Below are positions 1 to 64,000 of a stretch of DNA of 64,000 nt, piece by piece. The notes beneath the pieces were generated by a model that was given only the letters and a program-made list of their open reading frames with translations, ran no database searches and was not told where the DNA came from. The first letter of the stretch is position 1. Every line of letters begins with the position of its first letter. The DNA is taken from positions 1,550,001 to 1,614,000 of the forward strand of contig NZ_CP136624.1 of NCBI RefSeq assembly GCF_032917945.1, written 5' to 3'. The stretch comes from Bradyrhizobium sp. sBnM-33 (GTDB taxonomy: Bacteria > Pseudomonadota > Alphaproteobacteria > Rhizobiales > Xanthobacteraceae). Both the position numbers and the translations under genes were made by a program.

Positions 1-76
1 AGCCAGCGGCGCTGCGAGATGCTCTTGAGATTGATGGCGGTGACCGCCGCCACTTGAAGCCAAAGCGAACGCATGC

Positions 77-1237
77 CTATCCCCGTCCGAGCGCGGTTGC
101 AATCTTGAGCCGCATGGCGTTGAGCGCCGGGATGATCCCGGTAATCAGCCCCAGCGCGATCATGAGCGCCAGCCCCTGCAGAGCTATGGTCGGCGATACG
201 GCAAAGCCGGGCACGACGTTGGCCAGGCTGTTGCGCAGCGCCATGGCGATCAGCGCCGCGATCGCCAGTCCGGGAATTCCGCCGAGCAGCGCCAGCAATA
301 CGGATTCGCCGAGCACCATCGTTAGGATTCGCGGGCCTGAAAATCCGAGCGTCTTCAGCACGCCGATCTCGCGGGTGCGCTCCCGGATCGACAGCGCCAT
401 CGTGTTGCCGACGATCATCAGAATGGTGACGAAGGCGGCGCCGACCACCAGCAACACGATCAGCGCGATGTTGCCGAACTGCGCCGCAAAGGCCTTGCCG
501 AAGGCCTTTTCAGTGTCGGTCGAGGTCTCGGCGGTGGAATTGGCGAACATCGCGTCGATCGCCTTGGCCACGCGGTCGTTGTTTTCGGGCGAGGTGGTCT
601 GCAGGATCATCCAGCCGATGGTATCCTTTCCGAAGCTGCGGGTCTCGTCGAAATAGGGATACTGGAACAGAAGGAAGTTGGTATCGACGTGCTGGGCCTT
701 GCCCTTGGCGATGCCGACAATGGTGAGATCCCAGGTGTGACCACCGCTCTTCTGGCTGAAGATGTTGCTATTGAGAGGAATCCGATCGCCGATCTTCCAG
801 CCCCACTTCTGCGCCAGCGTTTCACCGACCACCGCGCTGCCGCGGTCGCGTATGAAGGCCTGAAGCTGCTCGGGAGGAACGTCGATTTCGCTGCGATAGA
901 CGTCGAAATAGGTGTTTGGCTCGATCGCGAGCGCCATGATGAAGTTCTTGGGATCCTGATAGTAACCGCCGAACCAGTTGGCGAAGGTCACCTGCCGCAC
1001 TCCTTCCACCGCTTTTACGCGGTTGAAATAGGCGATCGGCATCGGCTGGGTGAAGTTGATCTTGTTGACCGTGATCATCCGGTCCGCGGCGGCGGCATCC
1101 TCGCCGGCGGTGAAGGCACGGTAAAATCCGGCGAGCACGCCGAAGATCATGAAGGCGATCAGGATCGACACGATCATCAGGCTCGCGCGCAGTTTGCGGC
1201 GGAACAGGTTTTTCCGCACCAGGTCGAAGTCGTTCAC
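77..1237 (-). CDS. MacB/FtsX-type ABC transporter permease
   Basis: This is the membrane subunit of a tripartite ABC exporter. A hydrophobic segment at about residues 16-38 is followed by a periplasmic domain of roughly 220 residues. Three more membrane spans follow, with the FtsX-family motif REIGVLKTLGFS between the second and third. The layout matches the 4-TM MacB/LolC class. I chose a GTG start at 1237 because it overlaps the stop codon of the upstream ATPase (GTGA) and places an N-terminal VRKNLFRRKLR segment before TM1; the open frame runs further upstream but only across the ATPase gene. The product would be 386 residues, normal for the family. With the ATPase and HlyD adaptor it forms one operon. 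The substrate is unknown. No gene lies between its stop and the left window edge (1-76). Confidence 0.9.
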   Translation of the reverse strand: MNDFDLVRKNLFRRKLRASLMIVSILIAFMIFGVLAGFYRAFTAGEDAAAADRMITVNKINFTQPMPIAYFNRVKAVEGVRQVTFANWFGGYYQDPKNFIMALAIEPNTYFDVYRSEIDVPPEQLQAFIRDRGSAVVGETLAQKWGWKIGDRIPLNSNIFSQKSGGHTWDLTIVGIAKGKAQHVDTNFLLFQYPYFDETRSFGKDTIGWMILQTTSPENNDRVAKAIDAMFANSTAETSTDTEKAFGKAFAAQFGNIALIVLLVVGAAFVTILMIVGNTMALSIRERTREIGVLKTLGFSGPRILTMVLGESVLLALLGGIPGLAIAALIAMALRNSLANVVPGFAVSPTIALQGLALMIALGLITGIIPALNAMRLKIATALGRG

Positions 1238-1932
1238 GCGGCAAGCTCCCGTTCGACGAAGCGGCCCTTGTCGAGATGCAAGACGCGCTTGGCATAGTTT
1301 GCCGCCGCGGGATCGTGGGTGACCATGACGATGGTCTTGCCGAGCTCGCCATTGAGCAGTTGCAGAATCGATAAGATTTCGTCGGCGGATTGACGGTCGA
1401 GATCGCCGGTCGGTTCGTCGCACAGCAACAGATTCGGGTCCGAGACGATGGCGCGCGCTATCGCCACGCGCTGCTGCTGGCCGCCCGACATTTCGCGCGG
1501 ACGGTGCTTGACGCGATCGGCAAGCCCAACCACGGAAAGCGCGGTGTGAACACGCTCGGCGCGTTCTTTGCTGCGCAATTTGGTGAGCAACAGCGGCAAT
1601 TCCACGTTCTGGGCCGCCGTCAGCATCGGCATCAGGTTATAGAACTGGAAAATGAAGCCGATATTGGCGGCTCGCCAAGCCGCCAATTCGCCCTCGGAGA
1701 GACCGTCGATGCGATGGTCCGCCACCGCAATCTCGCCCGCGTCGACGCGATCGATGCCGCCCAGCAGGTTGAGTAGCGTCGTCTTGCCCGAACCCGACGG
1801 TCCCATGACGGCGACGAAATCGCCGCGGGGAATCGCAAGATCGAGGTGGTCGAAAATCGAGATCGTCTCCTTGCCTTTGGTGAAACGCTTAGCTACGGCG
1901 GTAAGGCGAACCATCGGGTGTTCGGCTGTCAC
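1234..1932 (-). CDS. MacB/LolD-type ABC transporter ATP-binding protein
   Basis: This cytoplasmic ATPase of 232 residues drives the neighbouring permease. It has a Walker A motif GPSGSGKT at residues 44-51, the signature [15 protein letters not shown] near residue 145, and Walker B with the D-loop (CDEPTGDLD) near residue 168. The [15 protein letters not shown] stretch after Walker A is typical of the MacB/LolD subfamily. Its stop overlaps the permease GTG start, and the HlyD adaptor lies 29 bp upstream. Together the three genes look like a macrolide- or lipid-type exporter that must borrow an outer-membrane channel encoded elsewhere. Confidence 0.93.
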
Positions 1933-1961
1933 ATTTGTCTCCTCTTTGAATCGGTCGGGAG

Positions 1962-3047
1962 CTAGTTCGCGGCGCTGGCGTCGGCGGAGCCGTTCGCCTT
2001 ATCGTTCGCCTTGGCCTCGCGCAAGAAGTTCACCTTCACCGCCATGTCGGGCAGAATGCGTGGGTCCTTCTTTTCGAAGCGAATGCGGACCTTCACCGTG
2101 GCCTTTTCGCGGTTTGCGGTCGGCACGATTGCGATGACAGAGGCGGGAATGGTCCAGTCCGGATAGGCATCCAGCACCGCGTTCACGGGACCGCCGGGGG
2201 TGACGCGGCCGATGAAGGCCTCGTTGACGTCGACCTCGATTTCGATGGAATCCATGTCGACGATGGTGCAGATGCCGGTGCGGGTGAAGCCGCCGACTGA
2301 CATCGGCGAAATCATCTCGCCGGGTTGCGCGCTGCGGTCGATGACGACGCCGGCAAACGGCGCACGGATTTGATGCTTATCGAGCATCGAGGCGCTGCGC
2401 TTGGCGTCGATCTTGGCGGTCTCGAATTGCGACTGCGCCTGACGCAACTGAGCGCTGAGCACGCCGACGCGCGCTTGCGCCTTGGTCAGATCGGCCTCGG
2501 TGGCAAAATTCTTTTGCGACAGCGTCTGCACGCGCGACATAATCCGGGTCGCATCCTCCAGCTCGGCGGTGATCGCGGCGACGGCAGCGTCGGCCGTCTC
2601 GACGCGTGAACGCGCCAGCTCATAGTCCTTTTCGGCCAGCACGCTGTCGAGCCGCGCGACGACTTGCCCTTCGGTCACCGTCCTGCCTTCGTCGGTGAAG
2701 ACCTCGACCACCTTGCCGGTGATCTCGGCCGCAACGGTCGCCTTGCGGCGTGCCACCACATAGCCGGAGGCCGCCAGGCTGCCGGCCGCCTTGCCATTCG
2801 TTGCGGGCTGCTGAGGCTGCTGCGGCGCTTGCTGCTGTGAGTTCGGCTGCGATGCGGTTTGCGGTGCGGCTTCTTTGGGCGGGTCCTGCCAGCGCAGTTC
2901 GAAGGCGGCAAAGGCGGCAAAGGCGACGACGCAGGCGGCAACGGCCGCCGCGATCGGTAGCCAGCGGCGGCTCTTCGGTCGTTCCACCTTGGTGGCGCTG
3001 CGATCGATCGTCAGCGATCTCAGCAATTTGCTCTTGTCTTCGCGCAT
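1962..3047 (-). CDS. HlyD/MacA-family periplasmic adaptor subunit
   Basis: This 361-residue membrane fusion protein links the inner-membrane ABC transporter to an outer-membrane channel. A basic cytoplasmic N-terminus precedes one membrane anchor (about residues 29-50). A Pro/Gln-rich linker follows, then a lipoyl half-motif (SGYVVARRKATVAAEITGKV), a long alpha-helical hairpin (about 125-215) and the second lipoyl half with a beta-barrel region (IRAPFAGVVIDRSAQPGEMIS). It is the first gene of the minus-strand exporter operon, so the promoter should lie in 3048-3537. The start codon has no strong Shine-Dalgarno sequence, so the exact N-terminus is uncertain. Confidence 0.88.
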   Translation of the reverse strand: MREDKSKLLRSLTIDRSATKVERPKSRRWLPIAAAVAACVVAFAAFAAFELRWQDPPKEAAPQTASQPNSQQQAPQQPQQPATNGKAAGSLAASGYVVARRKATVAAEITGKVVEVFTDEGRTVTEGQVVARLDSVLAEKDYELARSRVETADAAVAAITAELEDATRIMSRVQTLSQKNFATEADLTKAQARVGVLSAQLRQAQSQFETAKIDAKRSASMLDKHQIRAPFAGVVIDRSAQPGEMISPMSVGGFTRTGICTIVDMDSIEIEVDVNEAFIGRVTPGGPVNAVLDAYPDWTIPASVIAIVPTANREKATVKVRIRFEKKDPRILPDMAVKVNFLREAKANDKANGSADASAAN

Positions 3048-3537
3048 CGTTCATTTCCATCCGGCTGCTCGCCGCAGCTTCCGCGCGGGCGACATCGTTC
3101 TCGCACGGGCCGTCTCTCTTACAGCCGATCTACAGGTCTCGCCATAGCAGCGGTCGAGCCCTCCGCTTTTTCGTGAGGCGGCGACCCCGGCTCGGTTGTA
3201 AATCCCGTTCAGCTCTCGCGCGCGCCGGGCGGCGCCCGTTTTCGACGAGGCGAATGGCGGAAATCTAAGGCCTAATGGCGATAGAAGCAATTCGTGGAAC
3301 CAGCAAGAGTTGTACGCGCCGCATCGCCAATTTTCAGGACATCAGCATCGCGGATCCCTGCGTAGACGCCTGCGATCCTGAAATGACCGCAAAACTCGGG
3401 AAAACCTTGCAGGTCGGAACCCTGTCATTGGACCCGCGCGTATGTTTTTCCCAGCGAAGATACATAATGCTAGGGTTGAAGGCCCACCAGCGGGGAGGGC
3501 TTTCTTAAAACGATATTTCTGGGGCTTGCATTAGCCA
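3048..3537. other. Divergent intergenic region (490 bp)
   Basis: This region separates the HlyD adaptor (-) from the DUF2066 gene (+) and must hold both promoters. I see no RNA gene, clear repeat or supported small gene. A 77-codon plus-strand frame at 3275-3508 has only a weak AAGG upstream and no recognisable motif. Confidence 0.5.
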
Positions 3538-4458
3538 ATGTTCCAAGACAAGAGCTTGAGGAATCGCGGAAGCCTCATCGTGGTTGATCTGCCTATGACG
3601 AGACGCCAGCCTGTTTTGATATGGCGTGGCGCAGCCACCATCGTCGGTATACTCCTTGCAACAGCCCTGGTTTGGTGCACCGGAGCGATGGCGGCGGGAG
3701 CTGATCTGTATCGGGCGCAGACCGTCGTCACGGGACAGGGCGAAGGCAACCGCATCATCGGCTTTGCCTCCTGTTTGGAGGACGTCCTGATCAAGGTATC
3801 CGGCGCACAGAAACTCGCGGGCGACCGTCGATTGGCGGCGTACAAATCGAACGCAAAAAGTTTCGTCAAGGCATTCAGTTATCGCGACCAGTTTGCAGGC
3901 AAGCCTGTTCGTGACGAGCAGGGTACCCGCGATCGGCCCTACGATCTGACGGTCGATTTTGACGAAAAGAAAATCGACGGCGTCCTCAAGGCGCTCGGCC
4001 TCAAGCCATGGCTTTCACATCGCCCGCGGCTGGCCGTTTTTGTCGAGATGGAGCAGGGCCCGAGGAATTTTATTGTCGCGGCGGATGGAGCTCAGTCCGA
4101 TTTGCATCGCGACGCGTTGCTCGCAGCCGCCGACAGGCGCGGGATGAACATCGTGCTGCCCAGCATGGCCGCGTTGGCGAAATCGGGCCTGGAAGGCGCG
4201 AAGCTCGAGACTAGGCCATCGTCGGCTCTGGCGCCGCTTGCGACAGAGCAGGGTGGGGAACTCGCGTTGGTCGGACATCTGGTTTGGAATGATCGCGAGC
4301 TTGGATGGGCCACGCGTTGGCAGATGGACTGGCAAGGCCGGACGCACCGCTGGCAAGTCCGCGGCGTTACGTTTGACGAAGCGTTTCGGCGTGGCGTCGG
4401 CGGCGCGGCCCAGGTTTTATCCGACAACGGCGATCCGGCCAGCCAGGCGCCACGCTAA
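3538..4458 (+). CDS. DUF2066 domain-containing protein
   Basis: This 306-residue protein has a hydrophobic segment at about residues 26-50 ending in TGAMAAGADLYRAQ, which suits an uncleaved anchor or a long signal peptide. The mature part matches DUF2066 as I know it: an early TVVTGQGEGNR stretch, CLEDVLIKVSG, and a later VFVEMEQG segment. The family's function is unknown. The start is uncertain, because an internal ATG at 3595 lies nearer to the hydrophobic segment and neither start has a good ribosome binding site. It is a single gene, convergent with the MDR oxidoreductase 37 bp downstream. Confidence 0.8.
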   Translation: MFQDKSLRNRGSLIVVDLPMTRRQPVLIWRGAATIVGILLATALVWCTGAMAAGADLYRAQTVVTGQGEGNRIIGFASCLEDVLIKVSGAQKLAGDRRLAAYKSNAKSFVKAFSYRDQFAGKPVRDEQGTRDRPYDLTVDFDEKKIDGVLKALGLKPWLSHRPRLAVFVEMEQGPRNFIVAADGAQSDLHRDALLAAADRRGMNIVLPSMAALAKSGLEGAKLETRPSSALAPLATEQGGELALVGHLVWNDRELGWATRWQMDWQGRTHRWQVRGVTFDEAFRRGVGGAAQVLSDNGDPASQAPR

Positions 4459-4495
4459 CGAAATCGGCCGCAGATTTAGCAGACTTTAGGGGGCG

Positions 4496-5509
4496 TCACC
4501 CGATCTCGATCGCCACCTTCCCGAAATGCGCACCGCTCTCCATGTGCATAAAAGCGTCCCTGACCTGATCGAAACCGAACGTTCTGTCGATCACCGGCTT
4601 CATGCCGTTGACGGCAATCCCATCCGCCATCGCCTGGAGATCCTCGACCGATCCGACGGTGACGCCCTGCAGCCGCTGCTGCTGCATGACCATCAAGGGG
4701 AGCCGCAGGTCGGATGGCGGCGGCCCGGCGAGCACGCCGATGAACGCGATCGTGCCGCCGATCCTGGTCGCCCGGATCGATTCGTTCAGCGTACCGACCC
4801 CGCCGACCTCCACGACCAGGTCGACGCCGTGACCGCTCCATTCGCGGGCTTTCTTCCCCCAATCGGGCGTCGTCTTGTAGTTCAAGGTATAGTCGGCGCC
4901 GAGCTGCTTGAGACGTTCGATCTTCGCGTCGCTGGATGAGGTTGCGATGACGCGCGCGCCGCACATTTTGGCGAACTGAACTGCGAACAGGGATACGCCC
5001 CCGGTCCCCTGCGTCAGAACGGTTTGACCGGGCTTCACGCCGCCGAGCTTGACGATCGCGCTCCAGGCCGTGAGCCCGGCGCAGGGAAGCGCGGCGGCTT
5101 CGATATCGCTGAGGTGCTCCGGTGTTCGGACCAGCGCGTGTTTCGGAAAAACCCGATATTCGGCAAGGACCCCGTCCACCGCGCCGCCGAGGGCTGAGCG
5201 CATTTTTGCTTCGCTTGGTTCGCCGCCGATCCAGCCTTCGAAGAAGCTGCCGATGACGCGATCGCCCGGTGCGAATTCACGCACGCCCGGGCCGACCCGC
5301 TCGACCACGCCCGCGCCATCCGAAACCGGTACGAGCGGAAATTTCTGACGCGAGCCGTAGCCGCCCTTGACGGTGATGAGATCGCGATAGTTCAGCGTTG
5401 CCGCCCTGAGCCGGACGAGCACCTGGCCGTCGCCGGGCGTCGGCACAGGCTTATCCACGAGGGCAAGTCCATCGATTCCGCTCGGTCCCTGTAGCTCATA
5501 ACATTTCAA
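4496..5509 (-). CDS. MDR-family NAD(P)-dependent oxidoreductase (zinc-type alcohol dehydrogenase or quinone oxidoreductase-like)
   Basis: This 337-residue medium-chain dehydrogenase/reductase has a GroES-like N-terminal domain (residues about 1-125, with LNYRDLITVKGGYG and PVSDGAGVVERVGPGV) and a Rossmann domain with TQGTGGVSLFAVQFAKMCGA near residue 165. The N-terminal region lacks the Cys/His set that binds the catalytic zinc in true alcohol dehydrogenases, so a quinone-oxidoreductase or enoyl-reductase-like NAD(P)H activity is likelier. It is the last gene of the long minus-strand cluster, 73 bp after the flavin reductase gene, and may process a late intermediate of that pathway. Confidence 0.85.
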   Translation of the reverse strand: MKCYELQGPSGIDGLALVDKPVPTPGDGQVLVRLRAATLNYRDLITVKGGYGSRQKFPLVPVSDGAGVVERVGPGVREFAPGDRVIGSFFEGWIGGEPSEAKMRSALGGAVDGVLAEYRVFPKHALVRTPEHLSDIEAAALPCAGLTAWSAIVKLGGVKPGQTVLTQGTGGVSLFAVQFAKMCGARVIATSSSDAKIERLKQLGADYTLNYKTTPDWGKKAREWSGHGVDLVVEVGGVGTLNESIRATRIGGTIAFIGVLAGPPPSDLRLPLMVMQQQRLQGVTVGSVEDLQAMADGIAVNGMKPVIDRTFGFDQVRDAFMHMESGAHFGKVAIEIG

Positions 5510-5582
5510 CGGAAGTCTCCTTTGATGCGGTCCGGTACGCGCAATATTGCCGCAAATGTTCCGGTTCCGCCAACCTTGCGGG

Positions 5583-6209
5583 TCAGAATCGCGCAGCCAT
5601 CTCGGCCAGCCGCCGATGTGCGCCTTCGCGTGCCGCCCGGATCGGCTCGACCGGCCCGGTCGTCGGCCCGATCGGCACGAAACGCACGTTGCTGACGCCG
5701 ATGAAGCGGAGCGCCTCGCGCAGGTAGGGCGTCGCCATGTCGATGCGGCCGCGGTTCATGCCGGTGACGAAGTCGCTGCCGCTGGCGAGAATGATGACCG
5801 TCGGCCGGTCCTTGAACAAAGGCAAATAGCCTTGCGCCGGATCGAAGCGGAACGCCAGCCCGGGCTGCGTGATCACGTCAATCCATTGTTTCAGCTTGTA
5901 GGGAACGCCAAAATTCCACATCGGCGTCGAGATCAGCACGCGATCGGCGAGCGCGAACCGGAGCGCGATACGCTCGGTGACCGCAAAGGCGTCGCGCTGT
6001 GAATCGGTGAAAGCCCGGCCATTAATGCGGGCATATTTGGCCTCCAACACGTAGCCTTCGAACTCCGGCAGGTGATCCCGCCACAGGTTCATCACGTCGA
6101 TGTCCCAGTCGGGCCGCGCTTGATGAAAGCGGTCGATAAAGACGCGCGCGCCGGCTGAAGATTCCGAATCCGCGCGCGGCGAGCAGCTCAGGTGAAAGAG
6201 TTTTGGCAT
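5583..6209 (-). CDS. FMN-dependent NADH:quinone oxidoreductase / azoreductase (AzoR-like)
   Basis: This 208-residue flavodoxin-fold protein starts with the LFHLSCSPRADSESSAG segment, which binds the FMN phosphate in AzoR. It also has the STPMWNFGVPYKLKQWIDVITQPGLAF stretch, the family hallmark in mid-protein. The family transfers two electrons from NAD(P)H to quinones or azo compounds. Its stop lies 13 bp after the preceding gene region, so it is co-transcribed with the SMP-30/isochorismatase fusion upstream. In this operon it could detoxify quinonoid intermediates; that is inference. Confidence 0.88.
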   Translation of the reverse strand: MPKLFHLSCSPRADSESSAGARVFIDRFHQARPDWDIDVMNLWRDHLPEFEGYVLEAKYARINGRAFTDSQRDAFAVTERIALRFALADRVLISTPMWNFGVPYKLKQWIDVITQPGLAFRFDPAQGYLPLFKDRPTVIILASGSDFVTGMNRGRIDMATPYLREALRFIGVSNVRFVPIGPTTGPVEPIRAAREGAHRRLAEMAARF

Positions 6210-6222
6210 GGCCGCGCCCTGG

Positions 6223-7800
6223 TCATCCTAATCCCCTGATAACCGCATCGGCGTTGGTGACGACGGCGACGTTCTGCATCGCAAAGTTGATCGAGGCGTT
6301 GTGCCAGTCTGCGTTCATGGTCGAGCAGCAGTCTTCCGGCACGATCATGAAGTAGCCCTTGTCAGCGCCGGTGCGGGCAGTGTGCTCGATCGACATGTTG
6401 GTCCAGGCGCCGGTGTTGATGATCATGTCGCGGCCGGTCGCCTTCAGGATGGTCTCCAGACGCGTGCCTTCCCAGGCGCTCATGCGCATCTTCTCGACCA
6501 CGAAATCGCCGGCGCGCGGCTCAAGCCCTGGCACTGGCGCCGCACCCCAGCTTCCACGCACCATCGCGCCGCTATCGACCAGGCCTTCGAACAAGGGAGC
6601 GTTGAGCGTGACGCCGGGCGCGCCAGGTTCGACGATGAACCAGACATGGATGATGATGACGCCGCGCGCCCGCGCGGCCTCGGCAAGGCGGCGGACATTG
6701 TCGACCACCCGCTGCTGGCGCGCATGGGCGGGCGAGCCGGAATCGGCGAATGCGCCACCCTCCATGATCACGTCGTTCTGCAAATCCTGAATGATCATCG
6801 CGCAGCGCCGCGGATCGAGCCGCATGTCGCCGCCGGCAAGTTGTGGTGAGGCAGGCGTGGCAGAGACGGTGTCAGGACCGGACGAGGTGCGGCCGCTCAT
6901 ATAGGGCTCGTGGCGCGGTCCGGCCCTGACCGGAATTGCATAGACCGAATGCGTGGCAGTCAGATAGAGCGTGCGAAAATCAGAGCCGCCCCAGGTGAGA
7001 TTGGCGACGAGTTCGGGCACGCGCACCTTGCCGAGCAATTCGCCTGATGGCGAATAGACCCAGACACCGCCGGGCGCCGTGACCCAGACATTGCCGCGCT
7101 GGTCGCACTTCATGCCGTCGGGCAGGCCGGGCTCGAGCTCGGAACGGATGCCGCTGGCGAATACGCGCGCGTTGGAGAGCGAGCCATCGGCTTCGACGTC
7201 GAAGGCGCGGATCAGCGCCTGCGTGGTGTCGTTGACGTAAAGCAGGCGCTCGTCGGGCGAGAAGCAGAGCCCATTGGGCTGATCGAAGAGGTGACGATCG
7301 ACGACGAGCTTCGGTGGGCCGCCGCCAGGCGGAACACGATAGACGCCCTGAAAGCCGAGCTGGCGCGGCCGTTCGACGCCGTAGACCGGCATGCGGCCAT
7401 ACCAGGGGTCGCTGAAATAGATCGCGCCGCTCGAATGCACGCAGACGTCGTTCGGGCTGTTGAGTTCCTGATTTTCGAAATGCGAGGCGATTACCTCGCG
7501 CCTTCCGTCGGGGCGTTCGCGGATCAATGACGAGGTGGCGTGCTCGCAGACGATCAGGTTGAGCTCGGCGTCATAGGTCATGCCGTTGCATTTGTTCGAC
7601 GGGCGTTTGACCTCGACGACACCACGTTTGGCGTCCCACCGCCGGCGCACGTCGGCCGGCATGTCCGAAAATAGCAGATAATGGAGGGTGGGGTGCCAGA
7701 TCGGTCCTTCCGTGAATTCAAAGCCTGTGCCGACCTGGCCGACCGGCGCATAGGGATCGATCAATGTCTCGAAGTCCGGGCGCAGCGTGACGTGCGTCAT
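6223..7800 (-). CDS. SMP-30/gluconolactonase - isochorismatase-like fusion protein
   Basis: This 525-residue protein joins two hydrolase domains. Residues about 10-300 form an SMP-30/gluconolactonase/LRE beta-propeller, with the metal-ligand region FEFTEGPIWHP, then SPNDVCVHSSGAIYFSDP and later LPDGMKCDQRGNVWVTAPGG. Residues about 326-525 form an isochorismatase-like cysteine-hydrolase domain. There the acidic residue is D339 (in MIIQDLQND) and the lysine K437 (in VVEKMRMSAW), but the usual nucleophile position reads TNMS: Ser470 replaces Cys (codon at 6391-6393). Known families would predict lactone opening followed by amide or N-C hydrolysis. With Ser at the nucleophile the second activity is uncertain. 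The gene sits 19 bp from the MBL-fold gene in the catabolic cluster. Confidence 0.88.
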   Translation of the reverse strand: MTHVTLRPDFETLIDPYAPVGQVGTGFEFTEGPIWHPTLHYLLFSDMPADVRRRWDAKRGVVEVKRPSNKCNGMTYDAELNLIVCEHATSSLIRERPDGRREVIASHFENQELNSPNDVCVHSSGAIYFSDPWYGRMPVYGVERPRQLGFQGVYRVPPGGGPPKLVVDRHLFDQPNGLCFSPDERLLYVNDTTQALIRAFDVEADGSLSNARVFASGIRSELEPGLPDGMKCDQRGNVWVTAPGGVWVYSPSGELLGKVRVPELVANLTWGGSDFRTLYLTATHSVYAIPVRAGPRHEPYMSGRTSSGPDTVSATPASPQLAGGDMRLDPRRCAMIIQDLQNDVIMEGGAFADSGSPAHARQQRVVDNVRRLAEAARARGVIIIHVWFIVEPGAPGVTLNAPLFEGLVDSGAMVRGSWGAAPVPGLEPRAGDFVVEKMRMSAWEGTRLETILKATGRDMIINTGAWTNMSIEHTARTGADKGYFMIVPEDCCSTMNADWHNASINFAMQNVAVVTNADAVIRGLG

Positions 7801-7819
7801 CGGTCGGTCCTTTCAGCGC

Positions 7820-8668
7820 TCAGGCCGGGAACCAGTGGCGTTGCGGCAAGCTCTGAACGATGGGGCCGGGCACTTGGTCGTGCAGCCGGCCGACCACCAT
7901 GCCGCCTTCGATCTTGGCCGGCCGGTCGTGGACCGGGAGCAGGTAGCGCGAGTTGCTCAGGAGCTTTTTGATGGCCGCCTTCTCGGCGCGCTTGCTGGTG
8001 CCGTGATTGCCCGTGGTGCGCGGCTCCCAATCATGGATTTCGTGGAAGGGATTCACGATCTGGTCGTTGAAATCGTAGATCACGTCGCCGCAGATGGTGG
8101 CGATGCCGTCGGCGGTGTGAACATGGATGTTCATCGAGCCTTCGGTGTGGGCGTTGGCGGCCTCGCAATAGACGCCCGGCATCAGCTCGATCGGGCCGGT
8201 CACTTCGAGATCGAGGAAGCGCAGTGCGCTCTTGGTGTGCAGGCGGTCGATCAGATGCTTGATATCGGGCGCCGGATATTGCGGATGCATCAGGCCGGAG
8301 ACGGAATATTCCAGCTCCTTGCGGTTGAGCACGACCGTCGTGTTCATCGGAAACAGATCGTCCTTGCCGGCATGATCGATGTGCAAATGGGTGTGGCAGA
8401 CGAAGCGGACGTCGCCCATGCGCACGCCGTGGCGCGCGAGCTGGTTCTCGATCATGTTCTCGTGGAACTGGAGCCCGCGCATGCCCAGCGTTTCCATGAT
8501 CTGGTTGGAGCGGTAGCCGGTGTCGATCACCACCGGATAGGGGCCGCCGACGATCAGGAAGCCGAGCGTCAGGACACGGCGGGTCCGGCCGCAATCGCGG
8601 CCGAGCACGAGAAAGCTCGATTCCAGTTCGATATCTCCATAGTCCAGGATCTTGATTTCAAGCGGCAT
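7820..8668 (-). CDS. N-acyl homoserine lactonase-like MBL-fold metallohydrolase
   Basis: This metallo-beta-lactamase-fold hydrolase of 282 residues has the zinc motif HTHLHIDHAG (HxHxDH) at about residues 110-119. A further His occurs in AANAHTEGSMNIHV, and a metal-bridging Asp in TICGDVIYDF. The order resembles the AiiA-type lactonase family. I chose the ATG at 8668 because GGGAGG lies just upstream, although the frame stays open to 8779. In this operon, beside an SMP-30 domain and an amidohydrolase, it more likely opens a ring lactone or thioester intermediate than quenches quorum sensing; that is inference. Confidence 0.85.
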   Translation of the reverse strand: MPLEIKILDYGDIELESSFLVLGRDCGRTRRVLTLGFLIVGGPYPVVIDTGYRSNQIMETLGMRGLQFHENMIENQLARHGVRMGDVRFVCHTHLHIDHAGKDDLFPMNTTVVLNRKELEYSVSGLMHPQYPAPDIKHLIDRLHTKSALRFLDLEVTGPIELMPGVYCEAANAHTEGSMNIHVHTADGIATICGDVIYDFNDQIVNPFHEIHDWEPRTTGNHGTSKRAEKAAIKKLLSNSRYLLPVHDRPAKIEGGMVVGRLHDQVPGPIVQSLPQRHWFPA

Positions 8669-8711
8669 CTGTTCCCTCCCACGTTCTTTTGATTGGCGGA
8701 TCCGCGCGCCG

Positions 8712-9602
8712 TCATCGGTCAAGCCGATAGACGCGCGTGGCAGTCGTTCGCAGAACGGCGTCGCGCTGATCCGCGGCAAGCGAGGCTGTCGCGGCGAGGT
8801 AGGCGTCGATCAGTTCGCGATAGCTGGTCCAGAGTTTTTCGATCGGAAAATTTGAGCCGAACAGGCAGCGCTGGGCGCCGAAGATCGCGACCGTTTCGGT
8901 GACAACACCGGCTACGTGCGCCGGGTCGTTGCGGTGGATGAAGGTGCCGAGCCCGGAAAGCTTTGAGACGATGTTCGGGCAGGCCGCGAGCCGGGTCATC
9001 CCGGTGCGCCAGGCGGATCGACCCTGCGGCGAAAGGTCTTCCAGCATGCCGGCGTGCTGCAGGATGAAGGTTACATCGGGACAGGCTTCCGCGAGGCCTG
9101 CGGCATCTTCCATTTGCGGCGCGAACACCTGCAGATCGAAGCTGAAGCCATAATCGGCGAGCCGCGCGATGTTGCGGCGTATCTTCGGATCGGCGCAGAG
9201 GTCCGGTCGCGCGGCAAAACGATAGAGCGGGTTTTCGTGCCAATGCAGTTGCATGCGCACGCCGCGCACCAGCGGATAGCGCGCCAGACGATCAAGCTGC
9301 GGGCGGACATCATCGACGTTGAAGTCGGCATAGGAGACGATGGCGTGCGGCCAGCCATGGTCCTTTGCGGTCTCTTGCACCCAGGCCGTTTCGTCTTCGA
9401 AGCGATCGTTGGCCCAGTTGGTCTGCACGTAGACCGACCGCGTTACGCCGGAGCCTGCGAGGTCACCAAGATATTCCTGGATCGGATAGTCGCGGCGGAT
9501 CGGCTCATAGGGGCCAAAGATGCGCGGCTGCATCGGGCCGACAAGCCAGGGCAGGTCGGCCTGACGCCAGATGTGGTGATGAGCATCGACGATTTCGGTC
9601 AC
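8712..9602 (-). CDS. Amidohydrolase-2 family TIM-barrel hydrolase
   Basis: This 296-residue metal-dependent hydrolase belongs to the family of 2-pyrone-4,6-dicarboxylate lactonase and L-fuconolactonase. It starts with the metal motif VDAHHHIW (HxH). Later come a YVQTNWAND strand, a VRGVRMQLHWHEN segment, an LQHAGML strand and a GSNFPIEKLW motif carrying the C-terminal acidic or Asn ligand region. Its start codon overlaps the stop of the VWA gene (ATGA at 9599-9602). Family and context suggest hydrolysis of a cyclic ester or amide. Confidence 0.87.
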   Translation of the reverse strand: MTEIVDAHHHIWRQADLPWLVGPMQPRIFGPYEPIRRDYPIQEYLGDLAGSGVTRSVYVQTNWANDRFEDETAWVQETAKDHGWPHAIVSYADFNVDDVRPQLDRLARYPLVRGVRMQLHWHENPLYRFAARPDLCADPKIRRNIARLADYGFSFDLQVFAPQMEDAAGLAEACPDVTFILQHAGMLEDLSPQGRSAWRTGMTRLAACPNIVSKLSGLGTFIHRNDPAHVAGVVTETVAIFGAQRCLFGSNFPIEKLWTSYRELIDAYLAATASLAADQRDAVLRTTATRVYRLDR

Positions 9603-10717
9603 GCGGCCTTCCTTTGTCCGAGCGAGAGAACATGCGAGACGATCGCGGCTGTAGACCCGCCATCGACCAGATCATCCACGAAGCGCCTGATCGCGATCAG
9701 CGCTTCGGTCTGCGGCTGAAAGGTGGGGCCTGACGCCAGCGGCGTCAGCCAGCTCAGGCGCCAGGCGCGCCGCGACAGCTTTGCAACGGCGTCGCGTAGC
9801 GCGGAGGGATCGCCACGTTCGAGGCCGTCGGAGACGATCACGACGGCGGCGCCACGCGCATAGCTGCCGAACCGCGGTACCGCCAGGAACGCCTGCAGTG
9901 CGTCGCCGATGCGGGTGCCGCCGTCCCAGTCGCTGACGAGATGCGCAGCGGCGAACAGCGCCTGCTCGCGGCGCTTGAGACGGAGCGCGCGGGTGACGCG
10001 GGTGAGGCGGGTGCCGAAGGTGAACACTTCGACGTTGGGAGCCGCGTGCGACAGCGCATGCGCGAGCTTCATGTTATCGTCGGTACGCCCCTTCATCGAG
10101 CCGGAGACGTCGATCAACAGCAGGATCTTGCGCGGCCGGGTGCGCCGCTTCAGCCGGCCGAGCCGCAGCACTTCGCCATCGTTGCGCACGCTCTCTCGCA
10201 AGGTTCGCCGCAGGTCGGCCCAAGGGCCGCGCCGGGCGCGCCTGCGCCGGTGGCCGCGCCGCCGTGGCAGCCGCGCCGGCGCCTCGCGAGAGAGCTTTCG
10301 CAAGACATCGCCGGTTGCGCCCGGCACGAAGCGCCGTTCGACCAGCGCTTCCGCGCGGGCTGCGGCTAGTCCGGATTCGTGGGCTTCATCGGCGAACAAT
10401 GTTTCGTCCTCGCCGCGGCCTTCCTCCTGCAGGCGAACCACTTCCTCATCTTCTGCGCCCGCCCGATCGACCGCTTCGCTTCCAAGGAAATGGATGTCGA
10501 ACAGCCGGTCGTAGGTCGCGCGCCGCTCGGGTGGCGGCGCGAGCGTTGCCAATCCAGCCTGCCGAATGGCTTCGAGGCTGCGCGGACCCAGCAGTTCGAT
10601 GGCGGCCAGGAACGTAGTCGTCTGTTCCGGCGCCACGGCAAAGCCGTTGGTGCGCAGCAGTGCGACAAAGGACACGAAGACGCCGGCAGCGCGCGGCAAT
10701 TGAGGTTCGTCGCTCAC
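9599..10717 (-). CDS. CoxE-like VWA domain-containing protein
   Basis: This 372-residue cytoplasmic protein has a C-terminal von Willebrand A domain with the MIDAS motif DVSGS at residues 203-207. An Arg-rich segment (PRRRGHRRRRARRG, about 151-164) and an acidic stretch (DEEVVRLQEEGRGEDE) precede it. With the MoxR ATPase next door it matches the CoxD/CoxE pair, which in CO dehydrogenase systems helps assemble the metal centre of the large subunit. It overlaps its neighbours by 4 bp on both sides, so it is translationally coupled. The likely client is the molybdo-enzyme encoded just upstream. Confidence 0.88.
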   Translation of the reverse strand: MSDEPQLPRAAGVFVSFVALLRTNGFAVAPEQTTTFLAAIELLGPRSLEAIRQAGLATLAPPPERRATYDRLFDIHFLGSEAVDRAGAEDEEVVRLQEEGRGEDETLFADEAHESGLAAARAEALVERRFVPGATGDVLRKLSREAPARLPRRRGHRRRRARRGPWADLRRTLRESVRNDGEVLRLGRLKRRTRPRKILLLIDVSGSMKGRTDDNMKLAHALSHAAPNVEVFTFGTRLTRVTRALRLKRREQALFAAAHLVSDWDGGTRIGDALQAFLAVPRFGSYARGAAVVIVSDGLERGDPSALRDAVAKLSRRAWRLSWLTPLASGPTFQPQTEALIAIRRFVDDLVDGGSTAAIVSHVLSLGQRKAA

Positions 10718-11595
10718 GCGGCAGCCTCCGCAATGAGGGCGTCGAGCCGGCCGGAGATGAAGGTGAGATCCTCCTCGTCCTTCAGTGCAACCCCGATCGA
10801 GCGTTTGAACGCATCCGGCCAGCGGACGCCGCGCGCGTGCAGCAGTGTGGCGGCTTCGGCCCAGTCCACGGCTTCCGCGATTCCGGGCGCCTTGCTGAGC
10901 GGTTCGCGCCGGAGTTTGCCGACGGCGGCGACGACCGCGCGCGCGGTCGCTTCGGCGACACTGGAAGCCCGCATCATGACAATGCGCGCCTCGCGCTCGG
11001 CGGTGGGATAATCGATCCAGTGATAGACGCAGCGGCGGCGCAACGCCTCGTGCAGGTCACGGGTGCGATTTGAGGTCAGCACGACGACCGGGCGCTCGGC
11101 GGCGCGAACGGTGCCGCGCTCGGGAATGGAAATCTGGAAGTCGGAGAGGAATTCCAGCAGAAAGGCCTCGAACTCCTGGTCGGCGCGGTCGATCTCATCG
11201 ATCAGCAGCACAGTGGAGTCAGGCGCGCGCAACGAGGCGAGCATCGGCCGCTCGATCAGGAAGGTCTCGCCATAGATATCGATTGTTTCCTCGCCGGCCT
11301 GGCGGATCGCGAGCATCTGGCGCGGATAGTTCCACTCGTAGAGCGCGGCGGCTGCGTCGATGCCTTCATAGCATTGCAACCGGATCAAGCGGCGGCCGAG
11401 CACGGCGGCGATCGCTTTTGCGGCTTCCGTCTTGCCGACGCCGGGCGCGCCTTCCAGCAGCAGCGGCTTGCCGAGCGCGAGCGCCAGATAGGCTGCTGTC
11501 GCGAGGCCGTCGTCGGCGAGATAGTACGCCGTCCGCAGGGCCCGCTCCAGCGCCTCCGGGCTGTCGATGCCGACGATGTTGCCGCGGACCGTCAT
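10714..11595 (-). CDS. CoxD-like MoxR-family AAA+ ATPase
   Basis: This 293-residue AAA+ ATPase has Walker A GAPGVGKT at residues 49-56, Walker B LLIDEID at 129-135, and a sensor region VVLTSNRTRDLHEALRRRCVYHW near residue 170. MoxR/CoxD proteins act as chaperones with a VWA partner. CoxD of Oligotropha is needed to complete the Mo-Cu active site. Here the client is probably the xanthine-dehydrogenase-like subunit, so the job may be sulfuration or final folding; that part is inference. The gene lies 8 bp after the split large-subunit genes. Confidence 0.9.
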   Translation of the reverse strand: MTVRGNIVGIDSPEALERALRTAYYLADDGLATAAYLALALGKPLLLEGAPGVGKTEAAKAIAAVLGRRLIRLQCYEGIDAAAALYEWNYPRQMLAIRQAGEETIDIYGETFLIERPMLASLRAPDSTVLLIDEIDRADQEFEAFLLEFLSDFQISIPERGTVRAAERPVVVLTSNRTRDLHEALRRRCVYHWIDYPTAEREARIVMMRASSVAEATARAVVAAVGKLRREPLSKAPGIAEAVDWAEAATLLHARGVRWPDAFKRSIGVALKDEEDLTFISGRLDALIAEAAA

Positions 11596-11603
11596 GTTCT
11601 GCC

Positions 11604-12626
11604 TCAGCGCCGTGCCTGCGGTCGTGCGCCGCCCTGCGCCTTGATCGCCCGCAAAACTTTTTCCGGCGTGATCGGCAATTCATCCATCCGCACGCCAACC
11701 GCGTTGAAGATGGCGTTGGCGACCGCAGGGAGCACCGGATTGGCGCACATCTCGCCCGGGCCCTTGGCGCCGAACGGGCCGTCGGCCGCGGGGCGTTCCA
11801 GCACCGCGATATCGTGCGGGCAGATGTCACCGGGTCCGGGCATCAGGTATTCGACGAAATCACGCGGGCCGTGCGCCGGATCGGGATAATAAGGCTCGGG
11901 CGTTTCAAACAGCGCGTGGCTGATCCCCATCCAGGCGCCGCCGACGAGTTGCTGTTCCACCAAGCGCGGATTGAGCGCGCGGCCGAGTTCGTAGGCACTG
12001 TCCATGCGCACCATCGCGATCTCGCCGGTCTCGTCATCGACCTCGACCTCGGCGACCAGGCAGGCGTGGGCGTAGCAGGTAGCGGGTGACATCTCGCCGG
12101 TCTCGGGATTGACCTCGGACAACGGCACCAGAAAGATGCCGCGTCCCGATATTGTCTTGCCTTGCTTGAACTGCGCAGCAATCGCGACATCCTTGGTGGA
12201 GATCGAGCGATGCGGCGCGCCCTTGACGTGGATGTTGCCACGCCCGTCGGTCTCAAGGTCGGCAGCGTTGACCTCCAACTCCTCGGCGGCGGCCTCCATC
12301 ATGACCCCGCGCGCCTCTTTCGCCGCCGCCATCACCGCGTTGCCGACGCGATGCGTGCCGCGTGACGCGAACGAGCCCATGCAGTGTGGCCCGGTGTCGG
12401 AATCCGCGGTGTCGACATACACGTCTTCAACGGGAACGCCGAGCGTCTCCGCGCAGATCTGCCGCGTCACCGATTTCATGCCCTGGCCGAGGTCGATCGA
12501 CGATAGCGACACCGTGAACTTGCCGCTGGGATTGGAATGAACCAGCGCCTGGCTGGGGTCGCCGCCAAGGTTCATGCCGATGGGATAGTTGATCGAGGCG
12601 ATGCCGCGTCCGCGATGCTTTGCCAT
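11604..12626 (-). CDS. Molybdopterin-binding large subunit, C-terminal half (split XDH/CoxL-family protein)
   Basis: This 340-residue protein corresponds to the second molybdopterin-binding domain of xanthine-dehydrogenase-family large subunits. It begins MAKHRGRGIASINY, carries the SSIDLGQGMKSVTRQI segment, and holds the catalytic-glutamate motif GAKGPGEM near residue 295. The N-terminal half is encoded separately just upstream: its TGA (12629-12631) lies two bases before this ATG (12624-12626). The frame is open much further upstream, but that part runs over the N-terminal-half gene. Both polypeptides must assemble to form one active site. No AYxCSFR motif is present in either half, so this is not a form I CO dehydrogenase. 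Confidence 0.87.
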   Translation of the reverse strand: MAKHRGRGIASINYPIGMNLGGDPSQALVHSNPSGKFTVSLSSIDLGQGMKSVTRQICAETLGVPVEDVYVDTADSDTGPHCMGSFASRGTHRVGNAVMAAAKEARGVMMEAAAEELEVNAADLETDGRGNIHVKGAPHRSISTKDVAIAAQFKQGKTISGRGIFLVPLSEVNPETGEMSPATCYAHACLVAEVEVDDETGEIAMVRMDSAYELGRALNPRLVEQQLVGGAWMGISHALFETPEPYYPDPAHGPRDFVEYLMPGPGDICPHDIAVLERPAADGPFGAKGPGEMCANPVLPAVANAIFNAVGVRMDELPITPEKVLRAIKAQGGARPQARR

Positions 12627-12628
12627 GG

Positions 12629-14206
12629 TCAGCGCCTCCTGGTGCCGAAGACGGAAGAAAAGCGCGTGGCGCCGTGTGATGGCGATGGCGGCCTTGGAGG
12701 AGGGGGCGGCGCGGGTGGCGGCGGTTCGTGGATCGGCGCAGGAGGCGCGCGATCGTAGGTGGTCCGCTGCTGTGAGACCGCGGCGCGTTGCGGGACAGGC
12801 TCGATCGGTGTCGGCGATATCGCTGCCCGGCTGCCGCCGCCGTCCTGGCGCGACGACATGCGCTTGAACTCTTCGCGCAGCGGCCATTTGGCTTTTTCGG
12901 CGGCGACCTGGACGCATTCGATCAACGCGGTGTTCTTGGCCTCGCGCCGGTGCGCCTTCATGTCGCCGTCGCGATAGGCGTTGAGGATGCGAAACTCCAT
13001 CGGGTCGATGCCGACGAGATGGGCGAGCTTGTCCATCTGGCATTCGAGCGCAAAGTCCATCGCCGTGACGCCGAAGCCGCGCATGGCGGTCGCCGGCGTC
13101 CGGTTGGTGAACACGCAGTAGACGTCGCCATGGACGTTCGGGATCGTATAGGGGCCGGGCAGGTGAGCCACGCATTTGACCACCGCGTAGCTGGACAGCC
13201 GGGTGTAGGCGCCGCTGTCGAAATAGGCGCGGATCTTGCGCGCGACGATGCGTCCGTCGCTCATCACGCCGTCCTTAATGTAAATGCGCTCGGCGCCGCG
13301 CGGCGAGCCGAACTGCATCTCCTCCTCGCGGCCGAGCTGATAGCGCACCGGACGCCCAGTCAGCATCGCGCCGAGAATGGCGAGCGGTTCGGTCAGCGTG
13401 TCCACCTTGCCGCCAAAGCCGCCGCCGACGGTGCCGCCGATGAAGTGGAAGGTGTTGGAAGGGACATCGAGGATTTTGGCGCAGGTATCGAGCGAGAAGA
13501 ACAGCGCCTGAGTCGAGGTGTAGACGACATAACGGCCGTTGGTGTCGGGTGCGGCGATCGAGCCGTTGGTTTCGGTCGGCGCATGCTCGATCGGCGACAT
13601 CTGGTAGCGCTGTTCGAGGACGTGGTCGGCCTCGGCGAAGCCGCGCTCGACGTCGCCGAAGCGCAGCTTCTGGTGATCATAGACGTCGTGATAGATGAAG
13701 GTGTTCTTGGGGTAGACCTCGTTGACGACGGGCGCACCCGGCTTCAGGGCTTCCTCGACGTCGAACACTGCGGGCAGCGGCTCGTAGTCAACGCGCACCT
13801 TCGCCATCGCCTCATAGGCTTCTCGCGGAGTGTCGGCGACAACCGCGATGATGGGCTCGCCCTTGTAGCGCACCTTGTCGACCGCAAGCGACGGCTCGTC
13901 GTCCTTGCCGAAATTGATCAGGCTGAGCAGCGTATTGAGATTGCGCGGCACATCGGCGCCGCAAATGATGCGGCGAACGCCGGGCGAACGTTCCGCTTCC
14001 ATCGTATCGATGCGGCGCAGGCGGGCATGTGCATGCGGGCTGCGCAATACTTTCAGATGCAGCATGCCCTGCAGCTTATGGTCATCGAAATAGGTCGAAG
14101 TGCCAGTGACATGGCCGAGCATGTCCTGGCGCTGCGTACCCTTTCCGATCTCTTTCAGATTATCGTCGCGCTCGTCGGCGAAGATGTCCTTGCGCAGTTC
14201 CAGCAT
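12629..14206 (-). CDS. Molybdopterin-binding large subunit, N-terminal half with proline-rich tail
   Basis: This 525-residue protein holds the first half of a CoxL/XDH-type large subunit. Residues about 18-135 form the a/b-hammerhead domain (DMLGHVTGTSTYFDD, LRSPHAHARL), and residues about 150-450 the first molybdopterin-binding domain (FIGGTVGGGFGGK, TPATAMRGFG). The RGFG segment resembles xanthine dehydrogenase and hydroxybenzoyl-CoA reductase, not CO dehydrogenase (AYxCSFR) or form II enzymes (AYRGAGR). The last 75 or so residues are low complexity and rich in Pro, Arg and Ser (PPPPAPPPPPRPP), which full-length enzymes lack. The 2Fe-2S subunit gene lies 11 bp upstream. Confidence 0.88.
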   Translation of the reverse strand: MLELRKDIFADERDDNLKEIGKGTQRQDMLGHVTGTSTYFDDHKLQGMLHLKVLRSPHAHARLRRIDTMEAERSPGVRRIICGADVPRNLNTLLSLINFGKDDEPSLAVDKVRYKGEPIIAVVADTPREAYEAMAKVRVDYEPLPAVFDVEEALKPGAPVVNEVYPKNTFIYHDVYDHQKLRFGDVERGFAEADHVLEQRYQMSPIEHAPTETNGSIAAPDTNGRYVVYTSTQALFFSLDTCAKILDVPSNTFHFIGGTVGGGFGGKVDTLTEPLAILGAMLTGRPVRYQLGREEEMQFGSPRGAERIYIKDGVMSDGRIVARKIRAYFDSGAYTRLSSYAVVKCVAHLPGPYTIPNVHGDVYCVFTNRTPATAMRGFGVTAMDFALECQMDKLAHLVGIDPMEFRILNAYRDGDMKAHRREAKNTALIECVQVAAEKAKWPLREEFKRMSSRQDGGGSRAAISPTPIEPVPQRAAVSQQRTTYDRAPPAPIHEPPPPAPPPPPRPPSPSHGATRFSSVFGTRRR

Positions 14207-14217
14207 GGTCGTTCCCT

Positions 14218-14697
14218 TTAGGCGCGTGCGCGACCACTCGCAGCGGCGGCGATCACGGCGTTGATGATCGGCTCGTATCCGGTGCAGCGGCAGATGTTGC
14301 CGGAGATCGCCTCAATGACCTCGGCGCGGCTCGGAGACGGATTGCGATCGAGCAGCGCCTTCGCCGCCATCAGCATGCCCGGCGTGCAGTAGCCGCATTG
14401 GGCCGCGAACTGCTCCATAAAGGCGCGTTGCAGCGGATGCAGGTTGGGACCGTCCTTCAGCCCGTCGAGCGTCTCGACGGAGCGTCCGGCCACCGACTCC
14501 GCCAACGTCAGGCAGGAGAGATGCAGTTCGCCATCGATCAGCACGCTGCAGGCGCCGCAGCCGCCCTGGCCGCAGCCGAATTTCGGCGTCATGTCGCCGA
14601 TCTGTTCGCGGAGCGCGACCAGCAGATTGACGCCGCCGTCGACGAATAGCGCGACATCGCGGCCATTGTGACGAAACTGGAGCGGGGTCTTGGTCAT
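14218..14697 (-). CDS. 2Fe-2S small subunit of a molybdenum hydroxylase (CoxS-like)
   Basis: This 159-residue electron-transfer subunit has both expected clusters. The N-terminal plant-ferredoxin-type 2Fe-2S site uses C42, C47, C50 (GCGQGGCGAC) and C62. The C-terminal helical site uses C101, C104 (CGYCTPG), C136 and C138 (CRCTGY). Length and cysteine spacing match CoxS/HcrC-type subunits. It passes electrons from the molybdopterin centre to the FAD subunit, whose gene lies 6 bp upstream. Confidence 0.95.
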   Translation of the reverse strand: MTKTPLQFRHNGRDVALFVDGGVNLLVALREQIGDMTPKFGCGQGGCGACSVLIDGELHLSCLTLAESVAGRSVETLDGLKDGPNLHPLQRAFMEQFAAQCGYCTPGMLMAAKALLDRNPSPSRAEVIEAISGNICRCTGYEPIINAVIAAAASGRARA

Positions 14698-14703
14698 GAT
14701 GGC

Positions 14704-15522
14704 TTACTCCAGCCCGGATAACAGGCGACGAAGGTGAACGCCGACGATCTCGCGGCGATACCAGGCGCTGCCAAGGGCATTGTCTGTGGGCGACACACCT
14801 TCGGCGGCTACCGCCGCAGCAGCGTTGATTGCCGCACCGTCAAGCGAACGTCCCTCCAGCGCGCGCTCGGCGGCTCTGGCGCGAATTTGCGTGGCGGCCA
14901 TCGAGCCGAGCGCGATGCGCGCACCTGAAATGCGGCCGCCGCTAGCAGGCAGATGCGCCGCGAGCGTGATCACCGAACCGCCCTTCGGCTTGATGCGGGC
15001 GATCTTGCGATAGCGGAAAGCGTCGGCGCTTGCGGGCCGCTGGCAGGAGACGGCTAGCACCAGCGCGCCGCTCTGGCGTTCGCGGGATTGCAGGAACTCT
15101 TCGATAGGCATGTCGCGCGCACCAAGACCGCCCTGGACGGAAACAGTCGCATCTAGCGCGAGCAGTGCGACGGTGAAATCGCCATAAGGGTTGGGCGCGA
15201 ACAGATTGCCGCCCACCGTGCCCATGTTACGCACGGCCGGCCCGCCGATCGAACGAGCTGGGGCGTGCAGAAAGGCGAGTTCGCGCTCGGCCAGAATTCT
15301 CGCAAAGGTGACACCAGCACCGATCGTGACGCGCGAGCTTGCGACATCAATACGAGACAGCGCCCGATCGGTCGCGCGCACGACGGTGGAGATCGAGACA
15401 TCGCCCTCGTTGAGGGCGCGCATGACCAGCGTGCCGCCGCCGAGATAGCGGGCGCTGCGGTCGGACGACAATGCCGAGGCGGCCTCGCCGAAACTTGCGA
15501 ATGTCTTCACCGTGACGGGCAT
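14704..15522 (-). CDS. FAD-binding medium subunit of a molybdenum hydroxylase (CoxM-like)
   Basis: This 272-residue subunit has the FAD_binding_5 motifs LGGGT (residues 28-32) and TVGGN (102-106), followed by the CO_deh_flav_C domain (about 170-272). CoxM-like subunits take electrons from the iron-sulfur protein and pass them to quinone or an external acceptor. The order here (M, S, then split L) follows the usual coxM-S-L gene order. The gene is co-transcribed with two SRPBCC genes 16 bp upstream. Confidence 0.93.
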   Translation of the reverse strand: MPVTVKTFASFGEAASALSSDRSARYLGGGTLVMRALNEGDVSISTVVRATDRALSRIDVASSRVTIGAGVTFARILAERELAFLHAPARSIGGPAVRNMGTVGGNLFAPNPYGDFTVALLALDATVSVQGGLGARDMPIEEFLQSRERQSGALVLAVSCQRPASADAFRYRKIARIKPKGGSVITLAAHLPASGGRISGARIALGSMAATQIRARAAERALEGRSLDGAAINAAAAVAAEGVSPTDNALGSAWYRREIVGVHLRRLLSGLE

Positions 15523-15538
15523 GGCTTCGCCTCTGTTT

Positions 15539-15982
15539 TCATGCAGCCTCCTTCAGGTGCCGGCGAATGGCATCGAAGCCGGCTTGATAGATCTGTTCCG
15601 CGACCATTTGAGTCAGCCGCTCGGCATCGGCGGGCCGCGCGGTGAACCTGGATTCCCAGTGCCAGAAGGTGCGGTCGCCGTCGGTGACCGGGAGCAGGCG
15701 TACGTGTGCGACATAGTTGAACATCGGGATCGGCGTATCGAGCAGGCAGTAGCTGAAGGTCTGTTCGAGGTCCGAAAGTGCCAGCAGTTGCTCGCGCAGC
15801 TCCGAGCCGTCCTGCAGCTTGAAACGTCTGATACAGCCGATCTTGTCGGCGGCCTGTGCGCGTTCGATCGTGCTGGTGGCGACCTCAGGATGCCAGCGGT
15901 CGTGGCCGTTGAAATCGCGCAGCACGTTCCAGACCGCGGTTGTCGGCGCGTCGAGGATCGTGCTCTTGACGATATGCGGCAC
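15539..15982 (-). CDS. SRPBCC-family protein (CoxG/polyketide cyclase-like), copy 2
   Basis: This 147-residue START/SRPBCC-fold protein begins MPHIVKSTILDAPTTAVWNVLRDFNGHDRWHPE, which is the standard family start, and keeps the later FWHWESRF strand. CoxG proteins anchor CO dehydrogenase to the membrane in Oligotropha; other members bind hydrophobic ligands or act as cyclases. A paralogous gene lies directly upstream with 1 bp between them, so the pair probably arose by duplication and may form a heterodimer. Confidence 0.85.
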   Translation of the reverse strand: MPHIVKSTILDAPTTAVWNVLRDFNGHDRWHPEVATSTIERAQAADKIGCIRRFKLQDGSELREQLLALSDLEQTFSYCLLDTPIPMFNYVAHVRLLPVTDGDRTFWHWESRFTARPADAERLTQMVAEQIYQAGFDAIRRHLKEAA

Positions 15983-15983
15983 G

Positions 15984-16421
15984 CTAGCCTCCGAAGGCGC
16001 GCTTGAGCGCGTCGAATCCGCCCTGGAACACGCCGGTTCCGATGTTGCTGACGAGCTCGTTTTCCCGCTCCGGCGCGCAGTCGAACTCGGCGGTCCATTC
16101 CAGAAACGTCTGGTCGCCGTCGGTCACCGGCGTCAGCCGCAGCGTTGCAACGTAGTTCTCCACGCCCATCGGGGATTCCAGGATGGAGTAGGTGCAGAAC
16201 ATGTCGTAGTCGGACAGCCCGAGCAGCTTCTCGCGGATACGATCGCCGTTGCGCAGGCGAAAATCCCGCACGCATCCGATCTTGTCTGCGGGCTCGCCGC
16301 CCTCGATGCGGCTCTCCGCAATCGCGGGATGCCAGTTCGGCAAGCCATTGAAGTCGCGCACGCGCGCCCAGACGCGGTCGTTGCGGGCGTTGACGACAGT
16401 GGAAACGTAGACCCGGGCCAT
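15984..16421 (-). CDS. SRPBCC-family protein (CoxG/polyketide cyclase-like), copy 1
   Basis: This 145-residue protein is a paralogue of the next gene. Both share an N-terminal STVVNA-type strand, a VRDFNG-W-HP segment, IGCVRDFRL, and a C-terminal GGFDALKR helix. As with CoxG, a role in membrane tethering of the molybdo-enzyme or in binding a hydrophobic substrate is possible. The gene sits 9 bp after the giant flotillin-like gene, which hints that the enzyme complex is organised at the membrane. Confidence 0.85.
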   Translation of the reverse strand: MARVYVSTVVNARNDRVWARVRDFNGLPNWHPAIAESRIEGGEPADKIGCVRDFRLRNGDRIREKLLGLSDYDMFCTYSILESPMGVENYVATLRLTPVTDGDQTFLEWTAEFDCAPERENELVSNIGTGVFQGGFDALKRAFGG

Positions 16422-16430
16422 GACGCGTGC

Positions 16431-19325
16431 TTATCCTTTCTTGCGCGGTCCGCGTTCAGCGGGGGGCTCGCCGGCGGCAGGCGCGGTGGGGGACGCGTCG
16501 GATTTGCCCGGACCGCTCTTGCGCGTCGCTTCTTTGATGCCCTGCATGTCGCGCGCTTCGCGAATGAGGCCGGGCATCTTGGCGAGGCTGCCGCCCTCGA
16601 CGCCGATATCGGAAAGGATCGAGTCGATCAGCGGCGCCTGCACCCGGTAGCGCAGCGCCGAGTCGATCACCTCGTCGGTGGCGCTGCGGCCGCTGCCGCC
16701 GCCACCGTTACCGTTGAGGCCGTCGACCTGAAGGATGCGGATGCCTTCAATCTTCTCCATCGGCTTGACGCTCTCGCGCACGATACCCTCGATCCGGTCG
16801 AGCAGCTTGCGGCGGAACAGCGAGTAGCGCGCCTGGTCGGTGAGCACGTTCTCCGCTTCGTTGAGCAGCCGCTGCGCCTCGGCTTCGACCGCGGCGCGCA
16901 CGCGCTCGGCGTCGGCAGCGATACGGGTCTCCTCGGCCCGCTTCTCCGCCAGCAGCACCTCGATGGTCTTTTGTCGCTTGGCGATCTCGCTTTCGCGGGC
17001 GGTGACGACGCGCTCGGCCGCTTCGGTCGCGCGCACGCGCGCATCTTCGGCCGCCACCTTGGCTGCCGATTCTTCCAGAGATTTCTGATAAAGCGCGATC
17101 GCCTTTTCCATCAGCGCCGTTTCGACGTCCTTCTCGCGATTGACCTCCAGTTTCCGCAGATCGCGCTCGCGGCCGATGCGGGCTTCGTCAAGGCCACCGT
17201 CGGAGGCGATGCGCGCCCGCTCGACTTCCTCGCGGGAAGCGATCTCGGCCTCCTGCAGCGCCTGGACACGGGCGACTTCGAGTTGCTCGATCGCGCGCCG
17301 GCGTGCCAGCCGAGCGGCCTCCAGCGCCTGTTCGCGCGAGACGTCGGTGGTCTCGACTTCCTTGCGGGCATTGATCTCTGCCTGCTTGACCTGGCGGTCG
17401 GCATCGATGCGCTCGGAGCGTTTGGCGGCAAGCGCGATCACGCGCTCCTCGTCGGCGATCTCGACCGCTTTTTTCTGGTCGATATTGAGCACTTCGCGCG
17501 TCCTGGACGAGGCGATACGTTCAGCCTCCAGCGCCAGCTCCACTTCGACGCGCCGCCGTTCGATGGCATCGCGCCGCTTGAGCTCGGCGGCCTCGATCGC
17601 TTCGGTGCGCTCGATTTCAAGTCCCCTTGTTTCTCTTTCGGCCCGAATACGTTGCGCGGCGACGACCTTCTCCTGGGAGATGCGGGCGCCCTCGATCGCT
17701 TCGCGCGAGGCGATATCGGCCTCCTCGACGGCGCGGTTGCGCGCGATTTCGAGCGAGCGAACGCGCTCTTCCTGAGCGATGCGGGAGGCTTCGGTTGCCT
17801 CTCGCGCGGCAATGCCGGCAACTTCCAGCGCCTGGTTGCGCTCGATTTCCAGCTTGCGTGTGGTCTGCTCGGCGGCGATCCGCTCGGCTGCGAGTGTCCG
17901 TTCGCGCGCGATCCGCGCAGCTTCCACGGCCTTCTGCGCCTCGATCTCCGCTTCCTGGATGGTGCGGACCTGCTGGATTTCCAGCGCGCGGGTGCGCTCG
18001 TCGGACGCGATGCGTTCGACGTTAACGATCGTGGTCTGGGCGATGCGCGCTTTTTCGGTCGCCTCACGCGCCGCTATCTCGGCTTCTTCGACCGCGCGGG
18101 TGCGTTCGATTTCGCGCCTTCGGGTTTCTTCCTCGTTGACGATCCGCGCGTCGGTCACAGAGCGATCCTGCTGAATGCGCGCCTTCTCGATCGCTTCGCG
18201 TGCCGTGATCTCGGCCTCCTCGACGGTCCGCGTACGCTCGATGTCGCGCTGTCGCACCTCGCGCTCGGAGGCGATGCGGGCGGTATCGACCGCGCGCTGG
18301 TTGGCGATCTTGGCTTTTTCGATTTCCTCGCGCGCCAGCAGCTCCTTCTCTTCGACCGCGCGCGTGCGCTCGATCTCGCGGTGTCTCGTTTCGCGTTCCG
18401 AGGCGATGCGGGCTTCGGCGATGGCGAGCTCGTTGGCGATGCGCGCCTTCTCGATGGCCTCACGCGCCGAAATCTGCGCCTGCTCGGCCTCGGTCTCCCG
18501 CAAGGCGCGTTCGCGCGCAACTTCCGTGCGCTGCAGAGCGCGGCGCATCTCGATGTCGCGCTCCTGTTCGAGGCGGGCGGTCTCGCTCTCGCGTTCGATC
18601 TCCAGCGCCTGACGTTCGGCGTCGAGATTGCGGGAGCGGATCTTGATCATCGAATCCTGTTCGATGTCGTTGCGCAGCTTACGCTTGGCCTCGATATCTT
18701 CCATCAGCCGCGTCAGACCCTCGGCATCAAACCGGTTCGACGGATTGAAATACTCGAGATCAGTCTGGTCGAGATCGGTAATCGCGACTGACTCCAGCTC
18801 GAGGCCGTTCTGGGCCAGCGCCTCGGCGGCGGCGGCCTTGAGCCGCGTGACGTATTCGCCGCGCTGCTCGTGCATCTGCTCCATGGTCATTTCGGCGGCA
18901 ACCGAACGTATGGCGGAGACGAACTTGCCGGAAAGCAGGGCATGCAACTGCTCCGGCTCGAGCGTGCGCCGCCCGAGCGTGGCGGCGGCGATGGCGACCG
19001 CTTCGCGGGTCGGCTGCACCCGGACGTAAAAATCGGCCTCGATGTCGATCCGCATGCGGTCGCGGGTGATGACAGCGTCATGCTTCGCGCGCACGATGCC
19101 CATCGGCAGCACGTTCATGTTGACGGGCGTGTAGTCGTGGATGAACGGCAGCACGAAGGCGCCGCCATTGATCACCACGCGCTCGCCCAAGAGACCGGTG
19201 CGGACGAAGGACACTTCCTTCGACGAACGGTGGTAGAGCCAGTTCACGATGTAGACGACGATGGCGATCACGACGATCGCTATGATCAGCCAGAGGATCA
19301 ATTCGCCAACCAGAATCCCCGACAT
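16431..19325 (-). CDS. Giant flotillin-like SPFH/coiled-coil membrane protein
   Basis: This 964-residue protein has one N-terminal membrane span (about residues 8-30), then an SPFH/band-7 domain (about 33-205, with RVVINGGAFVLPFIHDYTPVNM and ITRDRMRIDIEADFYVRV). A very long charged coiled coil follows (about 206-830) and then a flotillin-type C-terminus (LDRIEGIVRESVKPMEKIEGIRILQVDGL) with a glycine stretch and a basic tail. Ordinary bacterial flotillins have about 500-700 residues. The extra length comes from 44-residue internal repeats starting at residue 278. Flotillins form membrane microdomain scaffolds. Its place between the coxG-like genes and the Tm-1-like genes suggests it organises this operon's enzymes at the inner membrane. 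Confidence 0.9.
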   Translation of the reverse strand: MSGILVGELILWLIIAIVVIAIVVYIVNWLYHRSSKEVSFVRTGLLGERVVINGGAFVLPFIHDYTPVNMNVLPMGIVRAKHDAVITRDRMRIDIEADFYVRVQPTREAVAIAAATLGRRTLEPEQLHALLSGKFVSAIRSVAAEMTMEQMHEQRGEYVTRLKAAAAEALAQNGLELESVAITDLDQTDLEYFNPSNRFDAEGLTRLMEDIEAKRKLRNDIEQDSMIKIRSRNLDAERQALEIERESETARLEQERDIEMRRALQRTEVARERALRETEAEQAQISAREAIEKARIANELAIAEARIASERETRHREIERTRAVEEKELLAREEIEKAKIANQRAVDTARIASEREVRQRDIERTRTVEEAEITAREAIEKARIQQDRSVTDARIVNEEETRRREIERTRAVEEAEIAAREATEKARIAQTTIVNVERIASDERTRALEIQQVRTIQEAEIEAQKAVEAARIARERTLAAERIAAEQTTRKLEIERNQALEVAGIAAREATEASRIAQEERVRSLEIARNRAVEEADIASREAIEGARISQEKVVAAQRIRAERETRGLEIERTEAIEAAELKRRDAIERRRVEVELALEAERIASSRTREVLNIDQKKAVEIADEERVIALAAKRSERIDADRQVKQAEINARKEVETTDVSREQALEAARLARRRAIEQLEVARVQALQEAEIASREEVERARIASDGGLDEARIGRERDLRKLEVNREKDVETALMEKAIALYQKSLEESAAKVAAEDARVRATEAAERVVTARESEIAKRQKTIEVLLAEKRAEETRIAADAERVRAAVEAEAQRLLNEAENVLTDQARYSLFRRKLLDRIEGIVRESVKPMEKIEGIRILQVDGLNGNGGGGSGRSATDEVIDSALRYRVQAPLIDSILSDIGVEGGSLAKMPGLIREARDMQGIKEATRKSGPGKSDASPTAPAAGEPPAERGPRKKG
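17472..18494 (-). repeat. In-gene tandem repeats of 132 bp (44 residues, 4 x 11) in the flotillin coiled coil
   Basis: Eight consecutive units cover residues 278-618. Seven are exactly 44 residues long and one (498-530) is 33. Consensus features are a start like RAVEEAEIAAREAIEKARI, then a variable middle ending ARIASE, and an IERT-like end. Both lengths are multiples of 11, which fits hendecad coiled-coil packing. A further degenerate unit occurs at residues 688-731 (down to base 17133). Confidence 0.85.
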
Positions 19326-19349
19326 CTCTTCCTCCCTTTGGTCTCGGCG

Positions 19350-20183
19350 TTACCGCGCGCCGATCGCCTTGAATTTACGAACCTGTTCCGTGAGCGCCCG
19401 CTCCACCGGCAGGCGCTCCATCGACGATGCGCCGTAAAAGCCGTGGCACTTGCGCGTGTGTTTCATGATGAAGTCAGCGTCGGCGGGCTCGGCGATCGGG
19501 CCGCCATGGGCCAGCACCAATATGTCCGGATTGACGCTGAGCGCCGCCGCAGCCCAGGTGTCGATCTGTTCCGGGCAATCTTCGAGCTTCGGCGCGGTAT
19601 GCGCGCCGATCGCACCGCCTGTGGTCAGGCCGAGGTGACAGACGATGATGTCAGCGCCCGCGATCGCCATTGCCGCGGCTTCGCTCTCGCTGAACACATA
19701 GGGCGTCGTCAGCATGTCCTTGTCGCGCGCTTTGGAGATCATGTCGATCTCCAGCGCATAGGACATTCCGGTTTCCTCGAGGTTGGCGCGGAACACGCCG
19801 TCGATCAGGCCGACGGTCGGAAAGTTCTGCACGCCGGCAAAGCCCAGCGCCTTCAACTGATCGAGAAAACTATCCATGTCGCGGAACGGGTCGGTGCCGT
19901 TGACCCCCGCCAATACCGGCGTCCGGGTGACGACGGGGAGCACTTCGCCGGCCATCTCCAGCACGATCGCGTTGGCGTCGCCATAGGGCATCAGGCCGGC
20001 GAGGGAGCCGCGTCCTGCCATGCGGTAGCGGCCGGAATTGTAGATCACGATCAGATCGACGCCGCCGGCTTCCTCGCATTTGGCCGATAGGCCAGTGCCC
20101 GCCCCGCCGCCAACGATCGGCTCCCCCTTGGCGGCCATGTTGCGAAATTTCTTCAGGATGGCCGAACGTTCGAACTTCGCCAT
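19350..20183 (-). CDS. Phosphoenolpyruvate hydrolase-like TIM-barrel protein (Tm-1 C-terminal domain family)
   Basis: This 277-residue protein belongs to the PEP_hydrolase/TIM-barrel signal-transduction family, recognisable from [34 protein letters not shown] at the start, [13 protein letters not shown] in the middle and [13 protein letters not shown] later. In tomato Tm-1 this domain forms the C-terminal half of a two-domain protein whose N-terminal half is the Tm-1-like ATP-binding domain. Here that other half is encoded by the gene two bases upstream (TGA at 20186-20188, ATG at 20181-20183). The biochemical role in bacteria is unknown. The frame extends upstream to 20792 but only over the neighbouring gene. 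Confidence 0.85.
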
Positions 20184-20185
20184 GA

Positions 20186-22423
20186 TCACCTCGCGACTTT
20201 CCGACGTGTCCCCGGGCGTCCGACCAGAGGACGGAGCGCGTTGACGATGGCGGATGCAAATTCCGGTTCGTTGATGTGGCGCCTGATGCGGATGAGCTGG
20301 CGATTGCCGGTCTGGCGCACGCTGCGTTCCAGCGCGGTAAACAGCGCTGCATCCGCTTCCGGATCCCAGAACGGCTGGCCCGGCGCGTCGAGCGCGGAGA
20401 CGCCGCCTTCCGGGAGGAAGAAGCGTACCGGCCCGTCCATCCGGTTGAGTTTTTCGCCGATCCAACGTCCCATACGATCGTTCTCTTCCGGTGTGGTGCG
20501 CATCAAGGTCACCTGCGGATTGTGAACGTGGAACTTGCGCTGACGATAGCGCTCGGGAATGGTGTCGGGTGCGCCGAAATTGACCATGTCGAGCGCACCG
20601 ACGGAGCCGATGAAGGGCAGGCGGCTGCGGATGATCGCGCCGAAGCGGTCGTCCGTGGCGGGGAATACACCGCCCATCAGGAGATCGCAGACTTCCGTCG
20701 TCGTGAGATCGACAACGGCCGCGAGCATTCCGGAATCGACCAGCTTTTCCATCGAGCGGCCGCCGACGCCGGTAGCGTGGAAGACGAGGCATTCGAAATC
20801 GCTGCGCAGATCGGCCGTAATCTTCTGCACGGCGGGCGTCGTCACGCCGAACATGGTGATGCCGACAGCGGGTAACGCAACCCGCGCGTTACGCTCGGCC
20901 GCGCTTTGATTGTCGAGACGCGCCTTCACCATGCCGGCGATGGCGTTGGCGCCGTTGGCGAGCACGGCACGCGAGATCGAATTGAGGCCCTGCACGTCGG
21001 TGACCGAATACATCATCGTGATATCGGCAGGTCCGACATAAGGACCGACATCTCCCGACGCGACGGATGAGATGATCAGTTTCGGCACGCCGACGGGAAG
21101 GCCGCGCATGCCCGGCGCGACCAGCGAGGCGCCGCCGGAGCCGCCCGCCGAAATGATGCCTGCGACATTACCCTGACGGCGCAGCCAATTGGCGAAGGCG
21201 TCGGCCATCGCGGTCACCGACGCGCCGCGGTCCGAGCCGAACACGCTCGATCCGCCGCGCCCATGATTGAGCGCGATTTCCTGGGCGGAGACGTCGCAGG
21301 TGGAGAGCTTGCCGCTGGTGGAGACGTCGACCAGGCGCGTCCGCAAGCCGTGTCCGGCGATCACGTCGCGAATGAAGCGCAACTCCTCGCCCTTAGTATC
21401 AAGCGTGCCGACGACAAGAACGACCGGTGGCCCGGACGCGGTTTGAACGACGGCACCGGCTTGGCGTTTCTGCCGTGCGGCGTCTTCAATCCGGGTGATG
21501 CCCGTCGAAAGCGTGCGCGCGGCGGCCTCGATGCGCGCAATCGGCGCCGGCTGCGACCAGCGCGTCGGCAGCGTGGGATTGGAGATATAGATGCGGATTG
21601 GCGCTGTGCTCGACGCGCGCGGCGGTGCGGGATGCGCGTTGGCTTCGGCGCCTGCATCCGCGCCTTCGATATCCGCGTCCGGCTCGGCGTGGACTCCAAC
21701 GACTCCAACACCAAGCAGCCGTTGTTGCAGCTCGCGGTCGGCGGCAAGTCGCGCGGAGTCGATGATGCGATTGATGCGGCCATTGACCATGATCGCGACG
21801 TTCTTCGAAATCGCCGTGGCGACGCCGATATTCTGCTCGATCACCAGCACCGACATCTCGCCGTCTTCGGCAAGCCGCACCAGCATTTCTTCGACCTGGG
21901 CGACGATGACAGGCGCAAGACCTTCGGTCGGCTCGTCCATGATGAGGAGATGCGGATTGGTCAGAAGCGCGCGCGAGATCGCCAGCATCTGCTGTTCGCC
22001 GCCCGAGAGCTGGCCGCCGCCATGGTCCTTGCGCTCGGCAAGGCGAGGAAAGGTCTCGTAGACACGGTCGATCGTCCAGACGCCGCGCCGCATCCCGGCC
22101 GCCAGCCGCAGATGTTCGTCCACGCTGAGCGAGCGCCACAGCCGTCGCCCTTGCGGAACGTAGCCGACGCCGAGCTGCGCGATCCGCGCCGGGCTAAGGC
22201 GGGTGATATCCTCGCCGCGGACGCGAACCGAACCGCCGCTCGCCCGCAGCAAGCCCATGATGGTCTTGCACAGCGTGGTCTTGCCCATGCCGTTGCGGCC
22301 GACCACCGAGAACACGCCGGAATCCAGCGTCAGCTCGACTCCCTGCAGCGCATGGGAATGGCCGTAGTAAACGTCGAGGCCCCGGACTTCGAGGGCAGGC
22401 GCTGAACGGCGGATCTCACTCAT
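20186..22423 (-). CDS. LivF-type ABC ATPase fused to a Tm-1-like (UPF0261) ATP-binding domain
   Basis: This protein of 745 residues has two parts. Residues 1-245 form a LivF/UrtE-type ABC ATPase: Walker A GRNGMGKT at 42-49, signature LSGGEQQ at 139-145, Walker [10 protein letters not shown] at 161-169. After an Ala/Pro-rich linker, residues about 334-745 form a Tm-1-like ATP-binding domain, with [10 protein letters not shown] at 338-347 and [16 protein letters not shown] later. I chose the ATG at 22423, which overlaps the LivG-type gene by 8 bp, since the longer frame adds only 25 residues unrelated to ABC proteins. The fusion ties an importer ATPase to a metabolic or signalling domain of unknown function. 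Confidence 0.87.
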
Positions 22424-23198
22424 GGCCGGCCCCGAGATAGAGCTCCTGCACTTCCGGGTCGGCTTCGATCTCGTGCGGCAGGCCTTCCTTGAAGACACGG
22501 CCGTTGTGCATCATCGTGACGCTTTCGACGACGCGAAGCGCGACATCCATGTCGTGCTCGATGATGATGTAGCCGATATGGGCGGGCAGCGACGTCAAGA
22601 TATCGATCAGTTCGCGCCGCTCGGTGGGGGACAGGCCCGCGGCCGGTTCGTCGAACAGGATAAAACGGGGCGCGCCGGCGAGCGCGAGCGCGATCTCGAG
22701 CTGCCGCTGCTGGCCGTGCGCGAGCTCCGCGACCCGCTGCTCCCTGACCGATGTCAGGTGCACCGCCTGGATCAGCGCCTCTGTCGCATGCATGAGGGCA
22801 TCGTTCGCCCCCGGGCGCAGCGGAGAAAATCGTCCGCGGGAAACGCCGCGGCAGGCGAGATAGACATTGTCCCTCACTGTGAGGCCGGGAAACAGCGCTG
22901 ATATCTGATAGGTGCGGCGCAAGCCGCGCCTGATACGTTCGTAAGGCGGGAAGTGGGTAATGTCCTCGCCGAAGAAGCGGATGGTGCCGGAGGACGGCGG
23001 AAAGTCGCCGGTCACGCAATTGAACAGCGTCGTTTTGCCGGCGCCGTTGGAGCCGAGCACGGCGCGGCGTTCGCCGGGGCGAACGGTGATGGTGACGTCG
23101 GTCAGGGCAGCGAGCGCGCCGAACAGCCGCGTCACGCCGCGCAGCTCCAGCGCGGCGCCGGCACCGACGGCCGAAAAGCGTGGCGCGGCGCTATCCAT
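22416..23198 (-). CDS. Liv-type ABC transporter ATP-binding protein (LivG-like)
   Basis: This 260-residue ATPase has Walker A GSNGAGKT at residues 49-56, the LivG-style signature [16 protein letters not shown], and Walker [20 protein letters not shown]. The GQQR signature variant is typical of LivG/UrtD. It pairs with the LivF-type fusion downstream and with the two permeases upstream to give a complete HAAT-family importer. Its start overlaps the LivM-like stop by 8 bp. Confidence 0.92.
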
Positions 23199-24273
23199 GA
23201 CCGTGGCCTCCGCTTGCGCGTTTTTCTGGTACGGCCGTGCGACGGCGCCATCGCTCCCAGAGACCGATCACGCCGTCCGACGACCAGAACACGATGGCGA
23301 GGAAGCCGAGGCCGATCAGCAGCCGGAAGCGATTGCCGTCGAGCCCTAACTTGACCAGCAGATCGAGCGCGAAGGTACGCAGGATGACGAAGATGAAGGC
23401 GCCGATGAAGGGCCCGACGGGGCGGGTGATGCCGCCGACCACGGCGATGATCAGAATATCAATGCAGGCGCCGACGCTGACCGAGCCGGGCGAGATCTGC
23501 CGGTAGTTCCAGACCTGCAGGACGCCGCCGAGTGCGGCGATGAAGGCCGCGAACGCGTAGGCTGCCACGCGGTGCGCGTTGCCATTATAGCCGAGCGCCG
23601 CCATGCGGCGGGGATTGTCGCGCACGCCCTGCAGCGCGAGCCCGAACGGAGCGCGCGAGACATATTGAACGGCGAAATAGCAAAACGCCGCGACGCCCAG
23701 CGTGACGTAGTAGAAGGGAATGTCGGAGCGCCAGTCGACACCCCAGAATTTCGGCGTGGCGATGGTGTTGATGCCGGTGTGGCCGCCGAAGATCGGCCAG
23801 TTCTGGTTGGTGAAATAGTAGAAGGCCGCGCCGATCGCGAGCGTGATCATGATGGTGTAGATGCCCTCGGTGCGCACCGCGAGCGCGCCGCCGAGCGTGC
23901 CGAAGACGGTTGCGAGCACCAGCGCCATCGGCGTTGCAAGCCACCACGGCCAGCCGAGGCTGATATTGGTGTTGGCGCTCATGCCGAACACCGCGACCAT
24001 GTAGGCGGCAAAGCCGGCGACGGTGAGCTGCATCAGGCTGACCATGCCGCCATAGCCCGCCAGGAACATCAGGCTGAGGGCGACGGTCCCGAGGATCAAC
24101 GTGGTGGCGAAGATCTCGATCAGGAAAAAGGCGTTAGCGATGAACGGCATGATCAAGAGGATCACGGCGACCAGCCAGACAGCCGGCTTGTTGAATTCCG
24201 GCCACGCCAACAACGCCGCGCGCGCTCCTGCCGGCTGACTGGTCTGAGGATGCGCGCCCTGGACCAACGACAT
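23191..24273 (-). CDS. Liv-type ABC transporter permease (LivM-like)
   Basis: This 360-residue polytopic membrane protein has about ten hydrophobic segments. It shows the BPD_transp_2 hallmarks ALRTEGIYTIMITLAIGAAFYY-like (here AVRTEGIYTIMITLA) and ALQGVRDNPRRMAALGYN, the ATPase-coupling loop. Together with the LivH-like permease next to it, it forms the membrane channel for branched-chain amino acid, urea or aromatic-acid type substrates. The nearby oxidative genes favour an aromatic or heterocyclic substrate; that is inference. Confidence 0.92.
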   Translation of the reverse strand: MSLVQGAHPQTSQPAGARAALLAWPEFNKPAVWLVAVILLIMPFIANAFFLIEIFATTLILGTVALSLMFLAGYGGMVSLMQLTVAGFAAYMVAVFGMSANTNISLGWPWWLATPMALVLATVFGTLGGALAVRTEGIYTIMITLAIGAAFYYFTNQNWPIFGGHTGINTIATPKFWGVDWRSDIPFYYVTLGVAAFCYFAVQYVSRAPFGLALQGVRDNPRRMAALGYNGNAHRVAAYAFAAFIAALGGVLQVWNYRQISPGSVSVGACIDILIIAVVGGITRPVGPFIGAFIFVILRTFALDLLVKLGLDGNRFRLLIGLGFLAIVFWSSDGVIGLWERWRRRTAVPEKRASGGHGHG

Positions 24274-24274
24274 G

Positions 24275-25285
24275 TCAGCGCCTCGCCAATAGGCCCTGCG
24301 GTCGCAGCGCCAGCACCAGCACCATGATGAGGAAGGTTACGACGATTGCATAAGTCGGGATGTAGACAGAGCCGAGCTGCTCGGCGAGGCCGATGATGAC
24401 GGCGCCCAGCGCCGCGCCCGGAATCGAGCCCATGCCGCCGACGATGACGACGACGAGGGAAGCCAGAAGAAATCGGGTGTCCTCGCCGGGCGAAATCGAC
24501 TGAAAGGTTCCGCCGACGACGCCCGCGATGCCGGCAAGGCCCGCGCCGAGTGCGAACACGGCAACAAAGACGAGCTGGATCGGCACGCCGGTCGCAGCAA
24601 GCATGTCGCGGTCGTCGACTCCGGCGCGCACCATCATGCCGACGCGGGTTCGATTGAGCGCCAGCCACATCACGATGCCGATTACGACGGCGGCGACGAA
24701 GATCACGAGCCGCACCATCGGGTAGCGCAGGTAGACCGCCTCGCCCGACGATTTGACTGCGGTGACCAGCGGCAATTCGATTGGGCCGACCAGCCAACTC
24801 GGGGTCTGGATCTGATAGAAATCGCCGCCGAATACCCACAGCATCAGGTCCGCAAACACGATCGAGAGCCCGATCGTGACCATGGTCTGGCGCAAATCCT
24901 CGCCCTCCATGCGACGGAAGACGACGATTTGCAGGACGATGCCGACCAGCGCCACACCGAGAAACGCGATGATGAAACCGAGCACCCATGAGCCGGTCCA
25001 GACGCTGATGGCGTAACCGATGTAGCCGCCGAACAGATAGAGCGAACCATGCGCCAGATTGACGTTGCGCATCAGGCCGAAGATGAGCGTGAAGCCGCTG
25101 GCCACCAGGAAGTAAAGGCTGCCGAGCGTGACGCCGTTGAACAGGGCGTTGAGAAAGACGCGCTTCCTGCCGATCGCCTCTTCGAGTCCGGGTGGCCAGA
25201 CGGCAAGGATCAGCCACAACAGCACCGCGACAGCGATCAGCAGTATCAGCGCCCACGCCGGATGGCGTTCGATGAATCTTGTCAC
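24275..25285 (-). CDS. Liv-type ABC transporter permease (LivH-like)
   Basis: This 336-residue permease shows the LivH features GVTLGSLYFLVASGFTLIFGLMRNVNLAHG near residue 50 and ALNRTRVGMMVRAGVDDRDMLAATG near residue 210, with eight or more membrane spans. The stop lies one base before the LivM-like start. It is the first transporter-membrane gene after the AraC regulator, with a 129-bp gap, so an internal promoter is possible here. Confidence 0.92.
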   Translation of the reverse strand: MTRFIERHPAWALILLIAVAVLLWLILAVWPPGLEEAIGRKRVFLNALFNGVTLGSLYFLVASGFTLIFGLMRNVNLAHGSLYLFGGYIGYAISVWTGSWVLGFIIAFLGVALVGIVLQIVVFRRMEGEDLRQTMVTIGLSIVFADLMLWVFGGDFYQIQTPSWLVGPIELPLVTAVKSSGEAVYLRYPMVRLVIFVAAVVIGIVMWLALNRTRVGMMVRAGVDDRDMLAATGVPIQLVFVAVFALGAGLAGIAGVVGGTFQSISPGEDTRFLLASLVVVIVGGMGSIPGAALGAVIIGLAEQLGSVYIPTYAIVVTFLIMVLVLALRPQGLLARR

Positions 25286-25414
25286 GGTAGCAGCCCGGCC
25301 ATCGCCATACCGTCCTCCCAGACGCCGCGGCCGTTTCGGCTCGCGTTTTGGGGCATCCTAATGGTGCCGCGGACCTTGCACTTGATTGTCAGTATCTTTT
25401 CGCGCCTGTTGCAC

Positions 25415-26242
25415 TCAGGGGCGCAAGACTTTGGCGGCGCGGCGGTATTCAGTCGGCGCCATCCCGACATTGGCCGCGAAGAAGCGGGTGAAACCGCTCT
25501 GGGAGGAGAAGCCGAGATCGAAGCCGATATCGGCGATCGGCACTTCGGTCGCGACCAGGGCGTCCAGTGCCTGTTCCATGATCAGTGTATTGAGATAGAG
25601 GTTTGGCGTGACGCCGGTCTGGGTTCGGAACAGCCGGTAGAAGTGCGGGCGCGACAGCCCAGAGGCCCGCGCGATCGAATCCAGCTCGATCTCGGCGCCC
25701 GGGCTTTCGGACATCAGCTTGATGGATTTGCGGACGCGAAAGTCAGTGACGGCGGTGGCGGTCCGTGTCTCCTGCACCGGCTCGGGCGTCTGCCAGCTTT
25801 CGTCATAACAACTGTCGATCAACTGCCTGAGTTCGCAGTCGAGGCTGCTCAGCGAAGGCGCGCCGCACACCAGCGCGGCAGAGCGGCGAATATGCCTGTC
25901 GAGCGTGGCCGTACGCTTGAAGCAGGTGCGGCCAAACCGCAGGCTGTGGGCGCGGGCCGCATCGGGGGCGAACCATTCGGCGTTGACGTAAAGGACGAAG
26001 AAGATCGCCCCGTTCTCCGTGTCGGTCGGGACAAAATTGTGCGGTTCCCAAGGGTTGACGGCAACAATGGAGTCTTCCGCGAGCAGCCATCGCTCATCGC
26101 ACACATCAATGCGCGCTGGCGTTCCACCGACATGAAATATCAGGTGCCCTTCGCGATGCGCGTGCATGTTGAAGGGGCGGTTCAACTGATAGACCGTCGC
26201 GCGACCGAACCGGCCGTGGAAGACGGCGAGAGCCTTGCTCAT
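25415..26242 (-). CDS. AraC-family transcriptional regulator with N-terminal cupin domain
   Basis: This 275-residue regulator has a cupin-like sensor domain (residues about 10-95: NMHAHREGHLIFHVGG and NPWEPHNFVP) and a C-terminal double HTH (residues about 175-270: IARASGLSRPHFYRLFRTQTGVTPNLYLNTL, DIGFDLGFSSQSGFTRFFAANVGMAPTEYRR). Lying between the binding-protein gene and the permease genes, on the same strand, it probably activates this catabolic operon in response to the substrate. Confidence 0.92.
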   Translation of the reverse strand: MSKALAVFHGRFGRATVYQLNRPFNMHAHREGHLIFHVGGTPARIDVCDERWLLAEDSIVAVNPWEPHNFVPTDTENGAIFFVLYVNAEWFAPDAARAHSLRFGRTCFKRTATLDRHIRRSAALVCGAPSLSSLDCELRQLIDSCYDESWQTPEPVQETRTATAVTDFRVRKSIKLMSESPGAEIELDSIARASGLSRPHFYRLFRTQTGVTPNLYLNTLIMEQALDALVATEVPIADIGFDLGFSSQSGFTRFFAANVGMAPTEYRRAAKVLRP

Positions 26243-26337
26243 GCCTTCCCTCCCGCGGGATGTTCTTGTCTTTTCAATGAGCGTTCAACATCCGCCGCGA
26301 GAATGCAAGGGTAGATCACATCCTGCCGGGTCGCGCC

Positions 26338-26376
26338 CGGGCTCCGGCGTGACCGGGGCCCGTTCGCAAATGCGAA
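26338..26376 (-). terminator. Two adjacent hairpins after the Liv-type binding-protein gene
   Basis: Four bases beyond the stop codon lies a perfect 6-bp stem (TTCGCA-AA-TGCGAA, 26363-26376). A 10-bp GC-rich stem with one G-T pair and a 5-base loop follows directly (26338-26362). There is no T-run, so it may stabilise the binding-protein mRNA or attenuate read-through instead of fully ending transcription. Confidence 0.5.
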
Positions 26377-26380
26377 GAGG

Positions 26381-27631
26381 TCAGTACTTCTTGCACTCCG
26401 GAACCGTCCGGCTCGGCAGCCCGATCTTGGAGAAAACTGCCGGGTCGTAGCCGAGCGTCTGGTTCACGTTCGGAATGACCTTCACGACCTTGCTGAACAA
26501 GGCGCCCTTGCCGTCGTCCACCACCTCGGTGACGAAGTTGGTTCCGATAGCCTGGCGGTTGGAGTCGAGCTTGATCTTGCCATTGGGCGCGTCGAGCTCG
26601 ATCTTGGCGAGGGCTTCCTTAAGCTTCGCCTGGTTGTTGCTGAGGTCGCCATTGACCTGACGCAGTCCGAGGATCAGCGCCATCGTCGAGTTGTAGTAGT
26701 TGGTGGCGAGCAGCGACGGGCTCGGGAACCGCTTGTTCGGTGGGAAGGCGTCCTGATACGCTTTCACGAACTTCTGCCAGCCTGGATCCTCCCAGGTGTC
26801 GGCCTGGCCACTCGCGGCGATGGTGCCGATGAGGGCATTTTTGGCATTGCCCTTGGCCGAAAGAATGGTCTGGTCGACCATGATCGAGCCGCCCATCAGA
26901 CGGGCCTTGCCGCCAGCCTGCTGATACTGGTTTAGGAAATTGACGGCGTCGGCGCCGCCGAGGCCGAGATAGATCGCATCGACGTCGTCGGGAAGAGCAG
27001 CAATGACGGAGGCGAAGTCCTTGGTGCCGAGCGGCACCCATTGCCGGTTCGTGACCTGTCCGCCAGCACCGCAGAACTCGAGCACCAGCCCGAACACCTG
27101 CGTATAGATGAAGGAATAATCGTCCCCGACCGTCGCAATCTTGCGATAGCCTTTCGTATCATAGGCATACTTGCCCAACCCGACCTGCCATTGCGCGCCG
27201 TCCATGTTGTAGCGGAAGAAGTTCGGCGCCGGGTCGACGTAAGTGGTCTCCTGCGCGCCGGAAGCGGCATTGATGAAAGTCAGCTCGGGGCGCGTCTTGG
27301 CAAAGTTCTTCACCGCAATGCCTTCGTCACCGGACAGGGGTGAAAGCAGGATCTGGACCTTATCCTGTTCGATCAGCTTGCGTACGGCACGAACGGCGGA
27401 GTCGGGCGTCGCATCCGTGGAGGCGATGATGAATTCGATTTCCTTGTCGCCGACCTTCTTGCCGAGCGTGTTGATCGCGGTCTGGTGGCCGCGGATTCCG
27501 TCTTCGCCGAGCACCGTATAAGTGCCTTCGAGGGTCGCGGTGACGCCGACCCTGATTTTCTCTTGAGCTAAGGCGGCGCCGGAAAGCAACAGACTGCTCA
27601 GCGCGACCAGTCCCGCACAGCTTTTAAACAT
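26381..27631 (-). CDS. Liv-type ABC transporter substrate-binding protein
   Basis: This periplasmic binding protein of 416 residues starts with a signal peptide (MFKSCAGLVALSSLLLSGAALAQEK, likely cleaved after ALAQ or ALA). The mature part is a Peripla_BP_6 domain: VTATLEGTYTVLGEDGIRG, then KLIEQDKVQILLSPLSGDEG and later KIATVGDDYSFIYTQVFG. I chose the ATG at 27631 because GGGAGGGG stands just upstream and it begins the signal peptide. It is the first gene of the long minus-strand cluster and captures the substrate for the Liv-type importer. Hairpins after the gene could uncouple its high expression from that of the downstream genes. Confidence 0.93.
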   Translation of the reverse strand: MFKSCAGLVALSSLLLSGAALAQEKIRVGVTATLEGTYTVLGEDGIRGHQTAINTLGKKVGDKEIEFIIASTDATPDSAVRAVRKLIEQDKVQILLSPLSGDEGIAVKNFAKTRPELTFINAASGAQETTYVDPAPNFFRYNMDGAQWQVGLGKYAYDTKGYRKIATVGDDYSFIYTQVFGLVLEFCGAGGQVTNRQWVPLGTKDFASVIAALPDDVDAIYLGLGGADAVNFLNQYQQAGGKARLMGGSIMVDQTILSAKGNAKNALIGTIAASGQADTWEDPGWQKFVKAYQDAFPPNKRFPSPSLLATNYYNSTMALILGLRQVNGDLSNNQAKLKEALAKIELDAPNGKIKLDSNRQAIGTNFVTEVVDDGKGALFSKVVKVIPNVNQTLGYDPAVFSKIGLPSRTVPECKKY

Positions 27632-28059
27632 CGAACCCCTCCCTTGTATCGCCAGTTTTGGTATAGGTCGTTCCGAAATCGCCATGCCCTTCACAATGCA
27701 TTTGCGACCGGGACCGCCGGGCGAAAGCTAGCCGATGACTGGGGCGGGGCGCGCAACTTCACCTGCCGCAACTTGACCGGTAGTCTCATTTTGCATGCTG
27801 CGCCGCGACGAAATTTGCGGCGAGTTCAGGCCGTGAGGCTGCGGACGGTGGAGATGTGGAGCGGTGGACTTTTTGCGGTCAAGAAGATTCATGCGGCTGG
27901 AAAGTCGCCGGTACACGGGTCACCTCGCATCAACCGCCGTTTTGGCTTGACCGCCGTCTGCAGTGTTTCTAGGTCCATCCGGATCCGTTCTTTCGCACCG
28001 GACCGGCAGGCGTCAGAAAGGCGCTCGGATGGTCCTGCACGCATGGAGAAGGTCCCGCC
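27632..28059. promoter_or_regulatory. Divergent intergenic region (428 bp)
   Basis: This region must hold the promoter of the binding-protein gene and its operon (-) and of the SDR gene (+). It is the natural site for operators of the AraC regulator. I cannot single out an operator by eye. The open frames here show no family features. Confidence 0.5.
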
Positions 28060-28827
28060 GTGGCATTTGAACTGTTCAATCTGGCCGGCAAACGAGCGCT
28101 CGTCACAGGATCGTCCCAGGGGATCGGCCTCGCCATCGCGCGAGGGCTCGCCGAGCATGGCGCCTCCGTGGTCCTGAATGGACGGGAGCGCAGCAAGCTC
28201 GAGGCCGCCGCCGCGAGCTTGACCGCAGCCGGGCACAACGTTGCGGTCGCCGGTTTCGATGTCACCCTCGCCGAGGATGTCCGCGAAGGTATTGCCACGA
28301 TCGAGCGGACGAATGGCGCAATCGATATTCTCGTCAACAACGCCGGCATGCAGTTTCGCACGCCGCTTGAGGATTTTCCGGCGGAGAAGTGGGAGCAATT
28401 GCTCAGAACCAATGTCTCGAGCGCCTTCTACGTCGGCCAGGCTGTCGCGCGCTACATGATCCCGCGCGGCAAGGGCAAGATTATCAACATCGCGTCGGTC
28501 CAGAGCGAGTTGGCCCGGCCAGGCATTGCCCCGTACACCGCCACCAAGGGAGCGATCAAGAACCTCACCCGCGGCATGTGCGCCGATTGGGCCAAGCACG
28601 GACTGCAGATCAATGCCATCGCGCCGGGTTACTTCAAGACCCCGCTCAATCAAGCGCTGGTCGACGATCCCGAATTTTCAGCGTGGCTGGAAAAGCGGAC
28701 GCCGACCTCGCGCTGGGGTAATGTCGACGAACTGATCGGCGCCGCCGCCTTTCTGTCGGGAGATGCCTCATCTTTCGTCAACGGGCATACGCTCTACGTC
28801 GACGGCGGCATCACGACCTGTCTTTGA
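28060..28827 (+). CDS. SDR-family NAD(P)-dependent dehydrogenase (gluconate 5-dehydrogenase-like)
   Basis: This 255-residue short-chain dehydrogenase has the cofactor motif TGSSQGIG near residue 15, NNAG near 90, catalytic Ser in NIASVQSE near 142, and the active-site YTATKGA near 154. The C-terminal YVDGGITTCL is typical of the family. The overall sequence resembles gluconate 5-dehydrogenase (start NLAGKRALVTG). The start codon is GTG, with GGAGAAGG upstream. It is a single gene, convergent with the TRAP transporter, and could oxidise a sugar acid brought in by it; that link is weak. Confidence 0.88.
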   Translation: MAFELFNLAGKRALVTGSSQGIGLAIARGLAEHGASVVLNGRERSKLEAAAASLTAAGHNVAVAGFDVTLAEDVREGIATIERTNGAIDILVNNAGMQFRTPLEDFPAEKWEQLLRTNVSSAFYVGQAVARYMIPRGKGKIINIASVQSELARPGIAPYTATKGAIKNLTRGMCADWAKHGLQINAIAPGYFKTPLNQALVDDPEFSAWLEKRTPTSRWGNVDELIGAAAFLSGDASSFVNGHTLYVDGGITTCL

Positions 28828-28855
28828 TTATTGACGCGTCGTTTCACTTCTAGGG

Positions 28856-28964
28856 AGCAGCGTTTCGTTGCTGCTGTGTTGATTGCGCTCGCCGAGATAT
28901 CACCTGCGAGCATCCCCGCGAAATGGCAGCGTCCGGCAATCAACGCCGGGCGCTGCGAGCGCAA
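28856..28964. terminator. Inverted repeats between convergent genes (putative bidirectional terminator)
   Basis: The 150-bp gap between the SDR and TRAP genes holds three inverted repeats: AGCAGC/GCTGCT with an 8-base loop (28856-28875), CCGGC/GCCGG with a 7-base loop (28933-28949), and a perfect 10-bp pair TTGCGCTCGC (28883-28892) with GCGAGCGCAA (28955-28964) that encloses the second hairpin. Position and structure fit a shared transcription end. Confidence 0.45.
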
Positions 28965-28977
28965 GATAACGCTGCTC

Positions 28978-29952
28978 TTACTTCTTATAGGCGGCGATCA
29001 CGGCTTCACCATCGGCGCCGGCCTTTTTTAGCCAATCGGCCGTCAACTGCTCGCCGATCTTCTCGAGGCCGGACTTCAGCGCCGGAGGCGGCGGCAGCAC
29101 TTTCATTTTGTTGGCCTGAAGCTGTTCGAGATACCATTTCGCCTTTTCTTCCGCGAGCTTCCAGCCGCGTTCTTCGGCGACCGCGGCTGCTTTGAGGATC
29201 GCGTCCTGCGTCGGCTTGTCGAGCGCATCGAAAGCCGCCTTGTTCACGAAGGTCACGTTCTTCGGGATCCATGCCTGCGTATCGTAGAAATGCGTCATGG
29301 TTTCCCAGGACTTGCTATCGTAGCCGGTCGAGCCCGAGGTCATGAACGCGTTCACGACGCCGGTGGCCAATGCCTGCGGCAGTTCAGCCGCCTGGATGGT
29401 GACGGGCTGCGCGCCGACAAGTTCAGCGATGCGTGAGGTGCCGACGTTATAGGCGCGCCACTTCAGGCCTTTCATGTCCTCGATCGTGTTGAGCTCCTTC
29501 TTGGCATAAATGCCCTGCGGACCCCATGGCACCGCGAACAGAAGCATAAGCCCCTGCGACGCGAGCTTCTTTTCGATGGCAGGCTTCGAGGCGAGCCACA
29601 GCTTCTTGGCTGCGGGGTAGCTCGTCGCTAGGAAGGGGATAACGTCGATACCGAACATCGGATCTTCGTTCTCGTGCAGCGAGATCAGAACCTCGCCGGC
29701 CTGCGCCTGGCCGGTCGCGACCGCGCGTTTGATTTCCGGCGCCTTGAACAGCGACGCGGCGGGATGCACGGTGATCTGCAGCTTGTTGCCGGTGGCATCG
29801 GCAACGTCCTTGGCGAACGCGATCAGATTCACCGAATGCGGATTGTCCGCCGGATAGGCCGCCGGAAGATTCCATTTTGTCTGCGCCGTTGCTGGAACGG
29901 CAAGCGCCGCGACGCAGGCGGCCAATGCGCACGTCTTTATAAGTCTGAACAT
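28978..29952 (-). CDS. TRAP transporter substrate-binding protein (DctP-type)
   Basis: This 324-residue protein has a signal peptide (MFRLIKTCALAACVAALAVPATAQT) and the DctP fold: WNLPAAYPADNPHSVNLIAFAKDV, later VATGQAQAGEVLISLHENEDP and WRAYNVGTSRIAELVGAQPV, where the conserved Arg contacts the substrate carboxylate. It is the last gene of a three-gene minus-strand TRAP set, 14 bp after the large permease. The family mostly binds carboxylates such as C4-dicarboxylates, keto acids or sugar acids. Confidence 0.92.
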   Translation of the reverse strand: MFRLIKTCALAACVAALAVPATAQTKWNLPAAYPADNPHSVNLIAFAKDVADATGNKLQITVHPAASLFKAPEIKRAVATGQAQAGEVLISLHENEDPMFGIDVIPFLATSYPAAKKLWLASKPAIEKKLASQGLMLLFAVPWGPQGIYAKKELNTIEDMKGLKWRAYNVGTSRIAELVGAQPVTIQAAELPQALATGVVNAFMTSGSTGYDSKSWETMTHFYDTQAWIPKNVTFVNKAAFDALDKPTQDAILKAAAVAEERGWKLAEEKAKWYLEQLQANKMKVLPPPPALKSGLEKIGEQLTADWLKKAGADGEAVIAAYKK

Positions 29953-29966
29953 GACAATACCTTTCT

Positions 29967-31274
29967 CTAGCCAGGGAACGCGATCCGCGGCAGCATCATC
30001 ACGATATCAGGAAACACCGTGATGATGGCAACCGCCAGAACGAGCAAGAAGAAGAACGGCAGGGCTGCCTTGGCGACCGTGTTGGAATCCTTGCCGCTCA
30101 TGGTTTGGAGGACGAACAGGTTGAAGCCGACGGGTGGAGAGACTTCCGCCATTTCCACCACCAGCACCAGGAAAATGCCGAACCAGACCAGATCGAAGCC
30201 GGCCTGCTTCACCATCGGAATGACGATGGCGGTCGTCAGCACAATCATGGAGATGCCGTCGAGTGCCGTGCCAAGTATGACGTACATGACTGTCAGCGCC
30301 GCGATCAGCGCGTAGGGGCTGAGCTGGAGGCTGTTCACCCAATTCGCGAGCGCCATCGGGATGCCAGTATAGGCCATCGAGGTGCCCATGTAGGAGGCGC
30401 CCGCCAGGATCAGCAGGATCATGCAATTGACCCGCGTCGCGCCCATGACGCTCGCCCAAAACGATTGCCAGCTCAGCGCGCCCTGCCACCAAGCAATCGC
30501 GAGCGACCCCAGCACGCCCCAGGCCGCGCATTCCGTTGCCGTCGCCCAGCCCATCAGCAGCGACAGAAAGACGAAAATGATCAGCAGCAGACAAGGAATG
30601 AGATTGAGCGACTCAGCAATACGCCTGCGAAGGCTCATCGGCGGCTCGGCCGGTGGCGTCCGCTTCGGATTGGCGAGCGACCAGATCGCGATGTAGCCGG
30701 AATAGAGCGCCATCACCAACACACCCGGCAGAAACCCGGCGAGAAAGACCTGAATGATGGAGACGTTCGCCTGCACCGCATAGACCACCATGGTGATCGA
30801 CGGCGGGATGAGAATGCCGAGCGTGCCCGCACCGGCCAGCGAGCCGAGGCTCAAGCCTTCGTCATAGCCGCGCTTCTTCAATTCGGGTAGGGCGATCTTG
30901 GCAACCGTGGCGCAGGTCGCGGCTGATGATCCCGACACCGAGCCGAACACGCCGCAGGCGAGCACATTGACGTGCATGAGCCGGCCCGGCAGCCAGTTCA
31001 GCCAGGGCGCAAATCCCCGAAACATCTCCTCCGACAGGCGCGTGCGGAATAGAATTTCGCCCATCCAGATGAAAAGTGGCAACGCGGCGAGCGACCAGGA
31101 TGCGCTGTTGCCCCACACCGTCGTCGCCAGCACGCTGCCGGCCGGAATGGCGCCGCCGGCGAATTGCATGCCGGCCCATCCCGTCGCCATCAGGGCGACG
31201 CCAATCCAGACGCCGGCGCCGAGCAGCAGTGCGAGGAATCCGAGCAGGATGGCGGCGATGGAAAGCAGCTCCAT
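29967..31274 (-). CDS. TRAP transporter large permease (DctM-type)
   Basis: This polytopic permease of about 435 residues has some 12 hydrophobic segments. DctM hallmarks include LFIWMGEILFRT near residue 60, GSVSGSSAATCATVAKIALPELKKRGY near 110 and GTLGILIPPSITMVVYAV near 145. The ATG at 31274 is preferred because it follows the DctQ stop by one base and begins directly with a membrane segment; the frame extends upstream only over dctQ. It is driven by a Na+ or H+ gradient. Confidence 0.93.
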   Translation of the reverse strand: MELLSIAAILLGFLALLLGAGVWIGVALMATGWAGMQFAGGAIPAGSVLATTVWGNSASWSLAALPLFIWMGEILFRTRLSEEMFRGFAPWLNWLPGRLMHVNVLACGVFGSVSGSSAATCATVAKIALPELKKRGYDEGLSLGSLAGAGTLGILIPPSITMVVYAVQANVSIIQVFLAGFLPGVLVMALYSGYIAIWSLANPKRTPPAEPPMSLRRRIAESLNLIPCLLLIIFVFLSLLMGWATATECAAWGVLGSLAIAWWQGALSWQSFWASVMGATRVNCMILLILAGASYMGTSMAYTGIPMALANWVNSLQLSPYALIAALTVMYVILGTALDGISMIVLTTAIVIPMVKQAGFDLVWFGIFLVLVVEMAEVSPPVGFNLFVLQTMSGKDSNTVAKAALPFFFLLVLAVAIITVFPDIVMMLPRIAFPG

Positions 31275-31275
31275 C

Positions 31276-31821
31276 TCAGACCCCGCTCTGCATGGCGCGC
31301 TCGACGATTTCCTCGGCGCTCGTCGGCTTTGGCAACTCATAGCGCGGCGTGAAGCCGCGCAGGACATGGACCAGTTCATCCATAAAAGCGATGAAAAGAA
31401 TCACGAGGCCGCCGCTGTAGCCGAGCTGCGGAATCCACAGCGGCACCGCGATGACGCCTTGCGAAATATCGGAAAATTTCCACGACTGCCAGGTCATGAT
31501 CACGGCATGCCAGGCAAAAAAGCCGATGAAGCCGACACCGACAAGGAGGGCTGCGATCTCGACATAATGGCGGACGTTGTCGTTGAGGCGGTCGATCAAC
31601 AGGCCGACGCGGATCATCTCGCCGTGCTTGAACGTATGCGCCAGCCCGAGGAAGGCGGTCGCCGCCATGCACCAGGAGATGAAATCGTCGCCCGCTGGAA
31701 TATTGATGCCAAACGGCCGGCCGCCCGACAGCAGCAGCATCAGGACAAAAATCGCAATGAGGAAAAGTCCGGCAAGATATCCGGAGAAAAGGTAGAGCCG
31801 ATCGAGAAACACGCGGATCAT
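31276..31821 (-). CDS. TRAP transporter small permease (DctQ-type)
   Basis: This 181-residue protein has four hydrophobic segments and the DctQ-typical start (LDRLYLFSGYLAGLFLIAIFVLML), with a KHGEMIRVGLLIDRL segment in the middle. It is the first gene of the TRAP operon. The 259-bp gap upstream (31822-32080), shared with the cbbR 3' end, should carry the promoter; I see no clear operator in it. Confidence 0.9.
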   Translation of the reverse strand: MIRVFLDRLYLFSGYLAGLFLIAIFVLMLLLSGGRPFGINIPAGDDFISWCMAATAFLGLAHTFKHGEMIRVGLLIDRLNDNVRHYVEIAALLVGVGFIGFFAWHAVIMTWQSWKFSDISQGVIAVPLWIPQLGYSGGLVILFIAFMDELVHVLRGFTPRYELPKPTSAEEIVERAMQSGV

Positions 31822-32080
31822 AATGAGACCTTACCCCTCACACGCATACCACCCGGAAGCAATAGACGTACCAATTCCGGTAGTCGTTCCTTCTGGAAGG
31901 GTCTATCGATCCGCTTCCCGCCAAAGCGGACGACCGAAATCAACCTCCTAAGGGATAGGTTTTCGGAGTTGTTCGGGACAGTCAAGGCAGGACGGGGCAA
32001 ATCCCTGCGACTCTTTCTACGGGACACCATTCCGCGGCCGGACCCTTGGCTCTAGTCCTTTAGGTTGAGAGAAGAGCGCG

Positions 32081-33061
32081 TCAGCGCCTGGCACGGCCTG
32101 ACGGCCGGGTGAGCCTTATCCGACGGTGGGTGCGGGGCAGAAACTGCTTGCCCTTGGCGCTGAGGAAATCGAGCATCGCCTGGGCCGGCGGCAGCAAGAC
32201 CTTGTCCTTGCGCGCAAGCGCGAACCACTGCCGCACGATCGGCAGGCCATCGACGTCCAGCGTGACCAGGCGCCGTTCATCGAGCTCGGTTGCGACCGTG
32301 TGCGCCGAGAGGAAGGCGATGCCGAGCCCTGCGATCACCGCCTGCTTGATGGTCTCGTTGCTGCTCATGGCAAGGCCGATCTTGGGGCGGATGCCAGATG
32401 TCTCGAACAACTGCTCCATCAGCCCGCGCGTTCCGGATCCCGGCTCGCGCGTCAGGAAGGTTTCGCCGGCAAGCTCGCGCAGCGCGATGCGGGATTTCCG
32501 CGCCAGCCGATGCGCGGTCGGCGCGATGATGACGTGGGGATGGTCGCCGATCAGGTGGACGTTCATGTCGATGTCGGCGGGCGGGCGCCCCATGATCGCG
32601 AAGTCGAGATCGTAGCCGCGCAGCGCCTCGCCGACCTCCTGGCGGTTGCCGATCGAGAGCGTGATTTCGACGTTCGGATAGAGCTTCGAGAATCCGGAGA
32701 TCATGAACGGTACGAAATATTTTGCGGTCGAGACCGCGCCGATCGAGATGCGGCCCGCGGTCTTTCCCGCCATCATCTCCAACCTGGTCTCGCAGTCGGT
32801 GATCGCCGCCTCGATCCGCTCGGCCAGCGCCAATACCTCGCGCCCGGCATCCGTCAGCAGCATGCCGTCGCCGGTGCGCTGGATCAGCGGCAATCCGGCG
32901 ACCGCCTGCAGGTTGCGCAACTGCAGCGTTACCGCGGGCTGAGTCAGGTATAGCTGCTTCGACGCCGCGGTAACCGACCGGTGCTTCTGCACGGCGGCCA
33001 GCGCGCGCAATTGGCGGATGGTCAATTCCCGCAACAGTCGGCCGGCCATGATAGACCCCAT
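32081..33061 (-). CDS. cbbR: CbbR, LysR-type regulator of the Calvin-cycle operon
   Basis: This 326-residue LysR-type regulator has an N-terminal winged HTH (RALAAVQKHRSVTAASKQLYLTQPAVTLQLRNLQ, about residues 17-50) and a periplasmic-binding-like effector domain (about 95-300). It is divergent from cbbF, the classic place for cbbR, and its protein matches CbbR in the SIGAVSTAKYFVPF segment. CbbR activates cbb transcription in response to metabolites such as RuBP, ATP or NADPH, depending on species. ATG codons at 33061 and 33049 are both possible starts. Confidence 0.92.
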   Translation of the reverse strand: MGSIMAGRLLRELTIRQLRALAAVQKHRSVTAASKQLYLTQPAVTLQLRNLQAVAGLPLIQRTGDGMLLTDAGREVLALAERIEAAITDCETRLEMMAGKTAGRISIGAVSTAKYFVPFMISGFSKLYPNVEITLSIGNRQEVGEALRGYDLDFAIMGRPPADIDMNVHLIGDHPHVIIAPTAHRLARKSRIALRELAGETFLTREPGSGTRGLMEQLFETSGIRPKIGLAMSSNETIKQAVIAGLGIAFLSAHTVATELDERRLVTLDVDGLPIVRQWFALARKDKVLLPPAQAMLDFLSAKGKQFLPRTHRRIRLTRPSGRARR

Positions 33062-33196
33062 TATAATAAAAACTTTGCTCAGGCCAAAGATAACAAAATT
33101 TCCCTAATTCGGCAAACTGCGCTTGCTTAAGAGCGCGGGTCGCCAAACGCGGCGAACGCTGCGACAGCGCCGCGAGAGCGCACCGGGGAGACGGCC
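33062..33196 (+). promoter_or_regulatory. cbbR-cbbF divergent control region with CbbR-type palindrome
   Basis: This AT-rich 135-bp region between cbbR and cbbF carries a perfect interrupted palindrome CTTTG-N7-CAAAG at 33073-33089, of the size expected for a LysR-type (T-N11-A) recognition site. It lies within 30 bp of the cbbR start, so it could serve in both autoregulation and cbb activation. The assignment rests on position and symmetry. Confidence 0.6.
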
Positions 33197-34234
33197 ATGG
33201 ACGAACGCGTGACGCTGCGTTCACATCTCGACCAATCGATTGCGCAGATCCCCCATGGCGCGGCGATCGGTGCGGTGATCGAGGCCATTGCCGCTGCTGC
33301 AATCGAACTCGCCGCGCTAATTGCGGATGGGCCGCTCGCTGATATCACCGGGCAGGATGGTGGCATCAATTCCGACGGCGACCGGCAGAAAGACATCGAT
33401 ATCGTCGCCGACGAAATGATGCGGCGTGCGCTGCGCGATGCGCCGGTGGCGGCGGTGCTTTCCGAGGAAGCGGCGGTGCCGGAAACCTTGCGGCCCGAGG
33501 CGCGCCTGTGTGTTGCGATCGATCCACTCGACGGATCGGCCAATCTCGAAAACAACATCTCGATAGGCACCATCTTTTCGATCCGCCCGAGAGGCAATGA
33601 CATCCTTTCGACCTTCTTTGAGCCCGGCACGGCGCAGTGCGCGGCAGGCTTTTTCGTCTACGGTCCACAGACCACGCTCGTTCTCGCGCTCAACGCGCGC
33701 GTCGACATCTTCATTCTCGACAGGCGCGCGCGGGAATTTCTGCTGATCCGGCAGGCCGTGCAGGTCGCACGCGATACGCCGGAGTTCGCCATCAACGCGT
33801 CCAATCGCCGGCACTGGCATGGTCCCGTTCGCGCCTACATCGATGAATGTCTCGCGGGTACCAGCGGTGGTGGTGAGGCGGATTTCAACATGCGCTGGAT
33901 CGGTTCGCTGGTTGCGGAATCGCTTCGCATCCTGGCGCGTGGCGGCGTGTTTCTTTATCCGGCCGATGCCCGCCCCAGCTATCGCGAAGGGAGGATTCGC
34001 CTGCTGTACGAGGCCCATCCCATGGCGCTGGTAATGGAATGGGCGGGCGGCGCGGCGTCGACCGGACGGCGGCGAATTCTGGAACTGGGCGCGAAAACCC
34101 CGCACCAGCGGGTGCCGCTGATCATGGGTTCTGTGCGTGGCGTGCGCGATATCGCCGCCATTCACGAAAGGATCGAGCCGATGTTCGACAATAGCGATGC
34201 GCCGCTGTTCGCGCGGCGCGGCCTGTTCCGCTGA
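33197..34234 (+). CDS. cbbF: Class I fructose-1,6-bisphosphatase
   Basis: This 345-residue enzyme removes the 1-phosphate of fructose 1,6-bisphosphate (and often sedoheptulose 1,7-bisphosphate) in the Calvin cycle. The metal and phosphate signature AIDPLDGSANLENNISIGT stands near residue 112, after the acidic SEEA motif near 94. A substrate-binding region with NMRWIGSLVAE and YPADARPSYREGRIRLLYEAHPMA follows. A GGGGAG ribosome site precedes the ATG. It is the first gene of the cbb operon, 12 bp before cbbP. Confidence 0.95.
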   Translation: MDERVTLRSHLDQSIAQIPHGAAIGAVIEAIAAAAIELAALIADGPLADITGQDGGINSDGDRQKDIDIVADEMMRRALRDAPVAAVLSEEAAVPETLRPEARLCVAIDPLDGSANLENNISIGTIFSIRPRGNDILSTFFEPGTAQCAAGFFVYGPQTTLVLALNARVDIFILDRRAREFLLIRQAVQVARDTPEFAINASNRRHWHGPVRAYIDECLAGTSGGGEADFNMRWIGSLVAESLRILARGGVFLYPADARPSYREGRIRLLYEAHPMALVMEWAGGAASTGRRRILELGAKTPHQRVPLIMGSVRGVRDIAAIHERIEPMFDNSDAPLFARRGLFR

Positions 34235-34246
34235 CGGGGCATCATA

Positions 34247-35122
34247 ATGTCACGGGCTCATCCCATCATATCGATCACGGGTTCGTCGGGCGCCGGCACG
34301 ACGTCGGTGAAGAAGACGTTCGAGCAGATCTTCCGCCGCGAAAAGGTGGTTGCGGCCTACATCGAGGGCGACGCCTTCCATCGTTACAATCGTTTCGAGA
34401 TGCGCGCCAAAATGCAGGAGGAGGCCGAGCGCGGCAACAAGCATTTCAGCCATTTCAGTCCGGAAACCAATCTGTTCGAGGAACTCGAAAGAGTGTTTCG
34501 CGATTACGGTGAATCCGGCACCGGAATGACACGTCATTACGTCCACGACGACGAAGAGGCGAAGCTGTACGGCGCCAAACCAGGTACATTCACCGAATGG
34601 GATCAATTGCCGGCAGGATCCGACCTGCTGTTTTACGAAGGGTTGCACGGCGCTGTCGTGACCGACAAGGTCAATGTGGCGCAGCATGCCGATCTCAAGA
34701 TCGGCGTCGTGCCGGTGATCAATCTGGAATGGATCCAGAAGCTGCATCGCGATCGTCGCGACCGTGGCTATACCGCTGAGGCGGTGACCGACACCATCCT
34801 ACGGCGAATGCCTGATTACGTGAACTACATCTGTCCGCAGTTCGCCGAGACCGACATCAATTTCCAGCGCGTGCCGACCGTCGATACGTCGAACCCGTTC
34901 ATCGCGCGGTGGATTCCGACGCCGGATGAATCGATGGTGGTGATCCGTCTCAAGAATCCGCGCGGCATCGATTTTCCTTATCTGCTGTCGATGATTCCGC
35001 ACAGCTTCATGTCGCGCGCCAATTCGATCGTGATCCACGGAGCAAAGCTCGATTTGGCGATGCAGCTCATCCTCACCCCACTGATTCTGCAACTGATGGA
35101 ACGCAAGAGGCGCACGATATGA
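34247..35122 (+). CDS. cbbP: Phosphoribulokinase
   Basis: This 291-residue enzyme phosphorylates ribulose 5-phosphate to RuBP with ATP, the committed regeneration step of the Calvin cycle. The P-loop reads GSSGAGTT at residues 12-19. [15 protein letters not shown] follows near residue 40, and the later segments [19 protein letters not shown] and [11 protein letters not shown] match the bacterial (octameric, class I) PRK type. Its stop overlaps the transketolase start (ATGA). Confidence 0.96.
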
Positions 35123-37155
35123 ACGCTCTCGCTCTATCCCGCATGGCCAGCCGTCCGGATCTGTCACACGCAGAGATGGCCAACGCGATCCGCTTCCTGG
35201 CGATCGACGCCGTTGAGAAGGCCAAGTCCGGTCATCCCGGCATGCCGATGGGCATGGCTGACGTCGCGACCGTCCTGTTTTCGCGCTTTCTCAAATTCGA
35301 TCCCTCGGACCCGGCGTGGCCGGATCGCGACCGCTTCGTGTTGTCGGCCGGCCATGGCTCGATGCTGCTGTATGCGCTTCTGCACCTGACGGGGTACGAG
35401 GGCGTGACGTCGGACGAGCTCAGGGCCTTTCGGCAATGGGGTTCGAAGACGCCGGGACATCCCGAGTATGGCCACACCCCCGGCGTCGAGACGACTACCG
35501 GACCGCTAGGGCAGGGCATTGCCACGGCCGTCGGCATGGCGCTGGCCGAGCGGCTGATGAACGCCCGCTTCGGCGACGATTGCGTCGATCATTTCACCTA
35601 TGTGATCGCGGGCGACGGCTGCCTGATGGAGGGGATCAGCCACGAGGCTATCTCGCTGGCCGGGCATCTCAGGCTCAATCGTCTGATCGTGCTGTTCGAC
35701 GACAACGAAATCTCGATCGACGGCGCCACGTCACTGTCATGTTCGGATGATCAGCTCGCACGGTTCAAGGCCGCAGGCTGGTCGGCCAGTCGAATCGACG
35801 GCCACGATCCCGAAGCGATCGCGGCCGCGATCGAGCGGGCGCGCAACAGCGACCGGCCGTCGCTGATTGCCTGCCGCACGATCATTGGCTTTGGTGCGCC
35901 GAACCGTCAGGGAACCGAGAAAGTCCATGGCGCGCCGCTGGGTGGCGAAGAAGCCGCCAAAACCCGCGCTGCGCTGAACTGGCCGCACGCGTCGTTCGAG
36001 ATTCCGGAAGCCGTCCTCGCGCAGTGGCGTCAGGCAGGCCGCCGCGGGCATGCCGCCCGCCGCTGCTGGATCGAACGGACCCGGCGTCTGAGTTCGGATT
36101 CCCGCTCGCCATTTCACGACGCGCTGAATCGCAACCTGCCGTGCAGCTATGCGCAAGCCATGACAAAGCTGCGCGATGACTTCGCGTCCGAGCGGCCGAA
36201 TATTGCCACCCGGCAGGCGTCGCAGCGCGTGATTGATGCAATCGCCGAAGCGCTGCCCAATCTGCTCGGTGGCTCGGCGGATCTCACGCATTCCAACCTG
36301 ACGCGGGCCAAAACCCAGCGCCCGGTACAGCCCGGCTCGTTTTCAGGCAGCTATATTCATTATGGCGTCCGCGAGCACGCCATGGCGGCGGCGATGAACG
36401 GCATCGCTCTGCATGGCGGATTCATCCCCTACGGCGGTACGTTTCTCAGCTTCGCCGATTACAGCCGTCCGGCGATCCGGCTGGCGGCGCTGATGAGCGT
36501 TCGTGTCATCCATGTGATGACGCACGACTCCATTGGGCTGGGCGAGGATGGTCCCACCCATCAGCCGGTCGAACATCTGGCATCGCTTCGCGCGATCCCC
36601 AATCTGCTGGTTTTCCGACCGGCCGATGCCATCGAGACCGCCGAGGCCTGGGACTGCGCGCTACGGGCGCAGGCCAGTCCGTCAGTGCTGTGTCTGTCGC
36701 GGCAAGCGCTGCCCGCCTTCCGCGAAGGCGGCGATGATAATCTGGTCGCGCGCGGCGCCTATGTCGTCGTTGAGCCGCAGGGCGGACGCGATGTCACGCT
36801 GATCGCGACCGGATCGGAAGTCGCGATCGCCATCGAAGCTGCGAAAACGCTCGCAAGGGATAATGTCCACGCGGCCGTCGTCTCGGCCCCGTGCTTCGAG
36901 CTGTTCCGCCAGCAGTCGCGCGAGTACAGGGCGGAGGTTCTTGGAGACGCCCCGCGGGTCGGGGTCGAAGCCGCGATCGAGGGCGACTGGGCGCGCTGGC
37001 TCGGCGATGGCGGCGAATTCGTCGGTATGACCGGCTTTGGCGCATCTGCGCCGGCGGAAACGCTCTATCGCGAATTCGGCATCACCGCGAACGCCGTCGC
37101 AGTAGCGGCGATGCGCAGCATCGCGCAGTCAAGGATGGCGGCAACTTGGGCATGA
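35119..37155 (+). CDS. cbbT: Transketolase
   Basis: This 678-residue ThDP enzyme moves two-carbon ketol units in the regeneration phase of the Calvin cycle. The N-terminal domain holds [14 protein letters not shown] and the ThDP motif [13 protein letters not shown] with [10 protein letters not shown]. The pyrimidine-binding domain holds [10 protein letters not shown] and [18 protein letters not shown] with [21 protein letters not shown]. The C-terminal domain is complete. Length is normal for the family. It overlaps cbbP by 4 bp and lies 33 bp before cbbA. Confidence 0.96.
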
Positions 37156-37188
37156 CGGTCACAAGAGAGCAATGACACGGAGGCTGCG

Positions 37189-39790
<2,602 letters not shown>

Positions 39791-39802
39791 GGAGCGGAAA
39801 TC

Positions 39803-40222
39803 ATGCGCATTACCCAAGGCTGCTTCTCGTTTCTGCCCGATCTCACCGACGAGCAGATTTCCCGGCAGGTCCAGTATTGCCTGGAGAATGGCTGGGCGGT
39901 GAACATCGAATTCACCGACGATCCGCATCCCCGCAACAATCTGTGGGAGATGTGGGGATTGCCGATGTTCGATCTCCGCGACGCCGCCGGCGTGATGATG
40001 GAGCTGAACCAATGCCGCAAGGTGTATGGTAACAGCTACATCCGCCTGTCGGCATTCGATTCCAGTCACGGCTGGGAATCGGTGCGGCTGTCCTTCATCG
40101 TTAACCGACCGAAGGAGGAACCCGGCTTCCGCCTCGAGCGGCATGAAGTTGCCGGCCGCAACATCCGCTATACGACCAGATCATACGCCGCCGACCGTCC
40201 GGAGGGCCGGCGTTACGGTTAG
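39803..40222 (+). CDS. cbbS: RuBisCO small subunit, form IC
   Basis: This 139-residue small subunit begins [19 protein letters not shown], the standard start of red-type CbbS, and has the longer C-terminus (about residues 105-139) typical of form IC/ID enzymes. The [24 protein letters not shown] stretch is well conserved. It completes the L8S8 holoenzyme with CbbL. The following gene cbbX lies 133 bp downstream. Confidence 0.98.
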
Positions 40223-40355
40223 TTCATCGGTTCGGTCCGACAGACGAGTTCTCCCTGATCGTGCCTTTCGTCTGCTGGATACACTGCTTCGTCGCTGCAG
40301 AAGCGGCGACGGAGTTTTTTCCAGACTGCGCGTGCATCGCGTCGAGGTTTGCCAA

Positions 40356-41270
40356 ATGGACTTGGATACCGCCGACATGACAGACACGGTCAACCTCCGC
40401 GAGGAGCTTGAAGCCGTCGGCATCGAAGAAATCCTCACGCAGCTCGACCGCGAGCTGATCGGGCTGATGCCCGTCAAAACCCGTATTCGCGAAATCGCGT
40501 CGCTCTTGCTGATCGAACGTATCCGCAAGCGCCTCAATCTGACGTCCGAGGTGCCGACATTACACATGTCGTTCACCGGCAATCCCGGCACCGGCAAGAC
40601 CACGGTGGCTCTGCGGATCGCGAGCGTCCTCCACAGGCTCGGTTTCGTGCGTCGTGGCCAGGTGGTGTCGGTTACCCGCGATGAGCTGGTTGGACAATAT
40701 ATCGGCCACACCGCGCCCAAGACCAAGGAGGTGCTGAAGAAGGCGATGGGTGGCGTGCTTTTCATCGACGAAGCCTATTATCTCCACCGGCCGGACAACG
40801 AACGCGACTACGGTCAGGAAGCGATCGAGATCCTGCTGCAGGTGATGGAATCCCAGCGCGAGGATCTGGTCGTGATTCTTGCCGGTTACGGCGATCGGAT
40901 GGATAAATTCTTCGCCAGCAATCCCGGCTTCCGCTCCCGCATCGCCCATCACATCGATTTTCCGGACTATTCGGAGCCCGAATTGCTTGCCATCGCCGAG
41001 CTGATGCTGCGCGACATGAACTACAAATTCAGCGCCGACGCGCGTGAAGCGTTCACGCGCTATATCGCGCTGCGCAAGACCCAGCCGCTGTTCTCCAACG
41101 CGCGCTCGATTCGAAATGCGCTCGACCGCATGCGCCTGCGCCAAGCCAATCGTCTCGTCGCAAATCTCGATCGTGTGCTGACGGCTGACGACATCATGTC
41201 CCTGGAGGCGTCGGACGTGCTCGCCAGCCGCGTCTTTTTGAAAGACAAGTCGACGGCTGGTTCGGCGTGA
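40356..41270 (+). CDS. cbbX: CbbX, red-type RuBisCO activase
   Basis: This 304-residue AAA+ protein removes tight-binding sugar phosphates from red-type RuBisCO. Walker A is GNPGTGKTT near residue 75, Walker [12 protein letters not shown] near 135, with a sensor arginine region [15 protein letters not shown] near 190. The ATG at 40356 gives a normal CbbX length; another ATG at 40377 is also possible. The frame is open to 40026 but that part overlaps cbbS. No cbbE follows, so the operon appears to end here. Confidence 0.95.
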
Positions 41271-41288
41271 AGCGCGATCGCGCGTTCA
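41268..41288 (+). terminator. Hairpin at the end of the cbb operon
   Basis: The cbbX stop codon lies inside an inverted repeat around the palindrome GCGCGATCGCGC (41272-41283), flanked by TGAA and TTCA with one unpaired base. There is no T-tract, so it may be a weak or Rho-assisted terminator or an mRNA 3'-end stabiliser. Confidence 0.4.
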
Positions 41289-41570
41289 ATTTGCGGGAAA
41301 AGGGGTGTGATGGGATCAACAACGCGCCTCGCCGGAGCGGCGCGGAACGTATCGTTGCGGTGCGACGTTGCGGCGCGGTGATCCGGCGTGGCTTGCCGAG
41401 CCGTAGGTCGCGTGCCGCATAGCCCCGCCTTCGCCAATAGGGCTCCGGCCGAGCCGGATCGCGAAACAACTTCCGCCATTCGTTCCACTAACGTATAGTG
41501 CTGTGGTTGCTCGCGAGCGACACTGAGTTCCGACTGTGGTTCTAGTTTTTCCCGAAACTGGAGCACTAAA
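41271..41570. other. Intergenic region (300 bp) after the cbb operon
   Basis: It holds the end of the cbb operon hairpin, the dispersed repeat copy at 41380-41451, and the promoter region of the DUF4403 gene. The last 15 bases contain GGAG at a fitting distance from the ATG at 41571. I see no gene. Confidence 0.5.
41380..41451. repeat. Dispersed intergenic repeat, copy A
   Basis: A 72-bp stretch starting GATCCGGCGTGGCTTGCCG recurs at 49869-49940 in the same orientation with about 80-85 percent identity by eye. Both copies lie in intergenic DNA. No coding sense is evident. Confidence 0.75.
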
Positions 41571-43019
41571 ATGACTCATCCATCACGCATGTATCAGCCG
41601 CAGTACGATTCGATCGCGAATGGATCACGCATGGGCATTGCCCGTCTGGCGGCGTTCGCTCTTGGGGCGCTCCCGTCGATCGCGTTCGGCGCCGAAAAGC
41701 CGGCGCTGAGCCCGGACGCAGCAACGCCACTCGTAACGACTTCGCGAATCTCTGCGACAGTGGAGTTCGGGTTGCCGGCTCTCGCTGCGGCGATCGAGCG
41801 GGATATTCCAAAGCGGCTTGCCACCATCGACGAGCGCGTCAACTGCGTTCATCGTCGTGTTCTCATTTTCCGCATCAACGCCAATTGCGATGTCTGGGGT
41901 TTCGTCGACCGGACCACCCCGGTCTCTCTGTATGGCCGGGGCGACCGCATCTTCGGGGCCGTCTCCATATATGGCGCGGCCGAAGGCCAGGGAGCCAATC
42001 GTTTCACGGCGCGCATTCGCGGCGACACCGAGGCGCGCGCCACGATCGAGGTTGAAGCGCGCCCGGCGCTGCGGAGGGATGGGTCGCTACAGCTGAACAT
42101 CAGCGACTCCTTTCATTGGAGCGAACATCCCTACCTTCACGTGCTCGGCCGCGAGTTTGACCTTGCGCCCTATGTCGAGCCCAACATCCGGACGCAGCTG
42201 GGCCGCATCCGGTCACGGGCGCTGGCGGCGGCGCGCGCACTCGACCTACACGGCAAGGCCGAGGCGGCGTGGCGTCACGCGTTTGAACCGGTCAAACTCG
42301 CGGAGGATCCGCCGGTTTGGCTGCAGCTGACCCCGCAGAGCGCGGCTTTCGCGGGCGTCCGCGCCGATGCCAAGGTATTGTGGGGATCGCTTGAACTTAC
42401 CGGCTCCGCTGAAACCGTGATCGGCCAGCAGCCCCCAGCTGTTACAGTGACTGCCCTGCCGCCGCTCGGCACCGAGGTGGCCGAGCCTGGCACCTTCAAC
42501 ATCATTCTTCCCGTCCGCATCAACTACGAGACGCTCAAGGACAAGATCAGCCAGGCGATCGCAGCCGTGCCGGCACAGGACACGTCCGTGCGCGAGGTTC
42601 AGGTTTATCCGTCATCGGGCAAACTCGTGATAGGCCTGCGCATCGCAAAGAGCTCGGATACCGATTCCAGCGCGGGCCAATGGACCTATCTTTCCACCAC
42701 ACCAAACGTCGATACTAACGCCAAGACCTTCAGTCTCGGCGAAATCGACCTCACAACTTCATCAGACGACAGCCAGATTCGATCTGCCGTGGAACAGCTC
42801 GCGGCACAATTGAAGAATGTCGCCAATGTCGACTACGGCATCTCCTACCAGAACCTGCTCATGGCGGCGAACGAGCGCCTGACGCGCCCGCTGAAGGATG
42901 GCTTTCGCATGGAGGGCCACCTCGACTCGGCAAGGCTCGAAAAGGTGCAGTTGCTACGCGAAGGCATCCTGATTGCCCTTCATGCTAGCGGCGGTCTGAA
43001 GATACTTTACGGGCTGTAA
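41571..43019 (+). CDS. DUF4403 family exported protein
   Basis: This 482-residue protein has a hydrophobic segment at residues about 21-41 (MGIARLAAFALGALPSIAFGA), which suits a signal peptide with a longer N-terminal region. The body is all-beta and matches DUF4403 (TVEFGLPALAAAIERDIPK, RVNCVHRRVLIFRINANCDVWG, later VNIILPVRINYETL-like). Family function is unknown, though the repeated lipid-binding-like (TULIP-like) topology has been suggested by resemblance. The ATG at 41571 has GGAG upstream. The lipase-like gene follows after 4 bp, so the two are co-transcribed. Confidence 0.8.
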   Translation: MTHPSRMYQPQYDSIANGSRMGIARLAAFALGALPSIAFGAEKPALSPDAATPLVTTSRISATVEFGLPALAAAIERDIPKRLATIDERVNCVHRRVLIFRINANCDVWGFVDRTTPVSLYGRGDRIFGAVSIYGAAEGQGANRFTARIRGDTEARATIEVEARPALRRDGSLQLNISDSFHWSEHPYLHVLGREFDLAPYVEPNIRTQLGRIRSRALAAARALDLHGKAEAAWRHAFEPVKLAEDPPVWLQLTPQSAAFAGVRADAKVLWGSLELTGSAETVIGQQPPAVTVTALPPLGTEVAEPGTFNIILPVRINYETLKDKISQAIAAVPAQDTSVREVQVYPSSGKLVIGLRIAKSSDTDSSAGQWTYLSTTPNVDTNAKTFSLGEIDLTTSSDDSQIRSAVEQLAAQLKNVANVDYGISYQNLLMAANERLTRPLKDGFRMEGHLDSARLEKVQLLREGILIALHASGGLKILYGL

Positions 43020-43023
43020 GCAC

Positions 43024-44238
43024 GTGAGCTGGACCATGCGATACTTCACCACCAATTTCTTCGGCCGCTGGCGGCGCAAATGGATGCCGAATGCGCTCGT
43101 TGCCGCGGCTGTCTTTGGCCTGGCGGGAATAGCGTCGGCCCAGACGGCATTTTATGATGCGCCGGAATCGTTGCTCGCCGGCGCTCCGGGCAGCTTGGTG
43201 CGGCAGGAGCCGATGGACGGGGCTCCGCTCGGCGCCTCCACCTATCGCGTGCTATATCGGTCGACGGGGCTGAAGGGCCGGCCGATCTTTGTGTCCGGCG
43301 TCGTCATTGTTCCCCAAGGCGCGCCCCCGCCCGGCGGTCGTCCGATCGTTGCCTGGGCGCATCCTACCTCGGGCATCGTCCCGCGCTGCGCGCCGTCGCT
43401 CGCCATTTTTCTGTTTCAGCAGATCCAGGGTCTTCGTTCGATGATCTCCCGTGGCTTCGTCGTGGCGGCGACCGATTATCCGGGACTCGGCACGCCGGGC
43501 CCGCATCCTTATCTGGTGGGTGAGAGCGAAGGTCGCGCCGTGATCGATATCGTGCGCGCGGCCCGTTCCATTCCCCGCGCGGGCGAGGGCAAGGACTTCA
43601 TAGTGTGGGGACATTCGCAAGGCGGGCAAGCCGCGCTCTTCGCTGGGATGATGGCAAACACCTACGCCCCTGAGCTGCGGCTTGTCGGCGTCGCTGCTGC
43701 GGCGCCGGCAACCGACCTCGCAAAGCTGATGAGCGACGATATCAATTCGATCGGCGGCAAGAACATCACGGCGATGACGCTATGGTCGTGGCACCGCGTC
43801 TACGGAGCGGTCATCGACAACGTCATCGATCCGCGCGCCATGCCCGCGATCGACAGGCTGGCGCAAGAATGCATCGAAGGGCCTTTCGACCTGATCGTCA
43901 GGCAGAGAACAGGGAGGCCGCTCGAGCAATATTTTTTGACAGTGCAAGATCCGACCAAGGTGGAACCGTGGCGCTCGCTTCTCGAACAGAACAGCACCGG
44001 CGTGCTCTCTCCCGAGATCCCCATCTTTCTAGCGCAGGGGACCAATGACCAGATCATCCAGCCTGCGATTACCCAGGCCTACATGGACAAGCTGTGCAAG
44101 GCTGGCAGCAAGGTCAGGATGGTCATCCTGCCCGGTATCGGGCACGGACGCGCCGCGCAAGCGAGCACGATGGCGGCGGTGAACTGGATGACTGACCGCT
44201 TTGCCGGGAAAATACCTCCGGACGATTGCGTCAGATAG
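43024..44238 (+). CDS. Secreted lipase-like alpha/beta hydrolase
   Basis: This 404-residue protein belongs to the secretory-lipase type of alpha/beta hydrolase. A basic N-terminus (RRKWMPN) and a hydrophobic stretch ending IASAQTAF form the signal peptide, probably cleaved after SAQ or ASA. The nucleophile elbow is GHSQGGQ near residue 198, with the oxyanion region IVAWAHPTSG near 115. Catalytic Asp and His are likely in LAQGTNDQIIQP and LPGIGHGRA. The GTG start is supported by the 4-bp spacing to the DUF4403 stop; an ATG at 43036 is the alternative. It may hydrolyse lipids or polyester outside the cytoplasm. Confidence 0.85.
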   Translation: MSWTMRYFTTNFFGRWRRKWMPNALVAAAVFGLAGIASAQTAFYDAPESLLAGAPGSLVRQEPMDGAPLGASTYRVLYRSTGLKGRPIFVSGVVIVPQGAPPPGGRPIVAWAHPTSGIVPRCAPSLAIFLFQQIQGLRSMISRGFVVAATDYPGLGTPGPHPYLVGESEGRAVIDIVRAARSIPRAGEGKDFIVWGHSQGGQAALFAGMMANTYAPELRLVGVAAAAPATDLAKLMSDDINSIGGKNITAMTLWSWHRVYGAVIDNVIDPRAMPAIDRLAQECIEGPFDLIVRQRTGRPLEQYFLTVQDPTKVEPWRSLLEQNSTGVLSPEIPIFLAQGTNDQIIQPAITQAYMDKLCKAGSKVRMVILPGIGHGRAAQASTMAAVNWMTDRFAGKIPPDDCVR

Positions 44239-44358
44239 AGCTCGTCCAGAGAGCTGCGAAGGAAACGCCGATCTGCTCGATGGGCATAACAGCTTCGATT
44301 TCACCTGTAGCGTGCGGCGGTGCCGAGCTTTCGGTCGCCACCAGCGATCAGTCAGCTG

Positions 44359-45372
44359 TCAAAACGTCTCGGTAATCTTGCTCAGGCGAGGGGGACGATC
44401 CGGGTCAAATCCGCAGGCGCGCGCCGTCTGCTCGATCATCCGATAGGCCGGAACGAGCATGGTGATCGGGTCGGTGGCGGGGTCATCTTCGGCCAACCAG
44501 GGCAGCGAGCCATGCGGTCCGCCGCACAGATGCAGCGCGATCTTTTGCTCGCGCAATTCTTCTGCCAGCGCGTCCACCGTGGCCGCCGTTTCATCCATGA
44601 GGCGCATCATGAGAACCGGCGTGCGCGATGATAACGCGGCGCGCGGCCCATGCTGCAGCTCGGCGGCGCTCAAACCAATGGAAGGCAGGCGCAGGATTTC
44701 CGAAAGCTTGAGCGCGATCTCCCGCGCCGAGCCCAGGCCCAGGCCCCGCGCGGCGACAAACACGGCTGACGCTTTGGTGAGATCATCGGCAATCTCGGAC
44801 CAGTCGAGCGCCAGCGCGCGGTGCAGGCGCTCGGGCAACCTGTCGAGGGCTGACCGCAGCGCACGATCTTCCGCCAGCTCGGCAACAAGTTCGGCGCTAG
44901 CGGCCATCGAGCCAATTACGGTCTTGGTCGCCGCGACCGAGTGCTCTTGGCCGGCTTCGATCGGAACGACGAACTCCGCTTCGTCAGCCACCGGCGACGA
45001 CGTCTCATTGACGATGGCGATGGTGCGGGCGCCCGCGGCGCGCGCCGACCTAGTCGCCGCGACAAGATCCGGGCTGCGCCCGGATTGCGAGATTACGATG
45101 AACAGCGCATCGCGCAGCATCAAGGGCGTACGAAATGCCGTGATCACCGAAGGAGCGCTGGCCGAAACGGGAAGGCGAAGCCGCGTCTCGACCAGGTATC
45201 TTAAGAAAACCCCGGCATGCCCAGAGCTTCCCCGGCCGCACACCACGCACAGGGGGGCGGAGCCAATCCCGATTCGCTGTGCGATGTCGCGCCCAGCGGG
45301 GCGGTTACGCAGAATTTTGGCGACAACATCCGCGCTTTCCCCGATTTCGCTCGCCATTGCGGATTTCGTCAC
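44359..45372 (-). CDS. SIS-domain protein, probable glucosamine-6-phosphate deaminase (NagB-II type)
   Basis: This 337-residue protein consists of two SIS domains like the isomerase half of GlmS. The first holds VCGRGSSGHAGVFLRYLVE (about residues 42-60) and VISQSGRSPDLVAA (near 92), the second AARGLGLGSAREIALKLSEI (near 205) and a UTELQHGP-like ELQHGP motif. No glutaminase domain is present, so it cannot be GlmS. With nagK-, murQ- and nagA-like neighbours it best fits NagB-II, which converts glucosamine 6-phosphate to fructose 6-phosphate and ammonia, as described in Shewanella. Its GTG start overlaps the murQ stop (GTGA). Confidence 0.85.
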   Translation of the reverse strand: MTKSAMASEIGESADVVAKILRNRPAGRDIAQRIGIGSAPLCVVCGRGSSGHAGVFLRYLVETRLRLPVSASAPSVITAFRTPLMLRDALFIVISQSGRSPDLVAATRSARAAGARTIAIVNETSSPVADEAEFVVPIEAGQEHSVAATKTVIGSMAASAELVAELAEDRALRSALDRLPERLHRALALDWSEIADDLTKASAVFVAARGLGLGSAREIALKLSEILRLPSIGLSAAELQHGPRAALSSRTPVLMMRLMDETAATVDALAEELREQKIALHLCGGPHGSLPWLAEDDPATDPITMLVPAYRMIEQTARACGFDPDRPPRLSKITETF

Positions 45373-46361
45373 GGCTCAACCGCTCCGCCTTGCTTGCGCG
45401 GTGCCGCTTCCTTGGGATGCCGGTCACGATCCTTGGCTAGCTCGGCAAACACGCGCCGGAGGTTGCCGTCACAATTTTTCAGAATGGTCTCGGCATCAAC
45501 CCTGTCGACACCCAATGCCAGAAGGCCTGCCGTCTTGATGTCGCCCTCGGCCTGCTCAAGCGAGCGTGCCGCGTGCGACGGATCACAATGCGCGATTTGC
45601 GCCACCATGGCCTCGGCGCGCCGCTTCAGCTTGGCATTGGTCGGTTGCATGTTCACCATCATGCCGCGATAGACCCGGCCGAGGCGCAACATGATCCCTG
45701 AGGAGATCAGGTTGAGCACGACCTTCTGCGCGGTACCCGCTTTCATCCGCGTTGAGCCGGCGATCAACTCGTGACCGGTCTCTATCAAGATCGGAAACTT
45801 TGCCGATTCCAGCAGTGCAGTGCCGGGATTGTTGGCGACACCGATCGTCACGGCACCGAAAGAGCCTGCCTGCTGCAGCGCCGCGACCGTGAACGGCGTT
45901 GTCCCGCTGGCGGCAACGGCGATCACCACGTCGTGCGCTGTGAGCCGAGCGGCATCGATCTGCGTGACCGCGTCGTCGACATCATCCTCCGCGCCCTCGA
46001 TGCTGGTAACGAACGCGCTTTCTCCGCCGGCGACGATGAAGCGGACGCGCTCGCTGGGCCAGGCGAAGGTCGGCATCAGCTCGGCGCCGTCCTGGACCGC
46101 CACGCGGCCCGAGGTGCCGGCGCCGACATACACAATGCGTCCGCGATCGCCGAGCGCCGCCTTGGCCGCCTCAGTCGCCGCTGTGATCGCGGGAAGAGCG
46201 TGGCCGATCGCCGCGACTGCCGCAAGCTGGCCCTCCCACATCGCTTCCATCGCTGACGTCAGCGGCCATGCATCGAGATCGGCAAAGCGGGGATCGACTT
46301 CTTCGGTGGCCATATAGTTGATCCATGCCCCATCAAACGCGGAACTTTGAAGCCTGTTCAT
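45369..46361 (-). CDS. murQ: N-acetylmuramic acid 6-phosphate etherase
   Basis: This enzyme of 330 residues cleaves the lactyl ether of MurNAc 6-phosphate to give GlcNAc 6-phosphate in cell-wall recycling. It has the MurQ SIS motif RIVYVGAGTSGRVAVQDGAEL near residue 60 and TRMKAGTAQKVVLNLISSG near 220. The C-terminal UBA-like helical part follows. I chose the ATG at 46361 because the protein then starts close to the conserved TEEVDPRFADLD segment; it overlaps the kinase gene by 29 bp. Confidence 0.93.
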   Translation of the reverse strand: MNRLQSSAFDGAWINYMATEEVDPRFADLDAWPLTSAMEAMWEGQLAAVAAIGHALPAITAATEAAKAALGDRGRIVYVGAGTSGRVAVQDGAELMPTFAWPSERVRFIVAGGESAFVTSIEGAEDDVDDAVTQIDAARLTAHDVVIAVAASGTTPFTVAALQQAGSFGAVTIGVANNPGTALLESAKFPILIETGHELIAGSTRMKAGTAQKVVLNLISSGIMLRLGRVYRGMMVNMQPTNAKLKRRAEAMVAQIAHCDPSHAARSLEQAEGDIKTAGLLALGVDRVDAETILKNCDGNLRRVFAELAKDRDRHPKEAAPRKQGGAVEP

Positions 46362-47271
46362 GGTCAGCTTCTCTCTTGGGCAGTTCTTTCTTGGGCACGT
46401 CAAGCCGCCTTCGCGCAATTAGTAATGCGCCGGCCGCCGCGTCGGCGTCGGGACACCTCAGGCGGGCGCGCAGGTCAGGTGTCAGCCAGGGCGTAATGGC
46501 ATCGGCGAGCCCGCCCACCAGCGAGAGCCGGTCAATTCCTCTCGCCAGGAACAGATCGAGCAGATCGCCAATGGCGTCGGCCGCGCGTTCCACAATGCGA
46601 CGGCCGACCGGATCGCCCTGATTGGCGTGCCGTATCACGATCGGCGCGAACGCAGCGTAGTCTGTGGCCCTGGCTTCTTCAGACCAGGCCACCGCCTGAT
46701 AAGGATCATGATCGAATGCGCCCAGCACTTCTGAAAGCAACGGGGTCAGCTCGCTGCGGCGATCGGCGGCCCGCAACGCCAATCGAACAACCTGCAGGCC
46801 GATGTCGGCACCGCTGCCTTCGTCCGACACGGGAAAGCCGTAACCGGCGAGACGGATCTCGCGGCCCTCGATCAGGCCAACACCCACCGAGCCTGTGCCG
46901 GCTACCACGATGGCCCCGTCCGCGCCGCTATGGGCGCCGAGACAGGCCGCCAGGCCGTCGCTGATGAAGATGACGGACGCAAAGGGATGCGCGATCTTGT
47001 TGAGTGCCGCTTCCGCGCCCCGGCGACCAAGACCGGCGAGGCCAATTCCGGCGTGCATCTGCGCGAAATCCTCGCGCGTCAGTCCGGCCTGTGCGGCTGC
47101 AGCTTCAGTGGCCTCCATGATGGACCGCCAAGCCTTCTCGAAGCCAATCCGGGTCGTGGCAGGTCCAGAACTCGCTGCACCGAGTACCCTGCCGCTTTCG
47201 TCCTCGATCCGGGCGCGGCAGCGGGTTCCACCGCCATCAATGCCGAGATACGTGGTACCTTTTGTTCCCAT
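46333..47271 (-). CDS. nagK: BadF/BadG-family ATPase, probable N-acetylglucosamine kinase
   Basis: This 312-residue sugar kinase of the ASKHA fold has the phosphate-1 motif YLGIDGGGTRCRARI at residues 8-22, a second phosphate motif VVAGTGSVGVG near 125, and SDEGSGADIG near 150. The GlcNAc-kinase-type BadF family phosphorylates GlcNAc, or sometimes MurNAc. With murQ and NagB-II in the same operon and nagA divergent, a role in amino-sugar salvage is likely. The exact sugar is inference. Confidence 0.83.
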   Translation of the reverse strand: MGTKGTTYLGIDGGGTRCRARIEDESGRVLGAASSGPATTRIGFEKAWRSIMEATEAAAAQAGLTREDFAQMHAGIGLAGLGRRGAEAALNKIAHPFASVIFISDGLAACLGAHSGADGAIVVAGTGSVGVGLIEGREIRLAGYGFPVSDEGSGADIGLQVVRLALRAADRRSELTPLLSEVLGAFDHDPYQAVAWSEEARATDYAAFAPIVIRHANQGDPVGRRIVERAADAIGDLLDLFLARGIDRLSLVGGLADAITPWLTPDLRARLRCPDADAAAGALLIARRRLDVPKKELPKREADHEQASKFRV

Positions 47272-47387
47272 GGAAAGTTAACGCGAAGGTTTCGCTCCGG
47301 GTCCTCTCAAGAGACCCTTGGTGTACATATGAAGCCTTGTACGAGACTCGCCTCACGAGTCTGTGACTGCCACTCGGATCAATACTG
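47272..47387. promoter_or_regulatory. nagK-nagA divergent promoter with two inverted repeats
   Basis: This 116-bp region lies between the divergent amino-sugar operons. It contains a hairpin-like repeat GGGTCCTCTCAAGAGACCC with one bulged base (47299-47317) and a perfect 7-bp palindrome AGACTCG-N5-CGAGTCT (47344-47362). Either could be the operator of a GntR- or LacI-type repressor such as NagR/NagQ, but no such gene lies in the window. Confidence 0.55.
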
Positions 47388-48569
47388 ATGGGCCACGCTG
47401 GTTCTTCCTCCCTCACGATTGCCGCGCAGCGCATCTTTGATGGTGCCGAGATGCGCGGGCCCGGGTCGGTCGAGATCTCGGAGGGGCGGATTGAACGCAT
47501 CACCTTCGGCGAGGTGGAGGCGCGCGCCTCCATCCACCTTCCCGCAGACGCGATCCTCGCACCCGGATTCATCGACATCCAGGTGAACGGAGGCGGGGGC
47601 GTTCTTCTCAACGACCAGCCAACGGAGGCTGGCGTGCGACGCATCGTTGAGGCGCACCGCAAGGGGGGGACCGCGGGCTGCTTGCCGACCCTCATCACCG
47701 ATCGCAGCGAGGTCATCGAGCGATTGGCTGCAGTCGCCCAGGCCTGTCTGAAGATTCCCGGCGTTCTCGGCTTTCATCTGGAAGGACCGGCCCTCAACAG
47801 GTCTCGCAAGGGCATTCACCCGGAAGCCGAGATACGCGTGCCCGATCGGCGGGATCTCGCCGCGATCAAAAGTTTTGGAGGCCGCGGCCGCTCCATTGTG
47901 ACCTTGGCCCCGGAATGCGTGCCCGCGTCCATGATCGATGAATTGATCGGCGCCGGATTGCGTATCGCGGCCGGCCACAGCGACGCCACCGCAGCCGAAG
48001 TCGGGCAGGCGGTCGATCGCGGTGTCTCGGGGGTCACCCACCTGTTCAATGCCATGTCGCAGTTGAACGCCCGGGAGCCGGGCTTGGTGGGTGCCGCGCT
48101 TGGGGATGACCGGCTGTTTGCAGGGATCATCTGCGACGGCATCCACGTTGACCGCGCCGGTTTGCGTGTTGCCTTCCGCTGCAAGGAACGCGACCGATTG
48201 ATGCTGATCACCGATGCCATGCCACTGACGGGCACGAACGACCGGCAATTCATGCTGCATGGAAGGCAGATCACGTTGAACGAAAATCGCCTGACTGGCC
48301 CCGATGGCACACTCGCGGGCGCCCACCTCACCATGATCGAGGCGGTGCGCAACGCTGTTGCGCTGCTCGGCATCTCCCTTGTCGATGCCCTCATCATGGC
48401 CTCCCGGACACCCGCGGCATTTCTGGGCCTTGAGTCCGAGCTTGGACGGATCGCGCCCGGATACCGCGCGGACCTTGTCGTGTTCAATCCGAACTTTGAA
48501 GTCGTCGGCACATGGATAGGCGGTGTCGGTTCGAAGGGCGAGGCGAGCGAGGCTTCTCACCGAGGTTAG
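47388..48569 (+). CDS. nagA: N-acetylglucosamine-6-phosphate deacetylase
   Basis: This 393-residue amidohydrolase-fold enzyme removes acetate from GlcNAc 6-phosphate. The motif order matches NagA: PGFIDIQVNGGGGV near residue 60, GFHLEGPALN near 125 with the metal-binding Glu, AAGHSDATAAE near 190, VTHLFNAMSQL near 215, ICDGIHVD near 245 and the catalytic Asp in LITDAMPLTG near 272. It begins the plus-strand half of the amino-sugar module, and its stop is followed with no gap by the aspartokinase-like gene. Confidence 0.95.
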   Translation: MGHAGSSSLTIAAQRIFDGAEMRGPGSVEISEGRIERITFGEVEARASIHLPADAILAPGFIDIQVNGGGGVLLNDQPTEAGVRRIVEAHRKGGTAGCLPTLITDRSEVIERLAAVAQACLKIPGVLGFHLEGPALNRSRKGIHPEAEIRVPDRRDLAAIKSFGGRGRSIVTLAPECVPASMIDELIGAGLRIAAGHSDATAAEVGQAVDRGVSGVTHLFNAMSQLNAREPGLVGAALGDDRLFAGIICDGIHVDRAGLRVAFRCKERDRLMLITDAMPLTGTNDRQFMLHGRQITLNENRLTGPDGTLAGAHLTMIEAVRNAVALLGISLVDALIMASRTPAAFLGLESELGRIAPGYRADLVVFNPNFEVVGTWIGGVGSKGEASEASHRG

Positions 48570-49772
48570 ATGCGCAACCATCCCATCATCGTACAAAAAT
48601 ATGGCGGTGTCTGTCTTGAAACACCGGCGAAAATTCGTGCGGTCGCGCGCAGTCTCGCCGACCTGCATGGCCGTGGTCATCGTGTCGTGGCGATCGTCTC
48701 CGCCATGGGCAATACCACTGACCAATTGATCCAGATGGCTTATCAGGTAAGTCCTGCTCCCAATCGGCGTGAATTCGACATGCTGCTAACCACCGGTGAG
48801 CGCATCAGCATGTCCCTGATGAGCATGGCGCTTTCCGATCTCGGCGTGCCCGCGATCAGCTTCACCGGCAGCCAAGCCGGCGTGATGACCGACGACTCCC
48901 ATTCCTCCGCACGCATTCTGGATGTACGCCCCATTCGCGTGCATGAGGAACTTGATCGTGGGCGCGTTGTGGTGCTGGCAGGATTCCAGGGCGTTAACGC
49001 GGCGACCCGGGAAATCACCACGCTCGGCCGGGGCGGCAGCGACACCACGGCCGTTGCGATGGCCGCGGCGCTGAAGGCCGAACGCTGTGAGATCATCAAA
49101 GAGGTCGACGGAATTTGTTCGGCCGATCCGCGCATCGTGCCGGATGCAAAGCCCCTGCGGCGCGTGGACTTCGCATCCCTGTCCGACATGTGCTTCTGGG
49201 GTGCAAAGATCCTGCATTTTCGCAGCGTGGAGCTGGCGCAAAGTCAGAATGTGCGTCTGGTTCTGAAGCAGTGGGGTAGCGTTGAACGCAGTACGGAAGT
49301 GACGAAAGAGGTTGCAGGCATGGAAAACGGAAAGGTTCTGGCCGTCAACTCGATGGCTCGCATTGAGCACGTGGAGATCGATTCCAAAGATCTCAATCAC
49401 GGTTTCGAGAAATTTGCGGAGCATCTCAAGCAAAACAGCCTGTCCTGGCCGCAGCTCCTCGCCTCGAGCTTCGCCGTGGAAAAAACCAGCATGACCGTGG
49501 CCTGTGATTCAGAGTGGCTCGACGCCCTGTTGCGCACGCTGGAGCAAAGCAAGGATCTGCGCAGGCAGCGCGAGGCTTCAAGTTCGGTTACTCTCACCTG
49601 CTTCGGCGGCGTTTCGTCGGAATTACCGTTCAAGGCGTTGCAGGCTCTCGGACAGCACGGGATTGTCCCCGATAAGTACGTGTTGTCGCCGCATTCGGTC
49701 AGTCTGTTTATCCCTGTGGAGAGCCGGGAGGCTGCGGTTAAGGCGCTGCATTCGCTTGTCCAGAAAACATAG
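48570..49772 (+). CDS. Aspartokinase-like protein
   Basis: This 400-residue protein matches the aspartate kinase family across the kinase domain: [15 protein letters not shown] near residue 73, [11 protein letters not shown] near 97, and [18 protein letters not shown] near 150, then [12 protein letters not shown]. The C-terminal 120 residues fit tandem ACT regulatory domains. The first motif reads KYGGVCLE instead of the usual KFGGTSVA, so the Thr-Ser pair is lost. The gene begins directly at the nagA stop. A role in lysine/threonine synthesis is possible, but its position and altered motif suggest a different acyl or amino-sugar-linked substrate. Confidence 0.85.
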
Positions 49773-49868
49773 CTTCGAGAAGCGGACAAACAGGCCTTAT
49801 GTCTTTGCGCTCTGCAGCATTGTGCTTCAGCGGCAGCCAGCAGCAGTTCTCCGGATTTCTGCTGCGAC

Positions 49869-49940
49869 GATCCGGCGTGGCTTGCCGAGCCGTAGCTCGC
49901 GTGTCGTACAGCCCGCCTTAGCCCTCGGGCTCCGGCGCGG
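49869..49940. repeat. Dispersed intergenic repeat, copy B
   Basis: Second copy of the element at 41380-41451, sharing GATCCGGCGTGGCTTGCCG and most of the following 50 bases. It ends about 30 bp before the tRNA relic, and a hairpin-forming stretch (CAGCCTT...AAGGCTG, 49941-49969) links the two. Confidence 0.75.
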
Positions 49941-49967
49941 CAGCCTTCTCGCTTCGCGAGCGAAGGC

Positions 49968-50118
49968 TGGTGGGCCCGGCAGGACTCGAAGCTGCAACCA
50001 GACCGTTACGAGCGGCGGGCTATCGATCCGCCTCGTTGATTTTGATGTGTTTTCGTTTGGTTTCGATCGCGTTCGTTGCGCTTTATTGAAGTCCTTTCTG
50101 GGGGCGAAACTGGTGCCG
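49968..50118 (-). repeat. tRNA 3'-half relic and flank (direct repeat, left copy)
   Basis: The first 49 bases (49968-50016), read on the minus strand, are the anticodon-loop-to-CCA part of a tRNA: loop CTCGTAA, TPsiC arm, acceptor end GGGCCCACCA. The right copy at 55649-55697 matches at 47 of 49 positions. Homology continues, more weakly, to about 50118. This copy has lost the G-C pairing of the TPsiC stem, so it is not functional. It looks like a relic of a site used by integrating elements. Confidence 0.8.
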
Positions 50119-50317
50119 TCCGTAGCGGTGGTCGATGAACCGCTCCCCGATAGACAGACAATGACAATATTCGAAGGGATGTCTGCCATCAGGTGAAGAG
50201 CGGAAATGCTTTCTGCTGTCGACCCACAGCCGAGTCTGTCGATTGGTGGTGGTTTGCGTCGAGCCAGAATCACAGTCTCGATGCATTGAGTTGTTTGCTG
50301 AGTCGGGAAGGTGAGGC

Positions 50318-51325
50318 TCAACTTCCCCCGCTTCTCCGGACGTCTCGAAATTCTCGCGGGGTAAGTCCGGAGATTCGACGAAAGGCGCGAGTGAAGTGGG
50401 CGGGGTCAGCATAGCCCGATGAGAACGCCACGTCGATGATTTTGTTCTCGGTATCACTCAGGAGCCTTATCGCATTGTTGAAACGGACCTGCTCCAGCAG
50501 TCTCGAATATGTCAGCCCAGCCAACGAAAGCTTTCTCTGCAGACTTCGAACGCTCACTCCAACCATCTCGGCCGCCTGGGCCAGCGCAGGGCCTCCTTCG
50601 TCCAGATACGATGGCAGGGTCAATTTGAGAACGCTGACGACGTCATTGCCGAAAGGCTGCCGCTCGGTCTCGGGCAAATTCGACGGAACGACATCCATTG
50701 GATTGGGATGGCTCAAGAACTGCAGCGGCACTTCGATCCATGAGGCCCTCTGGCATGATATGAAGCGGGTATTCGGCCAAAGCGATTGAACCTCAATGCC
50801 CGGTGTATAGTTTGCTTCAAACGCGATGACTTTCGGTGTCCAGTTTGCGCCCGCGAATTGACGGACAATGTGCATGACAAAAATGTTCTGAAGCCATTGG
50901 GACATCTCAAGATGGGAGATGCCTTTCGTTCCAACGAGCCTGCTGCAAATTCTTACGCTCTCGTCGTGCGGCTCCAGCCATAGACGGAGATTTGTATCTT
51001 CGACGGGAGCCCACTTGCACATGTGCTGGAAAGCGACCAGCAAGGTAGGCGAATGGCGAATTCGGGCCCGCATGTCCTCACTCAAATGGTCGAATGAGAG
51101 TTTCTGGGCTGCTCGAAAGGCGATCTCCGACAAGCCTTGCTTTTCCTGCGCCGCCGTCGCGAACCGAACGGCCGGCAGCAGCGGCACGTAGTGATCCGCC
51201 TTTTCTTCCAGGGACGTAGGTAGCTGAAACTTGGCGAGAAGTGCCGCGGTGGGTCCACCTATCTCCGAATGGATCTCGGCAAATGGCATGAGAAATTGAC
51301 AACGGGTCAACGGAATGACGGTCAT
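50318..51325 (-). CDS. AraC-family transcriptional regulator (AraC_binding_2/arabinose-type with C-terminal HTH)
   Basis: This 335-residue regulator has an N-terminal sensor domain of the AraC type seen in OruR/ArgR-like proteins (residues about 1-215) and a C-terminal HTH (about 245-330: AAEMVGVSVRSLQRKLSLAGLTYSRLLEQVR, DVAFSSGYADPAHFTRAFRRISGLTPREFR). It is the first gene inside the tRNA-relic-bounded segment. It faces away from the DUF1254 and outer-membrane genes, and could regulate them. Confidence 0.9.
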   Translation of the reverse strand: MTVIPLTRCQFLMPFAEIHSEIGGPTAALLAKFQLPTSLEEKADHYVPLLPAVRFATAAQEKQGLSEIAFRAAQKLSFDHLSEDMRARIRHSPTLLVAFQHMCKWAPVEDTNLRLWLEPHDESVRICSRLVGTKGISHLEMSQWLQNIFVMHIVRQFAGANWTPKVIAFEANYTPGIEVQSLWPNTRFISCQRASWIEVPLQFLSHPNPMDVVPSNLPETERQPFGNDVVSVLKLTLPSYLDEGGPALAQAAEMVGVSVRSLQRKLSLAGLTYSRLLEQVRFNNAIRLLSDTENKIIDVAFSSGYADPAHFTRAFRRISGLTPREFRDVRRSGGS

Positions 51326-51550
51326 TGCTACCTGCCCAAGAAGTCGCGCGATCCCAGTCTAGCAGGCCGCCAACCCTCTTGCTCTATTTCACAGTCACGC
51401 AATGCCCGGGATGGGCGGAATGCGCTCGACCAATTTCATTTAGCGAAAATTCTGGCGGCTGATGGCCAGATTGGCGGCCGTGTTGCCGGTAACCTCGAAC
51501 CATCACTTTTTCTCTTGAGGGAGCATGGGCTTCACGCCTCACACAAACCG

Positions 51551-51937
51551 ATGAGAGCCGTCCGTTTGCCTTCATCCCGGATAGTCCGCGCGGCCATTGT
51601 CGCGTCACTGCGGCACGGTGACGCAACTCTCGATAGCACGGCCCATGCGCTCAAAATCAGCGGGCGCACGCTGCAGCGTCATCTCGGGCGCATGGGCACA
51701 AGCCACAGCGAAATGCTCGCAGAGGTTCGCTTGAAGATCGCGTGTCACCTGCTCGCCGATTCAAGCAAGCGCTTGTCGGATATAGCCAAATTCCTCGGCT
51801 ATACCAACGCAAGCAGCTTCAGCCGCTCTTTCGCGCGTTTGATGAAAATTCAACCCGTTGTTTACCGGCGGCAGCAACGTGCCCGTAAACATGATGTGGC
51901 GCGCCCCCGCGGGCGGTCTCACGCGATTGGCCGCTGA
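51551..51937 (+). pseudogene. AraC-family HTH fragment, probable remnant
   Basis: This 128-residue frame encodes an AraC-type DNA-binding domain: AHALKISGRTLQRHLGRMGTSHSEMLAEVRLKIACHLLADSSKRLSDIAKFLGYTNASSFSRSFARLMKIQP is read without a sensor domain of normal length. The open frame extends upstream to 51269, but that part overlaps the start of the divergent AraC gene. The ATG at 51551 has no ribosome binding site. It is either a truncated regulator or a short stand-alone DNA-binding protein. Confidence 0.5.
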
Positions 51938-52126
51938 ACTATTACGGACGATTGGCGCGAAATGGCAAGACGCGCGATCTGAATTGGCGCGAAATGTTTA
52001 GCGAGATTGCCGGGCTCCTGAAGGAGCCACCTATTGCAAGGCGAGATAATGCTTGGGGCGTTTTCTGGAAAGCCATGCGAGCCGCCCGAAAAGAAAAACA
52101 ACCCGCTTTCAAGGGAGATAATAACC

Positions 52127-52795
52127 ATGACATTTCGCGCTGCTCTGATCGCATTTTGCGCCGGCGGACTGCTGGTCTTTCCCCAAGACCTTTCTGCTCA
52201 ATCTACATCCGAACCCAAACCGCACGTGCCGCTTGAGAAATCCATCGGCCAGGCAAAGCCGGAAGTCGTACCCTCTCTCTTCGTCCTCAATTCGCGCGGT
52301 GCAAGCTTGAAGGACGGCAAGCTGGTGCTGACCGGAATTTCGCCGAATGCGATCGTATTTGCCGATCGTCCCGTCCGAGCGGCGGGCCACGATCTCACGG
52401 CCCGAATCGTCGAGGATTGGGGCAGTGGTAGCGACAATTTCGCGAAAGACCCTCCAAACGCGACCGTTTCGGGGTTCAAAAAGGACGGATCCTCGGTGCT
52501 CGACGCCGTCGTCGTACTGAAATCGCCCAGGCTTGAAGGCGACAAGCTGACTTTCGACGTCGATATTCTCGAGGGCGATCTTGCGGGAGCTGATGGGCCG
52601 GCATCGGTATTTATCGACATCATCGGCCGCCCGTTCACGCCTCTGTCATTTGCCGGCGTCGCCCGCCGAACGGCTTGGCGGGGGGCCTTCTACCGAGGCG
52701 CCGCCGTTGCGGGAGCCGCCGCCGTGGCCGGATCTGCGGCCTATCCGTATTACGCGTCTCGGTGCGGATACTATCCTTATCCGCCTTGCTATTGA
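52127..52795 (+). CDS. Hypothetical exported protein
   Basis: I do not recognise this 222-residue protein. It has a signal peptide (MTFRAALIAFCAGGLLVFPQDLSAQS, likely cleaved at LSAQ or SAQS), a beta-rich middle (GKLVLTGISPNAIVFADRPVRAAGHD, LEGDKLTFDVDILEGDLAG), and a C-terminal Ala/Gly-rich hydrophobic stretch ending in a Tyr/Cys/Pro-rich tail (CGYYPYPPCY). AAGGGAGA stands 10 bp before the ATG at 52127. The conserved middle resembles proteins found near DUF1254 genes. It probably lies in the periplasm or the outer membrane, and shares the strand with the next two genes. Confidence 0.75.
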   Translation: MTFRAALIAFCAGGLLVFPQDLSAQSTSEPKPHVPLEKSIGQAKPEVVPSLFVLNSRGASLKDGKLVLTGISPNAIVFADRPVRAAGHDLTARIVEDWGSGSDNFAKDPPNATVSGFKKDGSSVLDAVVVLKSPRLEGDKLTFDVDILEGDLAGADGPASVFIDIIGRPFTPLSFAGVARRTAWRGAFYRGAAVAGAAAVAGSAAYPYYASRCGYYPYPPCY

Positions 52796-52912
52796 GCTGC
52801 GCCGACTGGCGGCATCGTAGCCGCCGCTCCGCCCAATTCACCGCCTCGTCCCACATGGCATGAGCTTCACATCTACCCGTCGTTTGTATTCGTTTTCAGG
52901 AAGGAGATAGCG

Positions 52913-54343
52913 ATGAACATCACCCGTCGATCCCTTGCATTTGGTGGAATGGGGCTGCTGGCAGGAGCGGCCGCAACACGATCGGTCCTTGCCCAGGATT
53001 CCTTCCTCGGGGTGGGGCAAGGTCTGGAGGATTTCTGGCTCGCCAGCGACGCCTACATATTCGGCTATCCTTTGGTGACGATGGAGATGACCCGCCGGAT
53101 CATCACCAACGTCGCCGAACCCGTGGGCACGCGCGGCCCGATGGGCCAGATCATCAAGCTGCGCCAGTATCCCGACGCCTCGTTCAGGGATGTCACCGCG
53201 CCGAACGCGGACACGCTCTACACGACTTCTTTCTTCGATGTCGGGAAAGAACCGTGGGTCCTGAGCATCCCCGACATGAAGGGGCGCTATTTCCTGATGC
53301 CCATGCTGGACGGCTGGACGACGGTGTTCCAGGTGCCCGGCAAGCGCACCACCGGCACCGGGGCGCAGACTTACGCCATCACCGGTCCCGGGTGGAAAGG
53401 CACGCTGCCGGCCGGCGTGAGGGAGTACAAATCGCAAACCAATATCGTGTGGCTGCTCGGCCGCATCTATTGCACCGGCACGCCGGAGGACTACGCCGGC
53501 GTCCACAAGCTGCAGGACGAGTGCACGCTCGTTCCGCTCAGCGCCTACGGCAAGCCGTACACGCCGCCTCCGGGAAAGGTTGATCCGTCGATCGACATGA
53601 AGACGGCCGTCCGCGAGCAGGTCAATCGCATGGACGCGGTGTCGTATTTCAAGCTGCTGTGCGACCTGATGAAGACCAATCCGCCATACGCCGCCGACGC
53701 GCCTCAGCTTGCCAAATTTGCCCGCATCGGCATCGTTCCCGGACAGGATTTTGACGAGAGCAAGCTGGAGGCGGACTTCCTGAAGCGCGTGCCGGAGGTT
53801 TCGTTCGACCGGATTATGCTTCAGTTCAAGGTCAACAAGGCCGTCAGGGACGAGAACGGCTTTGCCTTCACGACGAGAACCGGCATCTACGGCACCGACT
53901 ATCTGATGCGGGCTTTGGTGACCGCGATCGGTCTCGGCGCCAATCGTCCACAGGACGCGGTGTATCCGGTTTCACAAAAAGATGCGGATGGCCACAAGTA
54001 CAATGGCGCGAACAAGTATGTGATGCGGTTTGCCAAGGGCCACCTGCCTCCGGCGGAGGGATTTTGGTCGCTCACGATGTACGACAGCGGCTACTTCTTT
54101 GTGAAGAATCCGATCAACCGCTACTCGATCAGCGCCCGGGAAGATCTGAAGGAAAATCCGGACGGCTCAACCGATCTCTACATTCAGAAGGACTCCCCCG
54201 GCAAGGACAAGGAATCGAACTGGCTTCCCGCGCCTGAGGGCGATTTCATACTCATGCTGCGCATGTATTGGCCGCAGGAAACAGATCCGTCGATCATCAA
54301 CGGCACATGGACAGTTCCCGCCGCCAGGAAGGTTGGCGCTTGA
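52913..54343 (+). CDS. DUF1254/DUF1214 domain-containing exported protein
   Basis: This 476-residue protein has a twin-arginine-like signal (NITRRSLAFGGMGLLAGAAATRSVLAQ). The DUF1254 domain spans about residues 60-190 (YIFGYPLVTMEMTRR, FRDVTAPNADTLYTTSFFDV, GRYFLMPMLDGWTTVFQVPGKRTTGTG), and the DUF1214 domain about 350-465 (YVMRFAKGHLPPAEGFWSLTMYD, NRYSISAREDL, NWLPAPEGDFILMLRMYWPQ). An AAGGAG site precedes the ATG. The family's biochemical role is unknown; it often pairs with outer-membrane or regulator genes as here. Confidence 0.93.
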   Translation: MNITRRSLAFGGMGLLAGAAATRSVLAQDSFLGVGQGLEDFWLASDAYIFGYPLVTMEMTRRIITNVAEPVGTRGPMGQIIKLRQYPDASFRDVTAPNADTLYTTSFFDVGKEPWVLSIPDMKGRYFLMPMLDGWTTVFQVPGKRTTGTGAQTYAITGPGWKGTLPAGVREYKSQTNIVWLLGRIYCTGTPEDYAGVHKLQDECTLVPLSAYGKPYTPPPGKVDPSIDMKTAVREQVNRMDAVSYFKLLCDLMKTNPPYAADAPQLAKFARIGIVPGQDFDESKLEADFLKRVPEVSFDRIMLQFKVNKAVRDENGFAFTTRTGIYGTDYLMRALVTAIGLGANRPQDAVYPVSQKDADGHKYNGANKYVMRFAKGHLPPAEGFWSLTMYDSGYFFVKNPINRYSISAREDLKENPDGSTDLYIQKDSPGKDKESNWLPAPEGDFILMLRMYWPQETDPSIINGTWTVPAARKVGA

Positions 54344-54434
54344 GAAGCTGGACTCATGCCGGCCCCTGTGGGCCGGCATGAGATCGATTGCGGGCAGAAC
54401 GAGCTTTGCGCGATCCAGAATGCAGGGGGATGTG

Positions 54435-55505
54435 ATGCTGCCAGGCAGAAGAAAATCCAGAATCCGTTTCCAATTCAGAAACCCGGCCATCGCCTTCGCG
54501 ATGGCGATGATGTCGGTCTCGCCTGCGGCGGTCTACGCCGACGAAGGCGGCGTCTCATATTGGCTTCCCGGCCGCTTCAGCAGCCTTGCAGCGACGCCTC
54601 AGGTCCCCGGCTGGTCGATGGCGGCGGTTTATTATCACACCAGCGTAAGCGCCTTCGGCAGCGCAGCAGCGGCCAGGGAAATCCATGTCGGCAGAATCCC
54701 CGCCACCGTGAACGTCGATCTGAACCTGCGCCTGAATGCGCAGGCGGATCTCGTGATGCTCAATCCTACCTATACGTTTGCAACGCCGGTGCTGGGCGGA
54801 CAACTAGCCATCGGCGTAATTGGACTGTTCGGAAAGTCGAGCGCCGATCTTGCCGGAACGCTGACCGCTTCCGTCGGCCCGCTGGCGATAACGCGCACGG
54901 GCAGCTTCGGCGATTCGATCACCTCGGTCGGCGACCTCTATCCGCAGGCAACGCTCAAGTGGAACGCCGGCCTCCACAATTTCATGACTTACGTGACGGG
55001 AGACATTCCCGTCGGGGCTTACAGTCCGACCCGCCTCGCCAATCTCGGCATCGGTCACGCTGCCATCGACACCGGCGGCGGCTACACCTACTTCAATCCG
55101 CAAACCGGCCATGAATTTTCGGCCGTCGCGGGACTCACCTACAATTTCAAGAATCCGGACACGCAGTACCAGAACGGCATCGACTTCCACGTGGATTGGG
55201 GTGCCTCTCAGTTTCTATCAAAGCAGGCTTTCATCGGCCTTGTGGGTTATGCCTATCAGCAGATCACCGATGACTTTGGCCAGCACCCGGCTCTGGGCGG
55301 CTTCCGCTCCCGGGTGCTCGGCATCGGTCCGCAGGTCGGCTTCCTGTTTCCTGTAGGAGACATGCAGGGCTATCTGAACCTGAAAGGATACGGTGAGTTC
55401 GCCGCAGAGAATCGCCCGGCCGGCTGGAACACGTGGCTAACCTTTTCGATTTCGCCGATGGCGCCCACCACCGTGGCGGCAACTCGGCGAATAACTACGA
55501 AATAG
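54435..55505 (+). CDS. SphA/MetA-pathway-type outer-membrane protein
   Basis: This 356-residue protein has a signal peptide (IAFAMAMMSVSPAAVYADE) and a beta-barrel body with alternating aromatic and glycine strands. It matches the MetA-pathway-of-phenol-degradation (SphA-like) family: GVSYWLPGRFSSLAA at the mature N-terminus, DLNLRLNAQADLVMLNPTYTF, later DTGGGYTYFNPQTGHEFSAVAGLTYN. Members are thought to be porin-like channels for hydrophobic aromatics. The ATG at 54435 follows GGGGG; the frame is open to 54333, overlapping the DUF1254 stop. It is the last gene of the island-like segment. Confidence 0.85.
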   Translation: MLPGRRKSRIRFQFRNPAIAFAMAMMSVSPAAVYADEGGVSYWLPGRFSSLAATPQVPGWSMAAVYYHTSVSAFGSAAAAREIHVGRIPATVNVDLNLRLNAQADLVMLNPTYTFATPVLGGQLAIGVIGLFGKSSADLAGTLTASVGPLAITRTGSFGDSITSVGDLYPQATLKWNAGLHNFMTYVTGDIPVGAYSPTRLANLGIGHAAIDTGGGYTYFNPQTGHEFSAVAGLTYNFKNPDTQYQNGIDFHVDWGASQFLSKQAFIGLVGYAYQQITDDFGQHPALGGFRSRVLGIGPQVGFLFPVGDMQGYLNLKGYGEFAAENRPAGWNTWLTFSISPMAPTTVAATRRITTK

Positions 55506-55809
55506 CCACGCGGCCACTGCAGCGACGCCGCCAATCTTGCCAGATACGCCATCGGTCAATCAGCTCTCTCACGTACTTCCCAGGCGGCCGCACCCGCGTT
55601 TTTTCTCAGCGGGCGAACGAAGTACCACCGACCAAGCCATTGATCTACTGGTGGGCCCGGCAGGATTCGAACCTGCAACCAGACCGTTACGAGCGGCGAG
55701 GGCAAACAAAGCGACCGTTGATTTTCCTGCATTTTCGTTGGAAATTGGCTGTGTTCGTTGCGTTCTGGCGAGATTGTTCTGGTACGAAACCGGTGCCGAG
55801 GATCTACGC
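55506..55809. other. Intergenic region (304 bp) with tRNA relic
   Basis: It holds the right tRNA 3'-half relic (55649-55798). An open frame runs through it into the radical SAM gene, but the radical SAM domain is complete from 55810 onward. I see no separate gene. Confidence 0.55.
55649..55798 (-). repeat. tRNA 3'-half relic and flank (direct repeat, right copy)
   Basis: Read on the minus strand, 55649-55697 gives anticodon loop CTCGTAA, an intact TPsiC arm with GGTTCGAATCC, and acceptor end GGGCCCACCA. No D arm or 5' acceptor strand follows, so it is a fragment. Weaker homology to the left copy continues to 55798, ending in GGTGCCG in both. It lies just before the radical SAM gene. Confidence 0.8.
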
Positions 55810-56844
55810 ATGAGGACCAATGCCAACCTTGAACTCGACGCCGGCACCAAGACATTCGCCTCGGGCCTGCTGCCGGATTTGATAGCTGCGCTGCGGCGCA
55901 GCCGTAAGGGTGACCTTGTGGCCGTGATCAGCGGTGATCCGAGTGTGGGCCCGGAGCTCGAGGCATGGTGTCGCTTCACCCGCAACAGTTTGGTTGACGC
56001 GACAGTCGAAGACGGTCGCACGCGATGGGTGCTTCGGTACGGGGAGGCGCCTGAGAATGTGGGGGAAGATCGGCCTGTTGGCTCTCGCTTGTGGCTTTAC
56101 ACCAACTTCGATTGCAACCTGAGCTGCGACTATTGCTGCGTGCGCTCGTCACCCAAAGCTCCGCGGCGGGCTCTCGGTATCGAGCGGGTGCGGCGGATCG
56201 CGATCGAGGCCGCGGAGCTCGGCGTGAGTGAGATTTTTGTCACCGGCGGCGAGCCGTTCATGCTGCCGGATATCGGCGAGATCCTTGCAGCGTGTGCTGC
56301 TGCGGCGCCGATTATTGTGCTCACCAACGGTATGCTATTCGAGGGACGTCGGCTCGAAACGCTCCGCTCACTGCCGCGCGAGCGCGTAACGTTGCAGATT
56401 AGCCTCGACAGCCCCACGCCGGAGCGCCACGACAGCCATCGAGGAGGTGGAACATGGGCACGCGCCTGGAAGGGGATCGAACGGGCCCGCGCTGAAGGAT
56501 TCCGCGTGCGATTGGCCGCGACAGTGTCGACTGACGCAGAGGCCGATGAGTTCCGCAGCTTCCTTGACGCTCATCATATTAGCGAGGAGAACCGGGTGAT
56601 CAGGCGGATTGCGCTGCGAGGCTCCGCCACGCAGGGCATCGCTTTGGCAAGGGCGGACCTGGTTCCCGAGGTGACGATCACTGCGGAGGGCGTATTTTGG
56701 CATCCGGTTGGAGCCGAGGATAACGACCTGCTGGTCAGCCGTGAAATCTTTCCGCTCGCCGAATCCTTCGCAGCCGTGCGCCGCGCCTTCGATCGCGAAT
56801 CCGAGCATCAGCGCAGGTTGGCGATGATTTTCAATTGCGCCTGA
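55810..56844 (+). CDS. TusA-like domain / radical SAM fusion protein
   Basis: This 344-residue protein starts with a TusA-like sulfurtransferase fold (residues about 5-78: LLPDLIAALRRSRKGDLVAVISGDP, later RTRWVLRYGEA) whose CPxP cysteine is replaced in GLLPDL. A radical SAM domain follows with the CxxxCxxC set C102, C106, C109 (DCNLSCDYC), the TGGEPF motif near residue 150, and QISLDSPTPERHD near 200. GAGG stands upstream of the ATG at 55810. There is no C-terminal Cys-rich SPASM domain. The substrate is unknown. The degenerate TusA domain may still bind a persulfide carrier or act in protein contacts. Confidence 0.82.
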   Translation: MRTNANLELDAGTKTFASGLLPDLIAALRRSRKGDLVAVISGDPSVGPELEAWCRFTRNSLVDATVEDGRTRWVLRYGEAPENVGEDRPVGSRLWLYTNFDCNLSCDYCCVRSSPKAPRRALGIERVRRIAIEAAELGVSEIFVTGGEPFMLPDIGEILAACAAAAPIIVLTNGMLFEGRRLETLRSLPRERVTLQISLDSPTPERHDSHRGGGTWARAWKGIERARAEGFRVRLAATVSTDAEADEFRSFLDAHHISEENRVIRRIALRGSATQGIALARADLVPEVTITAEGVFWHPVGAEDNDLLVSREIFPLAESFAAVRRAFDRESEHQRRLAMIFNCA

Positions 56845-56892
56845 CAAAGGCGCGAGCGCGCTCAACGCCGGACCGGGGCTTTGGAGCGGCTG

Positions 56893-57738
56893 CTAGGCCA
56901 AAGGCCGCGTTAGGAAACCTTGCTGCGTCGACGCTTCCCGTAGTTGCGCATACGCATCAAGCTGCGGTGCTATCCATTGGCGCAACCCTTCCGCTTCGAG
57001 CACAGGACGATGGGCCGGGTTATCGTAGCTCATCCCAAACAATGCTTTGGCAAACTGCTGCTCCAACGCGGGGTCCAGATCCGACCGCGCCGTGAACATG
57101 CAGTGATTGAAGGGTTGCGATGTCCAGATCTCGGTCAGCGCACCTTGCGGCACCAGGCGCTCGGTACGCACGGTATTCCAGAACGGGCTGCCAATGGCGC
57201 CGGCATCGGCGCGGCCGTCGAGCACCGCGCGAACGACATCGGCCTCGCTGGTGCCGGTATCGCCGTGCTTGCCAAGGTCGGTGTTGAAGCGCAGCGTTTG
57301 GTAGTCTTTTCCCTCAAACAGTCCCTCGCGCTCCAGAAAGTAAACCGGGAGGATCGCCGCATGGCCGCTGTCGCGGCTGCCGAGAGCCAGGGTGCGGCCG
57401 TTAAGGTCAGCAAGCTTGGCGACGGACCCGCCGGTAACCGCGACGATCTTGGTCATCCAGCCCACATCCGTATCGCGCATCGCGATCGGCCGACAGCGAT
57501 GGTCGCTCCAGGCATCGGCCTGGACATAGGCGAGATTCGTATTCCATCCGATGTCGATGCGCGGCAGCCGCTCACTCGGCGAGGCCAGGAGAGCTGCGAC
57601 CTGCGCCTCGTAGCTCTGAAACAGCACCACTTCGACGGCGAGGCCCGCTTCATCGTGAAAGTAGCGTCGCATGCCCTCCCAGATACCAACCACTTTCGGA
57701 TCATATGCGACGGCGCCTACCCAGATCGTCCGGCTCAT
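56893..57738 (-). CDS. PhnD-like (phosphate/phosphonate) substrate-binding protein without signal peptide
   Basis: This 281-residue protein matches the PhnD-type periplasmic-binding fold: AVAYDPKVVGIWEGMRRYF at the start, IDIGWNTNLAYV, LALGSRDSGHAAILPVYFLER near residue 130, and GKHGDTGTSEADVVRAVLDGRADAGAIGS near 165. The ATG at 57738 begins at the first conserved strand, so no export signal is visible, and the longer frame upstream (to 57909) adds none and overlaps the acyl-CoA dehydrogenase gene. It may be a cytoplasmic enzyme or sensor derived from the binding-protein fold, as in THI5-like proteins. It lies 82 bp after the acyl-CoA dehydrogenase gene. Confidence 0.83.
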   Translation of the reverse strand: MSRTIWVGAVAYDPKVVGIWEGMRRYFHDEAGLAVEVVLFQSYEAQVAALLASPSERLPRIDIGWNTNLAYVQADAWSDHRCRPIAMRDTDVGWMTKIVAVTGGSVAKLADLNGRTLALGSRDSGHAAILPVYFLEREGLFEGKDYQTLRFNTDLGKHGDTGTSEADVVRAVLDGRADAGAIGSPFWNTVRTERLVPQGALTEIWTSQPFNHCMFTARSDLDPALEQQFAKALFGMSYDNPAHRPVLEAEGLRQWIAPQLDAYAQLREASTQQGFLTRPLA

Positions 57739-57820
57739 GATTGCATCCCGCTTCTCGAGCCCACATTGAAATTCGTCTATCGCGATCCAAGCGCTGCCAA
57801 GCGGCGCAGAGCTCTCGCGC

Positions 57821-58966
57821 TCAGAACAGTGGTATTCCCAAAACGGCTTTCCCGATGAACTCGCGCAGCACATCGCCCGTCGGCGCCATGACGGCGCCTG
57901 CATGTGCATCGCGGAACAATCGCTCTATGGCCAGATGCTTGGAAAACGCAGCGCCTCCGCACGCCCGCATCGCTGCCGAGGTGACGGCGATGGCAACGTC
58001 ACCCGCCGCCGCCTTGCTCTCCAGCACGCGCAGCATGGTGGTATCTCGGGGGCGCTCAAGATGATCGACGAGATCGTCGACGCGCGCGGCAAGCCCATCG
58101 GTGTCGATCTGCATCGTTGCAAGCTGTGCGCGAAGCGTCGGCAGGCTCTCGCCGAGCGTCTGGCCCAAATGCTCGAAGCGAGCGCCGTTGAGATGTGCTG
58201 CCGTCCCCGACACCGCAGCCCGGCAAAGACCAAGCGCGACCGCTGATGTTCCGAGGTTGAATAGCGGAAGCACGACTTCCAGCATCGCCTTGAACCCGGC
58301 GCCATCGTCGGTCAGCTGGAGATCGGCTTTAATCTTGCAATCATCCAGGATCATCGGCGCAGAAGCGTTGGCGCGCATCCCGAGACCATCCCACGGGCCG
58401 GCGACCGACAATCCGGGCGTGTCACTGGCGACAAGATAAAGGGTTGAATCCGTCGGGCTCTTGCCTTCAGGCGCGAGCGCCGAAACAACGTAGCTTTGTG
58501 CATGACCGGCGCTTGTCACCCATGATTTCTTGGCCGTGAGGTGCACGTTGGCGGCGTTTCGCTGCGCTCGCGAGACGGGCGCCCAGAAGTGGCTCCGCGA
58601 TCCGGCTTCGCTGAATGCCAGGGTGGTCAGGTGTTTTCCGGCCGAAATATCCTTTAGCGTCTGCGTGACCGTGGCACCCGGACGGGCCGTGGCGATCGTC
58701 GCGGTAGCGCTCATGTGCATCAAATAAACCATCGCGGCGGACGCGTCCGCTTCTGCAAGTATCGCGACGACGGCAGCGAACGTCCGCGGTCCTAGGGCCG
58801 AGCCGCCCATCTCGGTGGGCAGCGTGATCCCCATCAATCCGGCCGAACCGAGCGCCGCGATTGCCTCGGACGAAAATCGCGCTTCCTTGTCATTTTGCCT
58901 GGCCGTCGGTGCGAGAATGCGATCGGCGATCTCTTTGGCATTCGAAACTGCGGTCTCGTGATTCAT
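57821..58966 (-). CDS. Acyl-CoA dehydrogenase family flavoprotein
   Basis: This 381-residue flavoprotein has the ACAD N-terminal helical domain (GLMGITLPTEMGGSALGPRTF), the middle beta domain (LAFSEAGSRSHFWAPVS, TAKKSWVTSAGHAQSYVVSAL) and a C-terminal helical domain ending APTGDVLREFIGKAVLGIPLF. The C-terminal motif lacks the usual GTSEI after the flavin loop and resembles the monooxygenase/desulfurisation-type branch (SfnC, DszC) more than beta-oxidation enzymes. It forms a two-gene minus-strand unit with the PhnD-like gene. Confidence 0.85.
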   Translation of the reverse strand: MNHETAVSNAKEIADRILAPTARQNDKEARFSSEAIAALGSAGLMGITLPTEMGGSALGPRTFAAVVAILAEADASAAMVYLMHMSATATIATARPGATVTQTLKDISAGKHLTTLAFSEAGSRSHFWAPVSRAQRNAANVHLTAKKSWVTSAGHAQSYVVSALAPEGKSPTDSTLYLVASDTPGLSVAGPWDGLGMRANASAPMILDDCKIKADLQLTDDGAGFKAMLEVVLPLFNLGTSAVALGLCRAAVSGTAAHLNGARFEHLGQTLGESLPTLRAQLATMQIDTDGLAARVDDLVDHLERPRDTTMLRVLESKAAAGDVAIAVTSAAMRACGGAAFSKHLAIERLFRDAHAGAVMAPTGDVLREFIGKAVLGIPLF

Positions 58967-59368
58967 GGCGACCCTCGATTCTTAGGTGTTGCCAGCCAAC
59001 TTCGAAGATATCGAACCCGCCTCTCTTTGCGATCGATGCTACGCGACCCGCACGATTGGATCAACATGACTAGCTTCGGGCATGGCAAGCCCTTGCCATG
59101 CCAACAGCGAGCGGAGGCCGTGATAAATACGTTCTTCAAAGCCGACTTGTTACGTCACTTGAAGAATTCTTTTGTGACTTCGGTGCAGCTTCGGCGGCGC
59201 TTGCCCGCCGTCAGGGAGAGCGCTACCGTGCCCGGCGTCGGCGTGACGAGGTTGTCTGGTGATGGCGATCAATGATGGCGGGATCCCGCCCATCCTCGCG
59301 CAGAAACATTACACCCAACCGTCCGCATTGGCGCCGGAAAATCTGCCGCGCGAGGCGCGCACGCAAAA
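58967..59368. other. Divergent intergenic region (402 bp)
   Basis: Between the acyl-CoA dehydrogenase (-) and the TIGR04282 gene (+), this stretch should hold both promoters. I see no RNA gene or clear repeat. A 126-codon plus frame here has no recognisable features. Confidence 0.5.
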
Positions 59369-60127
59369 GTGTACGTTGCAATTGACCGCGGTCGCGGCCG
59401 ACCGCCTGCGGTGTCGGCTGCTGTGAGCGTCGCGGCGATCGGCATCATATGCAAGGCGCCGCAGCCCGGCCGCTCAAAGACACGGCTTGCGACGGCGATT
59501 GGCGAAGTTGCAGCATCAGAGCTGTCCGCCTGCTTTCTGCGCGACGTGGCCGCGGCAATCGAGGCGGTCCCTGAGGCACTCGGCAGGCGCGGCTATGGCG
59601 TCTACGCGCCGGCGGGCACCGAAGACGTCATGCGGCAACTGCTTCCGGCAGGGTTCGGATTGCTACTACAGGCTGGCGATGACTTGGGACACGTGCTGCT
59701 TGGCGCGACACGCGCTCTTCTGGACGCTGGACATGACTGTGTCCTGCTTGTCAACGGCGACAGCCCGACGCTGCCAATCCATTTGCTGGTACAGGCTGTT
59801 GAAGCCATGCGCGAGCCCGGAGATCGGATGGTGCTTGGGCCAGCAAGCGACGGTGGCTACTATCTCATCGGCCTAAAGCATCCGCACAAGCACCTGTTTA
59901 CGCAGATCGCATGGGGAACAGAAACCGTAGCTCGCAGTACGCGCGAGCGCGCCGCCGAAATCGGGCTTGCCACAACGCTGCTAGCGGAATGGTACGATGT
60001 CGACGATATTGAAACTTTGCGTTGGCTGCAGGACGAACTGGCCGGGCATTCGACCCGCTTTCGCGGCGGCGGATTTGCCCCGGCGAGCCGGGCCTTTTTG
60101 AAGGACGCGCCGCAGGTAAGCCAATGA
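59369..60127 (+). CDS. TIGR04282-family glycosyltransferase (rSAM/selenodomain-associated transferase 1 type)
   Basis: This protein of up to 252 residues matches the DUF2064/TIGR04282 family, also named arsenosugar biosynthesis glycosyltransferase. It has GIICKAPQPGRSKTRLATAIG near residue 26, LLVNGDSPTLP near 126 and LGPASDGGYYLIGLK near 155, the nucleotide-sugar and metal region. The start is uncertain: GTG at 59369 opens the frame, and GTG at 59411 or 59423 lies closer to the conserved beginning. Its TGA overlaps the next ATG (ATGA), so the two are translationally coupled. It probably makes or transfers a nucleotide-activated sugar in the pathway of the following genes. Confidence 0.83.
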   Translation: MYVAIDRGRGRPPAVSAAVSVAAIGIICKAPQPGRSKTRLATAIGEVAASELSACFLRDVAAAIEAVPEALGRRGYGVYAPAGTEDVMRQLLPAGFGLLLQAGDDLGHVLLGATRALLDAGHDCVLLVNGDSPTLPIHLLVQAVEAMREPGDRMVLGPASDGGYYLIGLKHPHKHLFTQIAWGTETVARSTRERAAEIGLATTLLAEWYDVDDIETLRWLQDELAGHSTRFRGGGFAPASRAFLKDAPQVSQ

Positions 60128-61497
60128 AGCCCATGCCAGGAGCGATCGCCGGTCAATTCGGTCGACTGATGCGCTCCGACCACGAGATATCTCCACTTCG
60201 CCTGTTGGCCGGCATCGGAGTTGTCTTGTGCGGTCTTACCCTGGTCACTCCTTACGCCTTCGAGGCTGCTGGCGACAATGCCTTCATTGCTCTGAGCATC
60301 CTTGCAGGTCTGCTGACGATCGTAGCGACAAGTCTGGCGGAGCGCTCGCCACCTGGTCATGCACTATGGCTTATCGTTGGGCTTGGGATCGTGCTGAGAG
60401 GTTATGTGCTGCTGTTCGATCCACTTCTGTCCAGTGACGTCTATCGCTACGTCTGGGATGGCAGGGTTCAGGCCGCAGGCATTAATCCTTATCGCTTCAT
60501 GCCAGCTGATGAGACGCTGGCCTTTCTGCGCGACAGCATCGTCTTTCCTCACATCAACCGGGCTGATACGGCCGTAACCATCTATCCTCCCGTGGCGCAA
60601 TTCTTCTTCCTCATTGTCACGCGGATCGGCGAGAGCGTGACGACAATGCGTCTCGCGCTGCTGGGGTGTGAGTCCGTCACGGTGATACTGATCGTGGTCC
60701 TGCTGCGGCGTATGGAACGCCCGGTGACGCGCGTAGTTGCCTATCTCTGGCATCCGCTGCCTGTGTGGGAGATTGCCAACAACGGCCATGTCGACGCGCT
60801 GATGGTTGCGCTGATGCTGCTGGGTCTGTGGATTGCCTTGACCGGCCGTGCTCTCCGCGGAGCCGTGGTGATCACTCTTTCAGTGCTGGTCAAGCCCTAT
60901 GCGGCGCCGGTGCTGGCCGGGATCTGGCGCCCCTGGGACGTCAAGATGCCGCTCGTTGTGATCGCTACCGTCGCGCTTTGTTATCTTCCCTATCTGTCGG
61001 TTGGCTCGGGAGTTCTCGGATTCCTCACCAAAGGCTATCTGACAGAAGAGGGCATCAGTGGCGGCAACGATCTCTGGCTGTTGTCACTTTGGCGCCTGGT
61101 GTTTGGCGAGCATCAAGGCGACGTTGCCGCCTACGTCGCACTGGCCGCGCTGGTCCTTTGGTTCACGGGGCTCTCCGTGGCCCGCAGCGCTCATCACAGC
61201 ATCGCATCCCGTCTTGCCGACATCAACATGCTGTTACTTCTCGCGCTCCTGTTGTTGTCGCCCAACTATCCCTGGTATTTTCTGATTATAATGCCGTTTG
61301 TCGCCCTGTGTGGATCCGCGCCTACTTGGGCCGTTTCGATCGGAGCGCTGTTGCTGTCCGAACAGCTCGACTGGGATTTCTACATTCCGAGAATTGTGAG
61401 CAAATCAATTCTGTTCGGAGGTCTTTTCCTAGCTTGCGCCTTTACGGCCTGGAGGGCCCGCATGCAGCGGACTGCAGATTCCGGGGCATCGCAATGA
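60124..61497 (+). CDS. GT-C-type membrane mannosyltransferase-like protein
   Basis: This polytopic protein of 457 residues has about ten hydrophobic segments. The first loop carries the acidic motif SDVYRYVWDGRVQAAGINPYRF near residue 105, followed by YPPVAQFFF, the pattern of GT-C/GT87-like and PIG-M-like transferases that use polyprenyl-phosphate sugars. The chosen ATG at 60124 overlaps the upstream stop (ATGA); the open frame further upstream lies over the TIGR04282 gene. Its stop in turn overlaps the radical SAM start. The GT2 enzyme later in the operon may supply its polyprenyl-phosphate sugar donor. Confidence 0.85.
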   Translation: MKPMPGAIAGQFGRLMRSDHEISPLRLLAGIGVVLCGLTLVTPYAFEAAGDNAFIALSILAGLLTIVATSLAERSPPGHALWLIVGLGIVLRGYVLLFDPLLSSDVYRYVWDGRVQAAGINPYRFMPADETLAFLRDSIVFPHINRADTAVTIYPPVAQFFFLIVTRIGESVTTMRLALLGCESVTVILIVVLLRRMERPVTRVVAYLWHPLPVWEIANNGHVDALMVALMLLGLWIALTGRALRGAVVITLSVLVKPYAAPVLAGIWRPWDVKMPLVVIATVALCYLPYLSVGSGVLGFLTKGYLTEEGISGGNDLWLLSLWRLVFGEHQGDVAAYVALAALVLWFTGLSVARSAHHSIASRLADINMLLLLALLLLSPNYPWYFLIIMPFVALCGSAPTWAVSIGALLLSEQLDWDFYIPRIVSKSILFGGLFLACAFTAWRARMQRTADSGASQ

Positions 61498-62573
61498 ACG
61501 TCTCCGGCGAAGCGCACGGCACTCGCGCGCCGTTCGATCCGCGCCGCTATCACGAGTCGGTTACGGGCGAGCGCACCGAGATCGCCCAGCGTCCGCCGGT
61601 CTGCGCCTATCTCGAAGTGACTAACCGCTGCAATCTGCTGTGCACCACCTGTCCTCGCACCTACGAGGAGCTCGAGCCGCCGGCAGACATGAGTTGGGAT
61701 TTGTTCTCGTCGATTGTCGACCAGCTTCCCGATCTGGCGCGCGTAGTTCTGCACGGCGTTGGCGAGCCGATGCTGGTCCCGAACCTGCCGCAAATGGTCA
61801 AATACCTGAAAGGGCGCGGCGTTTACGTCTTGTTCAACACCAATGGCACGGTCCTCAGTGAGCGCAACGGCCGTGCGCTGATCGACGCCGGGCTTGATGA
61901 GCTGCGTGTGTCGCTCGACGCGTCAAACCGCGAGAGCTTCAAGGCGATTCGCGGCAGGGATTATTTCGGTCGGATTGTCCGCAATGTTCGCGCATTTCGC
62001 GAGCTACAGGAGCGGGAGGGGTTCGCAAGGCCGCAAGTTTCCGTTTGGCTCACCGGCCTGAAAGAGACTGTCGAGCAACTGCCGGCATTTGTGAAAGTTG
62101 CGGCGGAGATCGGTGTCAAAGAAGTTTATCTGCAACGGCTCGTATTCTTCACGGAATCCGCCATTGGTATGGCGCGGCCGGATCAGGCCCTGTTCGAGCG
62201 CCTGACGCAGGAAGAAGCGGCCTATTTGAAAGAGGCGGAGGATCTGGCGCATTCCCTCGGCGTGACCTTCAGCGCGTCGGGCGCGGCAACCGAGCCGGGA
62301 CTAAGTCTAAAGGGCAGTGGTGACGGTTCGCCGTGGTCACTCTGCCGACGGCCATGGTCGTTGATGTATTTCACGGCCAATGGCCGTGCCTTGCCATGCT
62401 GCATCGCGCCATTTTCGCAGCATGGCTACGACAACTACACCCTTGGCCATGCAGGGCAGCAATCCCTACACGACATCTGGAACGGGTCCGCGTACCGGGA
62501 GTTTCGTGCGGCCCTGCTATCGGATAAGCCGCCTAAGAGCTGTGCCAATTGCGGCCTGCGCTGGAGCCTATGA
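61494..62573 (+). CDS. Radical SAM/SPASM-domain protein
   Basis: This 359-residue protein has the radical SAM cluster C46, C50, C53 (RCNLLCTTC), a GVGEPML motif near residue 85 in place of the usual GGEP, and VSLDASNRESF near 142. The C-terminal part is rich in cysteines (CRRPW, LPCCIAPF, CANCGL), which fits a SPASM-type domain binding extra iron-sulfur clusters. It begins at the ATGA overlap with the GT-C gene; the longer open frame upstream overlaps that gene in another frame. The substrate is unknown; the neighbours suggest modification of a sugar, lipid or peptide intermediate. Confidence 0.85.
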   Translation: MNVSGEAHGTRAPFDPRRYHESVTGERTEIAQRPPVCAYLEVTNRCNLLCTTCPRTYEELEPPADMSWDLFSSIVDQLPDLARVVLHGVGEPMLVPNLPQMVKYLKGRGVYVLFNTNGTVLSERNGRALIDAGLDELRVSLDASNRESFKAIRGRDYFGRIVRNVRAFRELQEREGFARPQVSVWLTGLKETVEQLPAFVKVAAEIGVKEVYLQRLVFFTESAIGMARPDQALFERLTQEEAAYLKEAEDLAHSLGVTFSASGAATEPGLSLKGSGDGSPWSLCRRPWSLMYFTANGRALPCCIAPFSQHGYDNYTLGHAGQQSLHDIWNGSAYREFRAALLSDKPPKSCANCGLRWSL

Positions 62574-63343
62574 ACGAGGTGACCCACGGGATCGGTGGGA
62601 AGCGGCCCGTGTTGTGCCAACCGCCGGTCGTTTCCGCGATCATTCCGTGCCTCGACGAGGAAACGGCAATCGGCCAGGTGGTAGCCGCCGTGCTGGCACA
62701 GGACGTGAGTGAAGTCGTCGTTGTCGATGGCGGCTCGCGGGACCGTACGACCGATCGGGCACAGGCCGCCGGAGCTCGCGTGATTGTCGAGCCGCGACGT
62801 GGCTACGGTCGCGCCATCCAGGCAGGCATCGCCGCTGCGCGCGATGACGCCGACATTCTGGTCTTTCTCGACGGTGACGGCAGTGATCCTGCAGAGCGCA
62901 TCTCTGATCTTATATCGCCAATCGTCGCTGGGCGGGCCATCTTCGTTGTCGGCTCGCGCGTTCGTGGTTCACGCGAATCCGGCAGCTTGTCGCCGCAGCA
63001 GCTCCTCGCGGCTCATGTCGGCACGCTGCTCCTGCGCTTCGTCTATGGCGTAGGCTTCACCGACCTGTCGCCGTTTCGCGCCATCCGGCGGGATGAGCTG
63101 AGACATCTCGGTATGAAGGAGGAGACATATGGCTGGAACCTGGAAATGCTGATGCGGGTTGCGGCCGCCCGCTTGCCGGCACTCGAGATCGCCGTCGGGC
63201 AGCGGCGCCGGATCGGTGGGGTATCGAAGGTCTCCGGCAATCTCATTGCCGGCATCAAGGCAGCTTGGTCGATTTCGACGACCTTTGTTCGCCTCGCGAT
63301 TGAGCTGCGACACCAAAGGGGTCCGGGAGAGAGGCGCGGCTAG
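62570..63343 (+). CDS. GT2-family glycosyltransferase, polyprenyl-phosphate-sugar synthase-like
   Basis: This 257-residue GT-A enzyme has VSAIIPCLDEE near residue 22, VVDGGSRDRT near 50, EPRRGYGRAIQAGIAAA near 70, and the metal motif FLDGDGSDP near 100. The RRGYG motif is typical of DPM1-like polyprenyl-phosphate sugar synthases, which make the lipid-linked donor used by GT-C enzymes. Its ATG overlaps the radical SAM stop (ATGA), completing a four-gene coupled unit with the GT-C gene upstream. The last 30 residues are hydrophilic, with no membrane anchor. Confidence 0.87.
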   Translation: MNEVTHGIGGKRPVLCQPPVVSAIIPCLDEETAIGQVVAAVLAQDVSEVVVVDGGSRDRTTDRAQAAGARVIVEPRRGYGRAIQAGIAAARDDADILVFLDGDGSDPAERISDLISPIVAGRAIFVVGSRVRGSRESGSLSPQQLLAAHVGTLLLRFVYGVGFTDLSPFRAIRRDELRHLGMKEETYGWNLEMLMRVAAARLPALEIAVGQRRRIGGVSKVSGNLIAGIKAAWSISTTFVRLAIELRHQRGPGERRG

Positions 63344-63344
63344 A

Positions 63345-64000
63345 TCAGCGAGTGCCGGCACCCCGACAAGCAACGATGTCCCGGGGGGCTTTTCGATCCC
63401 GTGGCTCCGGCGGCGAAAACACCGCCAGGTATCCGCCGTCGCCTGCGAGCTGATGTGTGGCGATCTCGCGATAGCCAACGGCGGTCAGTTCGCAACGCAA
63501 CAGCTTGATTGGAGTGCCATGCTCCGACGTCGGACGCTCGAGATCGACAATTCCGACCCGCGCGCCCGACTTTAAGGCGGGCGCCAGATTGTAGAGGAAG
63601 GCATAGGGCTGAGCTATTTCGTGATACATGTGCACGAGGATGGCAACGTCGAGCGAGGAAGCGGGAAGGCGCGGGTCGTGTGGTTTGCCCAGCGCGAATG
63701 TGACATTTGTCAGCCTCAGGCGTTGCGTTCGCCTGGCGAGCGCGATGAGGTAACTTCGCGTGACGTCCTGGGCGATGACGGAGCCGGTGGGACCGACCAG
63801 ACGGGAGAGACGGACCGTGTGGTAGCCGGCGCCGGCGCCAATATCGCCGACCGTCATGCCTGGCTTGAGTTCAAGAAGGCGGGCGATCTCACCGGCCTCA
63901 TTCAGTGAATCGCGGTGCTCCTCGGAGGCGCGGCTCGGGCTGACGATCTGCGCAACGGCGCGCTGAGGCGCGGGAAACTCCTTTGCGGGGACACCCGGCG
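63345..64000 (-). CDS. Class I SAM-dependent methyltransferase (partial; runs off right edge)
   Basis: The frame is open through the right window edge, so the start is not visible. The part seen (218 codons) starts with a FPAPQRAVAQIVSPS-like region, then LLELKPGMTVGDIGAGAGYHTVRLSRLVGP with the SAM-binding motif DIGAGAGYH, then VAILVHMYHEIAQPYAF and LKSGARVGIVDLERP. An ATG at 63857 lies too late in the family fold to be the real start. It converges with the GT2 gene with 1 bp between the stops. Its target is unknown. Confidence 0.85.
   Translation of the reverse strand, partial: PGVPAKEFPAPQRAVAQIVSPSRASEEHRDSLNEAGEIARLLELKPGMTVGDIGAGAGYHTVRLSRLVGPTGSVIAQDVTRSYLIALARRTQRLRLTNVTFALGKPHDPRLPASSLDVAILVHMYHEIAQPYAFLYNLAPALKSGARVGIVDLERPTSEHGTPIKLLRCELTAVGYREIATHQLAGDGGYLAVFSPPEPRDRKAPRDIVACRGAGTR

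Follow-up and report, generated by a model that had tools for sequence, protein, structure and literature searches.

The window, a stretch of 64,000 nt from Bradyrhizobium sp. sBnM-33 within which all coordinates below are given, carries a run of 21 genes that lie on the minus strand from 27631 down to 4496; this co-directional arrangement, proposed by an earlier sequence-only reading of the same DNA, is borne out by the gene calls. That reading described most junctions as overlapping or shorter than 75 bp, which, computed from the gene coordinates, holds for 18 of the 20 (from an 8-bp overlap to a 73-bp gap); the two widest gaps are 138 bp between SBP and AraC and 129 bp between AraC and LivH. 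At either end of the run, scans for promoters and terminators gave nothing above the level of shuffles. For comparison, 106 loci were examined, all retrieved via L1, the first half of the molybdopterin subunit, whose presence in them is therefore by construction. The cluster flotillin is present in 89 of them, among which are the window and two pairs of duplicates (G218=L109 and G747=L095); many of the 89 stop at contig ends, leaving 18 judgeable for AraC, 36 for LivH and 72 for the SMP-30 fusion. Genes at these loci are ORFs that we chose from ORF lists in which wrong-frame ORFs occur. Of 328 relatives confirmed in the contig scan, the best 80 were retained, and neighbourhoods were retrieved for 20 of the genomes with a match (21 regions).

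Domain matches identify a complete Liv-type ABC importer at the 5′ end of the run, consisting of the periplasmic binding protein SBP (Peripla_BP_6; 26381..27631), two permeases of the LivH type (24275..25285; 36/36 loci) and LivM type (23191..24273; 78/78 loci), and two ATPases, the first of which is of the LivG type (22416..23198; 82/82 loci). A regulator of the AraC family follows SBP (25415..26242; 18/18 judgeable loci), and an SBP also precedes AraC in regions from other families (21 regions). The second Liv ATPase had been expected as a protein of its own; its LivF-type domain is indeed there, but as the N-terminal part of a 745-aa fusion in which a variable linker leads to UPF0261, the Tm-1 N-terminal domain (20186..22423). 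The two are fused in 82 of the 83 loci with UPF0261, the exception, L072, being cut by a contig end, and the linker holds a conserved peptide, YxSNPxxPTRWS (82 aligned sequences). Next comes a PEP_hydrolase-like TIM barrel of the Tm-1 C-terminal domain type (19350..20183; 82/84 loci), so that both domains of a Tm-1-like pair are present side by side, as in tomato Tm-1 and its bacterial homologues. The cluster differs from those pairs in that its UPF0261 is fused to a LivF-type ATPase, and the term 'ABC' does not occur in the available part of a paper on Tm-1-like pairs (PMC5028733).

The following gene encodes a long flotillin of 964 aa (16431..19325), assigned to this class by its SPFH/Band_7 and Flot domains, with an extended coil of 11-residue period after SPFH/Band_7. 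These two domains are shared with the bacterial flotillins of the YqiK type, YqiK being the catalogue name for relatives, but the cluster flotillins are longer (856-1311 aa in 76 members) than the other, more distant flotillin matches of the relatives, whose open frames measure 574-753 aa. Flotillins are able to build membrane-seated cages, according to the available part of PMC11260169. Fusion proteins among the flotillin relatives (P0123 and P0133 are listed with SRPBCC or PEP_hydrolase domains) were not used as proof of contact, because we judged them to come from frame-shifted contigs: three of the five read (P0121, P0123 and P0133) have segments out of frame and continue into adjacent genes. 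Downstream lie two small SRPBCC proteins, a (15984..16421) and b (15539..15982), each present in 89/89 loci. They had been read as paired CoxG, an assignment we reject, as both match PF10604 and nothing else in Pfam at E<=1e-3, the CoxG family being presumably PF06240; nor do the 50 Foldseek matches listed, out of 1,569, include a CoxG entry.

A molybdenum hydroxylase occupies the centre of the run. Its M subunit (FAD; 14704..15522) and S subunit ([2Fe-2S]; 14218..14697) are found in 89/89 loci, and its molybdopterin subunit is divided between L1 (12629..14206; hammerhead and MoCoBD_1), which ends in a Pro/Ala-rich tail, and L2 (11604..12626; MoCoBD_2), 2 bp apart, in agreement with the split L subunit recognized before. 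The FAD, [2Fe-2S] and molybdopterin-binding domains together place the enzyme in the xanthine oxidase family; RGFG is present in 106/106 L1 longer than 440 aa and GxGE, as a strict pattern, in 79/83 L2. The best PDB sequence match of L1 is 3hrd (5e-61), the nicotinate dehydrogenase from Eubacterium barkeri, whose molybdopterin subunit is made as two proteins, an arrangement that L1 and L2 share. Chain A of 3hrd has 425 residues, with no room for the tail that the cluster L1 carries, and we know of no flotillin cluster for nicotinate dehydrogenase. After L2 come a CoxD-like AAA+ ATPase of the MoxR type (10714..11595; 79/79 loci) and a CoxE-like VWA protein (9599..10717; 77/77 loci).

Three hydrolase genes follow. 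The nearest curated model of the amidohydrolase-2 protein AmdH (8712..9602; 73/76 loci) is L-fucono-1,5-lactonase, at 104 of 400 bits and below the cut-off, while those of the metallo-beta-lactamase fold protein MBL (7820..8668; 66/72 loci; HxHxDH in 70/70) are AiiA and 4-pyridoxolactonase, both far below cut-off. The SMP-30/gluconolactonase and isochorismatase domains announced for this region are both present, but in a single 525-aa protein (6223..7800), fused in 76/77 loci. The evidence does not favour its isochorismatase domain as an ordinary cysteine amidase: Ser stands at the place of the catalytic Cys of isochorismatase-family cysteine hydrolases in 72/72 motif-matching proteins (78 looked at), and the domain was also aligned to RutB. 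The last two genes encode a Flavodoxin_2 protein (NAD(P)H-quinone/azoreductase-like; 5583..6209) and a zinc-type MDR dehydrogenase (4496..5509). They had been counted as part of the pathway, and the conserved unit does not include them: of the 21 regions compared, leaving aside the window, 6 have flavodoxin and 3 have MDR, all from the same genus. Accessory genes at other loci hint at hydroxy-acid or lactone chemistry, and at no more than that. At seven loci scored against curated models an iron-containing alcohol dehydrogenase sits between SBP and AraC; the one from Shinella passes the cut-off of 4-hydroxybutyrate dehydrogenase (523.7 of 500 bits), four have this model as their sole match at E<=1e-60 with scores below cut-off (210-371 bits), that of Yoonia reaches 85.7 bits on it, and that of G012 has no match at E<=1e-60. 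The best 4-hydroxybutyrate dehydrogenase match in the window's own genome, 187.5 bits, lies outside the window. On the 2,4-didehydro-3-deoxy-L-rhamnonate hydrolase model, FAH proteins at three loci score 399-412 of 500.

Many alpha-proteobacteria share a block of some 19 of these genes in unchanged order, and its parts are co-inherited. From AraC to the SMP-30 fusion, the genes are collinear on one strand in 89/89 flotillin-bearing loci, and in 79 of these every gene between the outermost cluster genes is present; the genes lost are MBL (6), AmdH (3) and PEPh (2). Among 60 related genomes, the flotillin, the LivF-UPF0261 fusion and the SMP-30 fusion are all found in the same 31, and L1 in those 31 plus G050. 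Both counts answer the concern, raised earlier, that the blocks might never stand together in other genomes. Our search of the open-access literature (PMC) found no description of the cluster.

The feature that sets these hydroxylases apart is the C-terminal tail of L1. Among 96 closed L1 genes, 87 encode a Pro/Ala-rich tail with a conserved end peptide, mostly RFSSxxGxRRR, with final RRR/RKR, an ending found in 0 of 1,219 other cluster proteins; in the window the peptide is RFSSVFGTRRR, encoded at 12632..12664 on the minus strand. For 79 of the 87 the flotillin lies on the same contig, and for the other 8 the contig stops short of its position; all 9 tail-less L1 belong to clusters in which we detected no flotillin. 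The 83 distinct tail ends comprise 63 of the RFSS type and 20 variants, some of them without the leading RF. The tail is predicted to be disordered, with pLDDT below 50 for residues 469-525 in a model of moderate quality (mean pLDDT 69). All tailed L1s fall into one clade (support 99) of a quick-method tree from which five same-genus rows and the fragment L153 were omitted. Tail and flotillin may therefore share a single gain, and their association does not amount to many independent events; a count of labels on the tree gives 10 changes, 7 of them forced, with 11 L1 truncated at contig ends scored as tail-less. The tail as a target of CoxD/E was considered and rejected, as CoxD/E-like genes also stand beside tail-less L1 in G486, G740, G050 and L154.

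We propose, with moderate confidence, that the cluster is a catabolic operon coupled to import, with its molybdenum hydroxylase tethered to the membrane at a site organised by flotillin; the tether, its partner and the order of reactions are what we infer from the gene set. The Liv-type importer would take in a small cyclic compound, which the xanthine-oxidase-family hydroxylase (M, S and the two-piece large subunit, served by the CoxD/CoxE-like pair) would oxidise, and the lactonase-type hydrolases (amidohydrolase-2, MBL and SMP-30) would open the oxidised product. The Tm-1-like pair, with its UPF0261 half fused to the importer ATPase, might act on the substrate at the membrane, where the disordered tail would hold the hydroxylase at a flotillin-organised patch through its C-terminal peptide, a candidate docking motif. 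The scheme of uptake, membrane-organised hydroxylation and ring opening put forward in the sequence-only reading agrees with the genes present, and its 'membrane-organised' part gains circumstantial support from the L1 tail.

We also regard as plausible, if more tentative, an ordinary soluble pathway in which a co-transcribed flotillin does no more than shield or arrange the membrane, or its quinones, in the face of a hydrophobic or redox-active substrate, and the tail is an unspecific lipid or RNA binder or mainly a signal for translating L2. The Arg-rich end of the tail agrees with such roles, and the AGG AGG of its last Arg codons is likely the ribosome-binding site of L2 in most distinct tails, that of the window included, an SD-like tetramer lying inside the tail in 78 of 83; moreover, the core hydroxylase occurs in other lineages without flotillin and without the tail. 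Against this, R, F, S, S and G are invariant in the 63 RFSS-type ends while their codons vary, so RFSS and G are conserved at the protein level and are not a pure ribosome-binding-site artefact, an explanation that we accept in part for RRR. Even the RRR is kept in G207 and G375, although there the SD lies after the stop, and tail-less clusters, which must also translate L2, carry no such tail.

The partner of the tail could equally be SRPBCC b, LivF-UPF0261, MBL or the SMP-30 fusion, as these mark the same clusters as the tail. That it docks to the LivF-UPF0261/importer complex or to SRPBCC b, forming an importer-hydroxylase channel for which flotillin would be only the platform, seems to us rather unlikely, even though the linker of the fusion has its own conserved peptide. 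Doubtful, too, is the reading of the long flotillin as a membrane-seated catabolic cage, onto or into which the hydroxylase would be loaded with the L1 peptide as a cargo-loading tag, and which the importer ATPase-UPF0261 would feed with substrate. Encapsulin cargo enzymes carry a short conserved peptide at the C-terminal end of a flexible linker, and the scaffold gene is adjacent. L1 would resemble them in this respect, by analogy only, as no encapsulin shell is among the Pfam matches of the cluster.

A CO dehydrogenase-type energy system is highly improbable. Like the cox cluster of Oligotropha carboxidovorans, the run has M, S and L together with CoxD-like AAA+ and CoxE-like VWA genes, but its L comes in two pieces and belongs to the xanthine-oxidase type, CoxG (PF06240) is absent among its matches, no CoxF was seen, and it holds many catabolic and import genes. 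On the CoxL model L1 and L2 score 169 and 111 of 991 bits, far below the curated cut-off, and L1 has RGFG in place of the AYxCSFR signature of CO dehydrogenase. As described in the available part of PMC4240915, the Oligotropha CO dehydrogenase is also brought to the membrane, and maturation of a related enzyme depends on the Oligotropha homologues of CoxD and CoxE, which favours the role proposed above for the CoxD/CoxE-like pair. A chance neighbourhood of unrelated same-strand operons, suggested by the varying last two genes and by the existence of the core (M, S, L1, L2, CoxD, CoxE and AmdH) beside other neighbours, can be dismissed with near certainty and, where the block between AraC and the SMP-30 fusion is concerned, is refuted, because that block is collinear in every flotillin-bearing locus, and presence and absence match across the 60 genomes.

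To our knowledge, few bacterial flotillins have a defined client. Here a flotillin keeps a constant place in the gene order next to one particular enzyme, and where we detected no flotillin we detected no tail peptide on that enzyme either. The peptide can be mutated and offers a concrete way to ask if enzymes are recruited by SPFH proteins. Through the fusion to an importer ATPase, the block also ties the poorly understood UPF0261/Tm-1 domain to metabolism, and it marks a common alpha-proteobacterial catabolic route of which we found no description in the open-access literature we searched.

The 21 genes of the cluster lie on the minus strand from 27631 down to 4496 (gene calls in the window, with starts refined), and 18 of their 20 junctions either overlap or leave no more than 73 bp between genes; the two wider ones separate the binding protein gene from araC (138 bp) and araC from livH (129 bp). 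The co-directional run with mostly tight junctions that the sequence-only reading had described was therefore borne out. A convergent DUF2066 gene follows downstream (3538-4458, plus strand) and a divergent SDR gene stands upstream (28060-28827, plus strand), while promoter and terminator scans at both cluster ends gave matches no more than in shuffled sequences. Elsewhere in the window are a TRAP transporter pair, DctP and DctM, just upstream and on the cluster's strand (28978-31379, minus), a set of MacB/FtsX-type permease, ABC ATPase and HlyD-type adaptor (77-3047, minus), and a Calvin-cycle run (33197-41270, plus) of fructose-bisphosphatase, transketolase, class II aldolase, RuBisCO large subunit and an AAA protein, which we take to be of the CbbX type, with its LysR regulator at 32081-33061 (minus). 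The genome, a single contig of 9.18 Mb, gave 27 matches to the MoCoBD_1 domain, a few of which are two pieces of one gene, and therefore holds many molybdenum hydroxylases besides the cluster's own.

Domain matches identified the importer as a Peripla_BP_6 binding protein, two PF02653 permeases, a LivG ATPase and a LivF ATPase fused to UPF0261 in one 745-aa frame (22423-20186), and a PEP_hydrolase-like TIM barrel adjoins these genes. Among named organisms, those with the closest LivF-UPF0261 proteins belong to Bradyrhizobium (e.g., 96% identity to B. retamae), the genus to which the window is accordingly assigned; both domains occur in all 120 listed relatives (7,643 passed 1e-100 among 8,000 scored), and the otherwise variable linker keeps the peptide YxSNPxxPTRWS in 82 aligned sequences. 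There follow a 964-aa flotillin, two SRPBCC proteins, the hydroxylase genes (FAD subunit M, [2Fe-2S] subunit S, and a molybdopterin subunit made as two proteins, L1 and L2), CoxD-like AAA+ and CoxE-like VWA proteins, an amidohydrolase-2, a metallo-beta-lactamase-fold protein (MBL), an SMP-30+isochorismatase fusion, a flavodoxin-fold enzyme and an MDR dehydrogenase. Two earlier assignments had to be revised. The proposed CoxG pair proved to be two PF10604 (SRPBCC) proteins, for which the model (pLDDT 94.6) has YPO0625, XoxI and PYL-type entries as nearest structures, with no CoxG-described entry among 50 of 1,569 structural matches. The second domain of the fusion (6223-7800), read as an isochorismatase, has Ser in place of the catalytic Cys of RutB (8bkd) in 72/72 proteins that fit the motif pattern (78 were inspected). 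This Cys-to-Ser change is natural and kept in all of these readable relatives; PDB entry 8bll has the same Ser, there presumably an engineered variant.

To follow the block elsewhere, L1 was searched in 60 relatives, in 385 genomes from the class, 8 of which matched at 1e-110, and in 398 from the phylum (16 with matches). A single further scan, over species-representative genomes, gave 328 confirmed relatives, the best 80 of which were used. The cluster flotillin was present in 89 of the 106 regions examined, a count that takes in the window itself and two duplicate pairs. All 89 are collinear and on a single strand, so the blocks do occur together in other genomes, and 79 lack no gene between the outermost cluster genes; the losses were of MBL (6), amidohydrolase (3) and the TIM barrel (2). 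Named hosts include Paracoccaceae, Roseobacteraceae, Rhizobiaceae, Phyllobacteriaceae, Roseomonadaceae, Elioraeaceae and Amorphaceae. The full alpha-proteobacterial block is also present in a record titled Oceanobacillus, which falls within that clade; this assembly is likely mislabelled or contaminated. Among the 60 relatives, full-length flotillin, SMP-30 fusion and LivF fusion share an identical set of 31 genomes (27 of the 36 of the genus, own included, plus G048, G054, G056 and G059), and L1 orthologues (E <1e-170) are found in these 31 and G050; all four are absent from nine genomes of the genus. The single conserved gene block, its fusions and the L1 tail are thus observed directly.

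A smaller core also exists. M, S, L1, L2, CoxD, CoxE and the amidohydrolase occur free of flotillin in G486, G740, G050, a Sinorhizobium (L153) and the actinomycete Nonomuraea (L154), with AraC and one SRPBCC gene also in G486, G740 and L153. G255 and G348 have M, S and L1, with an L2 match in one G255 region only. In the haloarchaeon Salinigranum (L155), genes for a cyclase-family and an SRPBCC protein come after M, S, L1 and L2. L1 of L153 (Sinorhizobium BG8 cluster, 20001-22384) is in two frames, or two pieces, and this broken frame is a pseudogene or a sequencing error.

The 3′ end is complete in 96 L1 genes, and 87 of these encode a Pro/Ala-rich stretch (P 21%, A 16%; median 96 residues, counted from a fixed anchor) that terminates in RRR or RKR; 0 of 1,219 other cluster proteins end in this way. 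Flotillin is on the contig in 79 of the 87, and in the remaining eight the contig stops short of its position; the cluster flotillin was not found in the regions of the nine tail-less L1 (G486, G740, G050, G255a, G255b, G348, L153, L154 and L155). Among these, L153 is the one with the broken frame, and G255 is represented by short contigs. The RFSS type accounts for 63 of 83 distinct tail ends, with R, F, S, S and G invariant and their codons varied (five for R, two for F, four and five for S, four for G); the remaining 20 are variants such as RFISGTRRR and SPFVSGTRRR. The terminal two or three Arg residues are mostly encoded by AGG, AGG, and 78/83 tails contain an SD-like tetramer (ribosome-binding site), so that two constraints act on the closing Arg run; yet G207 and G375, whose SD comes after the stop, keep RRR. 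AlphaFold gave L1 residues 469-525 a pLDDT <50 (whole-model mean 69).

Full-length cluster flotillins measure 856-1311 aa, and these 76 members share a coil with an 11-residue repeat period, strongest at 44, and conservation concentrated at both ends; other, more distant flotillin matches in the 60 relatives are open frames of 574-753 aa. Human flotillins are described in one source as a membrane-attached cage 22 nm high and 32 nm wide (PMC11260169). The hydroxylase may be tethered at a flotillin patch. Counting against a tether, several proteins besides flotillin mark the same clusters as the tail, and the tail and its tie to flotillin appear to have a single origin: in a quick tree all 82 tailed rows fall in one clade of 93 rows (support 99), its 11 unlabelled rows are all open at a contig end, and the eight closed tail-less rows lie outside. 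One gain is therefore enough, and the tie does not represent many independent events.

The cluster's importer would bring in the substrate, which the Mo-dependent enzyme would hydroxylate next to a ring heteroatom or at an aldehyde-like carbon; the amidohydrolase, the hydrolase common even to the actinomycete core, may open a lactone or lactam, and MBL and SMP-30 may take later steps. In other lineages the block is joined by an iron alcohol dehydrogenase (of 7 submitted, 1 exceeded the cut-off for 4-hydroxybutyrate dehydrogenase), an aldehyde dehydrogenase, SDRs and an FAH-type hydrolase (all 3 submitted stayed below the model cut-off). These additions fit a hydroxy-acid or lactone lower pathway, without naming the substrate.
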